From: Pseudarthrobacter sp. BIM B-2242
GTDB lineage: Bacteria; Actinomycetota; Actinomycetes; Actinomycetales; Micrococcaceae
Assembly (NCBI RefSeq): GCF_014764445.1
Contig: NZ_CP061721.1
Coordinates: forward strand, 1,302,001 to 1,366,000
Reading direction: 5' to 3'
DNA length: 64,000 bases
The stretch's first letter is position 1; the number at the start of each line of letters is the position of its first letter. The notes under the pieces were generated by a model that did not search any database, had not been told where the DNA came from, and worked only from the letters and a program-made list of their open reading frames with translations. The translations under genes were made by a program, and so were the position numbers. Positions 1 to 64,000 of this stretch are shown here, one piece after another.

Positions 1-1
1 T

Positions 2-313
2 GGCATCACCGTCAACTCCCTCTGGCCGTGCACCCTCATCGATACCGCCGCCATCCGTAATATGCCCGGCGGCGAGGCGATTGTGCAGGCAGCCCGCGGG
101 CCGCAGATCATGGCCGATGCGGCCCATGCCATCCTGACCGGCGGCAATCACGGCGGCGCTGCGCTGCCTGGTGCCGCCGCTGCCGGAGAGATGCCGGCCA
201 GTGGCAACTTCTACACCGACGAGCAAGTGCTCGCGGCTGCGGGAGTCACGGACTTCCGTCCCTACAGTCTCGGGGCCGCCGAGGACCAGCTGGTTCCGGA
301 CATTTTTCTCTGA
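2..313 (+). CDS. Short-chain dehydrogenase/reductase, C-terminal part (runs off the left edge)
   Basis: The frame is already open at the window edge and ends at TGA 311-313, so only about the last 103 residues are visible. The opening residues GITVNSLWPCTLIDTAA match the loop after the catalytic YxxxK helix of SDR oxidoreductases (consensus G-I-x-V-N-x-L-x-P), which closes over the nicotinamide. The remaining residues resemble the C-terminus of HSDL2-like NAD(P)-dependent SDRs. The catalytic Ser-Tyr-Lys and the Rossmann motif lie outside the window, so substrate and cofactor cannot be read. A 64-bp gap separates it from birA on the same strand. Confidence 0.75.
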   Translation, partial: GITVNSLWPCTLIDTAAIRNMPGGEAIVQAARGPQIMADAAHAILTGGNHGGAALPGAAAAGEMPASGNFYTDEQVLAAAGVTDFRPYSLGAAEDQLVPDIFL

Positions 314-377
314 CACCGTTCCGGTCATGTGCCGCCGGAACAGCCGCCGGTGGTCCGTGAGTCGATAGGATTCAACC

Positions 378-1286
378 ATGGCTGACACACACACCCCAGG
401 AAGTCCATTGAACCGTGGGGCCCTGGCGGAGCAGGATTTCCTGGCCGCCAGCGGCATCGCGAAAATGGTTGTGGTGGACTCCACCGGATCCACGAATGCA
501 GACCTCCTGCGGGCCGTGACTGTCGAGCCTAAAGAGTGGCCTGATCTGTCTGTGCTGACGGCTGAGTACCAGACCGCAGCGCGCGGCCGGCTTGACCGGA
601 GCTGGGAAGCGCCGCCGCTGAGTTCCGTGTCAGTTTCCATCGTGCTGCGACCGGTCAACGCGGAGGGAAGGCCCTTGCCCACGCAAACCTATTCGTGGCT
701 TTCATTGTTGGGCGCGCTGGCGCTGCGGCAGACGCTCCTGGAGACGGCCGGCCTCCCGGCTGAGCTCAAATGGCCCAATGATGTCTTGGTCCGCGGCCGC
801 AAGATCGCCGGGATCCTGGCGCAAATGGGGCCGATGGGCGACGGCTCAGTGCCGGCGGTCATTCTGGGGACCGGGCTGAATGTGACTCTGACGTCCGAGG
901 AACTGCCCGTGCCCACCGCAACGTCCGTGGCACTCGAGCAGCCGCTGACGGTTGACCGGACCCAGCTGCTCAAGAGCTACCTGGCGCACTTCGCGGTGCT
1001 CTACCGCAGCTTCTGCAACGCCGATGGCGATCCCACAGCCGGGCTGGCAGGCGGCCCGTCCCTCCACAAACGGGTGGAGTCCGTGATGGTGACGCTGGGC
1101 AGCCAGGTCCGCGCGCAGCTGCCGGGCGACCACGAGATCATCGGGCATGCCACCAGGCTGGATGAGTACGGTTCGCTGCTCGTGGTGGATAAGGACGCCC
1201 GGGAACATGTGGTGACCGCCGGGGACGTGGTGCACCTGCGTCCTTGGACCCCGCCGGGCCAGGGTACCGATGGCGGGTATGCGTAG
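378..1286 (+). CDS. birA: Biotin--[acetyl-CoA-carboxylase] ligase (BirA, monofunctional)
   Basis: It makes biotinyl-AMP and transfers biotin to the carrier lysine of acyl-CoA carboxylases in the cytoplasm. Visible signatures are STGSTN near residue 35 (biotin site), TAARGRLDRSW near residue 67 (the biotinyl-AMP loop, equivalent to GRGRxGRxW) and LKWPNDVLVRGRKIAGIL near residue 130. A C-terminal SH3-like domain follows (residues about 235-290). There is no N-terminal helix-turn-helix, so this is a class I enzyme and not a repressor of biotin genes. The 302 aa length is normal for actinobacterial BirA. Its end overlaps the next gene by 17 bp, which suggests translational coupling with the PH-domain protein. 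Confidence 0.93.
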   Translation: MADTHTPGSPLNRGALAEQDFLAASGIAKMVVVDSTGSTNADLLRAVTVEPKEWPDLSVLTAEYQTAARGRLDRSWEAPPLSSVSVSIVLRPVNAEGRPLPTQTYSWLSLLGALALRQTLLETAGLPAELKWPNDVLVRGRKIAGILAQMGPMGDGSVPAVILGTGLNVTLTSEELPVPTATSVALEQPLTVDRTQLLKSYLAHFAVLYRSFCNADGDPTAGLAGGPSLHKRVESVMVTLGSQVRAQLPGDHEIIGHATRLDEYGSLLVVDKDAREHVVTAGDVVHLRPWTPPGQGTDGGYA

Positions 1287-1878
1287 AGACCTCGCGCCGG
1301 GCGAGCAGGTCATTACGATCACCCGTCCGCAGCCGAGGAAACTGGCCGGTCCGGCCGCTGCCTTCATCGCCGCACCCGCCGCTGCTGCGTTTGCCAGTGC
1401 CTGGACGCTGCGGGGCGAGGCTACCCGCCTGGTGCCGGCGGTTTCCGCAGACTGGACGCCATGGATCGTTCTTGCCTGCCTGCTGGCCGCCGCCTGGGTC
1501 TGGCTGGCGTATTGCCTGCCCGGGCTGCTCCGGTGGCAGGGAACGCGATACATCCTCACGAGCCGGAGGGTTATGGCGCGTTACGGCATGATGCGCCGCC
1601 GGGACGAACAGGTTAATCTGGCCTCCGTCCGCAACGTGACGGTCCACCAGTCGGTGGTGCAGCGGATATTGCGCTCCGGGAATATATCCTTGGAAACCGG
1701 GTACCAAAGTGTGGTGACCATCCCGGACGTCCCGGAAGCCGCACGGTTCCGGGACTTTGTGCTGGATGCCGTTGCTGACCTGCCCGTGGGCAGGGATCCG
1801 GAGACTGACGACGTGTCGGATTATGCCGACGACATCCTGCCGTGGGAATTGAGAGAAGGTGGACACGATGAACGATGA
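1270..1878 (+). CDS. PH-domain membrane protein (bacterial PH / YdbT-like)
   Basis: The 202 aa protein has two hydrophobic segments (about residues 26-45 and 66-88) followed by a bacterial pleckstrin-homology-like domain that begins with RWQGTRYILTSRRVMARYG. That layout is typical of the small bPH2 family. The role of these proteins is poorly known; membrane attachment is clear and any ligand is not. The start may be ATG 1270 or the in-frame ATG 1279; both lie inside birA. The end overlaps the cyclase gene. Sitting between birA and a cyclase recurs in Arthrobacter-type genomes as far as I recall, which supports co-transcription but not a shared function. Confidence 0.8.
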   Translation: MAGMRRDLAPGEQVITITRPQPRKLAGPAAAFIAAPAAAAFASAWTLRGEATRLVPAVSADWTPWIVLACLLAAAWVWLAYCLPGLLRWQGTRYILTSRRVMARYGMMRRRDEQVNLASVRNVTVHQSVVQRILRSGNISLETGYQSVVTIPDVPEAARFRDFVLDAVADLPVGRDPETDDVSDYADDILPWELREGGHDER

Positions 1879-2989
1879 GGACGAAGAGGGCCAGGCCGCC
1901 CTGCCAACCCCCGCAGCCGGGAGTGCCCACCCGCCAACCGGCACGCTGTCCGTCGAACGGCTGGCGGCCAAGGCACTTGAGGCCAGGCTCCTCGGCGGGG
2001 AGCGGAAGCTCCGGCGCCGCGAAGTGGCGGCTGGCGCCGGTTTGTCGCTCCTGTCTGCGCGGAAGCTGTGGCGGGCCCTCGGTTTCCCGAACTTCGGCGA
2101 CGATGACGTGGCCTTCACCGAACGCGACCAGGCAGCGCTCTCCACTGTGGTGGACCTGGTCCGCTCCGGGGTCCTCACCGAAGAGGCCGCCATCTCGGTG
2201 ACGCGCTCCATCGGGCAGATGACGGACCGCATGGTGGTCTGGCAGATCGAGGCCCTGGTGGAGGACATGGTCCACGAGCAGGGTGTCACCGATGCCGTGG
2301 CCCGCAAGCGCCTGGTCCAGGAACTGCCGTCCCTGCTGGACGCGCTCGAGCAGATGCTTGTTTATTCCTGGCGGCGCCAGCTCAACGCCGGCGTCCAGCG
2401 GCTGGCCGTCCGCGCCGAGGCCGGTCTGCAGGCCAGCGAGGAAGGCCGTGAGGGCGACGAGGATGACGCTCCGCTGCCCCTTGCACGCGCAGTAGGGTTC
2501 GCTGACCTGGTTTCATACACGAGCCTGTCCCGCCGGATGAACGAAAAGACCCTCGCCCGGCTGGTCCAGCGCTTCGAGAACAAATGCGCCGAGATCATCT
2601 CGGTGGGCGGTGGCCGGCTGGTCAAGACCGTCGGCGACGAAGTCCTGTACATTGCGGAAACGCCGGCTGCCGGCGCCGAGATATCGCTCGCCCTGGCGCA
2701 GGCATTCACCGAGGATGAGATCCTTCCCGAAGCACGCGTGGCCATGGTCTGGGGACGGATCCTGTCACGGCTGGGTGACATCTACGGTCCCACGGTGAAC
2801 CTCGCGGCCCGGCTCACCACCCTCGCTGACCCGGGCACGGTCCTGATCGACTCCATGACGGCATCAGCGCTGGACCAGGACGAACGCTTTATCCTGGTTC
2901 CGCAGCCGGCCGAAAATGTGCGCGGGTTCGGCGAAATCCACCCTGTGCTGCTGAAGCGCGGCGCGGGCAGGGGCCTGGTGCTCGACTAG
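1868..2989 (+). CDS. Class III adenylate/guanylate cyclase domain protein
   Basis: The product (373 aa) would make cAMP or cGMP. The N-terminal half (about residues 35-190) is alpha-helical, probably a regulatory region like the one seen in actinobacterial soluble cyclases. The catalytic domain spans roughly 200-350, with GFADLVSYT carrying the first metal-binding Asp, LVKTVGDEVLYI carrying the second, and DIYGPTVNLAARL near the dimer/transition-state residues (Asn and Arg both present). There is no membrane segment. Start choice: GTG 1859 is possible, but GAGAAGGTGG at 1853-1862 places a ribosome site correctly for ATG 1868. It overlaps the PH gene and ends the birA unit. Confidence 0.85.
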   Translation: MNDEDEEGQAALPTPAAGSAHPPTGTLSVERLAAKALEARLLGGERKLRRREVAAGAGLSLLSARKLWRALGFPNFGDDDVAFTERDQAALSTVVDLVRSGVLTEEAAISVTRSIGQMTDRMVVWQIEALVEDMVHEQGVTDAVARKRLVQELPSLLDALEQMLVYSWRRQLNAGVQRLAVRAEAGLQASEEGREGDEDDAPLPLARAVGFADLVSYTSLSRRMNEKTLARLVQRFENKCAEIISVGGGRLVKTVGDEVLYIAETPAAGAEISLALAQAFTEDEILPEARVAMVWGRILSRLGDIYGPTVNLAARLTTLADPGTVLIDSMTASALDQDERFILVPQPAENVRGFGEIHPVLLKRGAGRGLVLD

Positions 2990-3267
2990 TTTGGCGGCTC
3001 CGGAAAAGCTGGTGCGGCGTACGCCGGGGGCTGGGGGATCCGCTGACCTGCGGGTTTATCCAGTTGTTGGTGTATCGCGCTATAGTCGTCTGTGGCGGCT
3101 GGCAGGTTTCTGCGGGGTGAGGGTCGGGAGCCCCATCGCAGACCGTCAGGCAATGTCAGCATTATTCCGGCGTCTCTATGGGGGAGTGGCGGAACCGGCC
3201 CGTGGTGGCTACCAGGGGCAATGTAGCTGCCATCAGGCAGCGGTGATTTCAGGGGAATAGTAAAGCT

Positions 3268-4356
3268 GTGACAAGTCTGCTGGGGAAGCTTGGTCTCAAG
3301 AAACGCCACAACAAACTGGTTACCGGTTCGGCTTTTGCCGCGGCTGGTGCTGTGTTGGTGGCCGGGGCGATCATCTATCCGGGGTTTAAGACCACTGAGG
3401 TGGAGTTGAACGACGGCGGTGTGTGGGTTGTCAGTAAGTCCAATAACGCGGTGGGGCGGTTAAATTATCCGTCGCGTGTTCTTGATGGTGCTGTGACGCC
3501 GGCGAGTACGACGTTCGATATTCTCCAGCATGCCGGGGATGTGTTTGTGGATGATGAGACGGGTTCGACGTTGAACCAGGTTTCTCCTGCGAACATGCGC
3601 CTGGGCGGGGACAAGCAGCTGCCGGGTTCTGCCGACGTCAGTTTTGGCACCGAAGTCATTTCCGTTACCGACGCCGCCAGGGGCAAGGTCTGGGCCCTCT
3701 CCCCGTCCACAGTAAACGGGTTCAATGAGGAATCCACGGAACCGGTGCTAGCCGCATCGCAGGGAACCGTCTCCGCGGTGGGGGCTGACGACCGGATTTA
3801 CAGTGCCGATCCCAAAACCGGAGCAGTGACCGTCACCTCGGTCAGCGCGGACGGCCAGGCCACGTCCGACTCGAGCACCTGGGGTGAGTTGAAGGGTGCG
3901 GGGGATCTGCAGATCACGGTGGTGGGGGATGAGCCGGTGGTGTTGGATGCTGCGGCGGGGAACCTGTTCCTGCCGGGCGGGAAGCGTTTGCAGTTGGCTG
4001 AGGCGCGGGATGCGAAGTTGCAGCAGAACGGGCCGGCCGGTGATTTTGTGGCTATTGCGACGCAGAAGGCGTTGTTGAAGCAGCCGTTGGATGGTTCGAC
4101 GGCGAAGACGGTGTCGTTTGACGGCGAGGGGGTGCCGGCTGCGCCGGTGCAGTTGGGCGGGTGTGTGCATGCGGCGTGGTCGGGGGCGAATAAGTATGTC
4201 CGTGATTGTGTGAATGATGCTGATGATAAGAATGTGGACGTGCCGAAGGCGAGTGCGTCGCCGTCGTATGTTTTCCGGGTGAACCGGGACCTGGTGGTCC
4301 TGAACGATGTGAACTCGGGGAATGTGTGGCTGGAGGGTGTTTCATTGAGTGTGTAA
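3268..4356 (+). pseudogene. Ig-like/FN3 giant surface protein, copy 1, 5' fragment (cut by IS256-type element)
   Basis: GTG start with CAGGGGA upstream. The fragment encodes the anchor of the giant protein: a basic N-terminus, one membrane segment (about residues 18-40), then propeller-like beta repeats with GGVWVVSKSNNAVGRL near residue 48. Genuine coding sequence ends at 4332 (codon 355, ..NVWL). The IS then adds seven foreign residues and a stop at 4354-4356. The gene resumes in the same frame at 5743, so removing the IS and one 8-bp duplicate restores a 2045-residue protein. The fragment is nearly identical to the start of the intact copy at 10979. The truncated product could still be made and inserted in the membrane, but would carry no Ig or FN3 repeats. 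Confidence 0.9.
4325..4332. repeat. 8-bp target-site duplication, left copy
   Basis: TGTGGCTG flanks the left end of the IS256-type element and recurs at 5735-5742 on its right. The uninterrupted paralogue has a single copy at 12039-12046 in the same context (AATGTGTGGCTGGTGAAC), which proves the insertion point. Eight base pairs is a usual duplication length for IS256 transposition. Confidence 0.95.
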
Positions 4357-5734
4357 GGGTCCGGTCTCTAACTAGGGTGTGACCTGCGGTTTCGCCCCTG
4401 AAAGGACGGGCCCTCTTGGCCGAAATCAGTATGACCACCAACCCCCTTGAAGGCGTTTTGAGCGCCGATCAGATCGATGCCCTCGTCACGGCTGCGGAGG
4501 ACCTCGGGGAGGGCCGCAACGGAGTTGAGGAACTGCTCTCCCGGATGACCCGTGCGGTCCTGGAACGGGCCCTGGAAACCGAGATGAGCGACCACCTCGG
4601 CTACGAGTCCGGGGACCCCGCAGGGCAGGGCACGGGCAACTCCCGCAACGGCAAGACCACCAAGAGCGTTCAGACCCTCCAGGGGCCGGTGCAGGTCACC
4701 GTGCCGCGGGACCGGAACAGTTCCTTCGAGCCGGTGATCGTGCCCAAGCGGGCCCGCCGGCTGGGCAAGGTCGAGGACATGATCCTGTCCCTCTACGCCC
4801 GCGGGATGAGCACCCGGGACATCGGCTCCCATCTCGATGAGATCTACGGGACCAAGGTCTCCGCGGCGACGATTTCGAGGGTGACCGACGTGATCGCCGA
4901 TGAGGTCGCCCAGTGGCAGAACCGGCCGCTGGAATCGGTCTACCCGATCGTCTACATCGACGCGATCTGGCTGAAAATCCGGGACGGCGGCGTGGTGGTG
5001 AACAAGGCCTGCCACGTGGCCGTGGGCGTGGACGTGGAGGGCCGCAAGCAGGTCCTGGGCCTGTGGCTGGGCACCAGCGAAGGGGCGAAGTTCTGGGCCA
5101 ACGTGCTCACCGAAATCCGCAACCGCGGAGCGACCGACATCCTGATCCTGTGCTGCGACGGGCTCACCGGGCTGCCGGCAGCGGTGAACAGCATCTACCC
5201 CCAGACCGTCGTGCAAACCTGCGTGGTGCACCTGCTGCGCTCGGCCATGAAATACGCCTCCTACGGCGCACGCAAAGCCATGGCCCGGGACATGCGCCCG
5301 ATCTACACCGCACCGACCGTGCAGGCGGCCGAGCTGGCCATGGAGGCCTTCGCGGAGACCTGGCAGAGCACAGCTCCCGGGGCGGTATTGGCGTGGCGGA
5401 ACGCGTGGGAGGACTTCACGCCGTTCCTGGCGTTCACCCCGGAGATCCGCAAAGTCATCTACACCACCAACCAGATTGAATCGATCAACTACCAACTGCG
5501 AAAAATCACCAAAACCAGGGGCTCATTTCCCTCCGACGAGGCCGCAATCAAGCTGGTCTACCTGGGGATCCGGAACATCGAGACCACCCGCGGCGGCGAG
5601 CTCGGAACCGGCACCCAAGGCTGGCACCAGGCCCTGAACGCTTTCGCCGTTCAATTCCCCAACCGACTTCCGATCTGACCACCCGGCAGACCGGATAACC
5701 GACCGGTCCCTTACACAGAAAACTTGACACCCCC
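4333..5734 (+). mobile_element. IS256-family insertion sequence, complete (1402 bp)
   Basis: The element carries one transposase gene and ends in imperfect terminal inverted repeats of about 34 bp. The left end begins GAGGGTGTTTCATTGAGTGT and the right end, read inward, begins GGGGGTGTCAAGTTTTCTGT; both continue into TGTAAGGG and CCGGTC. An 8-bp target duplication (TGTGGCTG) flanks it exactly. The ends, the transposase frame and the duplication are all intact, so the insertion looks recent and the element may be mobile. It interrupts copy 1 of the Ig/FN3 giant gene after codon 355. Confidence 0.95.
4416..5678 (+). CDS. IS256-family (Mutator-like) DDE transposase
   Basis: The 420 aa transposase cuts and moves the surrounding IS. 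The DDE residues are visible: Asp in YIDAIWLK, Asp in LILCCDGLTGLP, and Glu in TTNQIESIN, the family's signature helix near the end. The N-terminal part has the usual GNSRNGKTTKSVQT region, and CVVHLLRSAMKY is the conserved C/D(2)H-type segment between the second Asp and the Glu. Length is normal and no frameshift is seen. TTG 4416 follows AAAGGA with good spacing; ATG 4431 in frame is the alternative. It reads in the same direction as the disrupted gene. Confidence 0.95.
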   Translation: MAEISMTTNPLEGVLSADQIDALVTAAEDLGEGRNGVEELLSRMTRAVLERALETEMSDHLGYESGDPAGQGTGNSRNGKTTKSVQTLQGPVQVTVPRDRNSSFEPVIVPKRARRLGKVEDMILSLYARGMSTRDIGSHLDEIYGTKVSAATISRVTDVIADEVAQWQNRPLESVYPIVYIDAIWLKIRDGGVVVNKACHVAVGVDVEGRKQVLGLWLGTSEGAKFWANVLTEIRNRGATDILILCCDGLTGLPAAVNSIYPQTVVQTCVVHLLRSAMKYASYGARKAMARDMRPIYTAPTVQAAELAMEAFAETWQSTAPGAVLAWRNAWEDFTPFLAFTPEIRKVIYTTNQIESINYQLRKITKTRGSFPSDEAAIKLVYLGIRNIETTRGGELGTGTQGWHQALNAFAVQFPNRLPI

Positions 5735-5742
5735 TGTGGCTG
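5735..5742. repeat. 8-bp target-site duplication, right copy
   Basis: Second copy of TGTGGCTG directly after the right terminal repeat of the IS. The disrupted gene resumes at 5743 in the original frame (VNQNMQLVNNW, identical to the intact paralogue). Confidence 0.95.
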
Positions 5743-8700
5743 GTGAACCAGAACATGCAGCTGGTGAACAACTGGGAGGACGTCATTCCGCCGAAGGAAA
5801 CCTCCGATGACGCGGACAAGGATTCCGCCGACGAAGTCCAGCAGACCGTCCTGCCGGACCGCACCAAACCCAACAGTGCACCTGTGGCAAACCCGGATGC
5901 CTTCGGTGTCCGGGCAGGCAAGACGACCGTGCTCCCTGTCCTCGACAACGACACCGATCCCGACGGCGACATCCTGACAGTCCGGGCGGCCGCAGACCTG
6001 AAATCCGGCGCACTGTCGCCGATCTACGGTTCAACGGGTTTCCAGATCGCCGTGCCCGCCGACAAGTCCGGCAGCGAAACGTTCAAATACACCGTGGATG
6101 ACGGCCGCGGGCTGTCTTCCACCGCGGACGTGGCCCTGACCATCTTGCCGCCGGGCGAGAACACTGCGCCCCGTCAGAAGCCGAACCGCAACACCACGCT
6201 CGTCCTGCAGGCCGGAAAGAGCGCCACCCAAAACATCCTCACCGACTGGATCGACCCCGACGGCGACGATCTCTTCGCCGTTGCCGCCACAAGCACGGAT
6301 CCGCTGGACCAAGTCAGGATCCGGCCCGATGGCCAGCTGACCTTCCAGGACTCAGGCTCTGCCCCGGGACGTAAGGTCCTCTCGGTGACAGTATCCGACG
6401 GGCAGGCGACCTCCGAAGGCAAAATCACTGTGGACGTCCGCTCCCCGGGCGCCCTTCCGCCCATCGCCAACGCCGACCACGTGATCGCCGTCGCGGGAGC
6501 GGACACGGTGGTCACCCCACTGAAGAACGACTCCGACCCGCAAGGGGGCGTGCTGAGGCTGGCGCAAGCGACGGCAGACGCGCAGTCGTCGGCAACGCTG
6601 AATCCCGACCAACAGACATTTACGTTCAATTCCAACTCGGTGGGCGCGCATTACGTCTCGTACCTGGTGACCAACGGGCCCGCCAGCGCGCAGCAGCTGG
6701 TTCGGGTTGACGTTGTGGCAGGCGATTCCGAGGGCGCTCCGGTGGCGGTCCGTGACATCGCACTGCTGCCCACTGGCGGCGACGTCCTGGTGGATGTGCT
6801 GGGTAACGATGCCGACCCGTCGGGCGGGGTTTTGGTGGTGCAGTCTGTGACCGCGGACGCAGACCTTCCGGTCAGCGTGGCGGTTCTGGACCACTCGGTG
6901 GTCAGGATTACGGATGTCCGGGCCGAGGGCAAGCTGACTATCAAGTACACGATCTCCAATGGGCGCGCCTCCGCGACCGGCGAGATTTCGGTCCTGGTGG
7001 TCCCGGCACCCACCAAGCTCCAAGCGCCCCAGGCCAAACCGGACGAAGCCACTGTCCGGACCAACGATGTTGTCAGCATCCCCGTGCTGGCCAACGACAC
7101 GGACCCGAACGGCCGAAAGCTCACCCTCCTGCCCGAACTGGCGCAGCAGCCGGACGCCGCCGACGGCCGAATGTTTGTCTCCGGCGATTATCTGCGGTTC
7201 ATTGCGGGCGCTGAGCCCAAAACCGTCTACGCCATCTACAAAGTTCAGAACGAGTCCGGCCAGGTGGACTCCCAGCAGGTCACCATCCGCATCCAGGCCC
7301 GCGACGATGAACGAAACTCCCGTCCGGAGCCGAGGAACCTTACTGCCCGCGTAGTGGCGGGAATGATGGTGAAGATTCCCGTTCCGATGGACGGCATCGA
7401 CGCCAACGGCGATTCAGTCCAGCTCCTGGGCATCGACAAAGCACCCGGCATGGGCACTGCTGTGGTCAGGGACGGCTATCTGGAGTTCACTGCCGCAGGC
7501 GACGGAGCCGGAACAGATTCTTTCACCTACCGGGTCCGGGACCGGATTGGCGCCGAAAACACAGGCACAGTGATCGTGGGCATCGCCCCGCCCGAACCCA
7601 ACAACCAAAAGCCGATCGCCGTGGACGACGCCGTGGACATCAGGCCGGGCAGAAAAGTGGCCGTTGAGGCCCTCTCCAATGATTCAGACCCTGACGGTGA
7701 TCCGTTGAGCCTGGTGACGAACGGTTTCGAGGCAAAACCTGAACTGCAGGTGGAGGTATCCGATGGCGCCAAGGTTCTTTTCACCGCGCCCGATGCCGCC
7801 GGCAACGAGAGCATCAGCTACCGGATCCAGGACGACAAAAAGGCGTCAGCCGGCGCTGTCATCCGGATCCGGGTCAGCCCTGACGCCGAGCTGAAGCGTC
7901 CCGTCGCCAAGGACGACCGCGTCACGGTATCGGAGACCCTTGGAAAAACGGCTGTTGACGTTCCGGTCCTGAAAAATGACTCGGACGCCGACGGTGTGGC
8001 GGCAGATCTCAAGATCAGCCTCCCGGACGGCAACCCAAATGCCCGTGATGGCGGCTCCGGGAACGTGGTGGTCACCCTGACTCCCCAGGACCAGCTGATT
8101 CCTTATAGCGTCACCGACATCGACGGACTCTCCTCAACGGCCCTCATGTGGATCCCGGGCCAGGGGGAGCAATACCCGACGCTCGCCAAGATCGAACCGG
8201 TCGAAGTGATGGCCGGCAAGGAGGTCATCCTTGACCTTGCCGAATACGTCCGGGTGCGCGATGGCCGGCGGCCGCGGGTTACCGTGGCGGATGCGGTCCG
8301 TGTTCAGGGTGCATCGTCCGAGGACGTCATCCAGTCCGACGGTTCGGCGCTGCGGTACGCTGCGCGGGCGGACTATGTCGGTCCCGGATCGGTGACCTTC
8401 GAAGTCACCGACGGTGCCGGACCCGACGATCCTGCCGGCCTGAAGTCAACCCTGGTAATCATGACCTCTGTGATTCCGGACCCCAACGCCAATCATCCGC
8501 CCACCTTCAGCGGCACGTCCGTGGACGTTCCGAAGGCTGAGAAGGCCTCCGTCGACCTGTCCGGGCTCGCCCGGGACGTGGACGAACAGGACAAAGGCAA
8601 GCTCACATTTGCGCTGGACGGGACCCTGCCTGCAGGCTTCACCGCCACGATCGAGGGTGCTGTGCTGACCGTAGGGGCGGACAGCTCACTGGGCATCGGG

Positions 8701-10815
8701 TTCACCGGGAACATCCCGGTGAAAGTCACTGACGGCCGCTCTCCGGCAGTCACGGCGTCCATGCTGGCCCGGCACGTTGCCTCCAACCGGCCCATGCCGG
8801 TGGCCAACGACGACGTGGTGGACAAAGCCAATGCGGGCAAACCGGAGACCATCAACGTCCTGGCCAATGACTTCAACCCCTTCCCGGACACGTCTCTCAA
8901 AATCGTGGCGGCCACTGTTGAAACCGGGTCAGCTTCCGGCCAGCCCGCCGCAGTGGGGGACTCCATAGCCGTGACCCCGGCAGTCGGCTTCAAGGGCGTT
9001 ATGGTGGTCCGCTACACCGTGGCCGACAAAACCGGCGACCTGTCACGCCAGGTTGACGGCAGGCTCCGGCTGACCGTGCGGGATGCCCCCGATGCCCCGT
9101 CCGCCCCCAGTGCCACAGAGGTCCGCAGCCGGACCGCTGTGCTCAAATGGGCGCCGCCGTCGGACAATGGAGCCTCCATCACCGGCTACACGGTCCGCTC
9201 CAACAACGGCTTCGAGCAAGAGTGCGCCACCACTACCTGCACCTTGAACGGACTGACCAACGACGTGAAGTACGTCTTTACGGTTACCGCCACCAACGAG
9301 GTGGGGGATTCCCCTGCCTCCGCACAGTCCAACGAGATCCGGCCCGACGAAAAGCCGTCGCCGCCGGAAGCGCCGAGCGTCAAGGCCGGTGACAAAAACA
9401 TGGTGATCAACTGGCCTGCCGCCAAATCCGAGGGCTCGGCCGTCAAGCACTACAACCTGGAGATCTCGCCGCCACCGGCGACCGGCATCGCCGTGAAAAA
9501 CGACGTGGCAGGGCTGAACTACACCTGGACCGGGCTGACCAACGGCGTGAAATATAAGGTCCGGGCCCAGGCTGTCAACGAATTGGGTCCCTCCGACTGG
9601 GGAACGTACTCAGCAGAAGACAACCCCGCCGGTGTTCCGGCCGCGCCCGCCGCACCCAGCTCCGCAGTGACAGAATCCGTGGGCACACAGAACCAGCTCA
9701 AAGTGAGCTGGGCCGAACCCAACACCAACGGTGATCCCATCAGCAACTACTACGTCACCATGAGTGGCGGCGACGGTCCAGCCCAGACGCAGACCGTTGC
9801 CGGGACGGTACGGACGGCCAACTTCTCGGCCAACAACTCCGAGGCCGCTTACGCGTTCACCGTGCAGGCAGAAAACAAGGCAGGCAAAGGCGGGGTCAGC
9901 CCCGCCTCAGCACCACGCCGTGCCACTGGCAAACTGGGCCAGGTCTCGGGCGTCAGCTCCACTCCAGCCAACACCGGGGGCGCAGGAAGGTCGGTGACCG
10001 TTGACTTCCGGCGGCTCACTGCGGCCGAGCGCAACGGTTCCGCCGAAAACGAGGTCAGCTACAGCTACAACGCCAGCAACGGCACCAGCGGACCCATTGC
10101 TCCGGGACAGACCATTGCGGGGTTCGCCAACGGCGCCTCCGTCAGCATCACGGTGATCGCCAACTCGGCAGTAGCGCCAAGCTCGAACGCCAGCGCCCCT
10201 GCCTCCGCCACCCCGTACGGGTCACCTGGAACGCCTTCAGCGTCTGGCCAGGACGGTGCCATGAACCAGAAGTCCGTCACGCTGAACTGGTCATCGCCGT
10301 CTCCAAGTTCCTTCGACGTCGCCCGGACAAAGATCAATGTCGGCGGCCGCGGATGGGAAGACGTGGCTGCATCGGGCAGCAGGACCGTCAACACCAATGG
10401 CTACGAAGAGACCGTCACCATCCAAGTCCAGACCTTCAATTCCGTCGGGACCGGCGGCCCTGTCGCGGGTGCCAGCGCGAAATCCGGGCGAATCGGCCAG
10501 TGGACCACAACCCTGGTTCAGGACACCGGACTAGTCCGGACCTGCAGCTACACCCTGGGCGGGTCAAACTACCGGCCCAACCCCTACTTCGACTGCGACC
10601 GCGTCACGGGCGACAACCCGCCGTGGTTCTACGTCAGTACGCAGGACACCATCGTTGTGAAGTGTTACGTGGTGCAAAACGACAACTGGTCCGGCGGACC
10701 CGACCAGCCGTATTACCGTGTGGAGTCCGGTTCCTCCCGAAACGTGGGACGTTATGTAATTTCGGGGCACACCAAGCTTGGATGGCCTGGCGGGCCGGGG
10801 GTTCCGCATTGCTGA
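5743..10815 (+). pseudogene. Ig-like/FN3 giant surface protein, copy 1, 3' fragment
   Basis: This is the remaining 1690 codons of copy 1 after the IS. It opens with VNQNMQLVNNWEDV, homologous to residues about 357 onward of the intact copy. It holds roughly ten Ig/cadherin-like repeats marked by motifs such as DNDTDPDGDILTV, KNDSDPQGGVL and SNDSDPDGDPLSL, then fibronectin type III domains (from about SAPSATEVRSRTAVLKW onward, with TNDVKYVFTVTATNEVGDS) and a Cys-containing C-terminal module. The frame is open throughout with no decay, which fits a recent disruption. GTG 5743 could act as a start, but the product would lack the membrane anchor and there is no ribosome site in front, so I treat it as a dead remnant. 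Confidence 0.88.
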
Positions 10816-10841
10816 AGCCTATTCTGGGCAGCACCAAACGT

Positions 10842-10872
10842 GCCGCGGTGGGGGAGCGCTCCCCATCGCGGC
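10842..10872 (+). terminator. GC-rich hairpin after Ig/FN3 copy 1
   Basis: A 12-bp stem (10842-10853 with 10861-10872, one G.T pair) and a 7-base loop lie between the two giant genes. There is no T-run after it, so it may be a weak terminator or a processing/attenuation hairpin that separates the two units. Confidence 0.45.
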
Positions 10873-10978
10873 CGCCATCCTGCTTCGGTAGGCTAGCGCG
10901 GGAACAGAGAGCCCTATACCGGGTCTTTGGACGGGCTGGCCTGGGGGCCGCCACAAATTTCAGGGGAAAAGAAACACT

Positions 10979-12046
10979 GTGACAACTCTGCTGGGGAAGC
11001 TTGGTCTCAAGAAACGCCACAACAAACTGGTTACCGGTTCGGCTTTTGCCGCGGCTGGTGCTGTGTTGGTGGCCGGGGCGATCATCTATCCGGGGTTCAA
11101 GACCACTGAGGTGGAGTTGAACGACGGCGGTGTGTGGGTTGTTAGTAAGTCCAATAACGCTGTGGGGCGGTTGAACTATCCGTCGCGTGTTCTTGATGGT
11201 GCGGTGACGCCGGCCAGTACGACGTTCGACATTCTTCAGAGTGCCGGGGATGTGTTTGTGGATGATGAGACGGGTTCGACGCTGAACCAGGTTTCTCCTG
11301 CGAACATGCGCCTGGGCGGGGACAAGCAGCTGCCGGGTTCTGCCGACGTCAGTTTTGGCGCCGGGGTGATTTCGGTGACCGATCCGGCGGCCGGGAAGGT
11401 CTGGGCCCTCTCGCCGTCGACTGTCAATGGGTTTGACCAGGAATCCTCTGAGCCGGTGATGGTGGGCTCTGAGGGCCTCGTGTCAGCGGTGGGTGCCGAC
11501 GACAGGGTGTACTCGGCCGACCCGAAATCCGGTGTGGTCACGGTGACCACTGTGGATGCCAACGGCGAGGTGGTCAGCTCCGATTCGAGTACCTGGGGTG
11601 AGTTGAAGGGTGCGGGGGATCTGCAGATCACGGTGGTGGGGGATGAGCCGGTGGTGTTGGATGCTGCGGCGGGGAACCTGTTCCTGCCGGGCGGGAAGCG
11701 TTTGCAGTTGGCTGAGGCGCGGGATGCGAAGTTGCAGCAGAACGGGCCGGCCGGTGATTTTGTGGCTATTTCGACGCAGAAGGCGTTGTTGAAGCAGCCG
11801 TTGGATGGTTCGACGGCGAAGACGGTGTCGTTTGGCGGTGAGGGTGTCCCGGCTGCGCCGGTGCAGTTGGGCGGGTGTGTGCATGCGGCGTGGTCGGGGG
11901 CGAATAAGTATGTCCGTGATTGTGTGAATGATGCTGATTATAAGAATGTGGACGTGCCGAAGGCGAGTGCGTCGCCGTCGTATGTTTTCCGGGTGAACCG
12001 GGACCTGGTGGTCCTGAACGATGTGAACTCGGGGAATGTGTGGCTG
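10979..12046 (+). repeat. 5' duplicated segment shared with 3268-4332
   Basis: The first 1.07 kb of both giant genes are near-identical in two blocks (about 10979-11353 and 11585-12046 here; 3268-3640 and 3871-4332 in copy 1). A middle block of about 230 bp is clearly diverged, as is everything downstream. Codon use in the shared blocks favours GTG, TTG and GAT, unlike the C-ending codons downstream. Confidence 0.85.
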
Positions 12047-15000
12047 GTGAACCAGAACATGCAGCTGGTGAACAACTGGGACGATGTTGTCCCGCCCAAA
12101 AACGAGTCCGATGAGCAGGACCAGGAATCGGCGGACAACAACACCATCAACGTCCTGCCGGACCGCACCAAACCCAACCGGCCGCCGGAGACAAAACCGG
12201 ACGTTGTCGGCGTCCGTCCCGGACGCACCACCATCCTCAGTGTCCTGGACAACGATTCCGATCCCGACGGCGACGTCCTGACCGCCGCCGTCGGCGAATC
12301 CGGCCCTAAGACGGGAACGCTGCAGAGCATCTACGGTGGCACGGCCTTCCAGATCGCCGTCCCGGCAGACGCCCGGCCCGGCACCGAGACCTTCAACTAC
12401 AACGCTGCTGACGGCCGGGGTCTTTCCGCCGGCGGCCAGGTCACGCTCAACATCGTGGGCGACGAGGAAAACCGGCCGCCCGTCTTCAAACGCGGCGGTG
12501 ACCCCACCACCATGCTGGTGGAACAGGGCAAAACCGTCAGCCAGAACATCCTCACCGACTGGACCGATCCCGACGGCGACGACCTCGTCCTGATGGATGC
12601 CAAAGCCGACAACGACCAGGACCAGGTCAAGGTCCGCCGCGACGGACTGCTGACCTTCCAGGACTCCGGTGCAACGGCCGGGAAGAAGAACGTGGAAGTC
12701 ACTATCTGGGATGGCCGCGCCTCGGTCACGGGAAAGGTTGTGATCAACGTCCAGCCGCCCGGTGCCCTGGCGCCGGTAGTCAACGCCGACCACGTCACGG
12801 CGGTGGTGGGCCAGGACCTGGTGATCGCACCCCTGAAGAACGACGTCGATCCCAACGGCGGTGCCCTCCGCCTGGCGCAGGTGGAGGCGAACGGACCGGC
12901 CGAGCTGGGTCCCGTCACCGACGGCGGAACCTTCACTTTCCGCAGCACCACTCCCGGTCCGGTCTACCTGACGTACATCGCCAGCAACGGACCGCAAAGC
13001 AGCCAGGGACTCATCCGCGTTGACGTTGAGTCCGGTAATGACTCCGGCGATCCCGTCGCGGTGCATGATGTTGCGCTGATGCCGACCGGCGGCAGCGTCC
13101 TCCTGGACCCGCTGGCGAATGACTCGGACCCGTCCGGCGGCGTGCTGGTGCTCCAGTCCGTGCAGCTCCCGGAGAACAACACCGCTTCCGTGAGCGTGAT
13201 CGACCACGGCGTCCTGCGCATCACCGATGTCCTGGGCACCAAGGAACCTTTCCGCTTCGAATACACCATGTCCAACGGCAAAAAGTCAGCCACCGGCAGT
13301 GTCTCCGTGGTCCCGGTTCCGGCTCCCGCCGTCGTCGAAGCACCCCAGCCCAAACCGGACGAAGTGAACGTCCGCGTCAACGACGTCGTCACCATCCCGG
13401 TGCTGGAGAACGACACCCACCCCCAGGGCCAGGAACTGACCGTCGACCCGGTCCTGCCGCAGGCCGTGGACGAACTGGACGGCAAGAGCTTCGTCTCCGA
13501 AAATACGGTGCGGTTCATCGCCGGTGCCCAGCCGAAAACGGTGCGGGCCATCTACAACGCGGTGGACCCCCAGGGACAGAAGAGCGCCGCCGCAGTGACC
13601 ATCCACATCCTTCCCCTGGAAGGCGCGGAGAACTCCCGTCCGCAGCCGCGTAACCTCACGGCCCGCGTGGTGGCCGCCGGCACCGTCCGGATCCCCGTCC
13701 CGCTTGACGGGATTGATCCCGACGGCGACTCCGTCCAGCTCACCGGCATCGACAGCACCCCCGCGATGGGTACCGCAACCGTAGGAAGCAACTTCATCGA
13801 TTTCACGGCCGCCGGCGACGGCGCCGGAACAGACACTTTCCGCTACAAGGTGGTGGACAGGCAGGGAGCGGTCAACACCGGAACGGTGACCGTCGGGATC
13901 GCGCCCCGCGGCGAAACCAACCAGAACCCCACACCCGTCGATGACGAGGTGAAGGTCCGTCCGGGGCGGCAGATCGCCGTCGACGCCACGGGCAACGACA
14001 CCGACCCTGACGGGGACCGCATCCGCATCCTCACGGAAGGGATCGAGGCTGACGCAGCCCTGCAGGCCACCGTCAGCAAGACCAGCGGACGCATCATCCT
14101 GCTGGCCCCCAACGCGGCAGGAACAGTCAACGTCCGCTACACGATCGCCGACGACCGGGGGGCCACCGCCCAGGCCGCCATCCGCGTGGTGGTGGACAAC
14201 GAGGTTCCCCTCAAAGCCCCCATCGCCCGTGACGACCGTGTGACCTCCGCCCAGGCCATGGGCAAGACCGCCGTTGACGTGCCCGTCCTCAAGAACGACG
14301 AAGACCCGGACGGCGTGGGCGAGAACCTCAAGATCACCACCGAGGCCCTGACCGCGCGCCCCGGGACTGAAGGCAACATGATCGTGGAGCTCACCGAACA
14401 GCCGCAGCTGATCCCGTACTACGTCGAAGACGTGGACGGGCAGAAGTCCACGGCGATCATCTGGGTGCCCGGGCTGGGACAACAGGTTCCTACCCTGGCC
14501 AAGGACGAGGTGATCGAGGTCGTCTCCGGCCAGTCCATCGACGTGGACCTCAAGGAGTGGGTGAAGGTCCGCGAGGGACGCTCTCCCCGCCTGACCCAGA
14601 CGGACCGGATCAAGCTCATTGGAGCTGACGGCAGCAACCCCGTCTCAGGCGACGGCACCGCCCTGAAGTACATGGCGGGAACGGACTACGTAGGCCCTGG
14701 CTCGCTGAGCTTCGAAGTCACTGACGGTACCGCCGTTGATGATCCGGCCGGGTTGAAGTCCACCCTCAGCATCCGCACCAAGGTGCTGCCCGATCCAAAC
14801 CGGAACAACCCGCCCGAACTGCTCGGCGCCACCGTTGAGGTGCCGAAGGGTGAGTCCGCCGACACGGACCTGAGCCGGCTGACGTCCGATCCGGACCGTG
14901 ACGACGTGGACACCATGAAGTACGAACTGGTGGGCGGCAGCCCGGCCAGCTTCAACGCCCGCATCGACGGAAAGGTCCTCAAGACCTCCGTGGACGGCGC

Positions 15001-17086
15001 AACCGCCACGGGTACCTCGGGTGCGGTGCAGGTCAAAGCTACGGATTCGCGTGGTCTGGAGGCAACCGCCACGTACCAGCTGGCCGTGATCGCCTCCAAC
15101 CGGCCCAAGCCGGTGGCGAACGACGACCTTGAACCTAACGCTGCGGCGGGCAAGCCGCTCACCGTCAATGTGCTTGCCAACGACTCGAACCCGTTCCCGG
15201 AAACGCCGCTGAAGATCATTGCTGCGGCCACCGAAACCGGCAGCGGCAACGTTGAAGTATCCGGCGATTCGCTGACCGTGACGCCCGCCCCGGGATTCAG
15301 CGGGTCCCTGGTGGTTTCCTACACGGTGGCCGATAAAACCCAGGAAGGCTCACGGCAGGCCACCGCCCGGGTCCGGCTCACTGTCAAGGACAAGCCGCTG
15401 GCACCGAGCACTCCGCAGGCCCAGAGCGTGGGGGACCAGACGGCCCTTCTGACCTGGAGCGCGCCCGCCGACCGCGGGGCGCCCATCACCAAATACACGG
15501 TGTACGGCGCCGGCTTCAGGCAGGACTGCCCGGCCAACACCTGTACCCTCACCGGGCTGGTCAACAACACCAAGTACACGTTCGAGGTGACGGCCACCAA
15601 CGAGTTCGGCGAGTCTGACCGCTCACCCGCCTCCGCGGAGGTCCGCCCTGACGTCAAACCGGACACGCCCCTGGCTCCCACCCTCAAGTTCGGTGACAAG
15701 CAGCTTGCCGTGAACTGGGTGGCACCGGCCAGCAAGGGCTCGCCGGTCAAGTCCTACGACCTTGAGATTTCGCCTCCGCCTGCCGGACAGAATGCCCAGA
15801 TCCAGAACCTGACCGCTGTCAGCTACGTCTGGAAGGGACTCCAGAACGGCGTGTCCTACAAGGTGCGGGTCCTGGCCCGGAACGACGCCAAGGAACCGTC
15901 CGAGTGGAGTGCCTATTCGGCCGCTGAGGTGCCTGCCGGTGTGCCGGCCACGCCTGCGGCTCCCACGGCATCACAGGCTGCACAGCTTGGTTCCACGAGC
16001 CAGCTAAAGGTCAGCTGGACCGCGCCGAACAACAACGGCGACGCGATCTCCTCCTACACGCTCAACACCTTGCAGGGCGGGGCCGTGGTTGCCACGCAGC
16101 CGGTCACGTCGGGCACCACGCAGAACGTCACCGTGAACAACTCCGAGGCCAATTACACCTTCACCGTCTCCGCCACCAACAAGGCCGGAACGTCCGGGAC
16201 CAGTGCTCCCTCCGCTGCCATCCGTGCAGCCGGCAAACCGGGTCAGGTGAGCGGCGGAACGGTAACCGCGACAGGCACCAGCGGTCAGTTGCGCGTAACG
16301 TTCACGCCGCTGACCCAGGCCCAGCGGAACGGTTCGACCGAAACTGAGATCCAGTATTCCTACAACGCGGATGGCCGCTCCGGCGGTATCCAGGCCGGCG
16401 GCGGTACCATCGGCGGCCTCACCAACGGCCGGGACATTACCGTCACGATCGTCGCCACGTCCACCAAGAACAACATTTCAGGCGACGCCCAACCCATAGG
16501 TACCGGTAACCCTTACGGTTCGCCCGGCGCGCCCAACGTGGACGGCAGAACGTCGGCCAAGGGTGATGGCGACGTGCACTGGACCTGGAATGACGCCGCC
16601 CCCAATGGCCGGCCACTGAGCCACTACGAAGTGAGCTATGAAGGTGGCGGCTGGATCAACGTCGGCAGGGTTAACCGCTACGATCGTGCTGCCGGTGGCT
16701 GGGACCAGCAGCGCAACCTAAAGGTCCGGGCAGTGACGGTGGACCCCGGTCCGGCAGGTTCCGCGAACTCACGCTCCGGTGCGGACCCGACGCCTCCGCC
16801 CCCAACATCGTGGAGCGTTACTGCACCCGTGCGCACCTGCACTGAACCGCGTTACGGCACCGACAGCTACCGCAACACGAATCCGGATCAGTGCCTCAGC
16901 CCTGGTATTTGGTTCAATTCCGGTGTTGTGGCCCAGACCGATGCCTACGTGGTCTGGTACAAGACCACGTCCAACCCCTCGGGCATTTGGTACCACCTGA
17001 CTTCGGGCGGAGCGGCAGGAAACTATGCCCGCTGCGACACTGTTTCCCTTGGCTGCAACCCGCCAAACAACATGCCCAAACGGTAA
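10979..17086 (+). CDS. Giant membrane-anchored Ig-like/FN3 repeat protein (intact copy 2)
   Basis: The 2035 aa protein is probably an extracellular rod or adhesin anchored by its N-terminus. Order: short basic tail, membrane segment about 18-40, propeller-like beta region to about 340, about ten Ig/cadherin-like repeats (DNDSDPDGDVLTA, ANDSDPSGGVLVL, GNDTDPDGDRIRI and others) to about 1450, four to five FN3 domains (TSQLKVSWTAPNNNGD, NNTKYTFEVTATNEFG), and a terminal module with several Cys. No LPXTG motif is seen. GTG start after TTCAGGGGAA. It leads the kinase/ATPase series; moxR follows 44 bp later. It is the working paralogue of the IS-split copy 1. FN3 giants beside a Ser/Thr kinase and MoxR are the mark of the bifidobacterial PFNA cluster. 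Ligand and partner are unknown. Confidence 0.88.
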   Translation: MTTLLGKLGLKKRHNKLVTGSAFAAAGAVLVAGAIIYPGFKTTEVELNDGGVWVVSKSNNAVGRLNYPSRVLDGAVTPASTTFDILQSAGDVFVDDETGSTLNQVSPANMRLGGDKQLPGSADVSFGAGVISVTDPAAGKVWALSPSTVNGFDQESSEPVMVGSEGLVSAVGADDRVYSADPKSGVVTVTTVDANGEVVSSDSSTWGELKGAGDLQITVVGDEPVVLDAAAGNLFLPGGKRLQLAEARDAKLQQNGPAGDFVAISTQKALLKQPLDGSTAKTVSFGGEGVPAAPVQLGGCVHAAWSGANKYVRDCVNDADYKNVDVPKASASPSYVFRVNRDLVVLNDVNSGNVWLVNQNMQLVNNWDDVVPPKNESDEQDQESADNNTINVLPDRTKPNRPPETKPDVVGVRPGRTTILSVLDNDSDPDGDVLTAAVGESGPKTGTLQSIYGGTAFQIAVPADARPGTETFNYNAADGRGLSAGGQVTLNIVGDEENRPPVFKRGGDPTTMLVEQGKTVSQNILTDWTDPDGDDLVLMDAKADNDQDQVKVRRDGLLTFQDSGATAGKKNVEVTIWDGRASVTGKVVINVQPPGALAPVVNADHVTAVVGQDLVIAPLKNDVDPNGGALRLAQVEANGPAELGPVTDGGTFTFRSTTPGPVYLTYIASNGPQSSQGLIRVDVESGNDSGDPVAVHDVALMPTGGSVLLDPLANDSDPSGGVLVLQSVQLPENNTASVSVIDHGVLRITDVLGTKEPFRFEYTMSNGKKSATGSVSVVPVPAPAVVEAPQPKPDEVNVRVNDVVTIPVLENDTHPQGQELTVDPVLPQAVDELDGKSFVSENTVRFIAGAQPKTVRAIYNAVDPQGQKSAAAVTIHILPLEGAENSRPQPRNLTARVVAAGTVRIPVPLDGIDPDGDSVQLTGIDSTPAMGTATVGSNFIDFTAAGDGAGTDTFRYKVVDRQGAVNTGTVTVGIAPRGETNQNPTPVDDEVKVRPGRQIAVDATGNDTDPDGDRIRILTEGIEADAALQATVSKTSGRIILLAPNAAGTVNVRYTIADDRGATAQAAIRVVVDNEVPLKAPIARDDRVTSAQAMGKTAVDVPVLKNDEDPDGVGENLKITTEALTARPGTEGNMIVELTEQPQLIPYYVEDVDGQKSTAIIWVPGLGQQVPTLAKDEVIEVVSGQSIDVDLKEWVKVREGRSPRLTQTDRIKLIGADGSNPVSGDGTALKYMAGTDYVGPGSLSFEVTDGTAVDDPAGLKSTLSIRTKVLPDPNRNNPPELLGATVEVPKGESADTDLSRLTSDPDRDDVDTMKYELVGGSPASFNARIDGKVLKTSVDGATATGTSGAVQVKATDSRGLEATATYQLAVIASNRPKPVANDDLEPNAAAGKPLTVNVLANDSNPFPETPLKIIAAATETGSGNVEVSGDSLTVTPAPGFSGSLVVSYTVADKTQEGSRQATARVRLTVKDKPLAPSTPQAQSVGDQTALLTWSAPADRGAPITKYTVYGAGFRQDCPANTCTLTGLVNNTKYTFEVTATNEFGESDRSPASAEVRPDVKPDTPLAPTLKFGDKQLAVNWVAPASKGSPVKSYDLEISPPPAGQNAQIQNLTAVSYVWKGLQNGVSYKVRVLARNDAKEPSEWSAYSAAEVPAGVPATPAAPTASQAAQLGSTSQLKVSWTAPNNNGDAISSYTLNTLQGGAVVATQPVTSGTTQNVTVNNSEANYTFTVSATNKAGTSGTSAPSAAIRAAGKPGQVSGGTVTATGTSGQLRVTFTPLTQAQRNGSTETEIQYSYNADGRSGGIQAGGGTIGGLTNGRDITVTIVATSTKNNISGDAQPIGTGNPYGSPGAPNVDGRTSAKGDGDVHWTWNDAAPNGRPLSHYEVSYEGGGWINVGRVNRYDRAAGGWDQQRNLKVRAVTVDPGPAGSANSRSGADPTPPPPTSWSVTAPVRTCTEPRYGTDSYRNTNPDQCLSPGIWFNSGVVAQTDAYVVWYKTTSNPSGIWYHLTSGGAAGNYARCDTVSLGCNPPNNMPKR

Positions 17087-17130
17087 GCCGGCCCCATGAC
17101 ATCCAGCACCATTAGAAAAGGAACATTTTC

Positions 17131-18102
17131 ATGACGATGACCACCGAGCAGGCCGAATGGTTTGCAGGCACTTTCGAAAAGCTCGTTGCCAACGTGGGGC
17201 AGGCGGTGCTGGGTAAGGAACACGTCATCCGGCTGACCTTCACCGCCATGCTGGCTGAGGGACACGTGCTGTTCGAGGACGCGCCCGGCACGGGCAAGAC
17301 CATGCTGGCCCGTGCCATGGCCGCCACCGTCCAAGGGTCCAACAACCGCATCCAGTTCACCCCCGACCTCCTGCCGTCGGACGTGACGGGTGTAACCATC
17401 TACGACCAGAAGACGCAGAAGTTCGAGTTCCACAAGGGCCCGATCTTCAACAACATCGTCCTCGCCGATGAGATCAACCGTGCCTCGCCCAAGACCCAGT
17501 CGGCGCTGCTGGAAGTCATGGAAGAGTCCCGTGTCACCGTGGACGGCGTAACCTACGAGGCCGGCCGGCCGTTCATGGTGATGGCCACCCAGAACCCCAT
17601 TGAGCAGGCCGGTACCTACCGCCTGCCCGAGGCCCAGCTGGACCGCTTCCTGATCAAGACGTCCATCGGCTACCCGGACCACGCGTCCACAGTGCGGCTG
17701 CTGGGCGGCAACAACCTCAAGGACCGGTCGAAGGAACTCTCGGCGGTCATCACCACGCAGGCCGTGGCTGACATGGCTGACCTCGCGGCCACCGTTCACG
17801 TGGATACGGCCGTCCTGGAATACATCTCCCGGCTTTGCGAGGAGACCCGCAACGCCCCGGAGAGCCGGCTGGGCGTCTCCGTCCGCGGCGCCATCGCCAT
17901 GGTGCGGGCAGCCAAGGTCTGGGCGGCGGGGCAGGGCCGCAACTTCGTCCTCCCGGACGACGTCAAGGACCTGGCCGCTGTGGTCTGGACCCACCGCTTT
18001 GTGATGGACCCTGAAGCGGAGTTCTCCGGAGCCACGGCCGAGGCGGTCCTGGCACGGGTGCTGTCCGACGTTGCGGCACCGCAGCAGCGCGCCGCCGTCT
18101 AA
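17131..18102 (+). CDS. MoxR-family AAA+ ATPase
   Basis: A 323 aa cytoplasmic AAA+ chaperone-type ATPase. Walker A is APGTGKT at residues 51-57, Walker B LADEIN at 111-116, and sensor-type segments ATQNPIEQAGTYRLPEAQ and QLDRF follow. It is full length for the family. MoxR proteins pair with DUF58/VWA partners and help assemble or activate protein complexes; here DUF58 and a transglutaminase-like protein come directly after, the standard trio. Start ATG 17131 follows AAAAGGAAC; ATG 17137 is an in-frame alternative. The substrate could be the giant Ig/FN3 protein or the export ATPase further down; that is inference. Confidence 0.93.
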   Translation: MTMTTEQAEWFAGTFEKLVANVGQAVLGKEHVIRLTFTAMLAEGHVLFEDAPGTGKTMLARAMAATVQGSNNRIQFTPDLLPSDVTGVTIYDQKTQKFEFHKGPIFNNIVLADEINRASPKTQSALLEVMEESRVTVDGVTYEAGRPFMVMATQNPIEQAGTYRLPEAQLDRFLIKTSIGYPDHASTVRLLGGNNLKDRSKELSAVITTQAVADMADLAATVHVDTAVLEYISRLCEETRNAPESRLGVSVRGAIAMVRAAKVWAAGQGRNFVLPDDVKDLAAVVWTHRFVMDPEAEFSGATAEAVLARVLSDVAAPQQRAAV

Positions 18103-18155
18103 CGCTCCCCGGAGCCCCAGACCAACCATCCTCCAGCGCGAACAAAGGTACCTCT

Positions 18156-19487
18156 ATGTCCAGCAGCACTCCGTTGATCCGGCTTGCTGAACGCCTCCGG
18201 GAACCCTTCCACCGGAACGGCAAACCCACCAGGCTGCATCCGTCGTCTGTCTGGTCTGAGGCCACCGGCACGGCCGCCCTCGCCCTCACCCCGGCGTGGG
18301 AGAAGGTGCGCGGCCTATGGCTGCAGTATGCGTGGCCCGTGCTTTCGGTGGTCAGCGTCCTGGGCTGGTCCGTCCTGGCCGCCTCCATCCTGCTGTGGAC
18401 TGCGGGCCAGGCCTTCGGCTGGCAGGAGGCCAAAGCCGCGGCCATCGCTGCCTTTGTCTTGTTCCTGATCGCCATCGGGTTCATCCTGGGCCGGTCCTCG
18501 TACGGCGTGATCCTGGACCTTGCCCGGACCCGCGTGGCAGTGGGGGACAGCGCGGTGGGAAGCATCGCAGTTTCCAATACCTCCACGCGCCCCCTGTTGC
18601 CGGCAGCGCTGGAACTGCCGGTGGGCAACGCCACCGCCGTCTTCCACCTGCCCCGGATGAAGCCGCAGCAGGTTCACGAGGACCTCTTCACCATCCCCAC
18701 GGCCCGGCGCGCCGTAATTGTCGTGGGACCGGTCCGCTCTGTCCGGGCCGACCCGCTGCACCTGCTCCGCCGCCAGGTCATGTGGACGGAACCGGAGGAC
18801 CTCTTTGTGCACCCCAAGACGGTTGCCCTGGCCGGTTCAGCAGCCGGCTTCATCCGCGACCTTGAAGGCATGCCCACCACCGACCTCTCCAGCGCGGACG
18901 TCTCCTTCCATGCCCTGCGCGATTACGTCCCGGGCGATGACCGGCGGCACATCCACTGGAAGACCACCGCACGGACCAACAAGCTGATGGTTCGCCAGTT
19001 CGAGGAGACCCGGCGCGCCCACCTGGCCATCTCGCTGTCCATCAACACTGACGAATATGCGTCGGAGCAGGAATTCGAAATGGCCATCTCTGCGGCCGCC
19101 TCGATCGGCCGGCAGGCCATCCGCGAACAGCGCGAGCTCGATGTCCTCACCCAAAAAGGGCCGCTCCGCTGCGAAACGGGCCGGAACCTGCTGGATGACA
19201 TGACCCGGATCGCCGGGGCACCCATGCGCCGCACCGCCGTCGACCTCGCCCGGACACTGGCAGACACGGTGCCCAACGCGTCGGTGGTCTTTTTTGTTGT
19301 GGGCAGCAATGTAACGCCCACGCAGCTCCGCTCTGCGGCGGCATCCGTGCCGCCGGGCGTGCGCAGCCTGGCCGTCCGCCTCCAGATCGGGGCGGCCCCC
19401 GGCCGCGCCAACATCGCAGACCTGACCGTCCTGACCCTCGGCGACCTCGCCGACCTCGCGATCGTCCTCAGAAAGGCGGCCGCATGA
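18156..19487 (+). CDS. DUF58 domain membrane protein
   Basis: A 443 aa protein with two adjacent hydrophobic segments at about residues 57-110, then a soluble beta-rich part, then the DUF58 core. The hallmark is LRDYVPGDDRRHIHWKTTAR around residue 250 (family consensus LReYxxGDdxRxIdWkxtAR). The C-terminal VWA-like portion lies on the cytoplasmic side. DUF58 proteins act with MoxR ATPases; the molecular job is not established. Its stop overlaps the next start by 4 bp, so translation is coupled. A ribosome site (AAAGGTACC) precedes ATG 18156. Confidence 0.9.
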   Translation: MSSSTPLIRLAERLREPFHRNGKPTRLHPSSVWSEATGTAALALTPAWEKVRGLWLQYAWPVLSVVSVLGWSVLAASILLWTAGQAFGWQEAKAAAIAAFVLFLIAIGFILGRSSYGVILDLARTRVAVGDSAVGSIAVSNTSTRPLLPAALELPVGNATAVFHLPRMKPQQVHEDLFTIPTARRAVIVVGPVRSVRADPLHLLRRQVMWTEPEDLFVHPKTVALAGSAAGFIRDLEGMPTTDLSSADVSFHALRDYVPGDDRRHIHWKTTARTNKLMVRQFEETRRAHLAISLSINTDEYASEQEFEMAISAAASIGRQAIREQRELDVLTQKGPLRCETGRNLLDDMTRIAGAPMRRTAVDLARTLADTVPNASVVFFVVGSNVTPTQLRSAAASVPPGVRSLAVRLQIGAAPGRANIADLTVLTLGDLADLAIVLRKAAA

Positions 19488-22093
19488 GCTCCGCATCCGA
19501 CCTCCGGCCCCGGACACCGTCACGGCGGCAGAACGAGTCAGCTTTCGCCGACGGCCAGCCCGCCTGGCATTTTATGCTCGACGCCGGCGCCCTCACCGTG
19601 CTGCTCGGGCTCGGCCTCCTGGGTTTCAGCCTCAGCTTCGGCGGCGACCCCTACTACCTTGTCTCCGGGTTCGGCGGCATCATCCTGGGCCTCGGCATCG
19701 CGGCGGCCAACGCGCACCTGCGCCTCGGCCTGCTGATCACTGCCGCCCTCACCCTTGGCGCCTACCTGGTATTCGGGACGCTCCTTGCCGTGCCGGATGC
19801 CGCGATTGCCGGGTTCGTCCCCAGCCTCGACTCCCTGCGTACCCTCCTCCTGGGTGTGGTGTTCGCGTGGAAGGACATGCTCACCGTGGGTGTCCCCGTA
19901 GGCACCGCCGGCGGGGTCCTGATTGTGCCCTTCCTGAGTTCACTGCTCACCGCCCTGGTTGCCGGCCTGCTCATTTGGCGGCTGAAGAGCCCCTACTGGC
20001 CGCTACTCCCGGTGCTGGTCCTGTTTGTCACCGGCATTGCCTTCAGCACCAACGCTGCGTTCCTCACTGTTGAGCGCGGTATTGGCCTGACGGTCGTCGC
20101 CATTGCCTGGGCAACCTTCCGCCGGGACGCGCTGCGCCGCAGCGACACCCGGAAAGTCTCGGTCAACCGCCCGCAGGCGGACACTGCCACAGCCCAGCGG
20201 GCCAAGCTCCGCCGGATCGGGATGGCCGCGGCTGTCATCGCAGCCAGCGTGGCCATCACCGCAGTGGCCGCGCCCCTGGTAACCGCGGGCAGCGACCGCA
20301 AGGTGCTGCGCAACGTGGTGGTCCCGCCCTTCGATCCCAAGGACTACATCACCCCCCTGGCCAGTTTCCGGACCTTCGTCAAAGACCAGAAAGACGACAC
20401 ATTGTTCGTGGTCAAGGGACTGCCCAGGGACGGCAGGGTCCGCTTGGGTGCCCTGGATGCCTTCAACGGCACCAACTACAACATGGACCCCAACGGCTCG
20501 GGCAGTTTCAGCAAGGTTGGCGACACGAAGTCCATCAACACGCTGGCTGACACGTCCAGTGTTGTGCCCACCAATGACTACTCGATGGACATCACCATTG
20601 AGGACTACCAGGGGTACTTCGTTCCGGGCGGCCGGAAGACCACCGGCCTGAGCTTTGACCAGAGTTCGTCCGCCGCAGCCTCGGGCCTGTACTTCAACGC
20701 AGGCACGGACACCGCAGTGACCACCCAGGGCCTGTCCCAGGGGGATTCCTACAGCGTCCAGGTATCGGATCCGGTCAAGCTCGAGCATGGCCAGCTGACC
20801 CAGTACGACTTCGCCAAAGTCACCCTCCCCGAGGCTCTCGAGGTCCCGCCGGTGATTGGCTCCCAGGCCAACGACCTCTCGGCTGATGCGCCCACCCCGA
20901 TTGACCGGGTGCGGCAGATCGAGGCGCACTTCCAGAAGACCGGTGCCTTCAGCAACGGGCTGGTCACCGAGGGCCAGTTGCCCAGCGTGTCCGGCCACAG
21001 CTCGTCCCGCATCAGGAACCTGCTGACGGCCAAGCAGATGCTTGGCGACGACGAGCAATACGCCGTCTCCATGTCCCTGATGCTCCGGCACCTGGGCATC
21101 CCCTCACGCGTGGTGATGGGTTTCTACCCCGATCCCACCAGCCCGGAAAACGGAGCCGGTGAAGTCAGGATCACGGGTAAGGACGTCCATGCGTGGGTGG
21201 AAGTGGCGTTCGACCGGGTGGGCTGGGTCAGCTTTGACCCCACGCCCCCGAAGGACAACATCCCCATCCCGCCGGACCCCGAAAACAAGTCCAAGCCCAA
21301 GCCCCAGGTGCTGCAGCCGCCGCCCCCGCCGCAGGAGCCCGTGGACCTGCCCACGGATTCTTCGCCGGATGCCCTGGACGCGGATGAGAAGAAGGACAAC
21401 CCCTGGCTGTTCTGGGGTGCCCTGCTCGGGGCCCTGGGTGTTGCGCTGATCCCGTTGGCGATCCTCGCGCTGCCGCTGCTGCTGATCGCGCTCCTCAAAT
21501 CACGACGCCGGAAGGCGCGTTTCAGCGACGGGCACCCTGCGCAGCGGGTCGGCGGAGGCTGGAACGAGGTCCTCAGCCTTGCGACAGACATGGGTGCCGG
21601 CATCGATGCGCGCTCGACCCGCCGCGAAAGCGCGGCCGTGGTGGCGGCGGCCTTCCCCGGCACAGGACAGACCACAACCATGCTGGCGCACCGGGCGGAT
21701 GCGTCCATCTTCGGAGCCGGGCAGCCCACGGAGGATGAAGTCCGGGAGTACTGGTCCATCGTGGACGGCTCGCTGAAGGAGATCACCGGGACTGTAGGAT
21801 TCTGGCGCCGGCAGCGGGCCAGGTTCTCGCCCCGGTCACTGCTGGCCGACGGCCGTGCCGCCCTGAAATCGCGCAGTGCGCGGCTGGGGCGTCTGCTGCC
21901 GTCCCGTTCCGCCGGCCCGGGTTCGGCGGCACGGCCGTCCCGCACCGGTAGGGTGGAGACCGGCCCGGACGTTACAGCAGGGCCTGGTCCTGCTGTGCAG
22001 GGCGGCGGAGCCGGTATGGCGGCGCCCGCGTCCGAAGCTGATGAGACCACCGTTCTGCGGAACCCTGGCAGGAAGAACCACACTGAGTCATGA
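19484..22093 (+). CDS. TgpA/DUF3488-type transglutaminase-like membrane protein, catalytic Cys replaced
   Basis: An 869 aa protein with five to six N-terminal membrane segments (residues about 30-220), another near 265-285, an extracellular transglutaminase-like domain (about 430-600), a Pro-rich linker, a membrane segment near 640-670 and a cytoplasmic tail with a DUF4129-like region. The Cys-His-Asp triad should be C..H..D with gaps of about 45 and 16. Here the positions are D523 (in LGDDEQYAVSMSL), H569 (DVHAWVEV) and D585 (SFDPTP). His and Asp fit exactly but the nucleophile is Asp, so classical peptide-crosslinking chemistry is not expected. It overlaps its neighbours by 4 bp on both sides. 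It is likely a structural partner of MoxR/DUF58. Confidence 0.9.
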   Translation: MSSASDLRPRTPSRRQNESAFADGQPAWHFMLDAGALTVLLGLGLLGFSLSFGGDPYYLVSGFGGIILGLGIAAANAHLRLGLLITAALTLGAYLVFGTLLAVPDAAIAGFVPSLDSLRTLLLGVVFAWKDMLTVGVPVGTAGGVLIVPFLSSLLTALVAGLLIWRLKSPYWPLLPVLVLFVTGIAFSTNAAFLTVERGIGLTVVAIAWATFRRDALRRSDTRKVSVNRPQADTATAQRAKLRRIGMAAAVIAASVAITAVAAPLVTAGSDRKVLRNVVVPPFDPKDYITPLASFRTFVKDQKDDTLFVVKGLPRDGRVRLGALDAFNGTNYNMDPNGSGSFSKVGDTKSINTLADTSSVVPTNDYSMDITIEDYQGYFVPGGRKTTGLSFDQSSSAAASGLYFNAGTDTAVTTQGLSQGDSYSVQVSDPVKLEHGQLTQYDFAKVTLPEALEVPPVIGSQANDLSADAPTPIDRVRQIEAHFQKTGAFSNGLVTEGQLPSVSGHSSSRIRNLLTAKQMLGDDEQYAVSMSLMLRHLGIPSRVVMGFYPDPTSPENGAGEVRITGKDVHAWVEVAFDRVGWVSFDPTPPKDNIPIPPDPENKSKPKPQVLQPPPPPQEPVDLPTDSSPDALDADEKKDNPWLFWGALLGALGVALIPLAILALPLLLIALLKSRRRKARFSDGHPAQRVGGGWNEVLSLATDMGAGIDARSTRRESAAVVAAAFPGTGQTTTMLAHRADASIFGAGQPTEDEVREYWSIVDGSLKEITGTVGFWRRQRARFSPRSLLADGRAALKSRSARLGRLLPSRSAGPGSAARPSRTGRVETGPDVTAGPGPAVQGGGAGMAAPASEADETTVLRNPGRKNHTES

Positions 22094-23622
22094 TGAACGA
22101 GCCTGAGCGCTGCCAGCGGTGCCAGCAACTGATCCGCGGCGGTGCCACGTTCTGTACGGCCTGCGGCGCTCCGCTGCCCAACAGGTCTGCGCGCAGCGGC
22201 CGCAACGTGGACCATGCACAGCGGGCCGTGATGGAAAGCGCTGCGGCGCACGGGGGACAGAATCCCGGTACTATCCCGGTAGTACAAACGGCTCCAGGGG
22301 GAGGAACGGGAATGGCAGCCAATCTTGAGCTGGTTCCGGCCACGGCCGGCAAACGGCTCGGCGCCGCAGTGCTGGACTGGCTGGCCCCCGTCGCAGTCCT
22401 GGTGGTGACGTTCGCCATCGGCTTCGCGGGCATCACCCGCACCCTCAGCGGCGGGTTCATCATCTATGACACAGCCTCCGTCGTCCTGTTCGGCAGCATC
22501 GGCCTGGGCCTGACGATCGTCTACCTGGTGGTCCTGCTGGGCATGGAAGGCCGTTCCGGCGCCACCATCGGCAACCGGGTCATGGGCATCCGCAGCGCTG
22601 ACACGGACGGCTACGCCCCCGGCACCGGCGCGGTGTTCCTGCGGGGCCTCATCACAGGCGCCGGTATTGTTCTGGCGTTTGTGGCGGCCGTGCTCATCGT
22701 CATCTTCAAATGGTTCGACATTGCCCTGTTCATCCTCGGGCCGCTGGTCCTTCTCGGTACCGTCTGGGCTGTCCTGGTGGTGGTTTCCAACACCTGGGAC
22801 GCCAACGGGAAACTGCGCGGCTGGCATGATGCCGCCGCTAAAACCCTGGTCTTCGACGTCAGCGCAGGCCGCAACCCCATCACCTCGGGCGGGATCCAGG
22901 GCCCGTACAGTTTCGCGCCGCTGGACCTGCCGCCCGTCCAGCAGGTCGCTTCGCCCGTGGCCCGGCAGGCCGCTCCCGTCCAGCCATATGCTGCACCTCC
23001 TGCCCCGGCACCCGCACAGTCGGCAGCCGCACAGCCGGCCACCGAACAGCCCGCACCCGCGCAGGCGTACGCAGCGCCGCAGCCACCCGCCGCACAGCCT
23101 GCACCCTCGCAGCCTTACGCAGCGCCGCAGCCCTATGCGCCGGCGTCGTTCTCCCCACCTGCCGCCCCCGCGTCCCACATACCCGAAACTCCTGCGGCCA
23201 CTCTTCCCGTACCCGCCGCCGCCACCGCACATCCGGACGACGACCTGGACCGCACGCAGATGCGCGGCGGTGCGCCGTATGCGCCTCCGGTCGCGGTGCT
23301 GCGGATAAAGCTCGACGACGGCCGGGACTTCCAGCTCGATCAAAACGTCCTGGTGGGACGGAACCCCGTGGGCCAGGCGGGCGAGCAGCAGGCGCAGCTC
23401 CTGGCGGTCAACGATCCGGGCCGCTCGATTTCCAAAACGCACCTGCACCTGCTGACCGACGGCGCGGGCATCTGGGTTACGGACCGAAACTCCACCAACG
23501 GCAGCGCCGTCACCACGCCGGACGGCCGGCGCACGCCCCTTCAGCCGGGCGTACCCGCCTTTATCAGCCCGGGATCCACAGTCCACTTTGGTGACCGCTC
23601 CTTCCACCTAGGACAGGCATGA
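22090..23622 (+). CDS. Zinc ribbon - RDD membrane domain - FHA domain protein
   Basis: A 510 aa protein. The N-terminus has a zinc ribbon (CQRC..CTAC, residues about 8-25). An RDD membrane domain with three to four helices lies at about 85-240 (its conserved Arg in RLGAAVLDW, Asp-rich turn GMEGRSGATIGNRVMGI). A Pro/Ala/Gln linker of about 130 residues leads to a C-terminal FHA domain with GRNP, SISKTHLHL and NSTNG, the phosphothreonine-binding loops. It would tether a phosphothreonine reader to the membrane, probably binding a protein phosphorylated by the kinase encoded further down. ATG 22090 overlaps the previous stop (ATGA); ATG 22093 is an alternative. It overlaps the phosphatase gene by 4 bp. 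Confidence 0.9.
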   Translation: MMNEPERCQRCQQLIRGGATFCTACGAPLPNRSARSGRNVDHAQRAVMESAAAHGGQNPGTIPVVQTAPGGGTGMAANLELVPATAGKRLGAAVLDWLAPVAVLVVTFAIGFAGITRTLSGGFIIYDTASVVLFGSIGLGLTIVYLVVLLGMEGRSGATIGNRVMGIRSADTDGYAPGTGAVFLRGLITGAGIVLAFVAAVLIVIFKWFDIALFILGPLVLLGTVWAVLVVVSNTWDANGKLRGWHDAAAKTLVFDVSAGRNPITSGGIQGPYSFAPLDLPPVQQVASPVARQAAPVQPYAAPPAPAPAQSAAAQPATEQPAPAQAYAAPQPPAAQPAPSQPYAAPQPYAPASFSPPAAPASHIPETPAATLPVPAAATAHPDDDLDRTQMRGGAPYAPPVAVLRIKLDDGRDFQLDQNVLVGRNPVGQAGEQQAQLLAVNDPGRSISKTHLHLLTDGAGIWVTDRNSTNGSAVTTPDGRRTPLQPGVPAFISPGSTVHFGDRSFHLGQA

Positions 23623-24521
23623 ACTCACAGCCCGAAAGTGACTCTTCCGACGCAGAAACCCGGTCCGGCCTCAGCCTGAGTTACGGCTACGGTACGGACC
23701 GCGGACTCCGCCGGGAACTCAATGAAGACTCCTTCATCGCCTCGGACCCTGTCTTCGCCGTGGCAGACGGCATGGGCGGGCACGAAGCCGGGGAGATCGC
23801 CAGCGGTATGTGCGTGCGCGCGCTGGCCGCGATGCCGCAGCTTGCCAGCGGAGAGCGCAGCGTCACGGCGGCTGTGCTGCAGCAGTACCTGCTCCGAGCC
23901 GACAGCTCCATCCGGGAGGTGACCGGTGCCCGTGCCGGGACCACCCTGACGGGCGCCGTGGTGGTGGAACAGATGGGCATGCCGTACTGGCTGGTCATGA
24001 ACATTGGTGATTCCCGGACATACCGGCTGAGCCAGGGAAATTTTGCCCAGGTCAGCGTGGACCACTCGGAGGTCCAGGAACTTGTGGACGCCGGCGAGAT
24101 CACCCCGGAGCAGGCCACGGTCCACCCGCGCCGCCACGTGGTTACCAGGGCGCTTGGCACCGGCGACGAAACTGAAGCGGACTACTGGCTGCTGCCCGTG
24201 GAGGAAGGCGACCGGATCCTGATCTGCTCGGACGGCCTCAACGCCGAACTGACGGACGAACACATCCACCGGATCCTGAGCACCGTCGGTCATCCCCAGG
24301 ACGCCGTGGACGCCCTGATCCAGGCAGCACTGCGCAACGGCGGACGGGACAATGTCACCGTCATTGTGGTTGACGCCAAAAACCTGATGAACGACGCCGG
24401 CATGGCCACCACAGCGCCCAGGCCCTCTGCCGGCGGCGAAGACGAGGACACGCTGCCCAGGTCGCAGATTGTTGATGCCAGCCGGCGGGCTGCCGAAGAT
24501 GACGAACCCGGGGAGCGCTGA
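23619..24521 (+). CDS. PP2C-type Ser/Thr protein phosphatase
   Basis: A 300 aa soluble metal-dependent phosphatase that would reverse the action of the kinase gene four places away from the ATPase. All PP2C motifs are present: NEDS at 35-38, VADGMGG at 48-54, GTTLTG at 106-111, GDSRTYRL at 129-136, CSDGL at 202-206 and GRDNVTVIV at 241-249. The metal-binding Asp residues in DGMGG, SDG and RDN are intact, so it should be active. A short acidic tail follows. Overlap with the gene before is 4 bp and the next ATG is one base past its stop. It resembles PstP/PrpC partners of actinobacterial kinases. Confidence 0.95.
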   Translation: MNSQPESDSSDAETRSGLSLSYGYGTDRGLRRELNEDSFIASDPVFAVADGMGGHEAGEIASGMCVRALAAMPQLASGERSVTAAVLQQYLLRADSSIREVTGARAGTTLTGAVVVEQMGMPYWLVMNIGDSRTYRLSQGNFAQVSVDHSEVQELVDAGEITPEQATVHPRRHVVTRALGTGDETEADYWLLPVEEGDRILICSDGLNAELTDEHIHRILSTVGHPQDAVDALIQAALRNGGRDNVTVIVVDAKNLMNDAGMATTAPRPSAGGEDEDTLPRSQIVDASRRAAEDDEPGER

Positions 24522-24522
24522 G

Positions 24523-26328
24523 ATGGCCACCGTCGAATACACCACAGGCGCCTGGCTGGGTCTGCTCCGCTCCCGCACTGCCGTTTTCCTGGGGCCCGAG
24601 ACCCCGCCGGCCCTCGTCCGGTCCCTCTGGGACCTGCTCGAGGATGCTCCGGAAGTGCACGAGGTACTGCACGCCGTCACCAGTAGCTTCGGGGTCTCGC
24701 TCGCGCAGATCCCGTCCTTCGGCATTGTGGACTACCGTGACGAGCTCCGGGTCTTCCTGCGCGGTGACCTGGACCTGACAGTGCAGCTGCCCGGCGGACC
24801 GGTGGAACTGAACGGGCGGGACGTCACCACCTGGGCGGAGCGTCGCCTCGACCTTCCTCAGTGGTACCGCCTTACTGTCGCCGGGGAAGCCCCGGCCGGA
24901 CCGGCCCTTCCGCTCACTGAGGGCGTTGTCCTGTTGCAGTCGTTGACTGTGGCACTGACTGATGCGCCGGCTGACGCTCCGGCCGCGGCACCCGTTGTGC
25001 TTGCCGCCGCAGGTCTGGAGGCAGCCGGACCGGACGCCGCCGTTCCATCCGACCCTGCCGTTGTGCCCGCGGCTGACGTTGCTCCGGCCCCGCCCGTTGC
25101 GGACTTGCCGGCTGTCCCGGAATCAGGCCCCGAGGCCTCCGCCGAGACAGTGATGGCGCTGGATGATGACGCACATTATGACGCTGAAACGCCTGAGCCG
25201 GAGCAGCAGGCCGTGGCGGCCGGGGAGCTTGCGGAGGTCCCGCAGGACGGCGGGCTTTCAGAGGATGCCGGGCCCTCACAGGATATTGAGCCGTCCCACG
25301 CTATTGAGCCGTCCCACACTATTGAGCCATCCCATGCGGACCAGGTGCCCGCCCACGAGTTGACCGGCACCTACGACCACCTCTGGGAGAAGACCGTGGT
25401 CCGCCGCATCGAGGATGCTGCTGTTCGCGACGAGCCCGACGAAGCGGACGCCGGCGCACCACGGCAGGAAGATACGCCTGCGCCTGCAGCCGAACCTGAT
25501 GCACCGGAAGCCATTAACCTTGTTCCGCCAGCACCCGCACAGCACGCACCCGTGCCCCTGCCAGGCGCAATCCCGGCCACCGGCCCGGGTGGCGGCCTCA
25601 TCGACTCGGTCCCGTGGCGGACCAGTGGGGGCAGCCTACCGGCAGCCCAGGTCCCGCCGTCGTTCGAGCCTTCAGTTCAGGTCCCGGCGCACGCCCCGGT
25701 ACAACCCCAGGCGCACGCCCCGATACAGCCACCGGTGCCGGACGCTGGAGCCGGTTCAGCAGATGCCGCCGGCTTTGACGGTGACCACGACGGCCACACC
25801 ATCATGAAGAGTGATCTCGCCGGCATGGCAGCAAGCCCGGCACCGGCAGCAGAGACTGACGCGGGCACCGGAACCCTGGTGCTGGCACGGGTCTGCGACC
25901 GAGGCCATGCCAACCCGCCCACCCATGCCCAGTGCTCTGCCTGCAGCCTGCCGCTCCCGTCGGATGCCGTGCAGGTGGCGCGGCCACGGCTGGGCAGGAT
26001 GCGCGTCTCCACCGGTGAACTGGTTGACCTTGACCAGTCCTTGGTGATCGGGCGGCAGCCTTCTGTGTCGCGGGTGCAGGGCGGCGTGATGCCACGGCTC
26101 GTTCAGGTGTCCAGCCCGAGCGGGGACATTTCCCGTTCGCACGTCGAAGTCCGGCTTGAGGGCTGGCACGTCATGCTGTGCGATCTAAAGGCCACCAACG
26201 GGACCGTCCTGGTCCGTGAGGGCCAGCAGCCCCGCAGACTGGCCCAGAACGAGATGGCCATCCTGCTCGACGGCGATATCGCGGAACTGGGTGACGACGT
26301 CTCATTGCGTTTTGAGGAGATTCTTTGA
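24523..26328 (+). CDS. FHA domain protein with zinc ribbon and long low-complexity linker
   Basis: A 601 aa soluble protein. The first about 150 residues form a conserved globular domain of unknown function (starting ATVEYTTGAWLGLL). A 320-residue Ala/Pro/Glu-rich linker follows, with three IEPSH repeats. Near residue 460 sits a zinc-ribbon-like pair (CDRGHANP..CSAC), then a C-terminal FHA domain with VIGRQPS, SRSHVEV and KATNGT. The linker implies a flexible reach between modules. Likely role: reader of phosphothreonine on cluster proteins. The start is ATG 24523, one base after the phosphatase stop, with GGGGAGC in front; an upstream in-frame ATG at 24469 lies inside the phosphatase and is unlikely. 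TTGA overlap links it to the kinase. Confidence 0.85.
   Translation: MATVEYTTGAWLGLLRSRTAVFLGPETPPALVRSLWDLLEDAPEVHEVLHAVTSSFGVSLAQIPSFGIVDYRDELRVFLRGDLDLTVQLPGGPVELNGRDVTTWAERRLDLPQWYRLTVAGEAPAGPALPLTEGVVLLQSLTVALTDAPADAPAAAPVVLAAAGLEAAGPDAAVPSDPAVVPAADVAPAPPVADLPAVPESGPEASAETVMALDDDAHYDAETPEPEQQAVAAGELAEVPQDGGLSEDAGPSQDIEPSHAIEPSHTIEPSHADQVPAHELTGTYDHLWEKTVVRRIEDAAVRDEPDEADAGAPRQEDTPAPAAEPDAPEAINLVPPAPAQHAPVPLPGAIPATGPGGGLIDSVPWRTSGGSLPAAQVPPSFEPSVQVPAHAPVQPQAHAPIQPPVPDAGAGSADAAGFDGDHDGHTIMKSDLAGMAASPAPAAETDAGTGTLVLARVCDRGHANPPTHAQCSACSLPLPSDAVQVARPRLGRMRVSTGELVDLDQSLVIGRQPSVSRVQGGVMPRLVQVSSPSGDISRSHVEVRLEGWHVMLCDLKATNGTVLVREGQQPRRLAQNEMAILLDGDIAELGDDVSLRFEEIL
25285..25338 (+). repeat. Three tandem 18-bp repeats in the FHA-protein linker
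   Basis: The unit ATTGAGCCGTCCCACGCT is repeated three times with few changes, encoding IEPSHA/IEPSHT/IEPSHA. It lies in the disordered linker and keeps the frame, so copy number could vary without breaking the gene. Confidence 0.85.
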
Positions 26329-28121
26329 GTTCCAAACGGCCGGTTGCGCCGCCGCCCCCTATCCCGGGGTTTACGTACATCAGCCTGCTCGGCTCCGGCG
26401 GGTTCTCCGACGTCTACCTTTATGAACAGGACCGCCCGCGGCGCAAGGTGGCCGTCAAGGTCCTCCTGTCCGACCTGAAGACCGAAGGCGCCCGGCGCAG
26501 GTTCGAGTCCGAGGCCAACCTGATGGCCCAGCTCTCGTCGCACCCGTACATCGTGACCATCTTCGAGGCTGAAGTCACCGAGGCCGGGCACTCCTACCTG
26601 GCCATGGAGTACTGCTCCCGGCCGAGCCTCGACGTCCGCTACCGCCGTCAGCGTTTCAGCGTGGACGAGGTCCTGGCCGTCGGCATCCAGGTGGCGTCAG
26701 CCGTCGAGACCGCCCACCGCGCCGGCATCGCCCACCGGGACATCAAGCCCGCCAACATCCTGGTGACCGATTACAACCGGCCTGCCCTGACGGACTTCGG
26801 AATCTCGGGAACCCTTGGCGGGGACACCGACGAAGACGCCGGAATGTCCATCCCGTGGTCGCCGCCGGAACAGTTCACTGACGGCCCCGTCGACGGCGTG
26901 ATGGTGGATGTCTGGGCGCTCGGCGCCACGCTGTACACCCTGCTCGCCGGCCGGTCGCCGTTCGTTATGCCCGGCACCGACAACTCACAGCGCGAACTGA
27001 TTTCCCGCATCACCAGCGCGCCGCTGCCGCGCCTGGGCCGCGCCGACGTGCCGGAATCACTGGAACGTGCACTCTCCACGGCCATGGCCAAACCGGCTGC
27101 GTCCAGGTACTCATCCGCCCATGCCTTCGCCCTGGCCCTGCAGCGGATCCAGGCGGAACTGAATTTGTCGGTCACGCCCTTCGAAGTGCTCGAAGAGCCC
27201 AACCACGATGACAGCCACCCCGATGACGGCTTCGAGGAGACCCGGGTCCGGAGCATTGCCGCCATCGATCCGGAACGGACCGGCAGCGCCCCCACTTTCC
27301 CGGCACGCACCCGGCCGCAGGGCCCCGGTGCCGGTTCGCCGCCGTCGGACTCTCCCGCTGGTGGATTTGCCGCAACAGGTGCACCCGCGGCGGCGCCCCG
27401 CCCGCAGGTTCCGGGCAGTCTGTTTGCCGGTCAGCCGGAAGGAAATCAGGCTGCAGGCAACCCCGCAGGGGAATGGGCCCACGCCACCATGCTCCGCGGG
27501 AGCGCGCCTGCCGACGCCGACTACGGCTCCGCGCCGGACTCCACTGTTCAGCGGCCGGGACTTCTCCCGGCACAGGCAGGGCAGCAGGCAGCACACCAGG
27601 CCGGACGGCTGCCGGGCCGGCCGGAACCCGAAATCGACGCAACGGTCAGCCGTCCGGCCACTGTCCCGGACGCGGCACCGGAAACCGCCCCTGACCACGG
27701 CAAACGCAACCTCTGGCTCGCCCTGGCCGGCGGGACGGCGCTGGTCCTGGCCATCATTGTGGGGATAGTGCTGGCATCTACGGCATCGGAGCCAAAAGTG
27801 ATCGAGACCGACCAGGTCAGTAAGCCCCCGGCAGATGCCCTGGACAACGGGATCGTTCCCGACGTCGAGGACCTGGCCGGAACGGCTGACGGCGGCCGGG
27901 CCACCTTCACCTGGACCAACCCGCAGCCTAAGACCGGGGACGCGTACAAGTGGCGGGTGTACGCCCTGGGCAGCCAGGGCGAGTACCAGTCCGCTGCCGA
28001 GCCAACCGCCCAGGTGGCGTTGAACCCGGGAGAACCCACCTGTATCCAGGTGATGATCGTCAGGAGCGACGGCACGTCCTCGCCGCTGGAGGATGAATCG
28101 ATCGCCTGCGTCGGCCAGTAA
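26325..28121 (+). CDS. Membrane Ser/Thr protein kinase (PknB/Pkb2-like) with extracellular domain
   Basis: A 598 aa Hanks-type kinase. The kinase domain covers about 15-280: GSGGFSDV glycine loop, catalytic Lys45 in VAVKVLL, HRDIKPANI with Asp139, DFGIS at 157-161 and SPPEQF for the APE segment, all intact. A Pro/Ala-rich juxtamembrane stretch follows, then one membrane helix (about 463-485) and a roughly 110-residue outer domain with an FN3-like look (GGRATFTWTNPQPKTGDAYKWRVYA). No PASTA repeats are present, so peptidoglycan sensing of the PknB kind is not indicated. TTG start overlaps the FHA gene stop (TTGA). It is the likely source of the phosphothreonines read by the FHA proteins. Confidence 0.93.
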   Translation: MSSKRPVAPPPPIPGFTYISLLGSGGFSDVYLYEQDRPRRKVAVKVLLSDLKTEGARRRFESEANLMAQLSSHPYIVTIFEAEVTEAGHSYLAMEYCSRPSLDVRYRRQRFSVDEVLAVGIQVASAVETAHRAGIAHRDIKPANILVTDYNRPALTDFGISGTLGGDTDEDAGMSIPWSPPEQFTDGPVDGVMVDVWALGATLYTLLAGRSPFVMPGTDNSQRELISRITSAPLPRLGRADVPESLERALSTAMAKPAASRYSSAHAFALALQRIQAELNLSVTPFEVLEEPNHDDSHPDDGFEETRVRSIAAIDPERTGSAPTFPARTRPQGPGAGSPPSDSPAGGFAATGAPAAAPRPQVPGSLFAGQPEGNQAAGNPAGEWAHATMLRGSAPADADYGSAPDSTVQRPGLLPAQAGQQAAHQAGRLPGRPEPEIDATVSRPATVPDAAPETAPDHGKRNLWLALAGGTALVLAIIVGIVLASTASEPKVIETDQVSKPPADALDNGIVPDVEDLAGTADGGRATFTWTNPQPKTGDAYKWRVYALGSQGEYQSAAEPTAQVALNPGEPTCIQVMIVRSDGTSSPLEDESIACVGQ

Positions 28122-28181
28122 CGGCACGGCACACCGAAACGACAGTGAACGCGGGCGACGCCCGTCGAGGAGGCACGGAAA

Positions 28182-28886
28182 ATGGGGGATCTAGCAATAG
28201 ATTTCTGTGGTGAATGGTACGAACCGTCCGATGAGGAGATCTTCAACATCGGCCGCGAAGGCGATCTCGAGGTTGACGACAACCCGTACCTGCACCGTCA
28301 GTTCCTGCAGGTGGCCCGCTACGACGGCATCTGGTGGCTCAGCAACGTGGGCAGGATGCTCTCGGCCACCGTTGCCGACGGCTCCGGCGGCATGCAGGCC
28401 TGGCTCTCACCCGGGGCCCGCATTCCGCTCGTGTTCAGCCACACCAACATCATCTTCACCGCCGGGCCCACCACCTACGAATTCGCCGTGCACCTCAAAA
28501 CGCCGTCCTTCCGCCAGCAGTCACGCGAGGACGACAGCAACGGCGACACCACCATCGGCCCCGTCGTTTTCACCGACTCACAGAAGGCGCTCATCGTGGC
28601 CCTCGCCGAGCCCATGCTGCGGCGCGAGGGGACCGGCTTCAGCGCCATCCCGTCGTCGGCCGCCGCCGCCAAGACCCTGGGCTGGGCCCTGACCCGTTTC
28701 AACCGGAAGCTGGACAACGTCTGCGACAAACTCGACCGCGTCGGCGTGGTGGGGCTGCGCGGCGGCGGCGGAAAACTGGCCACCAACCGCCGTGCCCGGC
28801 TCGTCGAACACGCCGTAACCACCCACCTGGTTACCGCCGAGGATTTGTACCTTTTGGAAAAGATGAGGGGCGTGGACGAAGGATGA
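28182..28886 (+). CDS. FHA-like / winged-helix-like conserved protein coupled to the FtsK-type ATPase
   Basis: I do not recognise a named family with certainty. The 234 aa protein begins with an FHA-like fold (FNIGREGDLEVDDNPYLHR, where GR and N..LHR sit like the GR and SxxH loops). The C-terminal part, from about 130 (VVFTDSQKALIVALAEPML) to 215, looks like a winged helix, ending in EDLYLLEKMRG. A strong ribosome site (GAGGAGG) precedes ATG 28182 after a 60-bp gap. Its stop overlaps the ATPase start (ATGA), so the pair are translated together. Possible jobs: phospho-dependent regulator of the export ATPase, or a DNA-binding regulator of the cluster. Both are inference. Confidence 0.7.
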   Translation: MGDLAIDFCGEWYEPSDEEIFNIGREGDLEVDDNPYLHRQFLQVARYDGIWWLSNVGRMLSATVADGSGGMQAWLSPGARIPLVFSHTNIIFTAGPTTYEFAVHLKTPSFRQQSREDDSNGDTTIGPVVFTDSQKALIVALAEPMLRREGTGFSAIPSSAAAAKTLGWALTRFNRKLDNVCDKLDRVGVVGLRGGGGKLATNRRARLVEHAVTTHLVTAEDLYLLEKMRGVDEG

Positions 28887-31800
28887 GGATCCGGCTGACA
28901 CTCCGCCGGGATCCGGCGGAAACCAAGGACCTGGCCGTAACGGTTGACGGCCTTGCCACCGTGGCGGACATCGCCACCCAGCTGTGGGTGGCCGATCCTG
29001 ACAGGAAGGGCTCGCCGGCTCCGGAGAACCTTTCCTTGCGCATCGATGAGGCATTTGTGGGCGGCGGAATCCGCGGCAATGTCCTGACCCGCACGGACAA
29101 CCTGCTGGAGTCCGGGCTGCGTCCGGGGTCCGTGGTTTCGCTGGCCGAGGTCAGCGAACACTTCAATGCCCCCGGCGCCAACCGCGGTCCCGCTGCCGCC
29201 ACCCTGCGCATTCTGTCAGGGCCCGACGTCGGACAGGAATTTTCGCTGCCCTCCGGCACCAGCTACATCGGCCGGGACCGGGACGTGGACATCCGGCTGT
29301 CGGACCCCCTGACCTCCAAACGCCACGCCCGCATCACGGTGGGCGAGAGTGTGGAGATCGTCGACACCAACTCGGCCAACGGCCTCCTGATGGACGGCCT
29401 GCCCGTCACCCGGGCCACCCTGAACTCCTCGGACACCGTTACCCTGGGGGAGACCACCGTGACGGTGGTGCCGCTGGGACATAACCATGCGGCAGCACCG
29501 ACGTCGCCCCTTGTCGATTTCAACCGCTCCCCGCGGGTTGTTCCCCGCTTTGATGCGCCCAAGCGCGTGCCCCCTGCCGGGCCCAAGCGGCCGGACCACC
29601 AGGCATTCCCGTACATCATGCTGATGGCGCCGCTCCTGATGGGCGCCATCATGTTCGCGGTCACCCGGAACATGCTCTCCGTCATCTTTATGATGATGAT
29701 GCCGCTGTTCATCGTGGGCCACTATGTGGACCACAAAATGCAGTCCCGGCGCCAGCAGAAGGAACAGCTTAAACGGTTGCGGGAGTCCATGGCCGCCTTC
29801 CGGGAGGACATCACCGAACTCCAGCATGTGGAACGTGCAGTCCGCCTGCAGGAAGCGCCGTCCGTCAGCGACACCGTGGATTCCATCTATAAGCTCGGCC
29901 CGCTGCTGTGGACCCACCGCCCCGAGCACCTCGGCTTCCTGGGCCTGCGGTTCGGGCTCGGCACCAGTCCGTCCCGCATCATGTTCGAGGAACCCAACAA
30001 CAACGAGACCGAAGCTGAATACATGCGCGAGATCCAGGACTGCCTCAAGCAGTTCCGGGACATCGAGGGTGTGCCTGTGGTTTCGCAGCTGCGGACGTCG
30101 GGCGCTTTCGGTGTGGCCGGAGCACGTGGCCTCGTGGATGACGTTGCCCGCGGCATGGTGCTGCAGTTCGTCGGGCTCCACTCGCCGGCGGAAGCGGTGG
30201 TCACAGCCATCACCTCGGCGCAGTCCAGGCAACGCTGGGAGTGGCTGCAGTGGCTGCCCCACGTCGGCTCGGGCCACAGCCCCCTCGCGGGCGACCACCT
30301 CGCCGCGGGTTCTGCCAGTGGCTCCACCCTCCTGGCCCGGCTTGAAGACCTGCTCGATGCCCGGGAGGCTGCGGCCAAGCGTGCCGCGCCGCAGCACAGG
30401 GGCTCCATCGACCCGGCCAAGCACGAGGTGCCCGCTCCGGTGCTGCCGGCCGTCCTGGTCATTGTGGAGGACGACGCCCCGGTGGACCGCGGCAGGCTGA
30501 CCCGGCTCGCCGAACGCGGGCCGGACTCCGGGGTCCATGTCATGTGGGTTGCCACCGATATCCAGGCCCTCCCGGCCGCCTGCCGCGACTTCATGGTGGT
30601 GGACGGCGAAAACGGCACCACCACGGGTCAGGTCCGTTTGGGCCGGCACACCTATCCCGTCAGCTGCGAAAGCCTCGACGCCGACCTGGCCGCCCAGCTG
30701 GCCAGGATGCTCACCCCGGTGGTGGACGTGGGCAAGCCGGTCACGGATGATTCGGACCTGCCGCGCGCGGTTTCCTACGCCACCCTGATTGGCAAGGACT
30801 TCCTGGACAATCCGAAGGCCGTCGCGGAGCGCTGGGAAGAGAACAATTCCGTCCATGCCTCCGCAGTGCCGAACCGCAAGGACAACGGAACCCTCCGGGC
30901 GCTGGTGGGTTCGAAGGGCATCGAGCCTCTGTACCTTGACCTGAAGAACGAGGGTCCGCACGCGCTGGTGGGCGGTACCACCGGCGCCGGCAAATCCGAG
31001 TTCCTGCAGTCCTGGGTCATGGGAATGGCCGCGGCCTACAGCCCGGACAGGGTCAGCTTCCTGTTTGTGGACTACAAGGGCGGCGCCGCGTTCGCTGACT
31101 GCCTCAACCTTCCCCACACCGTTGGCCTGGTCACCGACCTTTCCCAGCACCTGGTCCGCCGCGCGCTGACGTCCCTCCGGGCGGAACTGCACTACCGGGA
31201 GCACCTGCTGAACCGGAAGAAGGCCAAGGACCTCCTGGCACTCCAGCGCGAAGCCGACCCCGAAGCCCCGCCGTACCTGATCATCATTGTTGACGAGTTC
31301 GCTGCGCTGGCCACCGAAGTGCCCGAATTCGTGGACGGGGTGGTGGACGTCGCCGCCCGCGGCCGGTCCCTTGGCCTGCACCTGATCCTGGCCACCCAGC
31401 GTCCGGCAGGCGTCATCAAGGACAGCCTGCGCGCCAACACCAACCTCCGGGTGGCGCTCCGCATGGCCGATGAAGACGACGCCACCGACATCCTGGGCGT
31501 CCCGGACGCCGCGTATTTCGATCCGTCCATTCCGGGCCGCGGTGCGGCCAAGACCGGCCCTGGCCGCATCCAGGGTTTCCAGACCGGCTACGCCGGCGGC
31601 TGGACCACGGAAAAGCCCCAGCGCCCGCAGATCGACATCGTGGAAATGGCGTTCGGATCCGGGCCAAGCTGGGAAGCACCCGCTCCCGAAAAGCCGGTCA
31701 GGGAAGCACCTGCCGGTCCCAACGACATTGCCAGAATGACCACCAACATCGTCCGGGCAGCCGAATCACTGGCCATCAGTCCGCCGCGGAAGCCCTGGCT

Positions 31801-33328
31801 GGACGAGCTCGCCACTACGTACGACTTCTCCAAGCTGCCCAACCCGCGGACCGACGAGCGGCTGCTGCTGGGCGTCGCGGACGATCCCACCCGCCAGGAA
31901 CAGCCCACCGTGTTCTATGAACCGGACAAAGACGGCAACATGGCTATCTTCGGCACCGGCGGCTCCGGCAAGTCCGCGGCCCTGCGCGGGATCGCGATTG
32001 CTGCCGCTGTCACGCCGCGCGGGGGTCCGGTGCACATCTACGGGATTGACTGCGGATCCTCCGGGCTGAAGATGCTCGACGAGCTTCCGCACGTCGGCGA
32101 GATCATCGACGGCGACGACGTGGAACGTGTTGGCCGGCTCCTGCGCCTGCTCCGCGACATTGCCGACGAACGGTCCGCCCGCTTCGCCGACGTCCGGGCC
32201 TCCACCATCGTTGAGTACCGCACCCTGGCGAACCGTCCCGATGAGAAGCGCATCTTTGTCCTGCTCGACGGCATGTCTGCCTTCCGCGAGACGTATGAAT
32301 ACAGCCGCTTGTCCGTGCTCTGGGATATCTTCCTGCAGCTGGCCACGGACGGCCGGCCCCTGGGCATCCACCTGGTCATCACCGGCGACCGGCCCAACTC
32401 GGTGCCGGCCTCCCTGCTTGCCTCCATCCAGCGGCGCCTGGTGCTGCGGCTTTCCTCCGAAGACGACTACATGTCCATGGACGTCCCCAAGGATGTCCTC
32501 AGTGCTACTTCACCGCCCGGACGCGGCCTGCTGGACGGCCTTGAAGTACAACTGGCCGTCCTGGGCGGGAACTCCAACCTGGCCCTGCAGGCCCGTGAGG
32601 TGCACAAGCTGAGCCAGGCCATGCTGCGGCAGGGACTGGACCAGGCGCCCAAGATCCAGCGGCTCCCGGAACAGGTGGACCTGGACCTGCTGCCCGCCGG
32701 CGGCCCGGACCTCCCGGTCATCGGCGTGGACGACGAAACCCTGCAGCCTGCCGAGATCATGGCCCAGGGCCCGCTCCTGCTGGCAGGGCCTCCGGGTGCC
32801 GGGCGCACCGTGGCGCTGGTCAGCCTCGCCTACGCGCTGCGCCGTTCCAATCCGGACACGGAGCTCATCTACATCGGCTCGCGCCGGTCCGCGGTGGCGT
32901 CCCTGCCGCTCTGGAACCGCTCGGTAGTAGGCGCGGACGACCTCTCCGAGGTGGTGGAAGACCTGGTGGAGCACTCCAGCGGCAACCCGGGCAAGGTGGC
33001 CATCTTCATCGAGGGCCTGACCGAGTTCACGGATACCGTGGCGGAATCCGGCGTGTCACAGCTTGTCACCGCCTCCATCAAGGCTGACCAGTGGGTTGTT
33101 GGCGAGTCCGAAACATCCACGTGGTCCTCCGCCTGGTCACTCTCCCAGCCCTTCAAATCGGGCCGCCGCGGGCTCCTGATGAACCCGGGGGACATCGAAG
33201 GAGACAGCCTGCTCAGCACGCCGCTGGGCCGGGTCAGCCCGGAGTTCATCCCGGGCCGCGGGTACATTGTGGGACGCGGCAAGGCCCGCAAACTGCAGAT
33301 CGCTTTGCCGCCGGAAAACAGGGACTGA
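28883..33328 (+). CDS. FHA-fused FtsK/SpoIIIE ATPase, EssC/EccC-like type VII secretion motor
   Basis: A 1481 aa protein built like EssC. Residues 1-90 look ubiquitin-like (YukD-type: RLTLRRDPAETKDLAVTV). An FHA domain lies at about 110-205 (YIGRDRD, SKRHARI, NSANG). Two membrane helices follow at about 235-285 (FPYIMLMAPLLMGAIMF, MLSVIFMMMMPLFIVG). Three RecA/FtsK domains have P-loops GGTTGAGKSEF near 697, GTGGSGKSAAL near 1024 and GPPGAGRTVAL near 1299. The third has Arg for the P-loop Lys, so it is probably inactive. Walker B LIIIVDEFAAL belongs to domain 1. The start is ATG 28883, overlapping the previous stop. It would energise export of WXG100-type proteins at the membrane; a WXG100 gene lies 0.9 kb on. 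No EccB/D/E or mycosin homologue is in the window. Confidence 0.9.
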   Translation: MRIRLTLRRDPAETKDLAVTVDGLATVADIATQLWVADPDRKGSPAPENLSLRIDEAFVGGGIRGNVLTRTDNLLESGLRPGSVVSLAEVSEHFNAPGANRGPAAATLRILSGPDVGQEFSLPSGTSYIGRDRDVDIRLSDPLTSKRHARITVGESVEIVDTNSANGLLMDGLPVTRATLNSSDTVTLGETTVTVVPLGHNHAAAPTSPLVDFNRSPRVVPRFDAPKRVPPAGPKRPDHQAFPYIMLMAPLLMGAIMFAVTRNMLSVIFMMMMPLFIVGHYVDHKMQSRRQQKEQLKRLRESMAAFREDITELQHVERAVRLQEAPSVSDTVDSIYKLGPLLWTHRPEHLGFLGLRFGLGTSPSRIMFEEPNNNETEAEYMREIQDCLKQFRDIEGVPVVSQLRTSGAFGVAGARGLVDDVARGMVLQFVGLHSPAEAVVTAITSAQSRQRWEWLQWLPHVGSGHSPLAGDHLAAGSASGSTLLARLEDLLDAREAAAKRAAPQHRGSIDPAKHEVPAPVLPAVLVIVEDDAPVDRGRLTRLAERGPDSGVHVMWVATDIQALPAACRDFMVVDGENGTTTGQVRLGRHTYPVSCESLDADLAAQLARMLTPVVDVGKPVTDDSDLPRAVSYATLIGKDFLDNPKAVAERWEENNSVHASAVPNRKDNGTLRALVGSKGIEPLYLDLKNEGPHALVGGTTGAGKSEFLQSWVMGMAAAYSPDRVSFLFVDYKGGAAFADCLNLPHTVGLVTDLSQHLVRRALTSLRAELHYREHLLNRKKAKDLLALQREADPEAPPYLIIIVDEFAALATEVPEFVDGVVDVAARGRSLGLHLILATQRPAGVIKDSLRANTNLRVALRMADEDDATDILGVPDAAYFDPSIPGRGAAKTGPGRIQGFQTGYAGGWTTEKPQRPQIDIVEMAFGSGPSWEAPAPEKPVREAPAGPNDIARMTTNIVRAAESLAISPPRKPWLDELATTYDFSKLPNPRTDERLLLGVADDPTRQEQPTVFYEPDKDGNMAIFGTGGSGKSAALRGIAIAAAVTPRGGPVHIYGIDCGSSGLKMLDELPHVGEIIDGDDVERVGRLLRLLRDIADERSARFADVRASTIVEYRTLANRPDEKRIFVLLDGMSAFRETYEYSRLSVLWDIFLQLATDGRPLGIHLVITGDRPNSVPASLLASIQRRLVLRLSSEDDYMSMDVPKDVLSATSPPGRGLLDGLEVQLAVLGGNSNLALQAREVHKLSQAMLRQGLDQAPKIQRLPEQVDLDLLPAGGPDLPVIGVDDETLQPAEIMAQGPLLLAGPPGAGRTVALVSLAYALRRSNPDTELIYIGSRRSAVASLPLWNRSVVGADDLSEVVEDLVEHSSGNPGKVAIFIEGLTEFTDTVAESGVSQLVTASIKADQWVVGESETSTWSSAWSLSQPFKSGRRGLLMNPGDIEGDSLLSTPLGRVSPEFIPGRGYIVGRGKARKLQIALPPENRD

Positions 33329-33341
33329 CGCCGGGTGGTTG

Positions 33342-33379
33342 CTGCGGGCCCGCAAATCCAGTGATTTGCGGGCCCGCAG
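33342..33379 (+). terminator. Strong hairpin ending the kinase/ATPase operon
   Basis: A perfect 17-bp stem (33342-33358 with 33363-33379, core CTGCGGGCCCGC) and a CAGT loop begin 13 bp after the ATPase stop. It closes the long series and sets the next two small genes apart. No T-run is present, which is common in high-GC actinobacteria. Confidence 0.85.
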
Positions 33380-33451
33380 TGCGTTGTAGGAGACTACGGG
33401 AAACACTCGTTCGCCGCGGAAGGGTGCCGCGCGCCTTTCCCAAAGGTAACC

Positions 33452-34045
33452 ATGATCCGATCCTCTTCCGTGCTCCGCGACGCCTCCGCCGCGGCGGTCC
33501 TCGCTTTCCTGGCGCTCACCGTGGGACTGTCGGCGGCCGTTCCCGCCAGTGCGGACGACGGCGATCCTGGACCGTCCTGCGGAATCGGAATCGTCTGCGA
33601 GCTCCTGCCCGGGGACCAGAAGCCACCGCCGGACACACCCGGCACGGGGAAGCCCACCGAGCCGTCGTCGGAAACTCCCGCCCCGCCACCTGCCGTGCCG
33701 GCGCCCGCTCCGACGGTTCCTGCCGTTCCGGTAGCACCTGCCCCCGCTCCCGTCGTCACCACGGACCCTGCGGTTGCTGCCGATGAGGAGACGCCGACGC
33801 CGGAGGCCACCGCCAGCCCGGTGTCACCTACGGCGACTTCCGCGGGCCCGTCCGCTGAATCCAACTGGGACAAACCCGTCACGAAGTCGGCAAGGCCAAC
33901 CCAAGCCGCCGCCGTGTCCCGGAACGATGGCTCCGGGCTGTTCGGCGGTCCGAAGCTGCTGGCCATCATGGGGGGCGTGCTGCTGGTGGGTACAGCCGGC
34001 CTGGCGTTTGCCTGGTTGGGCAGGAACCGCTTCTCCTCCCACTGA
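33452..34045 (+). CDS. Secreted/anchored Pro-rich protein with C-terminal membrane helix
   Basis: The 197 aa product has an N-terminal signal peptide (residues about 1-35, hydrophobic core AVLAFLALTVGL, cleavage likely after PASA), a short motif with two Cys (CGIGIVC) near the new N-terminus, about 90 residues of Pro/Ala/Thr-rich linker, and a C-terminal membrane helix (LLAIMGGVLLVGTAGLAFAW) with a short RNRFSSH tail. It would span the wall with its tail in the membrane. It lies between the export ATPase and the WXG100 gene on the same strand but has its own leader after a terminator. It has no family name I recognise; it may be an accessory subunit or wall spacer of the secretion module. Function unknown. 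Confidence 0.75.
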   Translation: MIRSSSVLRDASAAAVLAFLALTVGLSAAVPASADDGDPGPSCGIGIVCELLPGDQKPPPDTPGTGKPTEPSSETPAPPPAVPAPAPTVPAVPVAPAPAPVVTTDPAVAADEETPTPEATASPVSPTATSAGPSAESNWDKPVTKSARPTQAAAVSRNDGSGLFGGPKLLAIMGGVLLVGTAGLAFAWLGRNRFSSH

Positions 34046-34210
34046 GTGCCTGGGGGTGCCCGCTTATGGGGAGTGGTGCATGGGCAGCGGTGCCCATCGA
34101 CAGTGTTTTGGGGCCGGGATAGGTTCTAGGTAATGGATCTTCCGGATGAGCCGGGGGCCGCTGGGGATGCCGATCCGGATCGGATCCAACGAACACATGA
34201 GGAGAAACTG

Positions 34211-34474
34211 ATGGCTATTTGGGGCGCAGATGTAGAGCAGCTCAGGACTCTTGGCACGAAGCTGCAGGCCGGTGCTTCGGAGATCGAGCAGCAGCGGACC
34301 AACCTGTCCCGCCTGCTGGACAGCACCACCTGGGAAGGCCCGGACGCGAAGCACTTCCGCAGCGAATGGTCCGGCACGCACACCAGTGCACTGAACCAGG
34401 TCATCCAGGCGCTGAAGGATGCCGGCACCAAGGCAACCAAGAACGCCAACGAGCAGGACCAGGCTTCACGCTAA
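34211..34474 (+). CDS. WXG100-family (ESAT-6-like) secreted protein
   Basis: An 87 aa helical hairpin protein of the type VII secretion client family. The turn motif W-x-G is present as TTWEGPDA at about residue 44, between helix 1 (DVEQLRTLGTKLQAGASEIEQ) and helix 2 (AKHFRSEWSGTHTSALNQVI). It has no signal peptide, as expected. GAGGAGA just before ATG 34211 fixes the start; an upstream in-frame ATG at 34133 would add an unusual Asp/Pro-rich tail. It lies 0.9 kb downstream of the EssC-like ATPase and is followed by its own terminator. It is a single WXG100 gene rather than an EsxA/EsxB pair, so it may form a homodimer. It could be a client or a structural part of the machine. Confidence 0.9.
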   Translation: MAIWGADVEQLRTLGTKLQAGASEIEQQRTNLSRLLDSTTWEGPDAKHFRSEWSGTHTSALNQVIQALKDAGTKATKNANEQDQASR

Positions 34475-37734
<3,260 letters not shown>

Positions 37735-37760
37735 CCCTGATGCGGCACTAACATTGACAA

Positions 37761-38264
37761 GTGCAATCGCAAATAACCATCCGACCGGCCGTTGAGGCAG
37801 ACTTTTCCGCCATCGCCAGGATAACTGTCGATTCCTACCTCGCAGCGGGTCACTTCGACAACGCAGACCATCCCTACATGCAGCAGATCCAGGAGGTGGC
37901 CGCGCGGGCGGCCAAGGCCACGATTTGGGTGGCCGAGCGAGCGGGGCACGTGGTGGGCTCCGTGACGCTGGCGCTGGCCGGGGAACCTTACGCCGACATC
38001 GCGCTTGACGACGAGCTGGAGTTCCGGATGCTCGTGGTGGACCCCGCCGTGCAGCGCAGCGGGGCAGGCCAGGCGATGGTGGAGGCCATCATCGAGCACG
38101 CCAGGTCCCTCGACGGGATCAGGGGAGTCGCACTGACCACCGGCCGGACGTGGGAGAGCGCCCATGGCCTGTACCGGAAAACGGGCTTCCGGCGCGCCCC
38201 GGAGCGGGACTGGCTGATCCCGGGCACCGACATAAAGCTGCTGGTTTATCGGCTCGACGTGTAG
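37761..38264 (+). CDS. GNAT-family N-acetyltransferase
   Basis: A 167 aa acetyltransferase of the GCN5 fold. The acetyl-CoA loop is seen as MLVVDPAVQRSGAGQAMVEAII (consensus VxPxxRxxGxGxxL), after the beta-strand region VAERAGHVVGSVTLA, and the C-terminal YRKTGFRRAPERDW is the usual Y..xGF segment. Substrate unknown. GTG 37761 is the only good start, 26 bp after the phosphatase gene; no strong ribosome site is visible. Confidence 0.85.
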   Translation: MQSQITIRPAVEADFSAIARITVDSYLAAGHFDNADHPYMQQIQEVAARAAKATIWVAERAGHVVGSVTLALAGEPYADIALDDELEFRMLVVDPAVQRSGAGQAMVEAIIEHARSLDGIRGVALTTGRTWESAHGLYRKTGFRRAPERDWLIPGTDIKLLVYRLDV

Positions 38265-38311
38265 TCACCCTAAAGTGGTGCCGACTCATTTTCCGCACTG
38301 AAAGGCCCTCC

Positions 38312-38696
38312 ATGCGCAAAACATTCGGCACTGGCTCCGTCTGGGAACAGACCCTCGGCTACTCCCGGGCCGTCCAGGTGGACAACACCCTCTACATTTC
38401 GGCCACCGCGGCGAGCGGTGAAGACGGCATCGTGGGCGAGGACTTCTACACCCAGACGCGGTTCATCCTCCAGAAGCTGGGAACCGTCCTGGCCGACGCC
38501 CGGGTTCAGCTTCGAGGACGTGGTGCAGTCCAAGCTGTACCTGACGGACATCAGCAAATGGGAAGAGGCCGGCCGTGCCCACGGCGAGGTCTTCGGCGGG
38601 ATCCGCCCCACACTCTCCTTAGTGCACGTCCTACCGTTCCTGGACCCGAAGATGCTTGTGGAGATCGAGCTTGTAGCCCAGAAGAGCGCCGCCTAA
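38312..38696 (+). pseudogene. RidA/YjgF-family deaminase, one-base frameshift
   Basis: Codons from ATG 38312 read RidA-like sequence (LGYSRAVQVDNTLYISATA..GEDFYTQTRFILQKLGTVLADA). After the C-run at 38499-38501 the frame goes wrong. Dropping one C restores GFSFEDVVQSKLYLTDIS..KMLVEIELVA to the TAA at 38694-38696. The restored protein would be about 127 aa, normal for RidA, which hydrolyses reactive enamine/imine intermediates. The catalytic Arg region near the end reads PKMLVEIE without the usual Arg. Either a true frameshift mutation or a sequencing error; the intact codons on both sides favour error or a very recent event. Confidence 0.85.
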
Positions 38697-38702
38697 AGCG
38701 GG

Positions 38703-38711
38703 TTATCCACA
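38703..38711 (+). promoter_or_regulatory. Perfect DnaA-box match TTATCCACA
   Basis: The 9-mer TTATCCACA lies 52 bp before the DUF222-HNH gene start and 7 bp after the RidA stop. A lone match can arise by chance, but such a box in front of DUF222/13E12-type genes is a pattern I recall from other actinobacteria. DnaA binding here is unproven. Confidence 0.5.
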
Positions 38712-38762
38712 TAGGGGTAATGCCTCCGCGCTGTTGCCGTACCGCTCTGTGATGCTGGAGGT

Positions 38763-40347
38763 ATGGATAGCGCAGCGGCTGCGGAGATTTTGGAGGCCAT
38801 CGCGGCTTCTGCTTTGCAGCTGGCCGGTGTGCTCCGCGGGACGACGGCAGATCCGCGTGCCCGTCTGGCCGATGGCATGGCTCATGACATCCCATCGGGC
38901 CCGGCGGGCCGCTCGTCCTCAACGACGTTTCCGTTAGCCACGGTTCCGTCAGCCATTGGCTCGTCAGCAGCCGGTACCTCGGCCGTAGATCCGGCTTGGG
39001 ACTCGTTGCGTTGGCAGGCTGAGGCGTGTCTGACGGTCCTGTCCGGGGCGGCGGGGTTGGAGGCGATGGTTGCTGGGGTGAAGGTCTATGCCGCCGGCGG
39101 GTATGACGAGGCCGCCCAAGTGATCGCGGGGCCCATCATGTCCCCGCAGGAGCAGGCCGCCCAGGAAATGGGCACGGTGGCCGAGGTCGGCTGCGCCCTG
39201 ATGGTCAGTGAACGTACGGCCGGCGGGCTGCTGGGCGAAGCCCACCGCCTCACCACCGCACTGCCGCTGACGTTGGCGGCCCTTCAGGCCGGGACGTTGT
39301 CGTGGCAGCATGCCCGGATCATGGTCGACGAAACCACCAACCTCGAGCCCGCCGCCGCCCATGCCCTGGAGGCGCATTTCCTGGACCCCGAGGCGCCGAA
39401 CCCGGCCCGCGGCGCGGCCGGTGGGATGGTCCCGGGCCGGTTCCGGGCCAAAGCCCGGACCTGGCGGGAGCGGAATCACCCGGAAAGTATCGAAACACGC
39501 CACACCCGGTCTGCCGCGGACCGTCGGGTCGAATTCTGTCCGGACCGGGACGGGATGGCCTGGCTCTCGGCTTACCTGCCCGCCGATCAGGCTTCCGGGA
39601 TCTGGAACCGGGCCACCGCAGACGCCCGCGCCCTCCAGTGCCCTACCGAAGGCCGGACCCTCACCCAGCTACGCACGGACATCCTCGCCGGCTTACTCCT
39701 CGGCGCCGACCATCACACGGGCGGGACCACCGGTGGGGCAAGCGGCCTGAACAGCACTCGGGACGGCACTCTGAATGGTGCTTCCGGGATGATCCCGTCG
39801 CCGACAGCCCAGGTCCTCGTCACGGTTCCGGTGTTCGCGCTGATGGGCCTGACCGGTGAACCCGCCATCCTCGACGGATACGGACCGATCCCGCCCTCCA
39901 TGGCCCGCGCTCTCGTCGCTAATGGTGCCGAGTCGTTCCGCCGGGTCCTGACCGATCCCCGGGACGGGGCACCGTTGGAGATCGGGCGGGAAAGCTACCG
40001 GATCCCCAAGGCACTGCGTCAATGGCTCCGGCTCCGGGACGGCAAATGCCAGTTCCCCGGCTGCTCCAACCCATCCCTGGACAACGAAGCCGACCACCTG
40101 AACGCCTGGGCCAACGGCGGGGACCACCGGGATTTCAAACCTGGCCCAGCTCTGCCCAAAACATCACCGGCTCAAACACGCCAGACCCTGGCAACCCACC
40201 GAAGCCACCAAGGATGAGCCGCCCGGCTGGATCTCACCCACCGGCCGCCACTACAACAGCGAACAACCCGACCAGGAACCACCACACTGGCCAGATATCA
40301 TGACCGCCGGGGGCAGCCTGAAGGATGACACGTTGGTGCCCACCTGA
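38763..40347 (+). pseudogene. DUF222 / HNH endonuclease-domain protein (13E12-like), one-base frameshift near the end
   Basis: ATG 38763 opens a DUF222 protein (helical region about 80-330, with EVGCALMVSERTAGGLLGEAH and DGMAWLSAYLPADQA) ending in an HNH nuclease domain (DGKCQFPGCSNPSLDNEADHLNAWANGGDH). As written it ends after 484 codons at 40217 with nonsense. Removing one A from the run at 40137-40139 gives NLAQLCPKHHRLKHARPWQP and runs to TGA 40345-40347, restoring the second HNH half (CPKHH) and about 527 aa. That end stops 4 bp short of the convergent citB end, which fits a real gene end. DUF222-HNH genes are multicopy in actinobacteria, perhaps selfish; the target is unknown. Confidence 0.85.
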
Positions 40348-40351
40348 CTGG

Positions 40352-41014
40352 CTACTGGGTGGGCAGACCGTAACGGTGTTCGGGGCGCCCGGTGGTTCCG
40401 TACCGGAGTTGAATGTCGACGGCGCCGTCGTCAGCCAGCGAGGACAGGTACCGCTGTGCCGTGGCCCGGGAGACCCCCACCCTGGTGGCCACCTCCGCCG
40501 CCGAGTACTGCTCGCCCGCGACCAGGGATTCCAACACCGCAGCCTCTGTGGCGGACCTCGGCTTGGCCGACGGCGTCACGTCCCCGGGAATCAGCGCCCG
40601 CTTGGCCCGCTCCACTGCGCCTTGGTCCAAGACACCGGGCTGGGCCAACAGCCTCCGGTAGCGGGCATAGGAACGCAGCTGCTGCGAAAGCGACTCGGAC
40701 GTGAACGGCTTCAGCAAGTACCCCAAAGCCCCGCGACGGAAGGCTTTGCGAAGCGACTCTGCGTCGGACGCTGCACTGAGGATGATGGTGTCCACGTCCA
40801 GCTGCTGCAGCAGGTCCAGCCCCGACGCGTCCGGAAGGTAGACGTCCAACAGCACCAGGTCGGGGCGCAGGCTGTGGATCGTCTGCAGGGCCAGCGAGGC
40901 CGTACCCACCGGCGCCAGCGCCAGGAATCCCGCTACCGAATCCACATAGGCTGCGTGAAGCTTGGCCACGTGGAAGTCGTCGTCCACGATCAGCACCCTG
41001 AAATCCTCAGGCAT
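40352..41014 (-). CDS. CitB/DcuR-family response regulator
   Basis: A 220 aa regulator partnered with the kinase just upstream. The receiver domain (about 1-120) has the acidic pair in LIVDDD, phospho-acceptor Asp57 in VLLDVYLPD, Ser/Thr in IILSAASD and Lys in YLLKPF. The C-terminal helix-turn-helix (YSAAEVATRVGVSRATAQRYL) is of the CitB type. It is expected to activate the divergent citrate transporter when citrate is sensed. The start is the ATG at 41012-41014 (MPEDFRVLI), inside the kinase gene with an 8-bp overlap. An upstream in-frame ATG would add 42 unrelated residues and is rejected. Confidence 0.92.
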   Translation of the reverse strand: MPEDFRVLIVDDDFHVAKLHAAYVDSVAGFLALAPVGTASLALQTIHSLRPDLVLLDVYLPDASGLDLLQQLDVDTIILSAASDAESLRKAFRRGALGYLLKPFTSESLSQQLRSYARYRRLLAQPGVLDQGAVERAKRALIPGDVTPSAKPRSATEAAVLESLVAGEQYSAAEVATRVGVSRATAQRYLSSLADDGAVDIQLRYGTTGRPEHRYGLPTQ

Positions 41015-42830
41015 TGTTCTCCTTTTCAGCTGTGGTGTTTCGGGCACCGGTTGAGGCCGTGGTGCGAGGCAGGGAAGCCATAAACACGGCACCGGGTCCA
41101 CCTTGCGTGCCCGTTTCCAGAACTTTGATCTCCCCGCCACGGCGCCTGGCCAGTTGGCGGGCTAGCGCCAGGCCCAGGCCTTGGCCGCCACTCCGCCGGG
41201 TACCCCTGTCCAGAGCAGCACCTTTCAAACCAGCACCGTTCAAACCAGCACCATCCAAACCAGCACCATCCAAACCAGCACCGTCCAAACCAGCACCATC
41301 CAACCCGTCCGACTGCGCCGCCGTCGTATACCCCTCGGCGAAGACAGCCTCCGCATCCGTCCCGGGAGCCAGCCCGTCGCCTGAGTCTGCGACGACGATA
41401 TGAAGTGTCCCGCCGTCGTCGTGCGGTTCGTCCAGCACCTCCAGCTCCACCCACCGGTCCGCGGAGGAGCCGGCAACGGCGGCATTCACGGCGTTGTCGA
41501 TCAGGTTGCCCAGCACAGTGGTCACATCCTGCGGCTCCGTGACCTGCCCGCGGATCAGGGTTTCCGGCCCGATCCGCAGCGTGACACCGCGTTCATCGGC
41601 CTCCACCCCTTTGGCCCCCACAAACGCCTGAAGGTAGGGATCCTGGAGGAGCTCTGCCTGGTCCACCGGAAATTTCAACGGGCCCGTGGCAGCCAGGCCG
41701 GCCAGGTAGTCGCGGGCCTGCTGGTGCTGCCCGATGCTCATCAGGCCGGCGATCGTGTGCAGCTGGTTGGCAAACTCGTGGCGCTGGGCCCGAAGAGCCG
41801 TGGACATGGTGCCCACAGCGTCGAGCTGCCTGGTCAGCTGCTGCAGCTCGGTGCGGTCCCGGAGCATCACCACCCAGCCCAGGTCCTCCCGGCGGTGCAG
41901 TGCCTTGCGGGCGCTGGCCACCACAACGCGCCCGCCCGCCACGAGCTCAATCGCGTCGGCCTCCGCGGCGTCCGCCCTGGTGAGGGCCTTCAGCTGGCCG
42001 GGGACCGGAGCAGAGGCCCAGGGGGTCCCGGCGAGGTCCGGCAGGTCCAAAAGCCGGCGCGCGGCTGCGTTGAACACGCTGATCCTGCCGTCGGCACTGA
42101 CGCCGATGACGCCGTCGTCCACACCCTGGAGGACGGCCACCTGGTCGTGCACCAGGGTGCTGATTTCCTCCGGCTCCAGGCCCAGCGTGAGGCGCTGCAG
42201 CCGCCGCCGCAGCAGGAATGAGGCCAGGACGCCCGCGAGCAGGGCCCCGGCAGCGGTCAGGGCGACCGGCCCGATGTCACGCTCCAGGCTCTGGCCGACG
42301 GTTTCCATGGAGTAGCCCACACTGACTTCACCCACCACGGTGTCAGTACCGGGCCCGTAAACCGGCACCTTGGCGCCGGCCGACGGACCGAGCGTGCCGG
42401 TGTTCCGTGTGGTGATTTCCTGCCCCGCGAGCGCCTCAGACGGGTCGGTGCTGACTTTTTCCCCAAGCCGCGCAGGATCGGGGTGGGCCAGGCGAAGGCC
42501 GGTTTCGTCGGTGATCACCACAAAAAGAGCCCCCGTCCGGAGCCGCGTTGCTTCGGCGGCAGCCATGAGGGGTCCGGTGCGGAGCTCGGACGGCGGGGGA
42601 GTGCCTTCCCGTTCACTGATGGCCAGGACGTCGGCCTGGATGGAGGCGTCGGCAGCGACAGCACGGGCGAGGGTCAGTGCCTGGTTTTCGGCTTCCCGGC
42701 CCACCCTGTCGTATGTCAGCCAGGCGTGGACAGCAGTGCTCAGCAGCACCACCAGCAGGACCACTCCAAGCTGCAGCAAGAGCGTCTGGGTGGAGAACCG
42801 CAGCGGCAGCGTGCGAGCGGGACGGTGCAT
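41007..42830 (-). CDS. CitA/DcuS-family sensor histidine kinase with internal minisatellite
   Basis: A 607 aa membrane kinase. Membrane helix 1 is at about 15-37, an outer Cache/PDC-type sensor at about 40-175 (the CitA citrate-binding position), helix 2 at about 180-203, a cytoplasmic PAS domain (VDDGVIGVSADGRISVFNAA), the phospho-His in LRAQRHEFANQLHTI, and an ATPase domain with N-box GNLIDNAVNAA, SGDGLAPG and GGQGLGLALAR. Between the last two boxes lie six GLDGA-type pentapeptides, an expansion of the ATP lid. The ATG at 42828-42830 has GGGAGGAGG in front; a longer frame from 42887 is less likely. It overlaps citB by 8 bp. Confidence 0.92.
   Translation of the reverse strand: MHRPARTLPLRFSTQTLLLQLGVVLLVVLLSTAVHAWLTYDRVGREAENQALTLARAVAADASIQADVLAISEREGTPPPSELRTGPLMAAAEATRLRTGALFVVITDETGLRLAHPDPARLGEKVSTDPSEALAGQEITTRNTGTLGPSAGAKVPVYGPGTDTVVGEVSVGYSMETVGQSLERDIGPVALTAAGALLAGVLASFLLRRRLQRLTLGLEPEEISTLVHDQVAVLQGVDDGVIGVSADGRISVFNAAARRLLDLPDLAGTPWASAPVPGQLKALTRADAAEADAIELVAGGRVVVASARKALHRREDLGWVVMLRDRTELQQLTRQLDAVGTMSTALRAQRHEFANQLHTIAGLMSIGQHQQARDYLAGLAATGPLKFPVDQAELLQDPYLQAFVGAKGVEADERGVTLRIGPETLIRGQVTEPQDVTTVLGNLIDNAVNAAVAGSSADRWVELEVLDEPHDDGGTLHIVVADSGDGLAPGTDAEAVFAEGYTTAAQSDGLDGAGLDGAGLDGAGLDGAGLNGAGLKGAALDRGTRRSGGQGLGLALARQLARRRGGEIKVLETGTQGGPGAVFMASLPRTTASTGARNTTAEKENNA
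41211..41306 (-). repeat. 15-bp minisatellite in the kinase ATP-binding domain
   Basis: The unit CAAACCAGCACCATC (plus-strand reading) occurs five times at 41226-41300, with a decayed sixth at 41211-41225 and a partial at 41301-41306. On the coding strand it gives GLDGA x4, GLNGA, GLKGA. The period keeps the frame, so copy number could change the ATP-lid length without stopping translation. Confidence 0.9.
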
Positions 42831-42881
42831 GGTCCTCCTCCCTTGGTGGTCCGGTTTCATCAGGTAGTTCAGAACGGCACG

Positions 42882-42905
42882 GCTCACAAACCCGACGGTG
42901 TGAGC
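42882..42905. promoter_or_regulatory. Inverted repeat in the citA / citrate-transporter divergent region
   Basis: GCTCACA-N10-TGTGAGC is a perfect 7-bp inverted repeat with one helical turn plus between arms, about 50 bp upstream of the kinase start. The spacing suits a dimeric regulator such as CitB or a CRP-like protein. The stretch 42906-42950 beside it is unusually AT-rich for this genome. Confidence 0.5.
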
Positions 42906-42980
42906 ACAATGCGCAAAATGCTCCGAATAAGCAGTATGCCAATCAATTGAGCCAAAGGCACGGCCGTGACGGCGGCCACT

Positions 42981-42993
42981 CTACAGTCTGTAG
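42981..42993. promoter_or_regulatory. Short palindrome near the citrate-transporter promoter
   Basis: CTACAG-T-CTGTAG is a perfect 13-bp palindrome 46 bp before the transporter start. It contains a -10-like TACAGT and could be an operator overlapping the promoter. Confidence 0.35.
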
Positions 42994-43039
42994 CACGCGT
43001 CACACCGCTGTGCCGCTGTTCACAAAGAAGGAGCCGGCC

Positions 43040-44539
43040 GTGCTGGTATTACTTGGATTCGCAATGATCGCGGTATTCATGGTGCTGATCATGACGAAGA
43101 AGTTGACGCCAGTGCTGGCGCTGATCATCGTCCCCACAGTTTTTGGACTTTTCGCGGGCGCCGGGCTGGGCATTGGCGACATGGTGATGGACTCGATGAA
43201 GTCCATGACCTCAACCGCCGCCCTGCTGATGTTCGCCATTATCTACTTCGGCCTGATGATCGACGTCGGGCTGTTCGATCCGCTGGTCCGGTTCATCCTG
43301 CGCAAGCTCGGCAATGACCCCGCCAAGGTAGTCCTGGGCACTGCCCTTCTGGCGGCCGCCGTCTCCCTCGATGGTGACGGTTCCACCACCTTCATCCTCA
43401 CCACCGCCGCCATGCTGCCGATCTACCTTCGGCTGAAGATGAGCCCCGTTGTCCTCACCTGTGTGGCCGGCCTGGCCAACGGCACCATGAACATCGTGCC
43501 CTGGGGCGGCCCCACGGCCCGCGCCGCCAGCGCCCTGAAGATCGACGTCAACGACGTCTTCGTCCCCATGATCCCCTCACTCATCGCCGGCCTCGCCATT
43601 GTCCTGGTCTTCGCCTGGGTCCTCGGCCTGCAGGAGCGTAACCGCCTCCGCGCCACCGAACCGGAAATCTGGGGCGTGCCGTCCTCCGCAGAACCCTTCA
43701 CCTCTGACGCGTTCGACGGCGGCACCACCGCAGGCGGCAGCCGCACCTCCCGCGGTGGTTCAGGCCGCAGCGGTTCCGCACCTGTTCCGGCAACGGGAGG
43801 CCCCGCCGTCGGAGGCGCAGCTCCCGTGGCTGGCGTCGCGCTGCTGGAACGCCCCGAAGAGCACGTGGATGACAGCGCCGCGATGGCCGGCACTGCCCTG
43901 GACCCCAACCGCAAAACCCTCCGCCCGAAGCTGCAGTGGTTCAACCTGGGCCTGACTGTGGCTGTCATGGGCATGCTCATCGCTGACCTCGTGCCCCTGC
44001 CGTACGTCTTTATGGTGGGCTCCGCGATCGCCCTGCTGGTGAATTTCCCGCACGTCAAGGACCAGGCTGCCCAGATTGTTGCCCACGCGCCGTCCATCGT
44101 CGCAGTGGTCAGCATGGTCATGGCCGCCGCAGTCCTTACCGGCGTCCTGACCGGCACCGGCATGGTTGAGGCCATGTCCGCGTGGCTGGTGCAGATCATC
44201 CCGTCCAGCATGGGCCCGCTCATGGCCGTCATCACCGGTGTGCTCAGCATCCCCATGACGTTCTTTATGAGCAACGATGCGTTCTACTTCGGTGTGCTTC
44301 CGGTCCTGAGCGAGACGGCAGCGCACTACGGCATCAGCAGTGCCGAAATGGCCCGCGCCTCCATCACAGGACAGCCGTTCCACATGCAGAGCCCCCTGGT
44401 TCCGGCCATCCTGCTCCTGGTGTCGCTGGCCAAGGTCGACCTCGGCGACCACCACAAAAAGGTCCTGTGGCGCGCCGCCGTGGTTTCCCTCGTCATGTTG
44501 GCAGTGGGAATGCTGACCGGAGCCATCGGTATCGGTTAG
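43040..44539 (+). CDS. CitMHS-family citrate (metal-citrate):H+ symporter
   Basis: A 499 aa inner-membrane transporter with about 11-12 helices. Conserved segments include AALLMFAIIYFGLMIDVGLFDP, AAAVSLDGDGSTTFILTTAAM, NGTMNIVPWGGPTARAA near 150 and SNDAFYFGVLPVL near the end, all typical of CitM/CitH symporters that take up metal-bound citrate. A long hydrophilic loop of about 90 residues (about 210-300, Gly/Pro/Ala-rich) splits the two halves. GTG 43040 follows AAGAAGGAG with good spacing. It is divergent from the CitA/CitB genes, the classic arrangement for citrate-induced expression, and is closed by its own terminator. Confidence 0.93.
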   Translation: MLVLLGFAMIAVFMVLIMTKKLTPVLALIIVPTVFGLFAGAGLGIGDMVMDSMKSMTSTAALLMFAIIYFGLMIDVGLFDPLVRFILRKLGNDPAKVVLGTALLAAAVSLDGDGSTTFILTTAAMLPIYLRLKMSPVVLTCVAGLANGTMNIVPWGGPTARAASALKIDVNDVFVPMIPSLIAGLAIVLVFAWVLGLQERNRLRATEPEIWGVPSSAEPFTSDAFDGGTTAGGSRTSRGGSGRSGSAPVPATGGPAVGGAAPVAGVALLERPEEHVDDSAAMAGTALDPNRKTLRPKLQWFNLGLTVAVMGMLIADLVPLPYVFMVGSAIALLVNFPHVKDQAAQIVAHAPSIVAVVSMVMAAAVLTGVLTGTGMVEAMSAWLVQIIPSSMGPLMAVITGVLSIPMTFFMSNDAFYFGVLPVLSETAAHYGISSAEMARASITGQPFHMQSPLVPAILLLVSLAKVDLGDHHKKVLWRAAVVSLVMLAVGMLTGAIGIG

Positions 44540-44586
44540 TCTTATGCTGCCTGTGCCCGGTCCCTGACCGGGCCCACGGCACCGAG

Positions 44587-44626
44587 GTGCCCGTCTGACG
44601 CCCGCTGGGGGTCGTCAGACGGGCAC
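44587..44626 (+). terminator. Terminator after the citrate transporter
   Basis: A 14-bp perfect stem (GTGCCCGTCTGACG with CGTCAGACGGGCAC) and a 12-base loop begin 47 bp after the stop. A weaker C/G hairpin lies just before it (44557-44580). Confidence 0.85.
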
Positions 44627-44682
44627 TGACGTTTCCCCACTAGACTGGTTCGGAAAACAATCCGAACTTGCAGGGGAGATCC

Positions 44683-44979
44683 ATGGCTGCGATCAACCGT
44701 GACGATGTTGCGCACCTCGCGCAGCTCGCTCACATCGAGATGAGTGCTGAAGAGCTGGACAGGATGGCCGGCGAACTCGCCGTCATCGTGGATTCAGTGA
44801 AGTCCGTGAGTGAAGCCGCCGGTGATGACGTCCCGGCAACCTCCCACCCGATCCCGCTGACCAACGTGTTCCGCGAGGATGTTGTGGGCCACACTTTCAC
44901 CGCGGAGCAGGCACTCTCCGGGGCTCCTGATTCCGATGAGAACCGTTTCAAGGTCCCGGCAATCCTGGATGAGGCATAA
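44683..44979 (+). CDS. gatC: Glu-tRNA(Gln)/Asp-tRNA(Asn) amidotransferase subunit C
   Basis: The 98 aa GatC wraps around GatA and stabilises the GatCAB complex. [21 protein letters not shown] and the C-terminal [20 protein letters not shown] are diagnostic; the last segment is the strap that contacts GatA/GatB. ATG 44683 follows GGGGAG; an upstream ATG at 44668 is rejected for lack of homology. It starts the gatCAB unit with a TAGACT -10-like box about 40 bp upstream. Confidence 0.95.
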
Positions 44980-44981
44980 CC

Positions 44982-46544
44982 ATGACAGACAACAACGAAC
45001 TCATCCGCCTCTCGGCTGCCGAGCTGGCCGTGAAGCTCCGTGCCGGGGAGGTCACCTCCGTCGAGGTCACGCAGGCTTTCCTTGACCGGATCGCAGCGGT
45101 CGACGGCGGCGAACGCGGCGTGAACGCCTTCCTGCACATCAACTCGGAAGAGGCCCTCGCGGTCGCCGCCGAAGTGGACGCCATCCGCGCCGCCGGCGGC
45201 GCCGCAGCCGGGGAGCTGCACGAACTCGCCGGAGTGCCGATCGCGGTCAAGGACCTCATCGTCACCATCGGCCAGCCCACCACGGCCGGCTCCAAGATCC
45301 TGGAGGGCTGGCACAGCCCGTACGACGCCACGGTGGTCAAGCGCCTCCGTGCCGCCAAGATGCCCATCCTGGGCAAAACCAACCTGGACGAGTTCGCCAT
45401 GGGGTCCTCCACGGAACACTCCGCGTACGGCCCCACCCGCAACCCCTGGGACCTGGACCGGATCCCCGGCGGTTCCGGCGGCGGTTCGGCAGCCGCCGTC
45501 GCCGCTTTCGAAGCTCCGCTGGCCCTCGGCACCGACACCGGGGGGTCCATCCGCCAGCCCGGCGCCGTCACGGGTACCGTTGGCGTCAAGCCCACCTATG
45601 GCAGCGTCTCGCGCTACGGCGCCATCGCCATGGCCTCCTCCCTGGACCAGATCGGCCCGGTCTCCCGCACCGTACTGGACTCGGCACTCCTGCACCAGGT
45701 CATCGGCGGGCACGATCCGTTCGATTCCACCTCACTGCCGGATCCCTTGGAGGACCTGGTGGCGGCTGCCCGTGTGGGCAACGTGGAGGGGCTGCGGATC
45801 GGCATCATCAAGGAACTGCACGGCGAGGGTTTCCAGGCCGGCGTCGAGAACCGTTTCAACGACTCGCTGGACCTGCTCCGTGAGGCAGGTGCGGAAATCG
45901 TTGAGGTGTCCTGCCCCAACTTCCAGTACGCCCTCGGCGCCTACTACCTGATCATGCCGTCGGAGGCCTCCTCCAACCTGGCCAAGTTCGACGGCGTCCG
46001 CTACGGCCTGCGCGTCCTTCCCGAGGACGGGCCCATGACCATCGAACGCGTGATGGGAGCCACGCGTGCCGCCGGTTTCGGCGACGAAGTAAAGCGCCGC
46101 ATCATCCTGGGCACCTACGCCCTGAGCGCGGGCTACTACGACGCCTACTACGGCTCGGCCCAGAAGGTCCGTACGCTGGTGCAGCGCGACTTCGACGCCG
46201 CGTTTACGGTGGCCGACGTCCTGATCTCGCCCACCGCCCCCACCACGGCCTTCAAGCTGGGGGAGAAGCTCAACGACCCGCTGGCCATGTACCTGAACGA
46301 CATCGCCACCATCCCCGCCAACCTCGCCGGTGTCCCGGGCCTGACCCTTCCGGGCGGCCTGGCGGACGAGGATGGCCTGCCCGTCGGCATCCAGCTCCTG
46401 GCACCGGCCCGCGAGGACGCCCGCCTCTACCGGGTGGGTGCTGTTTTGGAATCACTGCTGGAGGCGAAATGGGGCGGCCCGCTGCTGGCCCAGGCACCGG
46501 AACTGGCTGGCTCACCGGTTATCGAAACCCAGGAGGCAAAATAA
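44982..46544 (+). CDS. gatA: Glu-tRNA(Gln)/Asp-tRNA(Asn) amidotransferase subunit A
   Basis: The amidase subunit (520 aa) frees ammonia from glutamine for transamidation of misacylated Glu-tRNA(Gln). The amidase signature is complete: catalytic Lys in [10 protein letters not shown], the cis-Ser and Ser nucleophile in [13 protein letters not shown] and [12 protein letters not shown]. Length and order are normal. It begins 2 bp after the gatC stop and overlaps gatB (TAATG). Its presence points to indirect Gln-tRNA synthesis, usual in actinobacteria. Confidence 0.97.
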
Positions 46545-48052
46545 TGAGCACCGACACAATCCTGAGCTTCGAAGAGGCCATGGAGAAGTACGATCCTGTC
46601 CTGGGCTTCGAAGTCCACGTGGAACTCAACACCAAGACCAAGATGTTCTCCTCTGCACCCAACGTCTTCGGCGACGAGCCGAACACCAACGTGAACGAAG
46701 TGGACCTGGGCATGCCCGGCGTCCTGCCGGTGGTGAACAAGACAGCGATCGAGTCCTCCATCAAAATCGGCCTTGCCCTGAACTGCAAGATCGCCGAGTC
46801 CTGCACGTTCGCCCGGAAGCAGTACTTCTACCCGGACACCCCGAAGAACTTCCAGACGTCACAGTACGAAGACCCCATCGCGTATGACGGCTACCTGGAC
46901 ATCGAGCTCTCGGACGGCACCATTTTCCGTGTGGAAATCGAGCGCGCCCACATGGAAGAGGACGCGGGCAAGCTGACCCACATGGGCGGGGCAACCGGCC
47001 GCATCCAGGGCGCGGACTTCTCGCTGGTGGACTACAACCGCGCCGGCGTGCCGCTGGTGGAAATCGTCACCAAACCGATTCAGGGCGCCGGCAGCCGCGC
47101 CCCGGAACTGGCGAAGGCGTACGTCGCCGCCGTCCGGGAGATCGTGAAGAACCTCGGCGTGTCCGACGCGAAGATGGAACGCGGCAACGTGCGCTGCGAC
47201 GCGAACGTCTCGCTCCGTCCGCACGGCCGCGAACGCTTCGGCATCCGCTCGGAAACCAAGAACGTCAACTCGCTGCGCGCCGTCGAACACGCCGTCCGCT
47301 ACGAGATCCAGCGGCACGCTGCCGTGCTGGACTCCGGTGAGCCGGTCATCCAGGAAACGCGCCACTGGCACGAGGACACCCGCACGACGACGTCGGGCCG
47401 GGCAAAGTCCGACGCCGACGACTACCGGTACTTCCCGGAGCCGGACCTGGTTCCGATCGTTGCGTCCCGTGAGTGGGTTGAGGAGCTCCGCGCCACCCTG
47501 CCCGAGCCGCCGGCAGCCCGCCGCAAGCGCCTGCATGCGGACTGGGGCTACTCGGACCTGGAATTCCGCGACGTCGTGAACGCCGGTGTTATGGACGAGA
47601 TCGAGGAAACCATCGCCGCCGGCGCCTCGGCGACCGTGGCCCGCAAGTGGTGGATGGGCGAGATCGTCGGCCGCGCCAAGAACGCCGACGTCGATCCCGG
47701 CCAGCTGGGCGTGAAGCCCGCCACCATCGTCGAGCTGAACAAGCTGGTGGAAGACGGCAAAATCAACAACAAGATGGCCACTGAAGTCCTGGACGGCGTG
47801 CTCGCCGGCGAAGGTACTCCTGCGGAAATCGTCGAGAAGCGCGGCCTGGCCGTGGTGTCCGACGACGGTCCCCTGCTGGAAGCCATCGATGCCGCCCTGG
47901 CCGCGCAGCCCGGCGTCGCGGACAAGATCCGCGGCGGCAAGCTGCAGGCCATCGGTGCGATCGTCGGCGGAGTCATGAAGGCCACCCGCGGCCAGGCCGA
48001 CGCCGCCCGCGTGCGCGAGCTGATCCTCAAGAAGCTCGGGGTGGAAGGCTAA
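46544..48052 (+). CDS. gatB: Glu-tRNA(Gln)/Asp-tRNA(Asn) amidotransferase subunit B
   Basis: The tRNA-binding and kinase-like subunit (502 aa) activates the misacylated tRNA and receives ammonia through the channel from GatA. Landmarks: GFEVHVELNTKTKMFSSAPN near residue 20, DYNRAGVPLVEIVTKP, the ERGNVRCDANVSLRP segment, and a C-terminal YqeY-like tail (GKLQAIGAIVGGVMKATRGQAD). ATG 46544 overlaps the gatA stop and AGGAGG lies just before. Complete. Confidence 0.97.
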   Translation: MSTDTILSFEEAMEKYDPVLGFEVHVELNTKTKMFSSAPNVFGDEPNTNVNEVDLGMPGVLPVVNKTAIESSIKIGLALNCKIAESCTFARKQYFYPDTPKNFQTSQYEDPIAYDGYLDIELSDGTIFRVEIERAHMEEDAGKLTHMGGATGRIQGADFSLVDYNRAGVPLVEIVTKPIQGAGSRAPELAKAYVAAVREIVKNLGVSDAKMERGNVRCDANVSLRPHGRERFGIRSETKNVNSLRAVEHAVRYEIQRHAAVLDSGEPVIQETRHWHEDTRTTTSGRAKSDADDYRYFPEPDLVPIVASREWVEELRATLPEPPAARRKRLHADWGYSDLEFRDVVNAGVMDEIEETIAAGASATVARKWWMGEIVGRAKNADVDPGQLGVKPATIVELNKLVEDGKINNKMATEVLDGVLAGEGTPAEIVEKRGLAVVSDDGPLLEAIDAALAAQPGVADKIRGGKLQAIGAIVGGVMKATRGQADAARVRELILKKLGVEG

Positions 48053-48069
48053 GCCACCCGTTTTAACCC

Positions 48070-48129
48070 AACTGGGTAGCGCTAACTGTCGTTTTGAACC
48101 CTCATAACGACAGTTAGCGCTACCCAGTT
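48070..48129. terminator. 24-bp perfect palindrome after gatB
   Basis: Arms 48070-48093 and 48106-48129 pair perfectly over 24 bp, with a 12-base loop. The arms contain GGTAGCGCTAAC and are AT-richer than the surroundings. It lies 18 bp after the gatB stop and probably ends transcription, but the length and unusual base make-up also suggest a mobile or repeated palindromic unit. Confidence 0.75.
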
Positions 48130-48247
48130 TGGCGTTAAGTACTCACTTTTCCGTGCGCGCAAACTACTCGTGTGCAGAGGTGGATCCCCGTCCTACACTG
48201 AAGATCCGGGGCGCCCGTGCCCTGCCTGTGCTCGGGGAGGTCTGGCC

Positions 48248-48883
48248 ATGTCAGTTCGGGAGCCGTCGAGGCTGCGCAAGGCATTGTTGGCCGGAGCTGT
48301 GGCGCTGGCGCTGACCGGCGCGGGCTCAGCCATAGCCTGGTCCGCCTCTGACACGCCTACTCCGACGCCGTCGCCGTCGCAGCCTGCCCCGGGGAAGTCG
48401 GACAAAGCGCCGGGCAAGGAGAAGCCGGCGAAGTCACAGCGCCCCCAGCACCTGCACAGTGAAAGCGTGGTGAAGAAGGCGGACGGCACCTTCGAAACGC
48501 AGCTGACCCAGCAGGGCACGGTGGAATCCGTCAGCGAAACCTCCGTGACTGTGAAGAGCGAGGACGGTTTCACCCAGGCCTACACGGTCAACGCCGAGAC
48601 CAGGATTATCAAGTTCCCGGCAGCCGCGGCTGACGGCTCGCCCGCAAAGGACGCCGACGGCAAACGGCTCAGGCCCGCAGAAGTTGCCATCGGGGAAATC
48701 GCCACCGGTGTATCGGTCCGGGTCTCCGGGGTAAAGAGCGGCGACACGGTCACGGCTGAAGGGATCGTGGAAGGCTCCGGGACCGGCCCTGGCAAAGGCA
48801 TGGGGCTGGGCAAGGGGCTTGGCCTGGGCCAGGGGCACGGCAAGGAGTCAGCCAAAGGCCACGGGCGAGGGCTCGAAAAGTAA
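48248..48883 (+). CDS. Secreted DUF5666-like protein
   Basis: A 211 aa exported protein. The signal region RLRKALLAGAVALALTGAGSAIAW ends near residue 37. A Pro/Thr/Lys-rich spacer follows, then a small beta domain (about 85-180: QGTVESVSETSVTVKSEDGF, VNAETRI, GVSVRVSGV) of the kind called DUF5666, and a Gly/Lys-rich C-terminus (GKGMGLGKGLGLGQGHGK). The tail could bind nucleic acid, wall polymers or metal; its role is unknown. GGGGAGG precedes ATG 48248 by 7 bp. It converges on the LysR gene 10 bp away. Confidence 0.75.
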   Translation: MSVREPSRLRKALLAGAVALALTGAGSAIAWSASDTPTPTPSPSQPAPGKSDKAPGKEKPAKSQRPQHLHSESVVKKADGTFETQLTQQGTVESVSETSVTVKSEDGFTQAYTVNAETRIIKFPAAAADGSPAKDADGKRLRPAEVAIGEIATGVSVRVSGVKSGDTVTAEGIVEGSGTGPGKGMGLGKGLGLGQGHGKESAKGHGRGLEK

Positions 48884-48892
48884 GCAGCCGGG

Positions 48893-49804
48893 TCAGCTGT
48901 CTTCCACCAGACCGGTCATGATCGCCTGCAGCGCCTCGCACACAATCATCACCGCCCGGCGCTTCAGGTTCTCCGGGCGGGCAAGGATGTCAATCCGCCG
49001 CCGGGTGCTGATCCCTTCAAGCGGCCGCAGGACAATGCCCGGATTGAGCACCGGCCGCGCGGTATGCCGCGGCAGCAGCCCCACCACGCCGCCCGCCGCC
49101 ACCAGCGCCGCCACGGTGGAGTAGTCGTTGATCCGGTGGACGATGTTCAGTTCTTTGCTGGAGACGGCCGCGACGGCGGACAGCACATCGGCGGGGGAGT
49201 ACCCGGTGTGGCTGGTCACCCAGGGTTCCCCGACGACGTCGGCCGCGGTCACCGTGCCCTGGCCGGCCAGGCGATGGTCCGCCGGGAGGGCCACGTCCAG
49301 CGGTTCGTGGGCCAGCGGGATCACCGCCACCCGTTCCTCCGGCCACCGCGGGCTGTGGTCCATCCGGTGCGCGAGGACCAGGTCATAACGTGCGGTCAGC
49401 GCCGGGAAGTCCTGCTGCGCCACGTCCTCGTCCGAGAGCTGGATTCTCGGCTGTCCCGGCGCGTCCAGCCGCCGTGCGAGCGGCGCAAACAATGCCTGGC
49501 CTGCGCTGTGGAAGCCGCTGACCGTCACGGGCGCAACCGGTGAGCCGTGATAGGCGCCGATCGCGGTCCTGGCATCTGCCATGGCGCTGACGACGGCGGC
49601 GCCGGCATCGGCGAGCACCTGGCCTGCCTCGGTGAGCACCAGGTTCCGCCCCTCCTTCCGGGTCAGCGGCACCTCCACGTTGCGCTGCAGCAAGGCGAGC
49701 TGCTGGGACACCGCAGAGGGCGTCACCATCAGGGTCTCAGCCACTGCCTTCACGCTGCCGAGGGCGCCGAGCTCGCGGAGGATTTCGAGCTGATGAATTT
49801 CCAT
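48893..49804 (-). CDS. LysR-family transcriptional regulator (likely controls tdh-kbl)
   Basis: A 303 aa regulator. The N-terminal winged helix-turn-helix (VKAVAETLMVTPSAVSQQLA) is followed by the linker helix and a two-lobed effector domain (from about residue 90). It is transcribed away from tdh with a 143-bp gap holding a 9-bp inverted repeat, the usual LysR self/target site. Effector unknown; threonine, glycine or an aminoketone are reasonable guesses from context. Confidence 0.88.
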   Translation of the reverse strand: MEIHQLEILRELGALGSVKAVAETLMVTPSAVSQQLALLQRNVEVPLTRKEGRNLVLTEAGQVLADAGAAVVSAMADARTAIGAYHGSPVAPVTVSGFHSAGQALFAPLARRLDAPGQPRIQLSDEDVAQQDFPALTARYDLVLAHRMDHSPRWPEERVAVIPLAHEPLDVALPADHRLAGQGTVTAADVVGEPWVTSHTGYSPADVLSAVAAVSSKELNIVHRINDYSTVAALVAAGGVVGLLPRHTARPVLNPGIVLRPLEGISTRRRIDILARPENLKRRAVMIVCEALQAIMTGLVEDS

Positions 49805-49817
49805 CCGTCCAGTCTAC

Positions 49818-49869
49818 GCATTAGCAAAACCTTCATCGTCGATTGAGAAAATACTGCTTGTGCTAATGC
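49818..49869. promoter_or_regulatory. Inverted repeat between lysR and tdh (putative operator)
   Basis: GCATTAGCA at 49818-49826 and TGCTAATGC at 49861-49869 are perfect 9-bp inverted arms 34 bp apart. They flank an AT-rich centre. Arms on either side of the divergent promoters fit a LysR tetramer bending the DNA. Confidence 0.6.
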
Positions 49870-49947
49870 TTTGGAATGGCTCTAATGAAGGTAGATTTCC
49901 GCCCTGGACCACCGAACGCAGGGCCCCCGCCAACAGTCAGGAAGCCA

Positions 49948-50994
49948 ATGAAGGCCCTCTACAAGTCCGGCGCCCACGCAGGGTTCGAGCTGGTTGACCG
50001 CCCCGAGCCCGAAGCCGGCCCCGATGACGTCAAGATCCGGGTCATGACCACCGGCATCTGCGGCACGGACCTGCACATCCAGTCCTGGGACTCCTGGGCA
50101 CAGGGGATGATCGAAGCGCCGCTGATTGCCGGCCACGAGTTCTACGGCGAAGTAGTGGAGACGGGCGCGGACGTCCGGGACGTCAAGGTAGGGGACCGGG
50201 TGTCCGGGGAAGGCCACGTGGTCTGCGGGATCTGCCGCAACTGCCGGGCCGGCCGGCGGCAGATGTGCATCCACACTGTCAGCGTGGGCGTCCAGCGGGA
50301 CGGGGCCTTCGCCGAATACGTGGTCATCCCGGAGACCAACGTCTGGGTCCACCACGATCCGTCCATCACCCCGGAACTGGGCGCCATCTTTGATCCATTC
50401 GGCAACGCCGTGCACACGGCCCTCAGCTTCCCCCTGGTGGGCGAGGACGTCCTCATCACCGGAGCCGGCCCCATCGGACTCATGGCCATCGCCGTCGCCC
50501 GCCACGCCGGAGCCCGCAAGATCGCCATCACCGACGTCTCCCGGCCGCGGCTGGACCTGGCCCGGCAGTTGGGCGTGGACCTCGCCATCGACGTCTCCAC
50601 AACCCGCGTCCGCGACGCCCAGCGCGAGCTCGGCATGCGGGAGGGCTTCGACATCGGGATGGAAATGTCCGGCCACCCCACCGCACTGCCTGAGATGATC
50701 GACAACATGAACCACGGCGGACGCATTGCCATGCTCGGCCTGCCCAGCCAGGACATCACCATTGACTGGGGCAAAGTGGTCACGCACATGCTGACCCTCA
50801 AGGGCATCTACGGCCGCGAAATGTACGAGACCTGGTACGCCATGAGCGCCATGCTCTCCTCGAACCCGGTGCTCCACGCCGGCATCTCGGCCGTCGTGAC
50901 GGACAGGCTGCCGGCCCGCGAGTGGGAAAAAGGCTTCGACATTGCCCGCGCCGGCGTCGGCGGAAAAGTTGTCCTCGACTGGACCGAACTCTAA
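49948..50994 (+). CDS. tdh: L-threonine 3-dehydrogenase
   Basis: A 348 aa zinc- and NAD-dependent enzyme that oxidises L-threonine to 2-amino-3-ketobutyrate. Catalytic zinc residues are Cys38 (GICGTDLH) and His63-Glu64 (AGHEFYGE). The structural zinc is held by Cys93, 96, 99 and 107. The NAD fold is [13 protein letters not shown] 49948 follows CAGGAAG; an ATG at 49876 would add 24 residues without homology. It lies 8 bp before kbl, the next enzyme of the pathway, so the pair converts threonine to glycine and acetyl-CoA. Confidence 0.96.
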
Positions 50995-51002
50995 GGAGCA
51001 CC

Positions 51003-52211
51003 ATGTACACCGCCATCAAGGACCAGCTGCAGACCGAGCTGGACGAGATCCGCACCGCCGGGCTCTTCAAGACAGAGCGCCACATCGATTCACCCCAGTC
51101 CAGCCACGTCACCGCGGGCCAGATCGGCAAGCCGGGCACAGCCGTTCTGAATTTCTGTGCCAACAACTACCTGGGCCTTGCCGACCACCCGGACATCATC
51201 GCCGCAGCCAAAGAAGCCATGGACACCCGCGGCTTCGGCATGGCCAGCGTGCGTTTCATCTGCGGCACCCAGGACCTGCACCTGGAGCTCGAGGCCCGGG
51301 TATCGAAGTTCCTGGGCACCGAGGACACCATCCTGTTCTCCAGCTGCTTTGACGCCAACGGCGGCGTGTTCGAGTCGCTCTTCGGACCCGAGGACGCGGT
51401 CATCTCCGACGCCCTCAACCACGCCAGCATCATCGACGGCATCCGGCTCTGCAAGGCCCAGCGGTTCCGCTACGCCAACCAGGACATGGCGGACCTGGAG
51501 GCCAGGCTCATCGAGGCCACCACGCAGGACCAGCCTGCCCGGCGCAAGATCATCGTCACCGACGGCGTCTTCTCCATGGACGGCTACCTCGCCCCGCTCG
51601 AGGCCATCTGCGACCTCGCCGACAAGTACGACGCCCTGGTCATGGTGGATGACTCCCACGCCGTCGGCTTTATGGGTTCCACCGGCGCCGGAACCCCGGA
51701 ACACGCCGGCGTTTCGCGCCGGGTGGACATCTACACCGGGACGTTCGGCAAGGCGCTGGGCGGCGCCTCCGGCGGCTACGTGTCCGGCCGCAGCGAAGTG
51801 GTGGCCATGCTCCGCCAGAAGGCCCGTCCTTACCTGTTCTCGAACTCCCTGGCACCCGCCATCGTGGCCGCCACCATCAAGGCACTGGACCTGGTGGAGA
51901 ACTCCGGCGAGCTGCGGACCAAACTGTTCGAAAACGCGGGCCTGTTCCGCCGCCGGATGACCGAGGAGGGCTTCGATCTCCTGGACGGCGAACACGCCAT
52001 TGTCCCGGTGATGTTCGGGGACGCCGTGCTGGCCGCCAAAGTGGCGGACCAGATGCTCCAGCACGGCGTTTTTGTCACCGCTTTCAGCTTCCCCGTGGTT
52101 CCGCGCGGCGCCGCCCGGATCCGCGTGCAGCTCTCGGCATCACATTCAGCGGACGACGTCGAAGCCTGCGTGGGTGCCTTTGTCGCCAGCCGTGCCGCTG
52201 TAGCGGGCTAA
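51003..52211 (+). CDS. kbl: Glycine C-acetyltransferase (2-amino-3-ketobutyrate CoA ligase)
   Basis: A 402 aa PLP enzyme of the alpha-oxoamine synthase group that cleaves 2-amino-3-ketobutyrate with CoA to glycine and acetyl-CoA. The PLP lysine is Lys250 in [26 protein letters not shown] and [15 protein letters not shown] are family signatures. TAAGGAGCACC before ATG 51003 serves as both tdh stop and ribosome site. Complete and co-transcribed with tdh. Confidence 0.96.
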
Positions 52212-52251
52212 AAACCGTCCGCGCGTGAACCGGTGATGGTTAGATGGAGCC

Positions 52252-53400
52252 ATGGCAGCACAATATGACGTTCTGATTGTCGGCGGCGGCATAGCCGGCC
52301 TCTCCCTGGCATCCGCGCTCGCCGGCACATGCAGCGTGGCCCTGGTGGAAGCAGAGCAGGATCTGGCGTATCACTCGTCCTCCCGCTCAGCCCGCCAGCT
52401 TCACGTCCACGGCCCGGAAGTGGTCCAGCAGCTGACCCTCCGGTCCTTGGAACTGCTGGCGGCGCGGGACGCGGAACTTCCTGAACCTGTCCTGTCGCCG
52501 CGCAGCTTTATGCTGATCGGCTCGGAGGACGCCGTCCGGGCGGAGGCCGGCGGCACCCTGCAGCCCATCACGCACGCCCGGGCTCTGGAGCTGTGCCCGG
52601 TCCTGGTGCCGGAATCCTTCGCTGCCGCCGGCCTGGACGAAGGATCCTTCGGCTGCGATGCACGGCTGTTGATAGCGGACCACCGGGCGCGTGCCGAAGC
52701 TGCCGGGGCGGACATCATCACCGGTGCCCGGGTGCATTCGGCCCAGAGGCTGGGCTCGGGCTGGGAGATCGGGGCCGGGCAGGAAGGGTTCCAGGCAGCG
52801 GTCCTGGTCAACGCCGCCGGGGCGTGGGCTGACGAACTGGCGGTGATCAGCGGGGTGGAGAAGCTCGGGCTGCAGCCGTACCGGCGCACAGCGGCGATTG
52901 CCGACGTCGAACACTCCCTTCCCGAGGGCAGCCCCATGGTGGCGGCGGCAGACAACTCGTTCTACTTCCGCCGCGAGCGCGCAGGGGTGCTGATCTCGCC
53001 GTCGGAAGCGGTCCCCAGCGGCCCTGAGGATGCGCGCCCCCGTCCCGGCGACATCGAACGCCTGATCGAAAAACTCAACCAGGTGACCACGCTCGGGATC
53101 CGCGGCGTTCGGAGCGCCTGGACCGGCCTCCGGACCGAGGCGGCCGACGGCCTCCCGGTGGCAGGTTTCGATGCCGAGGCCCCCGGCTTCTACTGGCTCG
53201 CGGGACAGGGCGGCTATGGCCTCCAGATCTCGCCGGCAATGGCGGAACTTGCAGCCGCCCAGATCCTGGCAGGCCAGGGCGCGGCGCAGGGACAGGAGCC
53301 ACGAGCGCAGGGCCAGGATCCACGTGCCGATACCGGCCCGGGTCCGGAATCCCGGACAGCGGAGGCAGTGGCTGCCACACGCTGGTCCATCCGGCGCTGA
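52252..53400 (+). CDS. FAD-dependent oxidoreductase of the DAO (D-amino-acid / glycine oxidase) family
   Basis: A 382 aa flavoprotein. VLIVGGGIAGLSLA (8-20) binds the FAD ADP part, SSSRSARQLHVHG replaces the usual substrate-side loop, VLVNAAGAWADELA is the mid-domain motif and YWLAGQGGYGLQISPAMAEL the C-terminal FAD loop. The family oxidises amino or imino acids such as glycine, sarcosine or D-amino acids; after tdh-kbl (a glycine source) glycine oxidation is possible but unproven. The last 35 residues are a Gln/Arg/Pro-rich tail that looks disordered. It lies 40 bp after kbl. Confidence 0.82.
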   Translation: MAAQYDVLIVGGGIAGLSLASALAGTCSVALVEAEQDLAYHSSSRSARQLHVHGPEVVQQLTLRSLELLAARDAELPEPVLSPRSFMLIGSEDAVRAEAGGTLQPITHARALELCPVLVPESFAAAGLDEGSFGCDARLLIADHRARAEAAGADIITGARVHSAQRLGSGWEIGAGQEGFQAAVLVNAAGAWADELAVISGVEKLGLQPYRRTAAIADVEHSLPEGSPMVAAADNSFYFRRERAGVLISPSEAVPSGPEDARPRPGDIERLIEKLNQVTTLGIRGVRSAWTGLRTEAADGLPVAGFDAEAPGFYWLAGQGGYGLQISPAMAELAAAQILAGQGAAQGQEPRAQGQDPRADTGPGPESRTAEAVAATRWSIRR

Positions 53401-53411
53401 AGAATGGGTGC

Positions 53412-54623
53412 ATGAGTACCCTGATAACCAACATCGCCGAGCTGATGACCCAGGACCTGGAACACCGGGTCCTGAAAAACGCCGCGGTGGTGATCGACGG
53501 TGAGCGGATCGCCTGGCTTGGTTCGGCGGCGGATGCTCCGGCGGCCGACGACGCCGTGGACGCCGGCGGCCGGGCAGTGCTGCCAGGCTGGGTGGATTCC
53601 CACACGCACCTGGTGTTTGCAGGGGACCGCACCGCGGAGTTCGAGGCGCGGATGGCAGGGGAGGCCTACTCGGCCGGCGGCATCGCCGTGACGGTGGACG
53701 CCACCCGGCGCACCTCCGACTACGACCTCACCAAACTGGCCATGGCCCGTGTCTCCGAAGCCGTTGCGCAGGGAACCACCTATGTCGAGACCAAAACAGG
53801 GTACGGGCTGGATGTCGAGCACGAGGCACGCAGCGCCAGGATTGCGTCCACGGTGGCCGATGAAGTGACCTACCTGGGCGCGCACCTTGTGCCCGCCGGC
53901 ATCGATGCCGACGCCTACACCGACCTCGTCTGTGGCCCCATGCTGGACGCCGTCCGGCCCTATGTCCGTTGGGCGGATGTCTTTTGTGAGGAAGGCGCAT
54001 TTACCGCTGAACAGTCCCGCCGGGTTCTTGAGACCTGCCGTGCTGCCGGGCTGGGTATCCGGGTCCACGGCAACCAGCTCGGCGCCGGCCCCGGCGTCCG
54101 GCTGGCCGTGGAGCTGGGCGCGGCGAGCGTGGACCATGCGAACTACCTGTCCGCCGGTGACGTCTCGGCGCTCGCGGACAGCTGGTCGGGCTGGAGTCCG
54201 GCGACCGGGACGGGCGCGCGCGGCACCGTCGCCACCTGCCTGCCCGCATGCGACCTGTCGACGCGGCAGCCGCTTGCCCCGGGACGGGAACTGCTGGATG
54301 CCGGGGTGCAGCTGGCGCTGGCCTCCAACGCCAACCCGGGCACGTCGTACACAAGCTCCATGGCATTCTGCGTGACCACCGCCGTCCTGCAGATGCGGCT
54401 CAGTGTCCACGAAGCCGTGCGTGCCGCCACCTACGGCGGGGCGCTCGCGCTGCACCGGGAGGCAGGGAACGACGCCGACGGCGAACGGGCGGTGGGCTCG
54501 CTCGCCGTCGGGCACCGGGCAGACGTGCAGATGCTGAATGCTCCCTCCGCCACGCACCTCGCCTACCGTCCGGGCATGCCGCTCACGTACGCCGTGTGGC
54601 GGGCAGGGGTCCGGGTGCGGTAG
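53412..54623 (+). CDS. hutI: Imidazolonepropionase
   Basis: A 403 aa metal-dependent amidohydrolase that opens imidazolone-propionate to formimino-glutamate in histidine breakdown. Metal ligands DSHTHLVFAGDR near 60 (HxH), VETKTGYGLD, VHGNQLG and DHANYLS, then LASNANPGTSY near 300, are all HutI landmarks. No hutU or hutH is near; instead a DAO flavoenzyme precedes it by 11 bp and a DeoR regulator follows. A related cyclic-amide substrate is therefore possible, though the motifs are those of HutI. Confidence 0.9.
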   Translation: MSTLITNIAELMTQDLEHRVLKNAAVVIDGERIAWLGSAADAPAADDAVDAGGRAVLPGWVDSHTHLVFAGDRTAEFEARMAGEAYSAGGIAVTVDATRRTSDYDLTKLAMARVSEAVAQGTTYVETKTGYGLDVEHEARSARIASTVADEVTYLGAHLVPAGIDADAYTDLVCGPMLDAVRPYVRWADVFCEEGAFTAEQSRRVLETCRAAGLGIRVHGNQLGAGPGVRLAVELGAASVDHANYLSAGDVSALADSWSGWSPATGTGARGTVATCLPACDLSTRQPLAPGRELLDAGVQLALASNANPGTSYTSSMAFCVTTAVLQMRLSVHEAVRAATYGGALALHREAGNDADGERAVGSLAVGHRADVQMLNAPSATHLAYRPGMPLTYAVWRAGVRVR

Positions 54624-54628
54624 CCAAA

Positions 54629-54674
54629 GTGACGTTTGATGATTGTTTATCTCTGTTATGATCAAAAACGTCAC
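54629..54674 (+). promoter_or_regulatory. Promoter with inverted-repeat operator before the DeoR gene
   Basis: GTGACGTTT (54629-54637) and AAACGTCAC (54666-54674) are perfect 9-bp inverted arms. Inside them lie TTTGAT (54635-54640) and TATGAT (54657-54662), 16 bp apart, a good -35/-10 pair. TGATTGTTT-type words recur on both sides (54640-54648 and 54682-54690), as in DeoR-family operators. Auto-repression is likely. Confidence 0.6.
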
Positions 54675-54707
54675 ATTTCGGTGATTGTTTGATGCTGGAA
54701 GGCCCCC

Positions 54708-55496
54708 ATGACCCGCACTGACCGCCTGACGGCCATCCTGGATATCCTCGCCAAGACCGGCCAGGTGGAGGTGGATGAGATCGTCTCGCAGCTTGGCGTT
54801 TCACCGGCCACGGCGCGCCGGGACCTTGACAGCCTCGCCAACCGGCGGCTGTTGACCAGGACCAGGGGCGGTGCCACCATAGGGGCCCTCGCGTATGACC
54901 TGCCGGGGCGCTATAACCGTGACGACCACGCGGAAGCGAAGGAGCAGATAGCCCAGGCCGCTTCGGCGCTCATCCGGCCAGGCGCTGTGATCGGACTCTG
55001 CGGCGGCACAACCAGTACCGCACTCGCGCAGATCCTGGCCACCCGCGAAGACCTCAACGCACCCGCGAACCAGCCCACGCTGACCGTCGTCACCAACGCC
55101 ATCAACATTGCTTCCCAGCTTGCCGTCCGGCCCAACATCAAAGTCATGGTGACCGGCGGCATCCTCAACCCCCGCTCCTACGAACTGGTGGGGCCATACA
55201 CGGACATCATCATGCAGAAGGTGGTCCTGGACATCGCTTTCATCGGTGTCAACGGCATCGACCCCGAGGTGGGACCCACCAACACCGGCGAGGGCGAAGC
55301 CTCGGTGAATGCCCTGCTGGCCAGCCGGGCAAGGGTCTCCTACGTGCTGGCAGACTCCTCCAAGGTGGGAGTCCGGGCCTTTGCGACGATGGACGGCTAC
55401 GCCTTCACCCGGCTTATCACCGACTCCGGCATTTCCGCCGCGGACAAGGCCGCGTTCGAGGCGAACGGCACCGAAGTGATTGTGGCGCCGCACTAG
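54708..55496 (+). CDS. DeoR/GlpR-family transcriptional regulator
   Basis: A 262 aa regulator: an N-terminal winged helix (RLTAILDILAKTGQVEVDEIVSQLGVSPATARRDL) and a C-terminal sugar-phosphate-binding DeoRC domain with GLCGGTTSTALAQIL, NPRSYELVGPYTD and VLADSSKVG. The family senses phosphorylated sugars or polyols. No sugar gene lies beside it in the window, so its targets are elsewhere or are the preceding genes. ATG 54708 follows GGAAGG. An inverted-repeat operator sits in its own promoter. Confidence 0.9.
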   Translation: MTRTDRLTAILDILAKTGQVEVDEIVSQLGVSPATARRDLDSLANRRLLTRTRGGATIGALAYDLPGRYNRDDHAEAKEQIAQAASALIRPGAVIGLCGGTTSTALAQILATREDLNAPANQPTLTVVTNAINIASQLAVRPNIKVMVTGGILNPRSYELVGPYTDIIMQKVVLDIAFIGVNGIDPEVGPTNTGEGEASVNALLASRARVSYVLADSSKVGVRAFATMDGYAFTRLITDSGISAADKAAFEANGTEVIVAPH

Positions 55497-55518
55497 CCAC
55501 GCCAGTGCGTTAGCGGCA

Positions 55519-56199
55519 CTAGTACAACACCGGCGGCGCATCCAGGACGGTCTCATCCACCCGCCGCTCCACCCACTGGGTGAACGGAATATCCAGCTCA
55601 TACTTATCGAGTTCCGTGCGCACCAGGGTCCTTACCTCGGCGTTGTTCGGGTTGTTGAGCGATTCGAAGTACTCCACCGACCAGTGGAACCAGCGCATGC
55701 AGAACAGCCGCATGGTCAGCCCGTGGGTCACCAGCAGCGTGTTCGGGGCGTAGTCCGGTTTGGACCAATGCCGGTAGAGCGTTTCCATAAACGATGAAAT
55801 CCGGTCGTAAACGTCCGACCCTGATTCGCCCTCCCGGAACCGGTAGAAGAAATGGCCGTAGGCGTTGCGCAGCTCCTTCTGGTCCTCAATTTCTCCGCTG
55901 ATCTGGAAGTTGGCCCAGTCCTGCTCACGGAGGCGCGGCTCTTCGATGACCCGCTCGGTGAGACCGCCAAGGTTGAGCGCCTCCAGGGTCTGGTAGGCCC
56001 GCAAATAGGGAGATACATAGACGCACACCTGCCGCCCGTCCAACTCCCGCCGGATCTTCTCGCCGGCCGCGGCGGCCTGCTCAAGCCCGAGCGGAGTCAG
56101 CGGAATCCGGTAGTCCGGGACCCTGTTGTAGATGGAGGTATCGACGTTGGCCGTGGACTGGCCGTGCCGGATCATGATGATTTTCCCTGGCGCGCTCAT
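55519..56199 (-). CDS. Histidine phosphatase family protein (phosphoglycerate-mutase-like)
   Basis: A 226 aa protein with the phospho-accepting RHG at residues 11-13 (IIMIRHGQSTANVD), a second conserved Arg/Glu region (REQDWANFQISGE) and the late His in LLVTHGLTMRLF, so the active site is complete. Substrate unknown; sequence around RVPDYRIPLTPLGLEQA is typical of broad phosphatases. The start is ATG at 56197-56199; a TATGCT box 10 bp upstream suggests a leaderless message. An in-frame ATG at 56206-56208 is possible. Confidence 0.85.
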   Translation of the reverse strand: MSAPGKIIMIRHGQSTANVDTSIYNRVPDYRIPLTPLGLEQAAAAGEKIRRELDGRQVCVYVSPYLRAYQTLEALNLGGLTERVIEEPRLREQDWANFQISGEIEDQKELRNAYGHFFYRFREGESGSDVYDRISSFMETLYRHWSKPDYAPNTLLVTHGLTMRLFCMRWFHWSVEYFESLNNPNNAEVRTLVRTELDKYELDIPFTQWVERRVDETVLDAPPVLY

Positions 56200-56227
56200 A
56201 AGCCCCAAGCATAAGTCTCCACTCCGG

Positions 56228-56274
56228 ACGCTCTCTCACTTGATGTGGGTTTTTGGCGAACGCTCTCTCACTTG
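56228..56274. repeat. Two 15-bp direct repeats in the intergenic region
   Basis: ACGCTCTCTCACTTG occurs at 56228-56242 and 56260-56274, a 32-bp period, between divergent genes. The word looks like part of a dispersed intergenic repeat seen in Arthrobacter-type genomes; that is memory, not tested. Confidence 0.7.
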
Positions 56275-56341
56275 GGTGTGCCCGGCGGGCCGGGCTGTCG
56301 CTAATCAGCGAAGAACCAGCCACAGCAGGCAAGATGGAACC

Positions 56342-57121
56342 ATGTTGGTTCCCTCCCGCCGTCGGCTGCGGATCGAAGTCTGGATTGTCCTGGGACTGTC
56401 CCTTGGTCAGTCCGCCGTGTACTCCGTTGTTCAACTGCTCGACAAGATGTCGCGGGCGCCACTGGCAGAGGGAACCTCAACACTGAACCAGTCGCGGAGC
56501 AGCCGCGAGTATTTCGACCTCACATACCAGTTGCTGGACATTGTCTTTGCCCTGGTGCCCGTGCTGCTGGTCATCTATTTCCTCACGGACCAGCGGCAGC
56601 CCGGAACTGGCGCGGACGGACACGGCGGTTCGGCCTTCCAGAAACTCGGCTTCAACTTCGCCAGGCCGGGCCGTGACTTGCTGCAGGGCCTGGGCCTTGC
56701 AGCACTAATCGGGATTCCCTCCCTCGGCCTTTACGCCGCCGGCCGGGCACTGGGGATCACCACCGCCATCATTCCCAGCGCACTGGACGCCCACTGGTGG
56801 ACCATTCCGGTCCTGATTCTCTCCGCGCTGCGGCATGCCGTGGTGGAGGAGGTTATTGTGGTGGGCTACCTTTTGGACCGCTTCGGCAAGTTCGGCTGGA
56901 GCATGCCCCTGGCCATAGTCACAAGTTCCGTGCTCCGGGGCACCTATCACCTGTATCAGGGCTTCGGGCCGTTCATCGGCAACGTGGTGATGGGGCTGGT
57001 GTTCGCCTGGCTGTACACCCGGACCAAGCGGGTGATGCCGCTGGTGATCGCGCACGCACTGCTGGACATCGTGGCGTTTGTTGGCTTCAGCCTGTTCGGC
57101 AGGGCAGTGGGCCTGGGCTGA
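56342..57121 (+). CDS. CPBP-family intramembrane protease (Rce1/Abi-like)
   Basis: A 259 aa membrane protein with about seven to eight helices. The CPBP motifs are HAVVEEVIVVGYLLDRFG (motif 1 EE), GTYHLYQGFGPFIGN (motif 2 with His) and IAHALLDIVAF (motif 3). In motif 1 the usual Arg of EExxxR is Val-Val-Gly, as in many actinobacterial members. These are glutamate-type intramembrane proteases or bacteriocin-immunity-like proteins; a substrate cannot be named. The start is ATG 56342 (MLVPSRRRLRIEV); a longer frame from 56132 runs over the repeats and has no support. Confidence 0.87.
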   Translation: MLVPSRRRLRIEVWIVLGLSLGQSAVYSVVQLLDKMSRAPLAEGTSTLNQSRSSREYFDLTYQLLDIVFALVPVLLVIYFLTDQRQPGTGADGHGGSAFQKLGFNFARPGRDLLQGLGLAALIGIPSLGLYAAGRALGITTAIIPSALDAHWWTIPVLILSALRHAVVEEVIVVGYLLDRFGKFGWSMPLAIVTSSVLRGTYHLYQGFGPFIGNVVMGLVFAWLYTRTKRVMPLVIAHALLDIVAFVGFSLFGRAVGLG

Positions 57122-57174
57122 CCCAAGGGCTGGCCGGCCCGGACTGATGAGAAGCGGCTCCGGGCTTAAAGCGA

Positions 57175-57226
57175 TTCGGCCGCCGTCAGCGGGTGGCGTC
57201 GTTGACACCCGCTGAAGGCGGCCGAA
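57175..57226. terminator. Bidirectional hairpin between the CPBP gene and the VOC gene
   Basis: A 21-bp stem with one mismatch (57175-57195 with 57206-57226, core TCAGCGGGTG/CACCCGCTGA) and a 10-base loop lies 53 bp after one convergent gene and 55 bp after the other, so it can serve both. Confidence 0.85.
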
Positions 57227-57281
57227 GTTGTTGCCCGGGCGGCGCTGCCCGGGAGAGTAGGGATTCGGTCAGGTGGAACCG

Positions 57282-57920
57282 TCAGATGGTGACGGCCCCG
57301 GTGGCGGTTTCGAAGGTTACGGACAGGATGCCGGGGGTGCCCTTGGGAGCGACCCACTCAACAGCGACGTCCTCCAGCGGCTTCTCCACGGGTTCCCCGA
57401 GCCACTCCGTAACGCGCTCGGCAGAGCCGGCGATGGTCAGGCAGCTCATCTTGACGTTGCTTTCGTAAGCATTCGACGGATGGAGGGCGGGGTCGCCTTC
57501 CCACTTGAGCATGTACGGAACCTGCGGGTCCGCGATCAGGCCAAGGATGCCGATCTGCTTCCAGATCAGCTCGCGGCCGTCCGGAAACTTGCGGTTGCCG
57601 TTGACCGCCGCACGGCCCAGACGTTCCTCGAAGGGGGCGAGATCGTCCACTTCGACGCACCAGCCCATCCAGCCGCCGCCGGCTTCGGACCGTGCCCGGA
57701 CAGCCTGCCCGAAGGGAGCCTTGTCCGAGGCCGGGTGGTTCAGGACCTCCACAACTTCCAGGTATTTGTGTCCGGCGAGGGGAATGATCATGTTCCGGGT
57801 TCCGAAACGGGGGTGCACTCCACCCTTCACGGCTTCAACGCCGAGGGCGGACGAAATACGTTCGGTGGTGGCAACGAGGCCATCTTGTTCACAGGCGTAA
57901 GAGACGTGATCCATGCGCAT
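57282..57920 (-). CDS. VOC-superfamily (glyoxalase-like) protein
   Basis: A 212 aa protein starting MRMDHVSYACEQ, the first beta strand with the metal-ligand His of glyoxalase-type folds; a second module (HKYLEVVEVLNHPASD) and WMGWCVEVDDLAPFEERLG follow the paired beta-alpha-beta-beta-beta layout. Function unknown. Start 57920 or the ATG six bases later; both lack a strong ribosome site. It is divergent from metY with a 204-bp gap. It is convergent with the CPBP gene across a shared terminator. Confidence 0.8.
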   Translation of the reverse strand: MRMDHVSYACEQDGLVATTERISSALGVEAVKGGVHPRFGTRNMIIPLAGHKYLEVVEVLNHPASDKAPFGQAVRARSEAGGGWMGWCVEVDDLAPFEERLGRAAVNGNRKFPDGRELIWKQIGILGLIADPQVPYMLKWEGDPALHPSNAYESNVKMSCLTIAGSAERVTEWLGEPVEKPLEDVAVEWVAPKGTPGILSVTFETATGAVTI

Positions 57921-57956
57921 GCCATCATCTTGGCACTTTGTGATGAGCCTCTCAGC

Positions 57957-57970
57957 TAAGGGTAGCCTTA
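57957..57970. promoter_or_regulatory. TAAGG..CCTTA palindrome, possible DtxR/IdeR-like box
   Basis: TAAGGGTAGCCTTA is a near-palindrome 37 bp upstream of the VOC start. It resembles half of the iron-regulator box (TTAGGTTAGGCTAACCTAA-like) but is too short to be sure. Confidence 0.3.
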
Positions 57971-58055
57971 CTGGGATTTTGTGTTGCGGCCGTTGAGGAA
58001 AATCCGGCACCGGGACACCGGAGACAGCCTTTTGACCACCTTCGTCACAATCATG

Positions 58056-58082
58056 TTCCCTGTCGGGAAGTCTTCCTATGCT
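58056..58082 (+). promoter_or_regulatory. Likely metY promoter with a TTCCC/GGGAA palindrome
   Basis: TATGCT at 58077-58082 is a good -10 box 43 bp before metY. TTCCC-TGTC-GGGAA at 58056-58069 covers the -35 position, so a repressor bound there would block the polymerase. No SAM riboswitch was seen in this leader. Confidence 0.45.
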
Positions 58083-58124
58083 GAACGCAACCGAGCAGTG
58101 CCACACCACGTCAAGGAGCATTGA

Positions 58125-59462
58125 ATGTCGAACGGATGGTCTTTCGAAACCCGCCAGATCCACGCTGGCCAGGAGCCGGACAGCGCCACAGGTGCCCGTG
58201 CCCTCCCGATCTACCAGACGACGTCGTTCGTCTTCCCCAGCGCAGAAAGCGCCGCCAACCGCTTTGCCCTTGCCGAGCTTGCGCCGATCTATACCCGCAT
58301 CGGCAACCCCACGCAGGACGCTGTGGAGCAGCGCATCGCCAGCCTGGAGGGTGGTCTCGCCGCGTTGCTGCTGAGTTCCGGGCAGGCCGCCGAAACGTTT
58401 GCCATCCTGAACATTGCCGAAGCAGGGGACCACGTGGTGGCCAGCCCGAGCCTGTACGGCGGCACGTACAACCTGCTGGCGCACACCCTGAAGAAGTTCG
58501 GCATCTCCGTGACGTTTGTGGCGGACCCCGACAACCTGGAGCAGTGGCGCGACGCCGTGCAGCCCAACACCAAGCTCTTCTTCGCCGAAGTGGTCTCCAA
58601 CCCGCGCCAGGACGTGCTGGACATCGAAGGCGTGTCACAGGCCGCCCACGACGCCGGTGTGCCGCTGATCGTGGACAACACCCTCTCCACGCCCTACCTG
58701 ATCCGCCCCCTCGAATGGGGCGCGGACATTGTTGTCCACTCGGCCACAAAGTACCTGGGCGGGCACGGCTCCGCAATCGCCGGCGTGATCGTGGACTCCG
58801 GCAAGTTCGACTTCGGCAAGGACCCCGCACGGTTCCCGGGCTTCAACACCCCCGATCCCACGTACAACGGACTCGTCTATGCCACGGATCTTGGCGCCGG
58901 TGGGGCGCTCGGCGCCAACCTGTCCTACATCCTGAAGGCGCGCGTCCAGCTGCTTCGCGACCTCGGTTCGGCAGTGTCCCCGTTCAACGCCTTCCTGATT
59001 GCCCAGGGGCTGGAGACGCTCAGCCTGCGCGTGGAACGGCACGTCGCCAACGCCGTCCACGTTGCGCGGTGGCTGGAGGCAAGGGACGACGTCGAATCGG
59101 TCGCCTACGCGGGCCTGCCGTCCAGCCCCTGGTACGAACGGGGCCGCAAGTACGGCCCCAAGGGCACCGGCGCGGTGGTGGGGTTCAACCTGGCCGGCGG
59201 GGCGGAGGCAGGCAAACGCTTTGTGGACGCCCTGGAGCTCCACTCGCACGTGGCCAATATCGGGGACGTCCGGTCCCTGGTCATCCACCCGGCATCCACC
59301 ACGCACAGCCAGCTCTCGGCCGGGCAGCAGGCCATCGCGGGTGTGACGCCCGGGCTGGTCCGGCTGTCGGTGGGCATCGAACACATCGACGACATCATCG
59401 CCGACCTCGAAGCAGGCTTCCGGGCGGCCAAGGATGCCACCGGGGGCGGGCCCGGGGAGTAA
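58125..59462 (+). CDS. metY: O-acetylhomoserine/O-acetylserine sulfhydrylase
   Basis: A 445 aa PLP enzyme that makes homocysteine from O-acetylhomoserine and sulfide (direct sulfhydrylation). ETRQIHAGQEPDSATGARALPIYQTTSF opens the protein; YGGTYNLLAHTLKKFGI and VDNTLSTPYLIRPLEWGAD are Cys/Met-metabolism PLP landmarks; PLP lysine is Lys209 in HSATKYLGGHG. A Gly-rich tail ends it. CAAGGAG precedes ATG 58125. It lies upstream of metX, which makes its substrate, so the two catalyse consecutive steps. Confidence 0.95.
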   Translation: MSNGWSFETRQIHAGQEPDSATGARALPIYQTTSFVFPSAESAANRFALAELAPIYTRIGNPTQDAVEQRIASLEGGLAALLLSSGQAAETFAILNIAEAGDHVVASPSLYGGTYNLLAHTLKKFGISVTFVADPDNLEQWRDAVQPNTKLFFAEVVSNPRQDVLDIEGVSQAAHDAGVPLIVDNTLSTPYLIRPLEWGADIVVHSATKYLGGHGSAIAGVIVDSGKFDFGKDPARFPGFNTPDPTYNGLVYATDLGAGGALGANLSYILKARVQLLRDLGSAVSPFNAFLIAQGLETLSLRVERHVANAVHVARWLEARDDVESVAYAGLPSSPWYERGRKYGPKGTGAVVGFNLAGGAEAGKRFVDALELHSHVANIGDVRSLVIHPASTTHSQLSAGQQAIAGVTPGLVRLSVGIEHIDDIIADLEAGFRAAKDATGGGPGE

Positions 59463-59529
59463 TCACCCGAAAGTCACAACCAGTCACACGCTTGGCCATA
59501 GGCCGGGGCTGTTTCGTACACTCATGGAA

Positions 59530-59642
59530 GGTCATGAGTGCCAGCGACAGCCCCGGCTTGCTGGCCGGCAACCCTCTTTCGTGGCGGGGTGCCCCGGGTG
59601 AGGACCTGGCCTGCCGGTCAATTGACGGCAGGCAAGCGCGTA
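59530..59642 (+). ncRNA. SAM-IV riboswitch (S-adenosylmethionine sensor) upstream of metX
   Basis: The leader between metY and metX matches the SAM-IV aptamer by order of conserved words: GGTCATGAGTGCCAGCGACA, GCTTGCTGGCCGGCAACCCT, GGCGGGGTGCCCCGGGTGA, GACCTGGCC and, after a GCCGTCAAT-type hairpin (TGCCGGTCAATTGACGGCA), GGCAAGCGCG for the pseudoknot strand. It ends 15 bp before the metX start, close enough to hide the ribosome site when SAM is bound. SAM-IV is largely an actinobacterial class. Ends are estimated. Confidence 0.93.
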
Positions 59643-59657
59643 GAAGAGGTCCTTTCC

Positions 59658-60773
59658 ATGACGATCACCATCTCCCGAACAGCGGCTCCCGGAAACGGCG
59701 TAGTGCGCTATGCCACCGTTGGCGCCCTGCAGCTCGAGGCCGGCGGTTACCTTCCCGAGGTCACCCTGGCGTATGAAACATGGGGAACGCTGAACGCTGA
59801 CGGCTCCAACGCTGTCCTGATTGAGCATGCCCTGACCGGCAGCACCCACGTGACGCGCGGCGACAGTGACGAGCCCGGTTGGTGGGAACAGCTCGCCGGA
59901 CCGGGTGCACCAGTGGATACCGACCGGTTCTTTGTGGTCTCGATCAATATTCTGGGCGGCTGCTACGGGTCCACCGGGCCGTCGTCGGAGGCGCCGGACG
60001 GAAAACCCTGGGGCTCCCGGTTTCCGCTGGTGACGCTGCGCGATACAACGGCCGCTGAGGCGCGGCTGGCTGACCAGCTGGGCATCCATAGCTGGTTCGC
60101 CGTGCTGGGAGGTTCCATGGGCGGAGCCCGTGCCCTGGAGTGGGCAGTCAGTTATCCGGAACGGGTGCAGCGCTGCGCTGTTATTTCCGTGGGGGCCGCG
60201 AGCACGGCTGAACAGATCGCCTTCGCCCAGGCCCAGACACTGGCCATCCGCCAGGACATCAATTTCAACGACGGCGACTACTACGGCGGTCCGCTGCCCG
60301 AGGACGGACTGGCCCTGGCCCGGCGGATCGCCCACATCACCTACCGCTCCGCGGAGGAATTCGACGGCCGGTTCGGGCGCTCGGCGCAGCTCCCGGAATC
60401 GCCGCTTCGAGCCGCAGCGCTGGGGGAGCGCGGCCGCTACCAGGTGGAAAGCTACCTGGACCACCAGGGCAAGAAACTGGTCAGCCGGTTCGACGCCAAC
60501 AGTTACATCGCCCTGACCGATGCCCTGATGAGCCACGACGTCACCCGCGGACGCGGCTCACTGGACGAGGCGCTCAGCCGCGCTACTGCCAGGTTCTTCG
60601 TCGCAGCTGTGGACAGCGACAGGTTGTACTTTCCGTCGCAGTCCCGCGAACTGGCCGATGCGCTGCCGGGTGACGTGGACGTCCACGTCATCGAGGCCCC
60701 CATCGGCCATGACGGCTTCCTGACCGAAATCGGCCAGCTGGGCAGTCAGCTGCGGAGCACGTTCCTGGTCTAG
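59658..60773 (+). CDS. metX: Homoserine O-acetyltransferase
   Basis: A 371 aa alpha/beta-hydrolase-fold enzyme that acetylates homoserine with acetyl-CoA, the first committed step to methionine. VTLAYETWGTLNADGSNAVL is the family opening; nucleophile Ser153 lies in GGSMGGARALEW; the Asp in FVAAVDSDRLYFPSQ and His in IGHDGFLTE complete the triad. GAAGAGGTCC precedes ATG 59658. Upstream in-frame ATGs fall inside the riboswitch and are rejected. Its translation should fall when SAM is high. Confidence 0.96.
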   Translation: MTITISRTAAPGNGVVRYATVGALQLEAGGYLPEVTLAYETWGTLNADGSNAVLIEHALTGSTHVTRGDSDEPGWWEQLAGPGAPVDTDRFFVVSINILGGCYGSTGPSSEAPDGKPWGSRFPLVTLRDTTAAEARLADQLGIHSWFAVLGGSMGGARALEWAVSYPERVQRCAVISVGAASTAEQIAFAQAQTLAIRQDINFNDGDYYGGPLPEDGLALARRIAHITYRSAEEFDGRFGRSAQLPESPLRAAALGERGRYQVESYLDHQGKKLVSRFDANSYIALTDALMSHDVTRGRGSLDEALSRATARFFVAAVDSDRLYFPSQSRELADALPGDVDVHVIEAPIGHDGFLTEIGQLGSQLRSTFLV

Positions 60774-60822
60774 GTTCCGGCAGGATTCAGCGTCCTGGCC
60801 GGCATCAGCGTCGTGCCCCGGA

Positions 60823-61311
60823 TCAGCCGTTCATGATGTCGGAGCGGCGCTTCATGTATTCCTCCATGGCCAGCTCGCCGTTGCTGTACTGCTGGTCCAG
60901 TTCAGCGAGCTTCCGGGCGCGGTAGCCCTGCGGGGCCGACGGCGGCGCAGGAGTTCCCGGGGCAGCGGGCGCCTTGGGTGCTTCTGCCCGCTGGTCGGGG
61001 AACTGCTGATCCATGGGCGGAACGGGTTTCATGGGAGGCAGCGGCTCGCTCGGCGGCAGGGGCTGCGGGCTCATGATCTGGCGGAAGCCGCCGCTCATGT
61101 AGTCCTGTTGGGTATAGCCGTCGCGGGGCTGCCGGTTTTGCTGTCCCGGGTTTTGGCCGTCCCCGCCGAGACCACCGCCGGGGAACTGGCCGGGGTAACC
61201 CCCGGAGAAGCCCTGGCCCTGGTTCCGTTTGTTGACAGACTTCCGGTACATCCGCATCGCCATCGGTATCACAAACGACAGGATGATGATCCAGAAAAAC
61301 AAGCTGTTCAC
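60823..61311 (-). CDS. Small membrane protein with Pro/Gly-rich linker and SHOCT tail
   Basis: A 162 aa protein: N-terminal membrane helix (LFFWIIILSFVIPMAMRMY, about 4-22), a Gly/Gln/Pro-rich disordered linker, and a C-terminal SHOCT-like helix pair (RKLAELDQQYSNGELAMEEY..RRSDIM). SHOCT domains are short oligomerisation tails. Function unknown. It lies alone between metX and the AlkZ-like gene. Confidence 0.75.
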   Translation of the reverse strand: MNSLFFWIIILSFVIPMAMRMYRKSVNKRNQGQGFSGGYPGQFPGGGLGGDGQNPGQQNRQPRDGYTQQDYMSGGFRQIMSPQPLPPSEPLPPMKPVPPMDQQFPDQRAEAPKAPAAPGTPAPPSAPQGYRARKLAELDQQYSNGELAMEEYMKRRSDIMNG

Positions 61312-61359
61312 GGTGTAACGCCTCTCATATGTGTCCTTCCAGCTTAAACCCCGGCGGGC

Positions 61360-62568
61360 TTAAGTCCCCGGCTTCACCCGGACGGCCGGGATTCCAAGGA
61401 ATGTTCCATATCGCTCCACGGCGAGTTGCACCGCGCGCTCCACGGCGTTGCTCCGGTCTGAGTCCGGACGCAAGCCCGGTTCCGGCGGATCGAACAGCCG
61501 GATGTCCAATTCACAGCGGCCCGGAAACAGGGTGTGCCGCCAGGAGCCGGCCATCCGCCCGTCCAGCAGCACAACGTGCATGGGTGCCCCGCCCAACGGG
61601 AACGCCGGGGCGGTACCGCCGAAATAGTGCCGTGTTGACGAATATCCCATCACGTACTCGTCATAGCACTGGATCAGGTCCATCCGCGGGGCTTCACCCG
61701 CAGCCCCGCCGTGGTGCGCGTGAACTTCAGTACCCGCCGCCACGTAGTGCACGACGCCGTCAATCACCGCTGTCTCCAAAACCGCCGGAGCCGAGTCGAG
61801 GACGCGCGCGAGGCCGTGACGGACATCGGTGGAGGTGAGGCCGGACCAGTTGGCGCAGTCCTTGACCGTGGCGGGACCCCGGCTCGCAAAGTACCGCCGG
61901 ACAAGCTCGCCGAGGTCCTCGTCCCGGTCCAACGTCCCACCGGGTCCGGCCGGTACGCGCTCGTCGAAATGGGCATACGTCTGTTTCAAGGCGCCACCGG
62001 GACTGCGCACGGGCGTTCCGCTGGTCAATACTCCGCTGATCTCGGCGTGCATGATCAGGTAAGCCAGGCCCAGGCCGGTTGCCGAAAACCCGGCACGCTG
62101 CAGCTTCTCCGCCAGCTGCTCACGGGTGAGGTGCCGTCCGCCTTGCACGGCGTCGGCCAGCACCCGTCCGCTCCGTTCCGCGGCAGCAGCGTCGATCCCT
62201 GTCCGCCGGTATGTGCCGGCATTGATCTGATGGAGCCGGGGTGCTGACAACGCAGTCAGCCAGCGAAGATCATCCCGGTGCACAAAATGCCAGGTTGGCC
62301 GCAGAATGTGGGTGCGGAGGATCCGGCCGTCTGACACCGCCTGCTCCACATCCGCTGCGGAGGCGGTCCCGGCCGCCCCGGCAACTCCGTGCCCGCGGGT
62401 GCGTTGCGCCAGGCTCCACCGGGCGTAGGGAAACTCCTGCGCCTGGACAGCCAGGAGGTGGCGGACGACATCGTGCGGGAACTGAGCCCGGGACCCTCGC
62501 AGCAACTGCGCATGCAGCCGGCGACGCACAGCCTCATCCTGTTGCATGGCCGGTGGCGCATCTGTCAC
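61360..62568 (-). CDS. Winged-helix DNA-binding protein, AlkZ/YcaQ-like DNA glycosylase family
   Basis: A 402 aa protein of the HTH_42 family. HLLAVQAQEFPYARWSLAQR carries the Q-A-Q motif that acts in AlkZ-type glycosylases, and RPTWHFVHRDDLRWL and EYVMGYSSTRHYFG are further conserved blocks. Members remove alkylated or crosslinked bases; whether this one is active is inference from the QxQ. Its start is ATG at 62566-62568. It is 20 bp downstream of the SGNH hydrolase gene on the same strand. Confidence 0.82.
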   Translation of the reverse strand: MTDAPPAMQQDEAVRRRLHAQLLRGSRAQFPHDVVRHLLAVQAQEFPYARWSLAQRTRGHGVAGAAGTASAADVEQAVSDGRILRTHILRPTWHFVHRDDLRWLTALSAPRLHQINAGTYRRTGIDAAAAERSGRVLADAVQGGRHLTREQLAEKLQRAGFSATGLGLAYLIMHAEISGVLTSGTPVRSPGGALKQTYAHFDERVPAGPGGTLDRDEDLGELVRRYFASRGPATVKDCANWSGLTSTDVRHGLARVLDSAPAVLETAVIDGVVHYVAAGTEVHAHHGGAAGEAPRMDLIQCYDEYVMGYSSTRHYFGGTAPAFPLGGAPMHVVLLDGRMAGSWRHTLFPGRCELDIRLFDPPEPGLRPDSDRSNAVERAVQLAVERYGTFLGIPAVRVKPGT

Positions 62569-62588
62569 GGGGGATCCTTCGCCTGCGG

Positions 62589-63455
62589 CTAGCGGCGGGC
62601 TCCGGTGGTGCCCAGGGGACCTTCACCGGAACCCAAGGGGACGCCCGGACCAAACACGGGGCCCGGCGTCGGACGTTTTGCCGTGATGCCGTCTCCTGAG
62701 GACCGGTTGCGCAGCCGCCGCACCACCCACGGGACAAAGTGGGTGCGGGCCCACACCAAATCGCCGGAGCGGGCCTCCCGCCATGTGCGCTGCGGCAGGG
62801 ACTTGGGCAGCAGAGGCTCCAGCGTGTGGTTCACATTAAGCGAATCGAGCACCATGGCAGCAATGGTGTGGTGGCCCAGCGGCGAAAAATGCAGGCGGTC
62901 CGCATCCCACATCTGCGGATCATTCAGCTGTTTGAGCGACCACATGTCGGCGATGATGGCGTCGTGCCGGGCCGCGACCGTGCGGAGGTTCTCGTTGTAG
63001 ATGGCCACCTTGCTGCGGATCCGGCCCAGGACAGAGGAACCCGTGTCCGGGCCGTTGAACAGCACTACCGTGGCGCCGCCCATCGCCAGGATCTGGACGA
63101 CGGAATCAAGCTTCTCGGCGAGGGCATCCGGGTCACCGCCCGGCCGGATGAGGTCGTTGCCGCCGGCCGAAAGTGTCACGAGGTCCGGCTTGAGCGCCAG
63201 GCACGGGGCGAGCTGCTGGTCCACGATCTGCTGCAGGAGCCGCCCGCGGACGGCCAGGTTGGCGTAGGCAAAATCTTCCTGGCCACGGCCCAGCTCCTCG
63301 GCTACGCGGTCGGCCCAGCCACGGTAACCGCCCGGGCTCGACGGTTCAGGGTCCCCGATGCCCTCCGTAAACGAATCTCCCATGGCTACATAGCGGCTCC
63401 ACGGGTGGGATTCCGTGGCCGTGTCCGGGGTATACAGGGCTTTCGAGTCAGTCAC
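62589..63455 (-). CDS. SGNH/GDSL hydrolase
   Basis: A 288 aa esterase-type hydrolase. Block I GDSFTEGIGD (Ser nucleophile), block II Gly in NLAVRG, block III GGNDL, and block V DRLHFSPLGHH (Asp and His) are all present, so the active site is complete. No signal peptide is seen, so it is probably cytoplasmic. The tail after about 250 is Arg/Pro-rich. The ATG is at 63453-63455. It is divergent from the esterase gene and likely co-transcribed with the AlkZ-like gene. Confidence 0.87.
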   Translation of the reverse strand: MTDSKALYTPDTATESHPWSRYVAMGDSFTEGIGDPEPSSPGGYRGWADRVAEELGRGQEDFAYANLAVRGRLLQQIVDQQLAPCLALKPDLVTLSAGGNDLIRPGGDPDALAEKLDSVVQILAMGGATVVLFNGPDTGSSVLGRIRSKVAIYNENLRTVAARHDAIIADMWSLKQLNDPQMWDADRLHFSPLGHHTIAAMVLDSLNVNHTLEPLLPKSLPQRTWREARSGDLVWARTHFVPWVVRRLRNRSSGDGITAKRPTPGPVFGPGVPLGSGEGPLGTTGARR

Positions 63456-63499
63456 GGTCCTATCCTGCCTCTTCGTTCGTAAGCTACGCCAACGTAGGT

Positions 63500-63517
63500 A
63501 GTTACCGGTGGGTAACT
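63500..63517. promoter_or_regulatory. Palindromic operator candidate between hydrolase genes
   Basis: AGTTACC-GGTG-GGTAACT is a perfect 7-bp inverted repeat 45 bp upstream of the SGNH gene start and 7 bp upstream of the esterase ATG 63524. Its form is that of a TetR-type operator. Confidence 0.5.
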
Positions 63518-63523
63518 GTAAGA

Positions 63524-64000
63524 ATGGAAACCATGACTGACGCCCAAGTATTTCCAGCCCCTGTTGTTTTGTGGTCCCGGCCCGAGGACCAGCGCTCCGG
63601 ACGGCCGCTGCTGGTGCTGCTCCACGGCTATGGCGCCAACGAACAGGACCTCCTGAGCCTGGCGGATATGCTGCCCCAGGAATTTGTTGTTGCCTCGCTC
63701 AGGGCGCCGCTGCCCACCGGACCTGGCTTTATGTGGTTCCCGCTGACCGCGTCGGTCGACTACTCCCTCGACGCCGTGAAGGAAGCGGCCAGCTATGTGC
63801 AGGACTGGATCGACTCCGTCAAACCCAACCACCCGTCGGTGACGCTGCTCGGCTTCTCCATGGGCATGGCCATGGCCACCACGCTGCTCCGGTACCGGCC
63901 CGCGGACTACGCTGCCGTCGTCGGGCTGTCCGGTTTTGTGATCAACGCCGACGGCGATCCTGCCTTCCGGGACAGCGAACTGGACGGATCCGTGCCGCTG
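63524..64000 (+). CDS. Alpha/beta hydrolase (phospholipase/carboxylesterase type), N-terminal part
   Basis: The frame starts at ATG 63524 (or ATG 63533) and runs off the right edge after about 159 codons. LVLLHGYGANEQDLLSLADML is the oxyanion loop, LLGFSMGMAMATTLL carries the nucleophile Ser, and LPTGPGFMWFPL is typical of the phospholipase/carboxylesterase family. The Asp and His of the triad lie beyond the window. Substrates of relatives are short-chain esters and thioesters. Confidence 0.87.
   Translation, partial: METMTDAQVFPAPVVLWSRPEDQRSGRPLLVLLHGYGANEQDLLSLADMLPQEFVVASLRAPLPTGPGFMWFPLTASVDYSLDAVKEAASYVQDWIDSVKPNHPSVTLLGFSMGMAMATTLLRYRPADYAAVVGLSGFVINADGDPAFRDSELDGSVPL

Follow-up and report, generated by a model that had tools for sequence, protein, structure and literature searches.

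Does the gene run that starts at a giant Ig/FN3 protein form one functional unit with the EssC-like ATPase and the WXG100 gene at its far end, and what would such a unit do? The run lies in a stretch of 64,000 nucleotides (the window) of Pseudarthrobacter sp. BIM B-2242, a soil actinobacterium with a Pseudarthrobacter/Arthrobacter-like chromosome. With a probability of roughly 0.7, the locus is read here as an actinomycetotal variant of the type VII secretion system (T7SS) that carries its own phospho-switch and is composed of a PFNA module and a T7SS ATPase.

Layout of the locus

After tandem giant genes, the order is MoxR, DUF58, TgpA, RDD-FHA, PP2C, FHA, kinase, partner, ATPase, small protein H, and WXG100 (Table 1). 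The first-pass annotation had described a run of nine coupled genes from the giant to the ATPase, with WXG100 downstream, and all genes it named were found. However, the region 3268-10815, which it had included, lies outside the run; it duplicates the giant gene in tandem and is interrupted by an IS256-type element with a 9-bp target duplication (4325-4333 and 5735-5743). It had also overlooked the gene of protein H between the ATPase and WXG100. The 4-bp overlaps claimed for most joints hold as a bare majority (5 of 9, giant to ATPase).

Pfam was applied to 25 ORFs between 3268 and 48052. By sequence comparison, the ATPase starts at 28883 and not at the ORF finder's 28334, since its nearest homologues are also 1481 aa long; the FHA gene probably starts at the ATG at 24523. 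PP2C reached 208 bits against the NCBIfam Stp1/IreP profile (cut-off 230), and the partner WH returned no match in Pfam and NCBIfam searches, winged helix included. A promoter and terminator scan of 16900-34700 gave 0 promoter-like sites (1.3 in shuffles) and 12 terminator-like sites (8.8 in shuffles, sd 3.0). Matches to the protein H profile, among the best 80 of at least 577 relatives and the order sample, occurred only in Arthrobacter/Pseudarthrobacter loci.

Table 1. Features of the locus, with positions counted from the first letter of the window.
Feature	Position	Strand	Details
Giant Ig/FN3 copy 1, N-terminal piece, reaching into insertion element	3268..4356	+	91.3% DNA identity to copy 2, 1092 bp
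IS256-type element	4334..5734	+	Transposase 4416-5678, Pfam Transposase_mut E 2.7e-116
Giant Ig/FN3 copy 1, C-terminal piece	5743..10815	+	Big_9 and fn3 domains
Intact giant, 2035 aa	10979..17086	+	Hydrophobic anchor at N-terminus; Big_9 repeats and three fn3; homologous to FN3 of bifidobacterial PFNA
MoxR AAA+ ATPase	17131..18102	+	Pfam AAA_3 E 7.4e-63
DUF58 protein	18156..19487	+	Pfam E 1.2e-12
TgpA-like transglutaminase-fold membrane protein	19484..22093	+	Pfam; ETTVLR in tail
RDD membrane protein, FHA domain at C-terminus (site intact)	22090..23622	+	DRTQMR in linker
PP2C phosphatase	23619..24521	+	Pfam E 1.5e-13; EDTLPR in tail
FHA protein (site intact)	24523..26328	+	EKTVVR in linker
Ser/Thr kinase, one hydrophobic segment, small ectodomain	26325..28121	+	Pfam E 1.4e-39; linker motifs EETRVR, HATMLR, DSTVQR, DATVSR
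Partner WH	28182..28886	+	FHA-like N-terminus with degenerate site; C-terminal part conserved
EssC-like ATPase, 1481 aa	28883..33328	+	Ubiquitin-like domain, FHA, two hydrophobic segments, FtsK-type domains
Ubiquitin-like domain of ATPase (modelled)	28883..29167	+	
FHA domain of ATPase	29189..29470	+	39-43 of 44 aligned orthologues retain the pThr-site residues
Small protein H	33452..34045	+	Signal peptide, Pro-rich, hydrophobic segment at C-terminus
WXG100 protein	34133..34474	+	Pfam WXG100 match; WxG motif

The ATPase, its WXG100 proteins and the phospho-motifs

Of the three P-loops of the ATPase, two are canonical and the other carries GR in place of GK. It matched the EssC profile TIGR03928 with 543 bits (E 1.5e-162), below the NCBIfam cut-off of 778, and it also stays below the NCBIfam cut-offs for EccCa and EccCb. 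Its features are those expected of an EccC/EssC-type FtsK ATPase in the membrane, which places it within type VII secretion in the broad sense. The N-terminus was modelled as a ubiquitin-like domain by a structure model and second-look alignments, and was unreported by the Pfam YukD profile. On this model, the “missing” EsaB/EccD-type ubiquitin-like part seems to be fused onto the ATPase, which makes the earlier term “minimal” type VII module misleading.

EccB and EccD, reported as absent from the window, had no profile match anywhere in the genome, nor did YukD; EccB was present in 2 and EccD/YukD in 3 of 44 ATPase-positive genomes, and G294 holds a sub-cut-off YukD match (26.3 bits) within a 1491-aa frame. 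Pfam gave no match to EccE or mycosin among the 25 ORFs, and none to EsaA, EssA, or EssB among the cluster's proteins. Assignment to T7SSa was ruled out because the genome is without an EccB or EccD match. A defence system was also rejected, as the PADLOC matches were to a generic kinase, PP2C, MoxR, and FtsK/HerA with nothing coherent. A pattern search of IMG/VR found no viral copies of the ATPase.

The WXG100 protein of the window scored 25 bits, below Pfam's 27.3, and its kin co-occur with the ATPase. A 471-bp block including its gene is duplicated at 99.6% at 4.30 Mb of the same chromosome (G000:C1). The genome's top WXG100 (G000:C1:756178, 64.8 bits) is a different gene, outside the WXG-family matches that enter the co-loss described below, and the genome also encodes a WXG-fusion with a calpain-type domain. 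Because a WxG protein lies beside the ATPase and the WXG family is present and absent together with it across the 41 genus genomes, the sequences indicate a WXG100 protein belonging to this ATPase. WXG100 and WXG-fusion proteins are the probable cargo. YxxxD/E near the C-terminus was dropped as a supporting export signal, as it occurred in 2 of 175 WXG-family ORFs.

The phospho-recognition sites are intact in three FHA domains. The pThr sites are kept in most ATPases (Table 1), and in 92-93 of 93 and 80 of 80 sequences in two further sets. The ATPase set (n=44) combined 42 of 44 order genomes (without truncated G224 and G333) with G097 and G134, and 31 of the 46 members of the clade either had contributed to the profile or were rows in it. 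Set A1 held the same 44 ATPases and 41 of 42 listed references (L142 left out), set A5 held 31, and set A7 10 rows, two of them identical.

The motif [DE]xTxxR, first spotted in the window itself, is enriched in the tails of the kinase and PP2C, and the +3 Arg recurs in both beyond the window's family. No enrichment was found in the ATPase, MoxR, DUF58, or the giant. Enrichment was weak in RDD-FHA and TgpA (z 1.1-3.7), and both were rejected as carriers since, beyond the window's family, RDD-FHA has +3 Lys and TgpA neither; z-values outside that family are not probabilities because folded controls give z as high as 16 for unrelated pairs. The FHA protein is enriched in the stricter form of the motif only, and the partner WH has 7 stricter motifs against 2.6 expected, which were not counted as support.

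From the conserved FHA sites and the motif enrichment we infer a phospho-switch. The membrane kinase would phosphorylate Thr in [DE]xTxxR of its own linker and the PP2C tail, and perhaps also motifs in the tails of FHA, RDD-FHA, and TgpA. The intact FHA sites of the ATPase, RDD-FHA, and FHA protein would dock these phospho-motifs, joining the ATPase to the envelope part, and PP2C would reset the switch. The anchored giant would be an envelope scaffold or conduit that MoxR, DUF58, and TgpA assemble or mature, while the ATPase would export WXG100 proteins as well as longer ones that carry a WXG domain at the N-terminus. Anatomy and co-loss argue for the ATPase-WXG role; export itself we infer.

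Linkage and co-loss in relatives

Of 41 genus genomes, 36 contain the ATPase, WXG family, partner, and giant together, and the other 5 contain none of the four, losses that may represent a single event. The best WXG copy and the ATPase are no more than 10 kb apart in 8 of the 36; in 14 they share a contig at a distance of over 1.5 Mb, and in 13 they lie on different contigs. In the order sample, the ATPase is present in 44 of 159 genomes at a cut-off of 880 bits chosen by us. In 40 of the 44, one or more control genes share its strand at a distance of up to 25 kb, in 24 a WXG gene lies that close, and in 4 the fetched stretch contains none of the nine families. Co-occurrence of the nine families, the check suggested earlier, is complete in 19 of the 44. 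With permuted order, the set extends to at least 15 named Actinomycetes families, and control genes with the ATPase reach Acidimicrobiia. Among the best 80 of at least 577 relatives (named loci), 79 have at least one PFNA-type gene and 74 TgpA. The earlier view of PFNA-type genes and a type VII module as one unit, conserved well past close relatives, is upheld by this co-occurrence.

That a surface or adhesion PFNA operon and a T7SS share one locus as independent neighbours is an unlikely explanation. It would fit the genomes in which the modules lie apart, in f65 and some f70 (in four f65 genomes, G276, and G247, RDD-FHA alone accompanies the ATPase and the PFNA module is elsewhere), as well as five Bifidobacteriaceae (f56) genomes with PFNA and no ATPase of the window's clade alongside. 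A strong partner match also occurs without this ATPase in 20 of 56 genomes (56 strong matches of 61, with 5 at 24-33 bits dropped), the reverse in 8 of 44, and 8 of the 56 are without a YukD/EccD match as well, although in one of these 8, G231, a different FHA/FtsK ATPase is encoded 3 kb off. However, unlinked WXG genes are lost together with the giant and partner, and linkage survives permutation, the ATPase staying in the unit in two permuted layouts. In G292, from another Micrococcaceae genus, the same PFNA-type module adjoins an EccC/EccD locus instead, and YukD/EccD is found in 12 of the 20 partner-positive, ATPase-free genomes compared with 19 of 95. A binomial estimate for PFNA near other T7SS in ATPase-negative genomes was set aside, as it assumed 3.3% and a partial match list.

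The first-pass model, in which the ATPase exports the giant or gates its surface display, is unlikely as well. Tight linkage and the co-loss of both agree with it, but the giant has an N-terminal hydrophobic anchor (as do 33 of 46 giants at the chosen cut-off), positive charges ahead of that anchor, and no WXG domain, and homologues are present in 40 of 115 sampled genomes without this ATPase, including Bifidobacterium. WXG-fusion proteins are better substrate candidates. From its sequence the giant looks Sec-anchored and is more likely an envelope part than cargo.

Relation to PFNA and to known T7SS subtypes

In the portions of the sources available, the PFNA operon comprises kinase, FN3 giant, MoxR, DUF58, transglutaminase-like, PP2C, and FHA genes (PMC8430577) and is described as bifidobacteria-only and sensing immune signals (PMC8430577, PMC6803598). 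PFNA and the present locus share gene kinds and their giants are homologous; profiles built on the present group matched a separate MoxR in 4 of 5 f56 loci and, in all 5, the kinase, giant, DUF58, and TgpA. The gene orders are not matched, with pkb2-fn3-aaa-atp-duf58-tgm in PFNA and fn3-aaa-duf58-tgm with the kinase five genes later in the window. A kinase ahead of fn3, with WH between, is seen in layout B genomes (e.g., G217 and G202), and one Bifidobacteriaceae MAG (L221) has the joined PFNA and ATPase form. The PFNA and type VII secretion literatures did not overlap in the literature searched.

As far as the consulted portion of Garrett et al. 2024 (PMC11217815) goes, T7SSd of Olsenella/Bifidobacterium has a WXG100, an FHA/FtsK ATPase, a kinase, a small TM protein, and a giant Ig-repeat protein. 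The kinase TsdD and the WXG100 TsdA have counterparts here that match in kind, protein H is by anatomy a candidate counterpart of the small one-TM TsdH, and the T7SSd ATPase N-terminus, with a Bifidobacteriaceae sequence as stand-in, also models as ubiquitin-like. MoxR, DUF58, TgpA, RDD-FHA, PP2C, the FHA protein, and the WH partner are extra here, and the words MoxR, DUF58, transglutaminase, fibronectin, and PFNA are absent from the main text of that paper, as far as it was available. Despite these shared kinds of parts, identity with T7SSd is very improbable, as the ATPase falls in a clade separate from the Bifidobacterium/Alloscardovia stand-ins for TsdC (SH-aLRT 100 for either clade in a quick search with no bootstrap and without Olsenella uli), TsdI has a C-terminal TM whereas in 0 of 46 giants here the final 150 aa contain a hydrophobic segment, and G275 carries both a T7SSd-like and a PFNA locus.

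By the same partial source, T7SSe of Bacillota has an ATPase with intact FHA, a kinase, a PPM phosphatase, a separate FHA protein, and a giant protein, but differs from the present locus in its separate ubiquitin-like protein, second WXG100, phylum, and the absence of any named MoxR, DUF58, or TgpA. T7SSa (ESX) and T7SSb (Ess/Yuk) share the EssC/EccC-type ATPase and WXG100 with this locus, whereas the genome here has no match to their EccB or EccD/YukD and its ATPase remains below the respective cut-offs.

Within the phospho-switched T7SS reading, a wider interpretation is offered tentatively. The locus could belong to an unnamed T7SS subtype reaching from Actinomycetes to Acidimicrobiia, with the EsaB/EccD ubiquitin-like part fused to the ATPase. 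The PFNA module could form that half of a cargo-delivery machine which provides envelope and phospho-control, and different T7SS ATPases could use it interchangeably. In bifidobacteria, the FN3 “adhesin” could then be a T7SS-type envelope component instead of a free-standing immune sensor.

The fusion would offer an answer to the T7SSd puzzle raised in the available part of PMC11217815, where the ubiquitin-like protein is missing. Through parts kept or lost together in relatives, a gut-bifidobacterial gene cluster is tied to protein secretion, which joins the literatures on the PFNA operon and T7SS subtypes and gives the MoxR-DUF58-TgpA set a testable role. The soil bacterium would provide a model in which to study how phosphothreonine controls a T7SS, and genomes that lost the parts naturally would serve as controls.

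Gene unit in the window

The cluster spans positions 3268-34474 of the window (G000:C1:1302001-1366000 of a 4.78 Mb genome), with every gene on the + strand. The nearest named relatives of its EssC-like ATPase are Pseudarthrobacter/Arthrobacter. Overlaps of 4 bp between stops and starts, described in the first-pass annotation for most joints, were found at five of the nine joints from the giant Ig/FN3 protein (giant) to the ATPase, i.e., DUF58/TgpA, TgpA/RDD-FHA, RDD-FHA/PP2C, FHA/kinase, and WH/ATPase, where WH is the partner protein. Tandem giants also occur in two other genomes (G278 and G234). A second, 99.6% identical copy of the 471-bp block that contains the WXG100 gene lies downstream of a copper-ATPase-like gene, and two near-equal copies are also present in some relatives (e.g., G365, G363, G354, G364, and G370).

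Features of the cluster and of related loci
Feature	Coordinates	Strand	Remark
Giant copy 1	from 3268	+	broken by IS256-type element
IS256-type element in giant copy 1	4334-5734		9-bp target duplication intact, outer limits 4325-5743
Giant copy 2	10979-17086	+	whole
MoxR, DUF58, TgpA, RDD-FHA, PP2C, FHA, kinase, WH, ATPase, H, WXG100		+	order after giant copy 2
WH	28182-28886	+	
ATPase	28883-33328	+	
H (small signal-peptide/TM protein)	33452-34045	+	
WXG100 block	34051-34521		
ligA			next after WXG100
WXG100 block, second copy	G000:C1:4304675-4305145		locus L003
Second, distant FHA/FtsK ATPase	L175:10035-14474 (G000:C1:2735034-2739473)		between polysaccharide-type genes
497-aa WXG protein and the lipoprotein-like gene after it	L281:3887-5814		
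EccC/EccD locus of G292	L099:283-9652		by PFNA module; includes DUF6177 gene
Weak YukD match	G294:C5:45054-45251		within 1491-aa frame

Conservation and co-loss

The system is conserved and co-inherited, and the comparison of presence and absence in the window's genus is the weightiest test of the whole. The ATPase orthologue was found in 36 of 41 genomes of the genus (as pieces in G380) and not in G360, G362, G369, G372, and G382, whose other FtsK/T7SS-like ATPases scored 355 bits or less. WXG100 homologues occurred in the same 36 genomes and in none of these five, as did matches to a joined query of WH and the giant N-terminus. Chance agreement of two such 36/5 patterns amounts to 1.3e-6 if they are independent; a single loss may, however, underlie all five absences. 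A single deletion of adjoining genes does not explain the co-loss of WXG100 and ATPase because the WXG copies are mostly distant: in 8 of the 36 genomes the best copy and the ATPase are less than 10 kb apart, in one about 12 kb, and in 14 more than 1.5 Mb on a shared contig, while in 13 they occupy different contigs.

ATPase scores were two-peaked among 159 genomes drawn evenly from the order, 44 of which held an orthologue at the cut of 880 bits or more chosen in this analysis. Neighbors were counted if they shared the strand of the ATPase and lay no more than 25 kb from it, with the surroundings of the other 43 genomes fetched; the counts are lower bounds because the stretches vary in length and a number of contigs stop short (e.g., G332 and G333). 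RDD-FHA occurred in at least 35 of the 44, PP2C and WH in at least 30 each, FHA in at least 29, kinase in at least 27, MoxR, DUF58, and TgpA in at least 25 each, and giant and WXG in at least 24 each. The proposed co-occurrence of the gene set was borne out, with all nine non-WXG families near the ATPase in at least 19 of 44 genomes and at least one in at least 40; none of the nine was seen in the fetched stretch of 4 loci. Two layouts recur, giant-MoxR-DUF58-TgpA-RDDFHA-PP2C-FHA-kinase-WH-ATPase-WXG (window, G339, G203, G287, and others) and PP2C-FHA-kinase-WH-giant-MoxR-DUF58-TgpA-ATPase-WXG (G217, G259, and G202). In four genomes of family f65 and two of f70 (G276 and G247), RDD-FHA is the sole neighbor kept by the ATPase and the PFNA module lies elsewhere; G262 and G290 (f70) retain a little more.

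Across named genomes, at least 577 relatives of the ATPase were detected. Among the best 80, the fetched flank held TgpA in 74 and WXG in 51, and 79 had at least one PFNA-type gene. The linkage reaches beyond close relatives, with 15 families of Actinomycetes represented among the named genomes: Micrococcaceae, Microbacteriaceae, Intrasporangiaceae, Dermatophilaceae, Dermabacteraceae, Promicromonosporaceae, Cellulomonadaceae, Jatrophihabitantaceae, Propionibacteriaceae, Nocardioidaceae, Pseudonocardiaceae, Micromonosporaceae, Geodermatophilaceae, Actinospicaceae, and Bifidobacteriaceae (one MAG). On a short contig of Ilumatobacteraceae (Acidimicrobiia), FHA, PP2C, kinase, WH, ATPase, and WXG were present, and giant, MoxR, and TgpA were not found. 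In G097, from another class of the phylum draw, giant, MoxR, TgpA, PP2C, and FHA stand beside the ATPase on the opposite strand. One record among the named relatives is labelled Bacilli (L240, titled Sporosarcina beigongshangi); its copy of the cluster resembles that of Arthrobacter, which may reflect a wrong label or a contaminant contig.

Relation to the PFNA cluster and to known type VII systems

The PFNA cluster (PMC8430577, PMC6803598) has been termed unique to bifidobacteria. Contrary to this, profile matches and gene order indicate that it is a wide actinobacterial module: the giant profile matches the giants of five Bifidobacteriaceae genomes at 920-1145 bits, and these share the order kinase-giant-MoxR-DUF58-TgpA, with no separate MoxR gene on the map of G345. 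The family of these five (f56) is identified as Bifidobacteriaceae by named homologues of the G345 giant, which include those of Bifidobacterium saguini, B. scaligerum, and others. G275 carries a locus like the published subtype T7SSd (PMC11217815), comprising kinase, small gene, 1798-aa protein, and ATPase, near its PFNA locus (13.6 kb from kinase to kinase, 22.8 kb from ATPase to giant). The Bifidobacterium/Alloscardovia ATPases that stand in for T7SSd fall in a clade other than the window's in a tree of 38 ATPases.

In G292, of another Micrococcaceae genus, the module (giant to WH, plus RDD-FHA) gives way to opposite-strand genes for EccC (EccCa 737 bits, EccCb 618 bits) and EccD (106 bits), all above cut-off; EccB was not detected in this genome. 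Among genomes without the window-type ATPase, a YukD/EccD match occurred in 12 of 20 with WH versus 19 of 95 without (Fisher p 6e-4, kinship ignored). EccB was found in 2 of 44 ATPase-positive genomes versus 23 of 115 others (p 0.015), and YukD/EccD in 3 of 44 versus 31 of 115 (p 0.005). The N-terminus of the window's ATPase is read as a fused ubiquitin-like domain; in EccD, such a domain is reported to dock on the first ATPase domain. The weak YukD match in G294 possibly marks a further ATPase fusion of this kind. Matches similar in sequence to the second ATPase of the window's genome persist in genomes without the main system.

Predicted phospho-control and candidate cargo

FHA site residues (G-R, S-x-x-H, and N-G) are retained in 39-43 of 44 ATPases, in 92-93 of the 93 FHA proteins, and in all 80 RDD-FHA proteins; WH retains G-R and lacks the others. 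A [DE]xTxxR-like motif, first spotted in TgpA, RDD-FHA, PP2C, FHA, and kinase of the window, was counted over orthologue sets against block shuffles. It was enriched in the kinase (61 versus 17.0) and PP2C (44 versus 9.6) and not in FHA proteins (18 versus 12.9), and the stricter [DEH]xT[ILVMQ]x[RK] was also enriched in FHA (12 versus 3.5) and RDD-FHA (9 versus 3.2). Neither form was enriched in the MoxR, DUF58, ATPase, or giant sets. In folded controls, unrelated residue pairs reach z values equal to or above the motif's because orthologues are alike, so that only recurrence across unaligned tails counts as support. Outside the window's family, +3 Arg was the strongest signal around Thr in the kinase linker (129/78), PP2C tails showed +2 Pro, +3 Arg (53/22), -3 Asp, and -2 Glu, FHA proteins a weaker +3 Arg (59/41), and RDD-FHA +3 Lys; TgpA gave neither +3 signal. 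Thr phosphorylation is predicted at the motif sites of the kinase linker and PP2C tail, and possibly at those of FHA, RDD-FHA, and TgpA.

Many of the WXG matches listed for the genus lie in open frames of 300-600 aa scattered over the chromosomes. Three longer WXG proteins of the window's genome (497, 559, and 313 aa) all have an N-terminal WXG domain, and the 497-aa protein also matches the calpain family (27.1 bits against a cut-off of 23.8) and is followed by a small lipoprotein-like gene. Such longer WXG-domain proteins are the likeliest candidate cargo. The calpain-type and lipoprotein-like genes resemble an effector/immunity-type pair. Five other loci (L206, L210, L213, L215, and L243, at about 14.9-18.5 kb) encode, downstream of the ATPase, WXG-domain proteins 355-417 aa long with a common Gly-rich, hydrophobic C-terminal pattern.

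In the literature searched, mostly non-subscription journals, no work joining PFNA and type VII secretion was found, and WXG100 was absent from the papers found for the MoxR/FHA/FtsK gene set. Judged from its sequences, the system appears to be a new variant of type VII secretion with a PFNA half, for which export and a phospho-switch are predicted.
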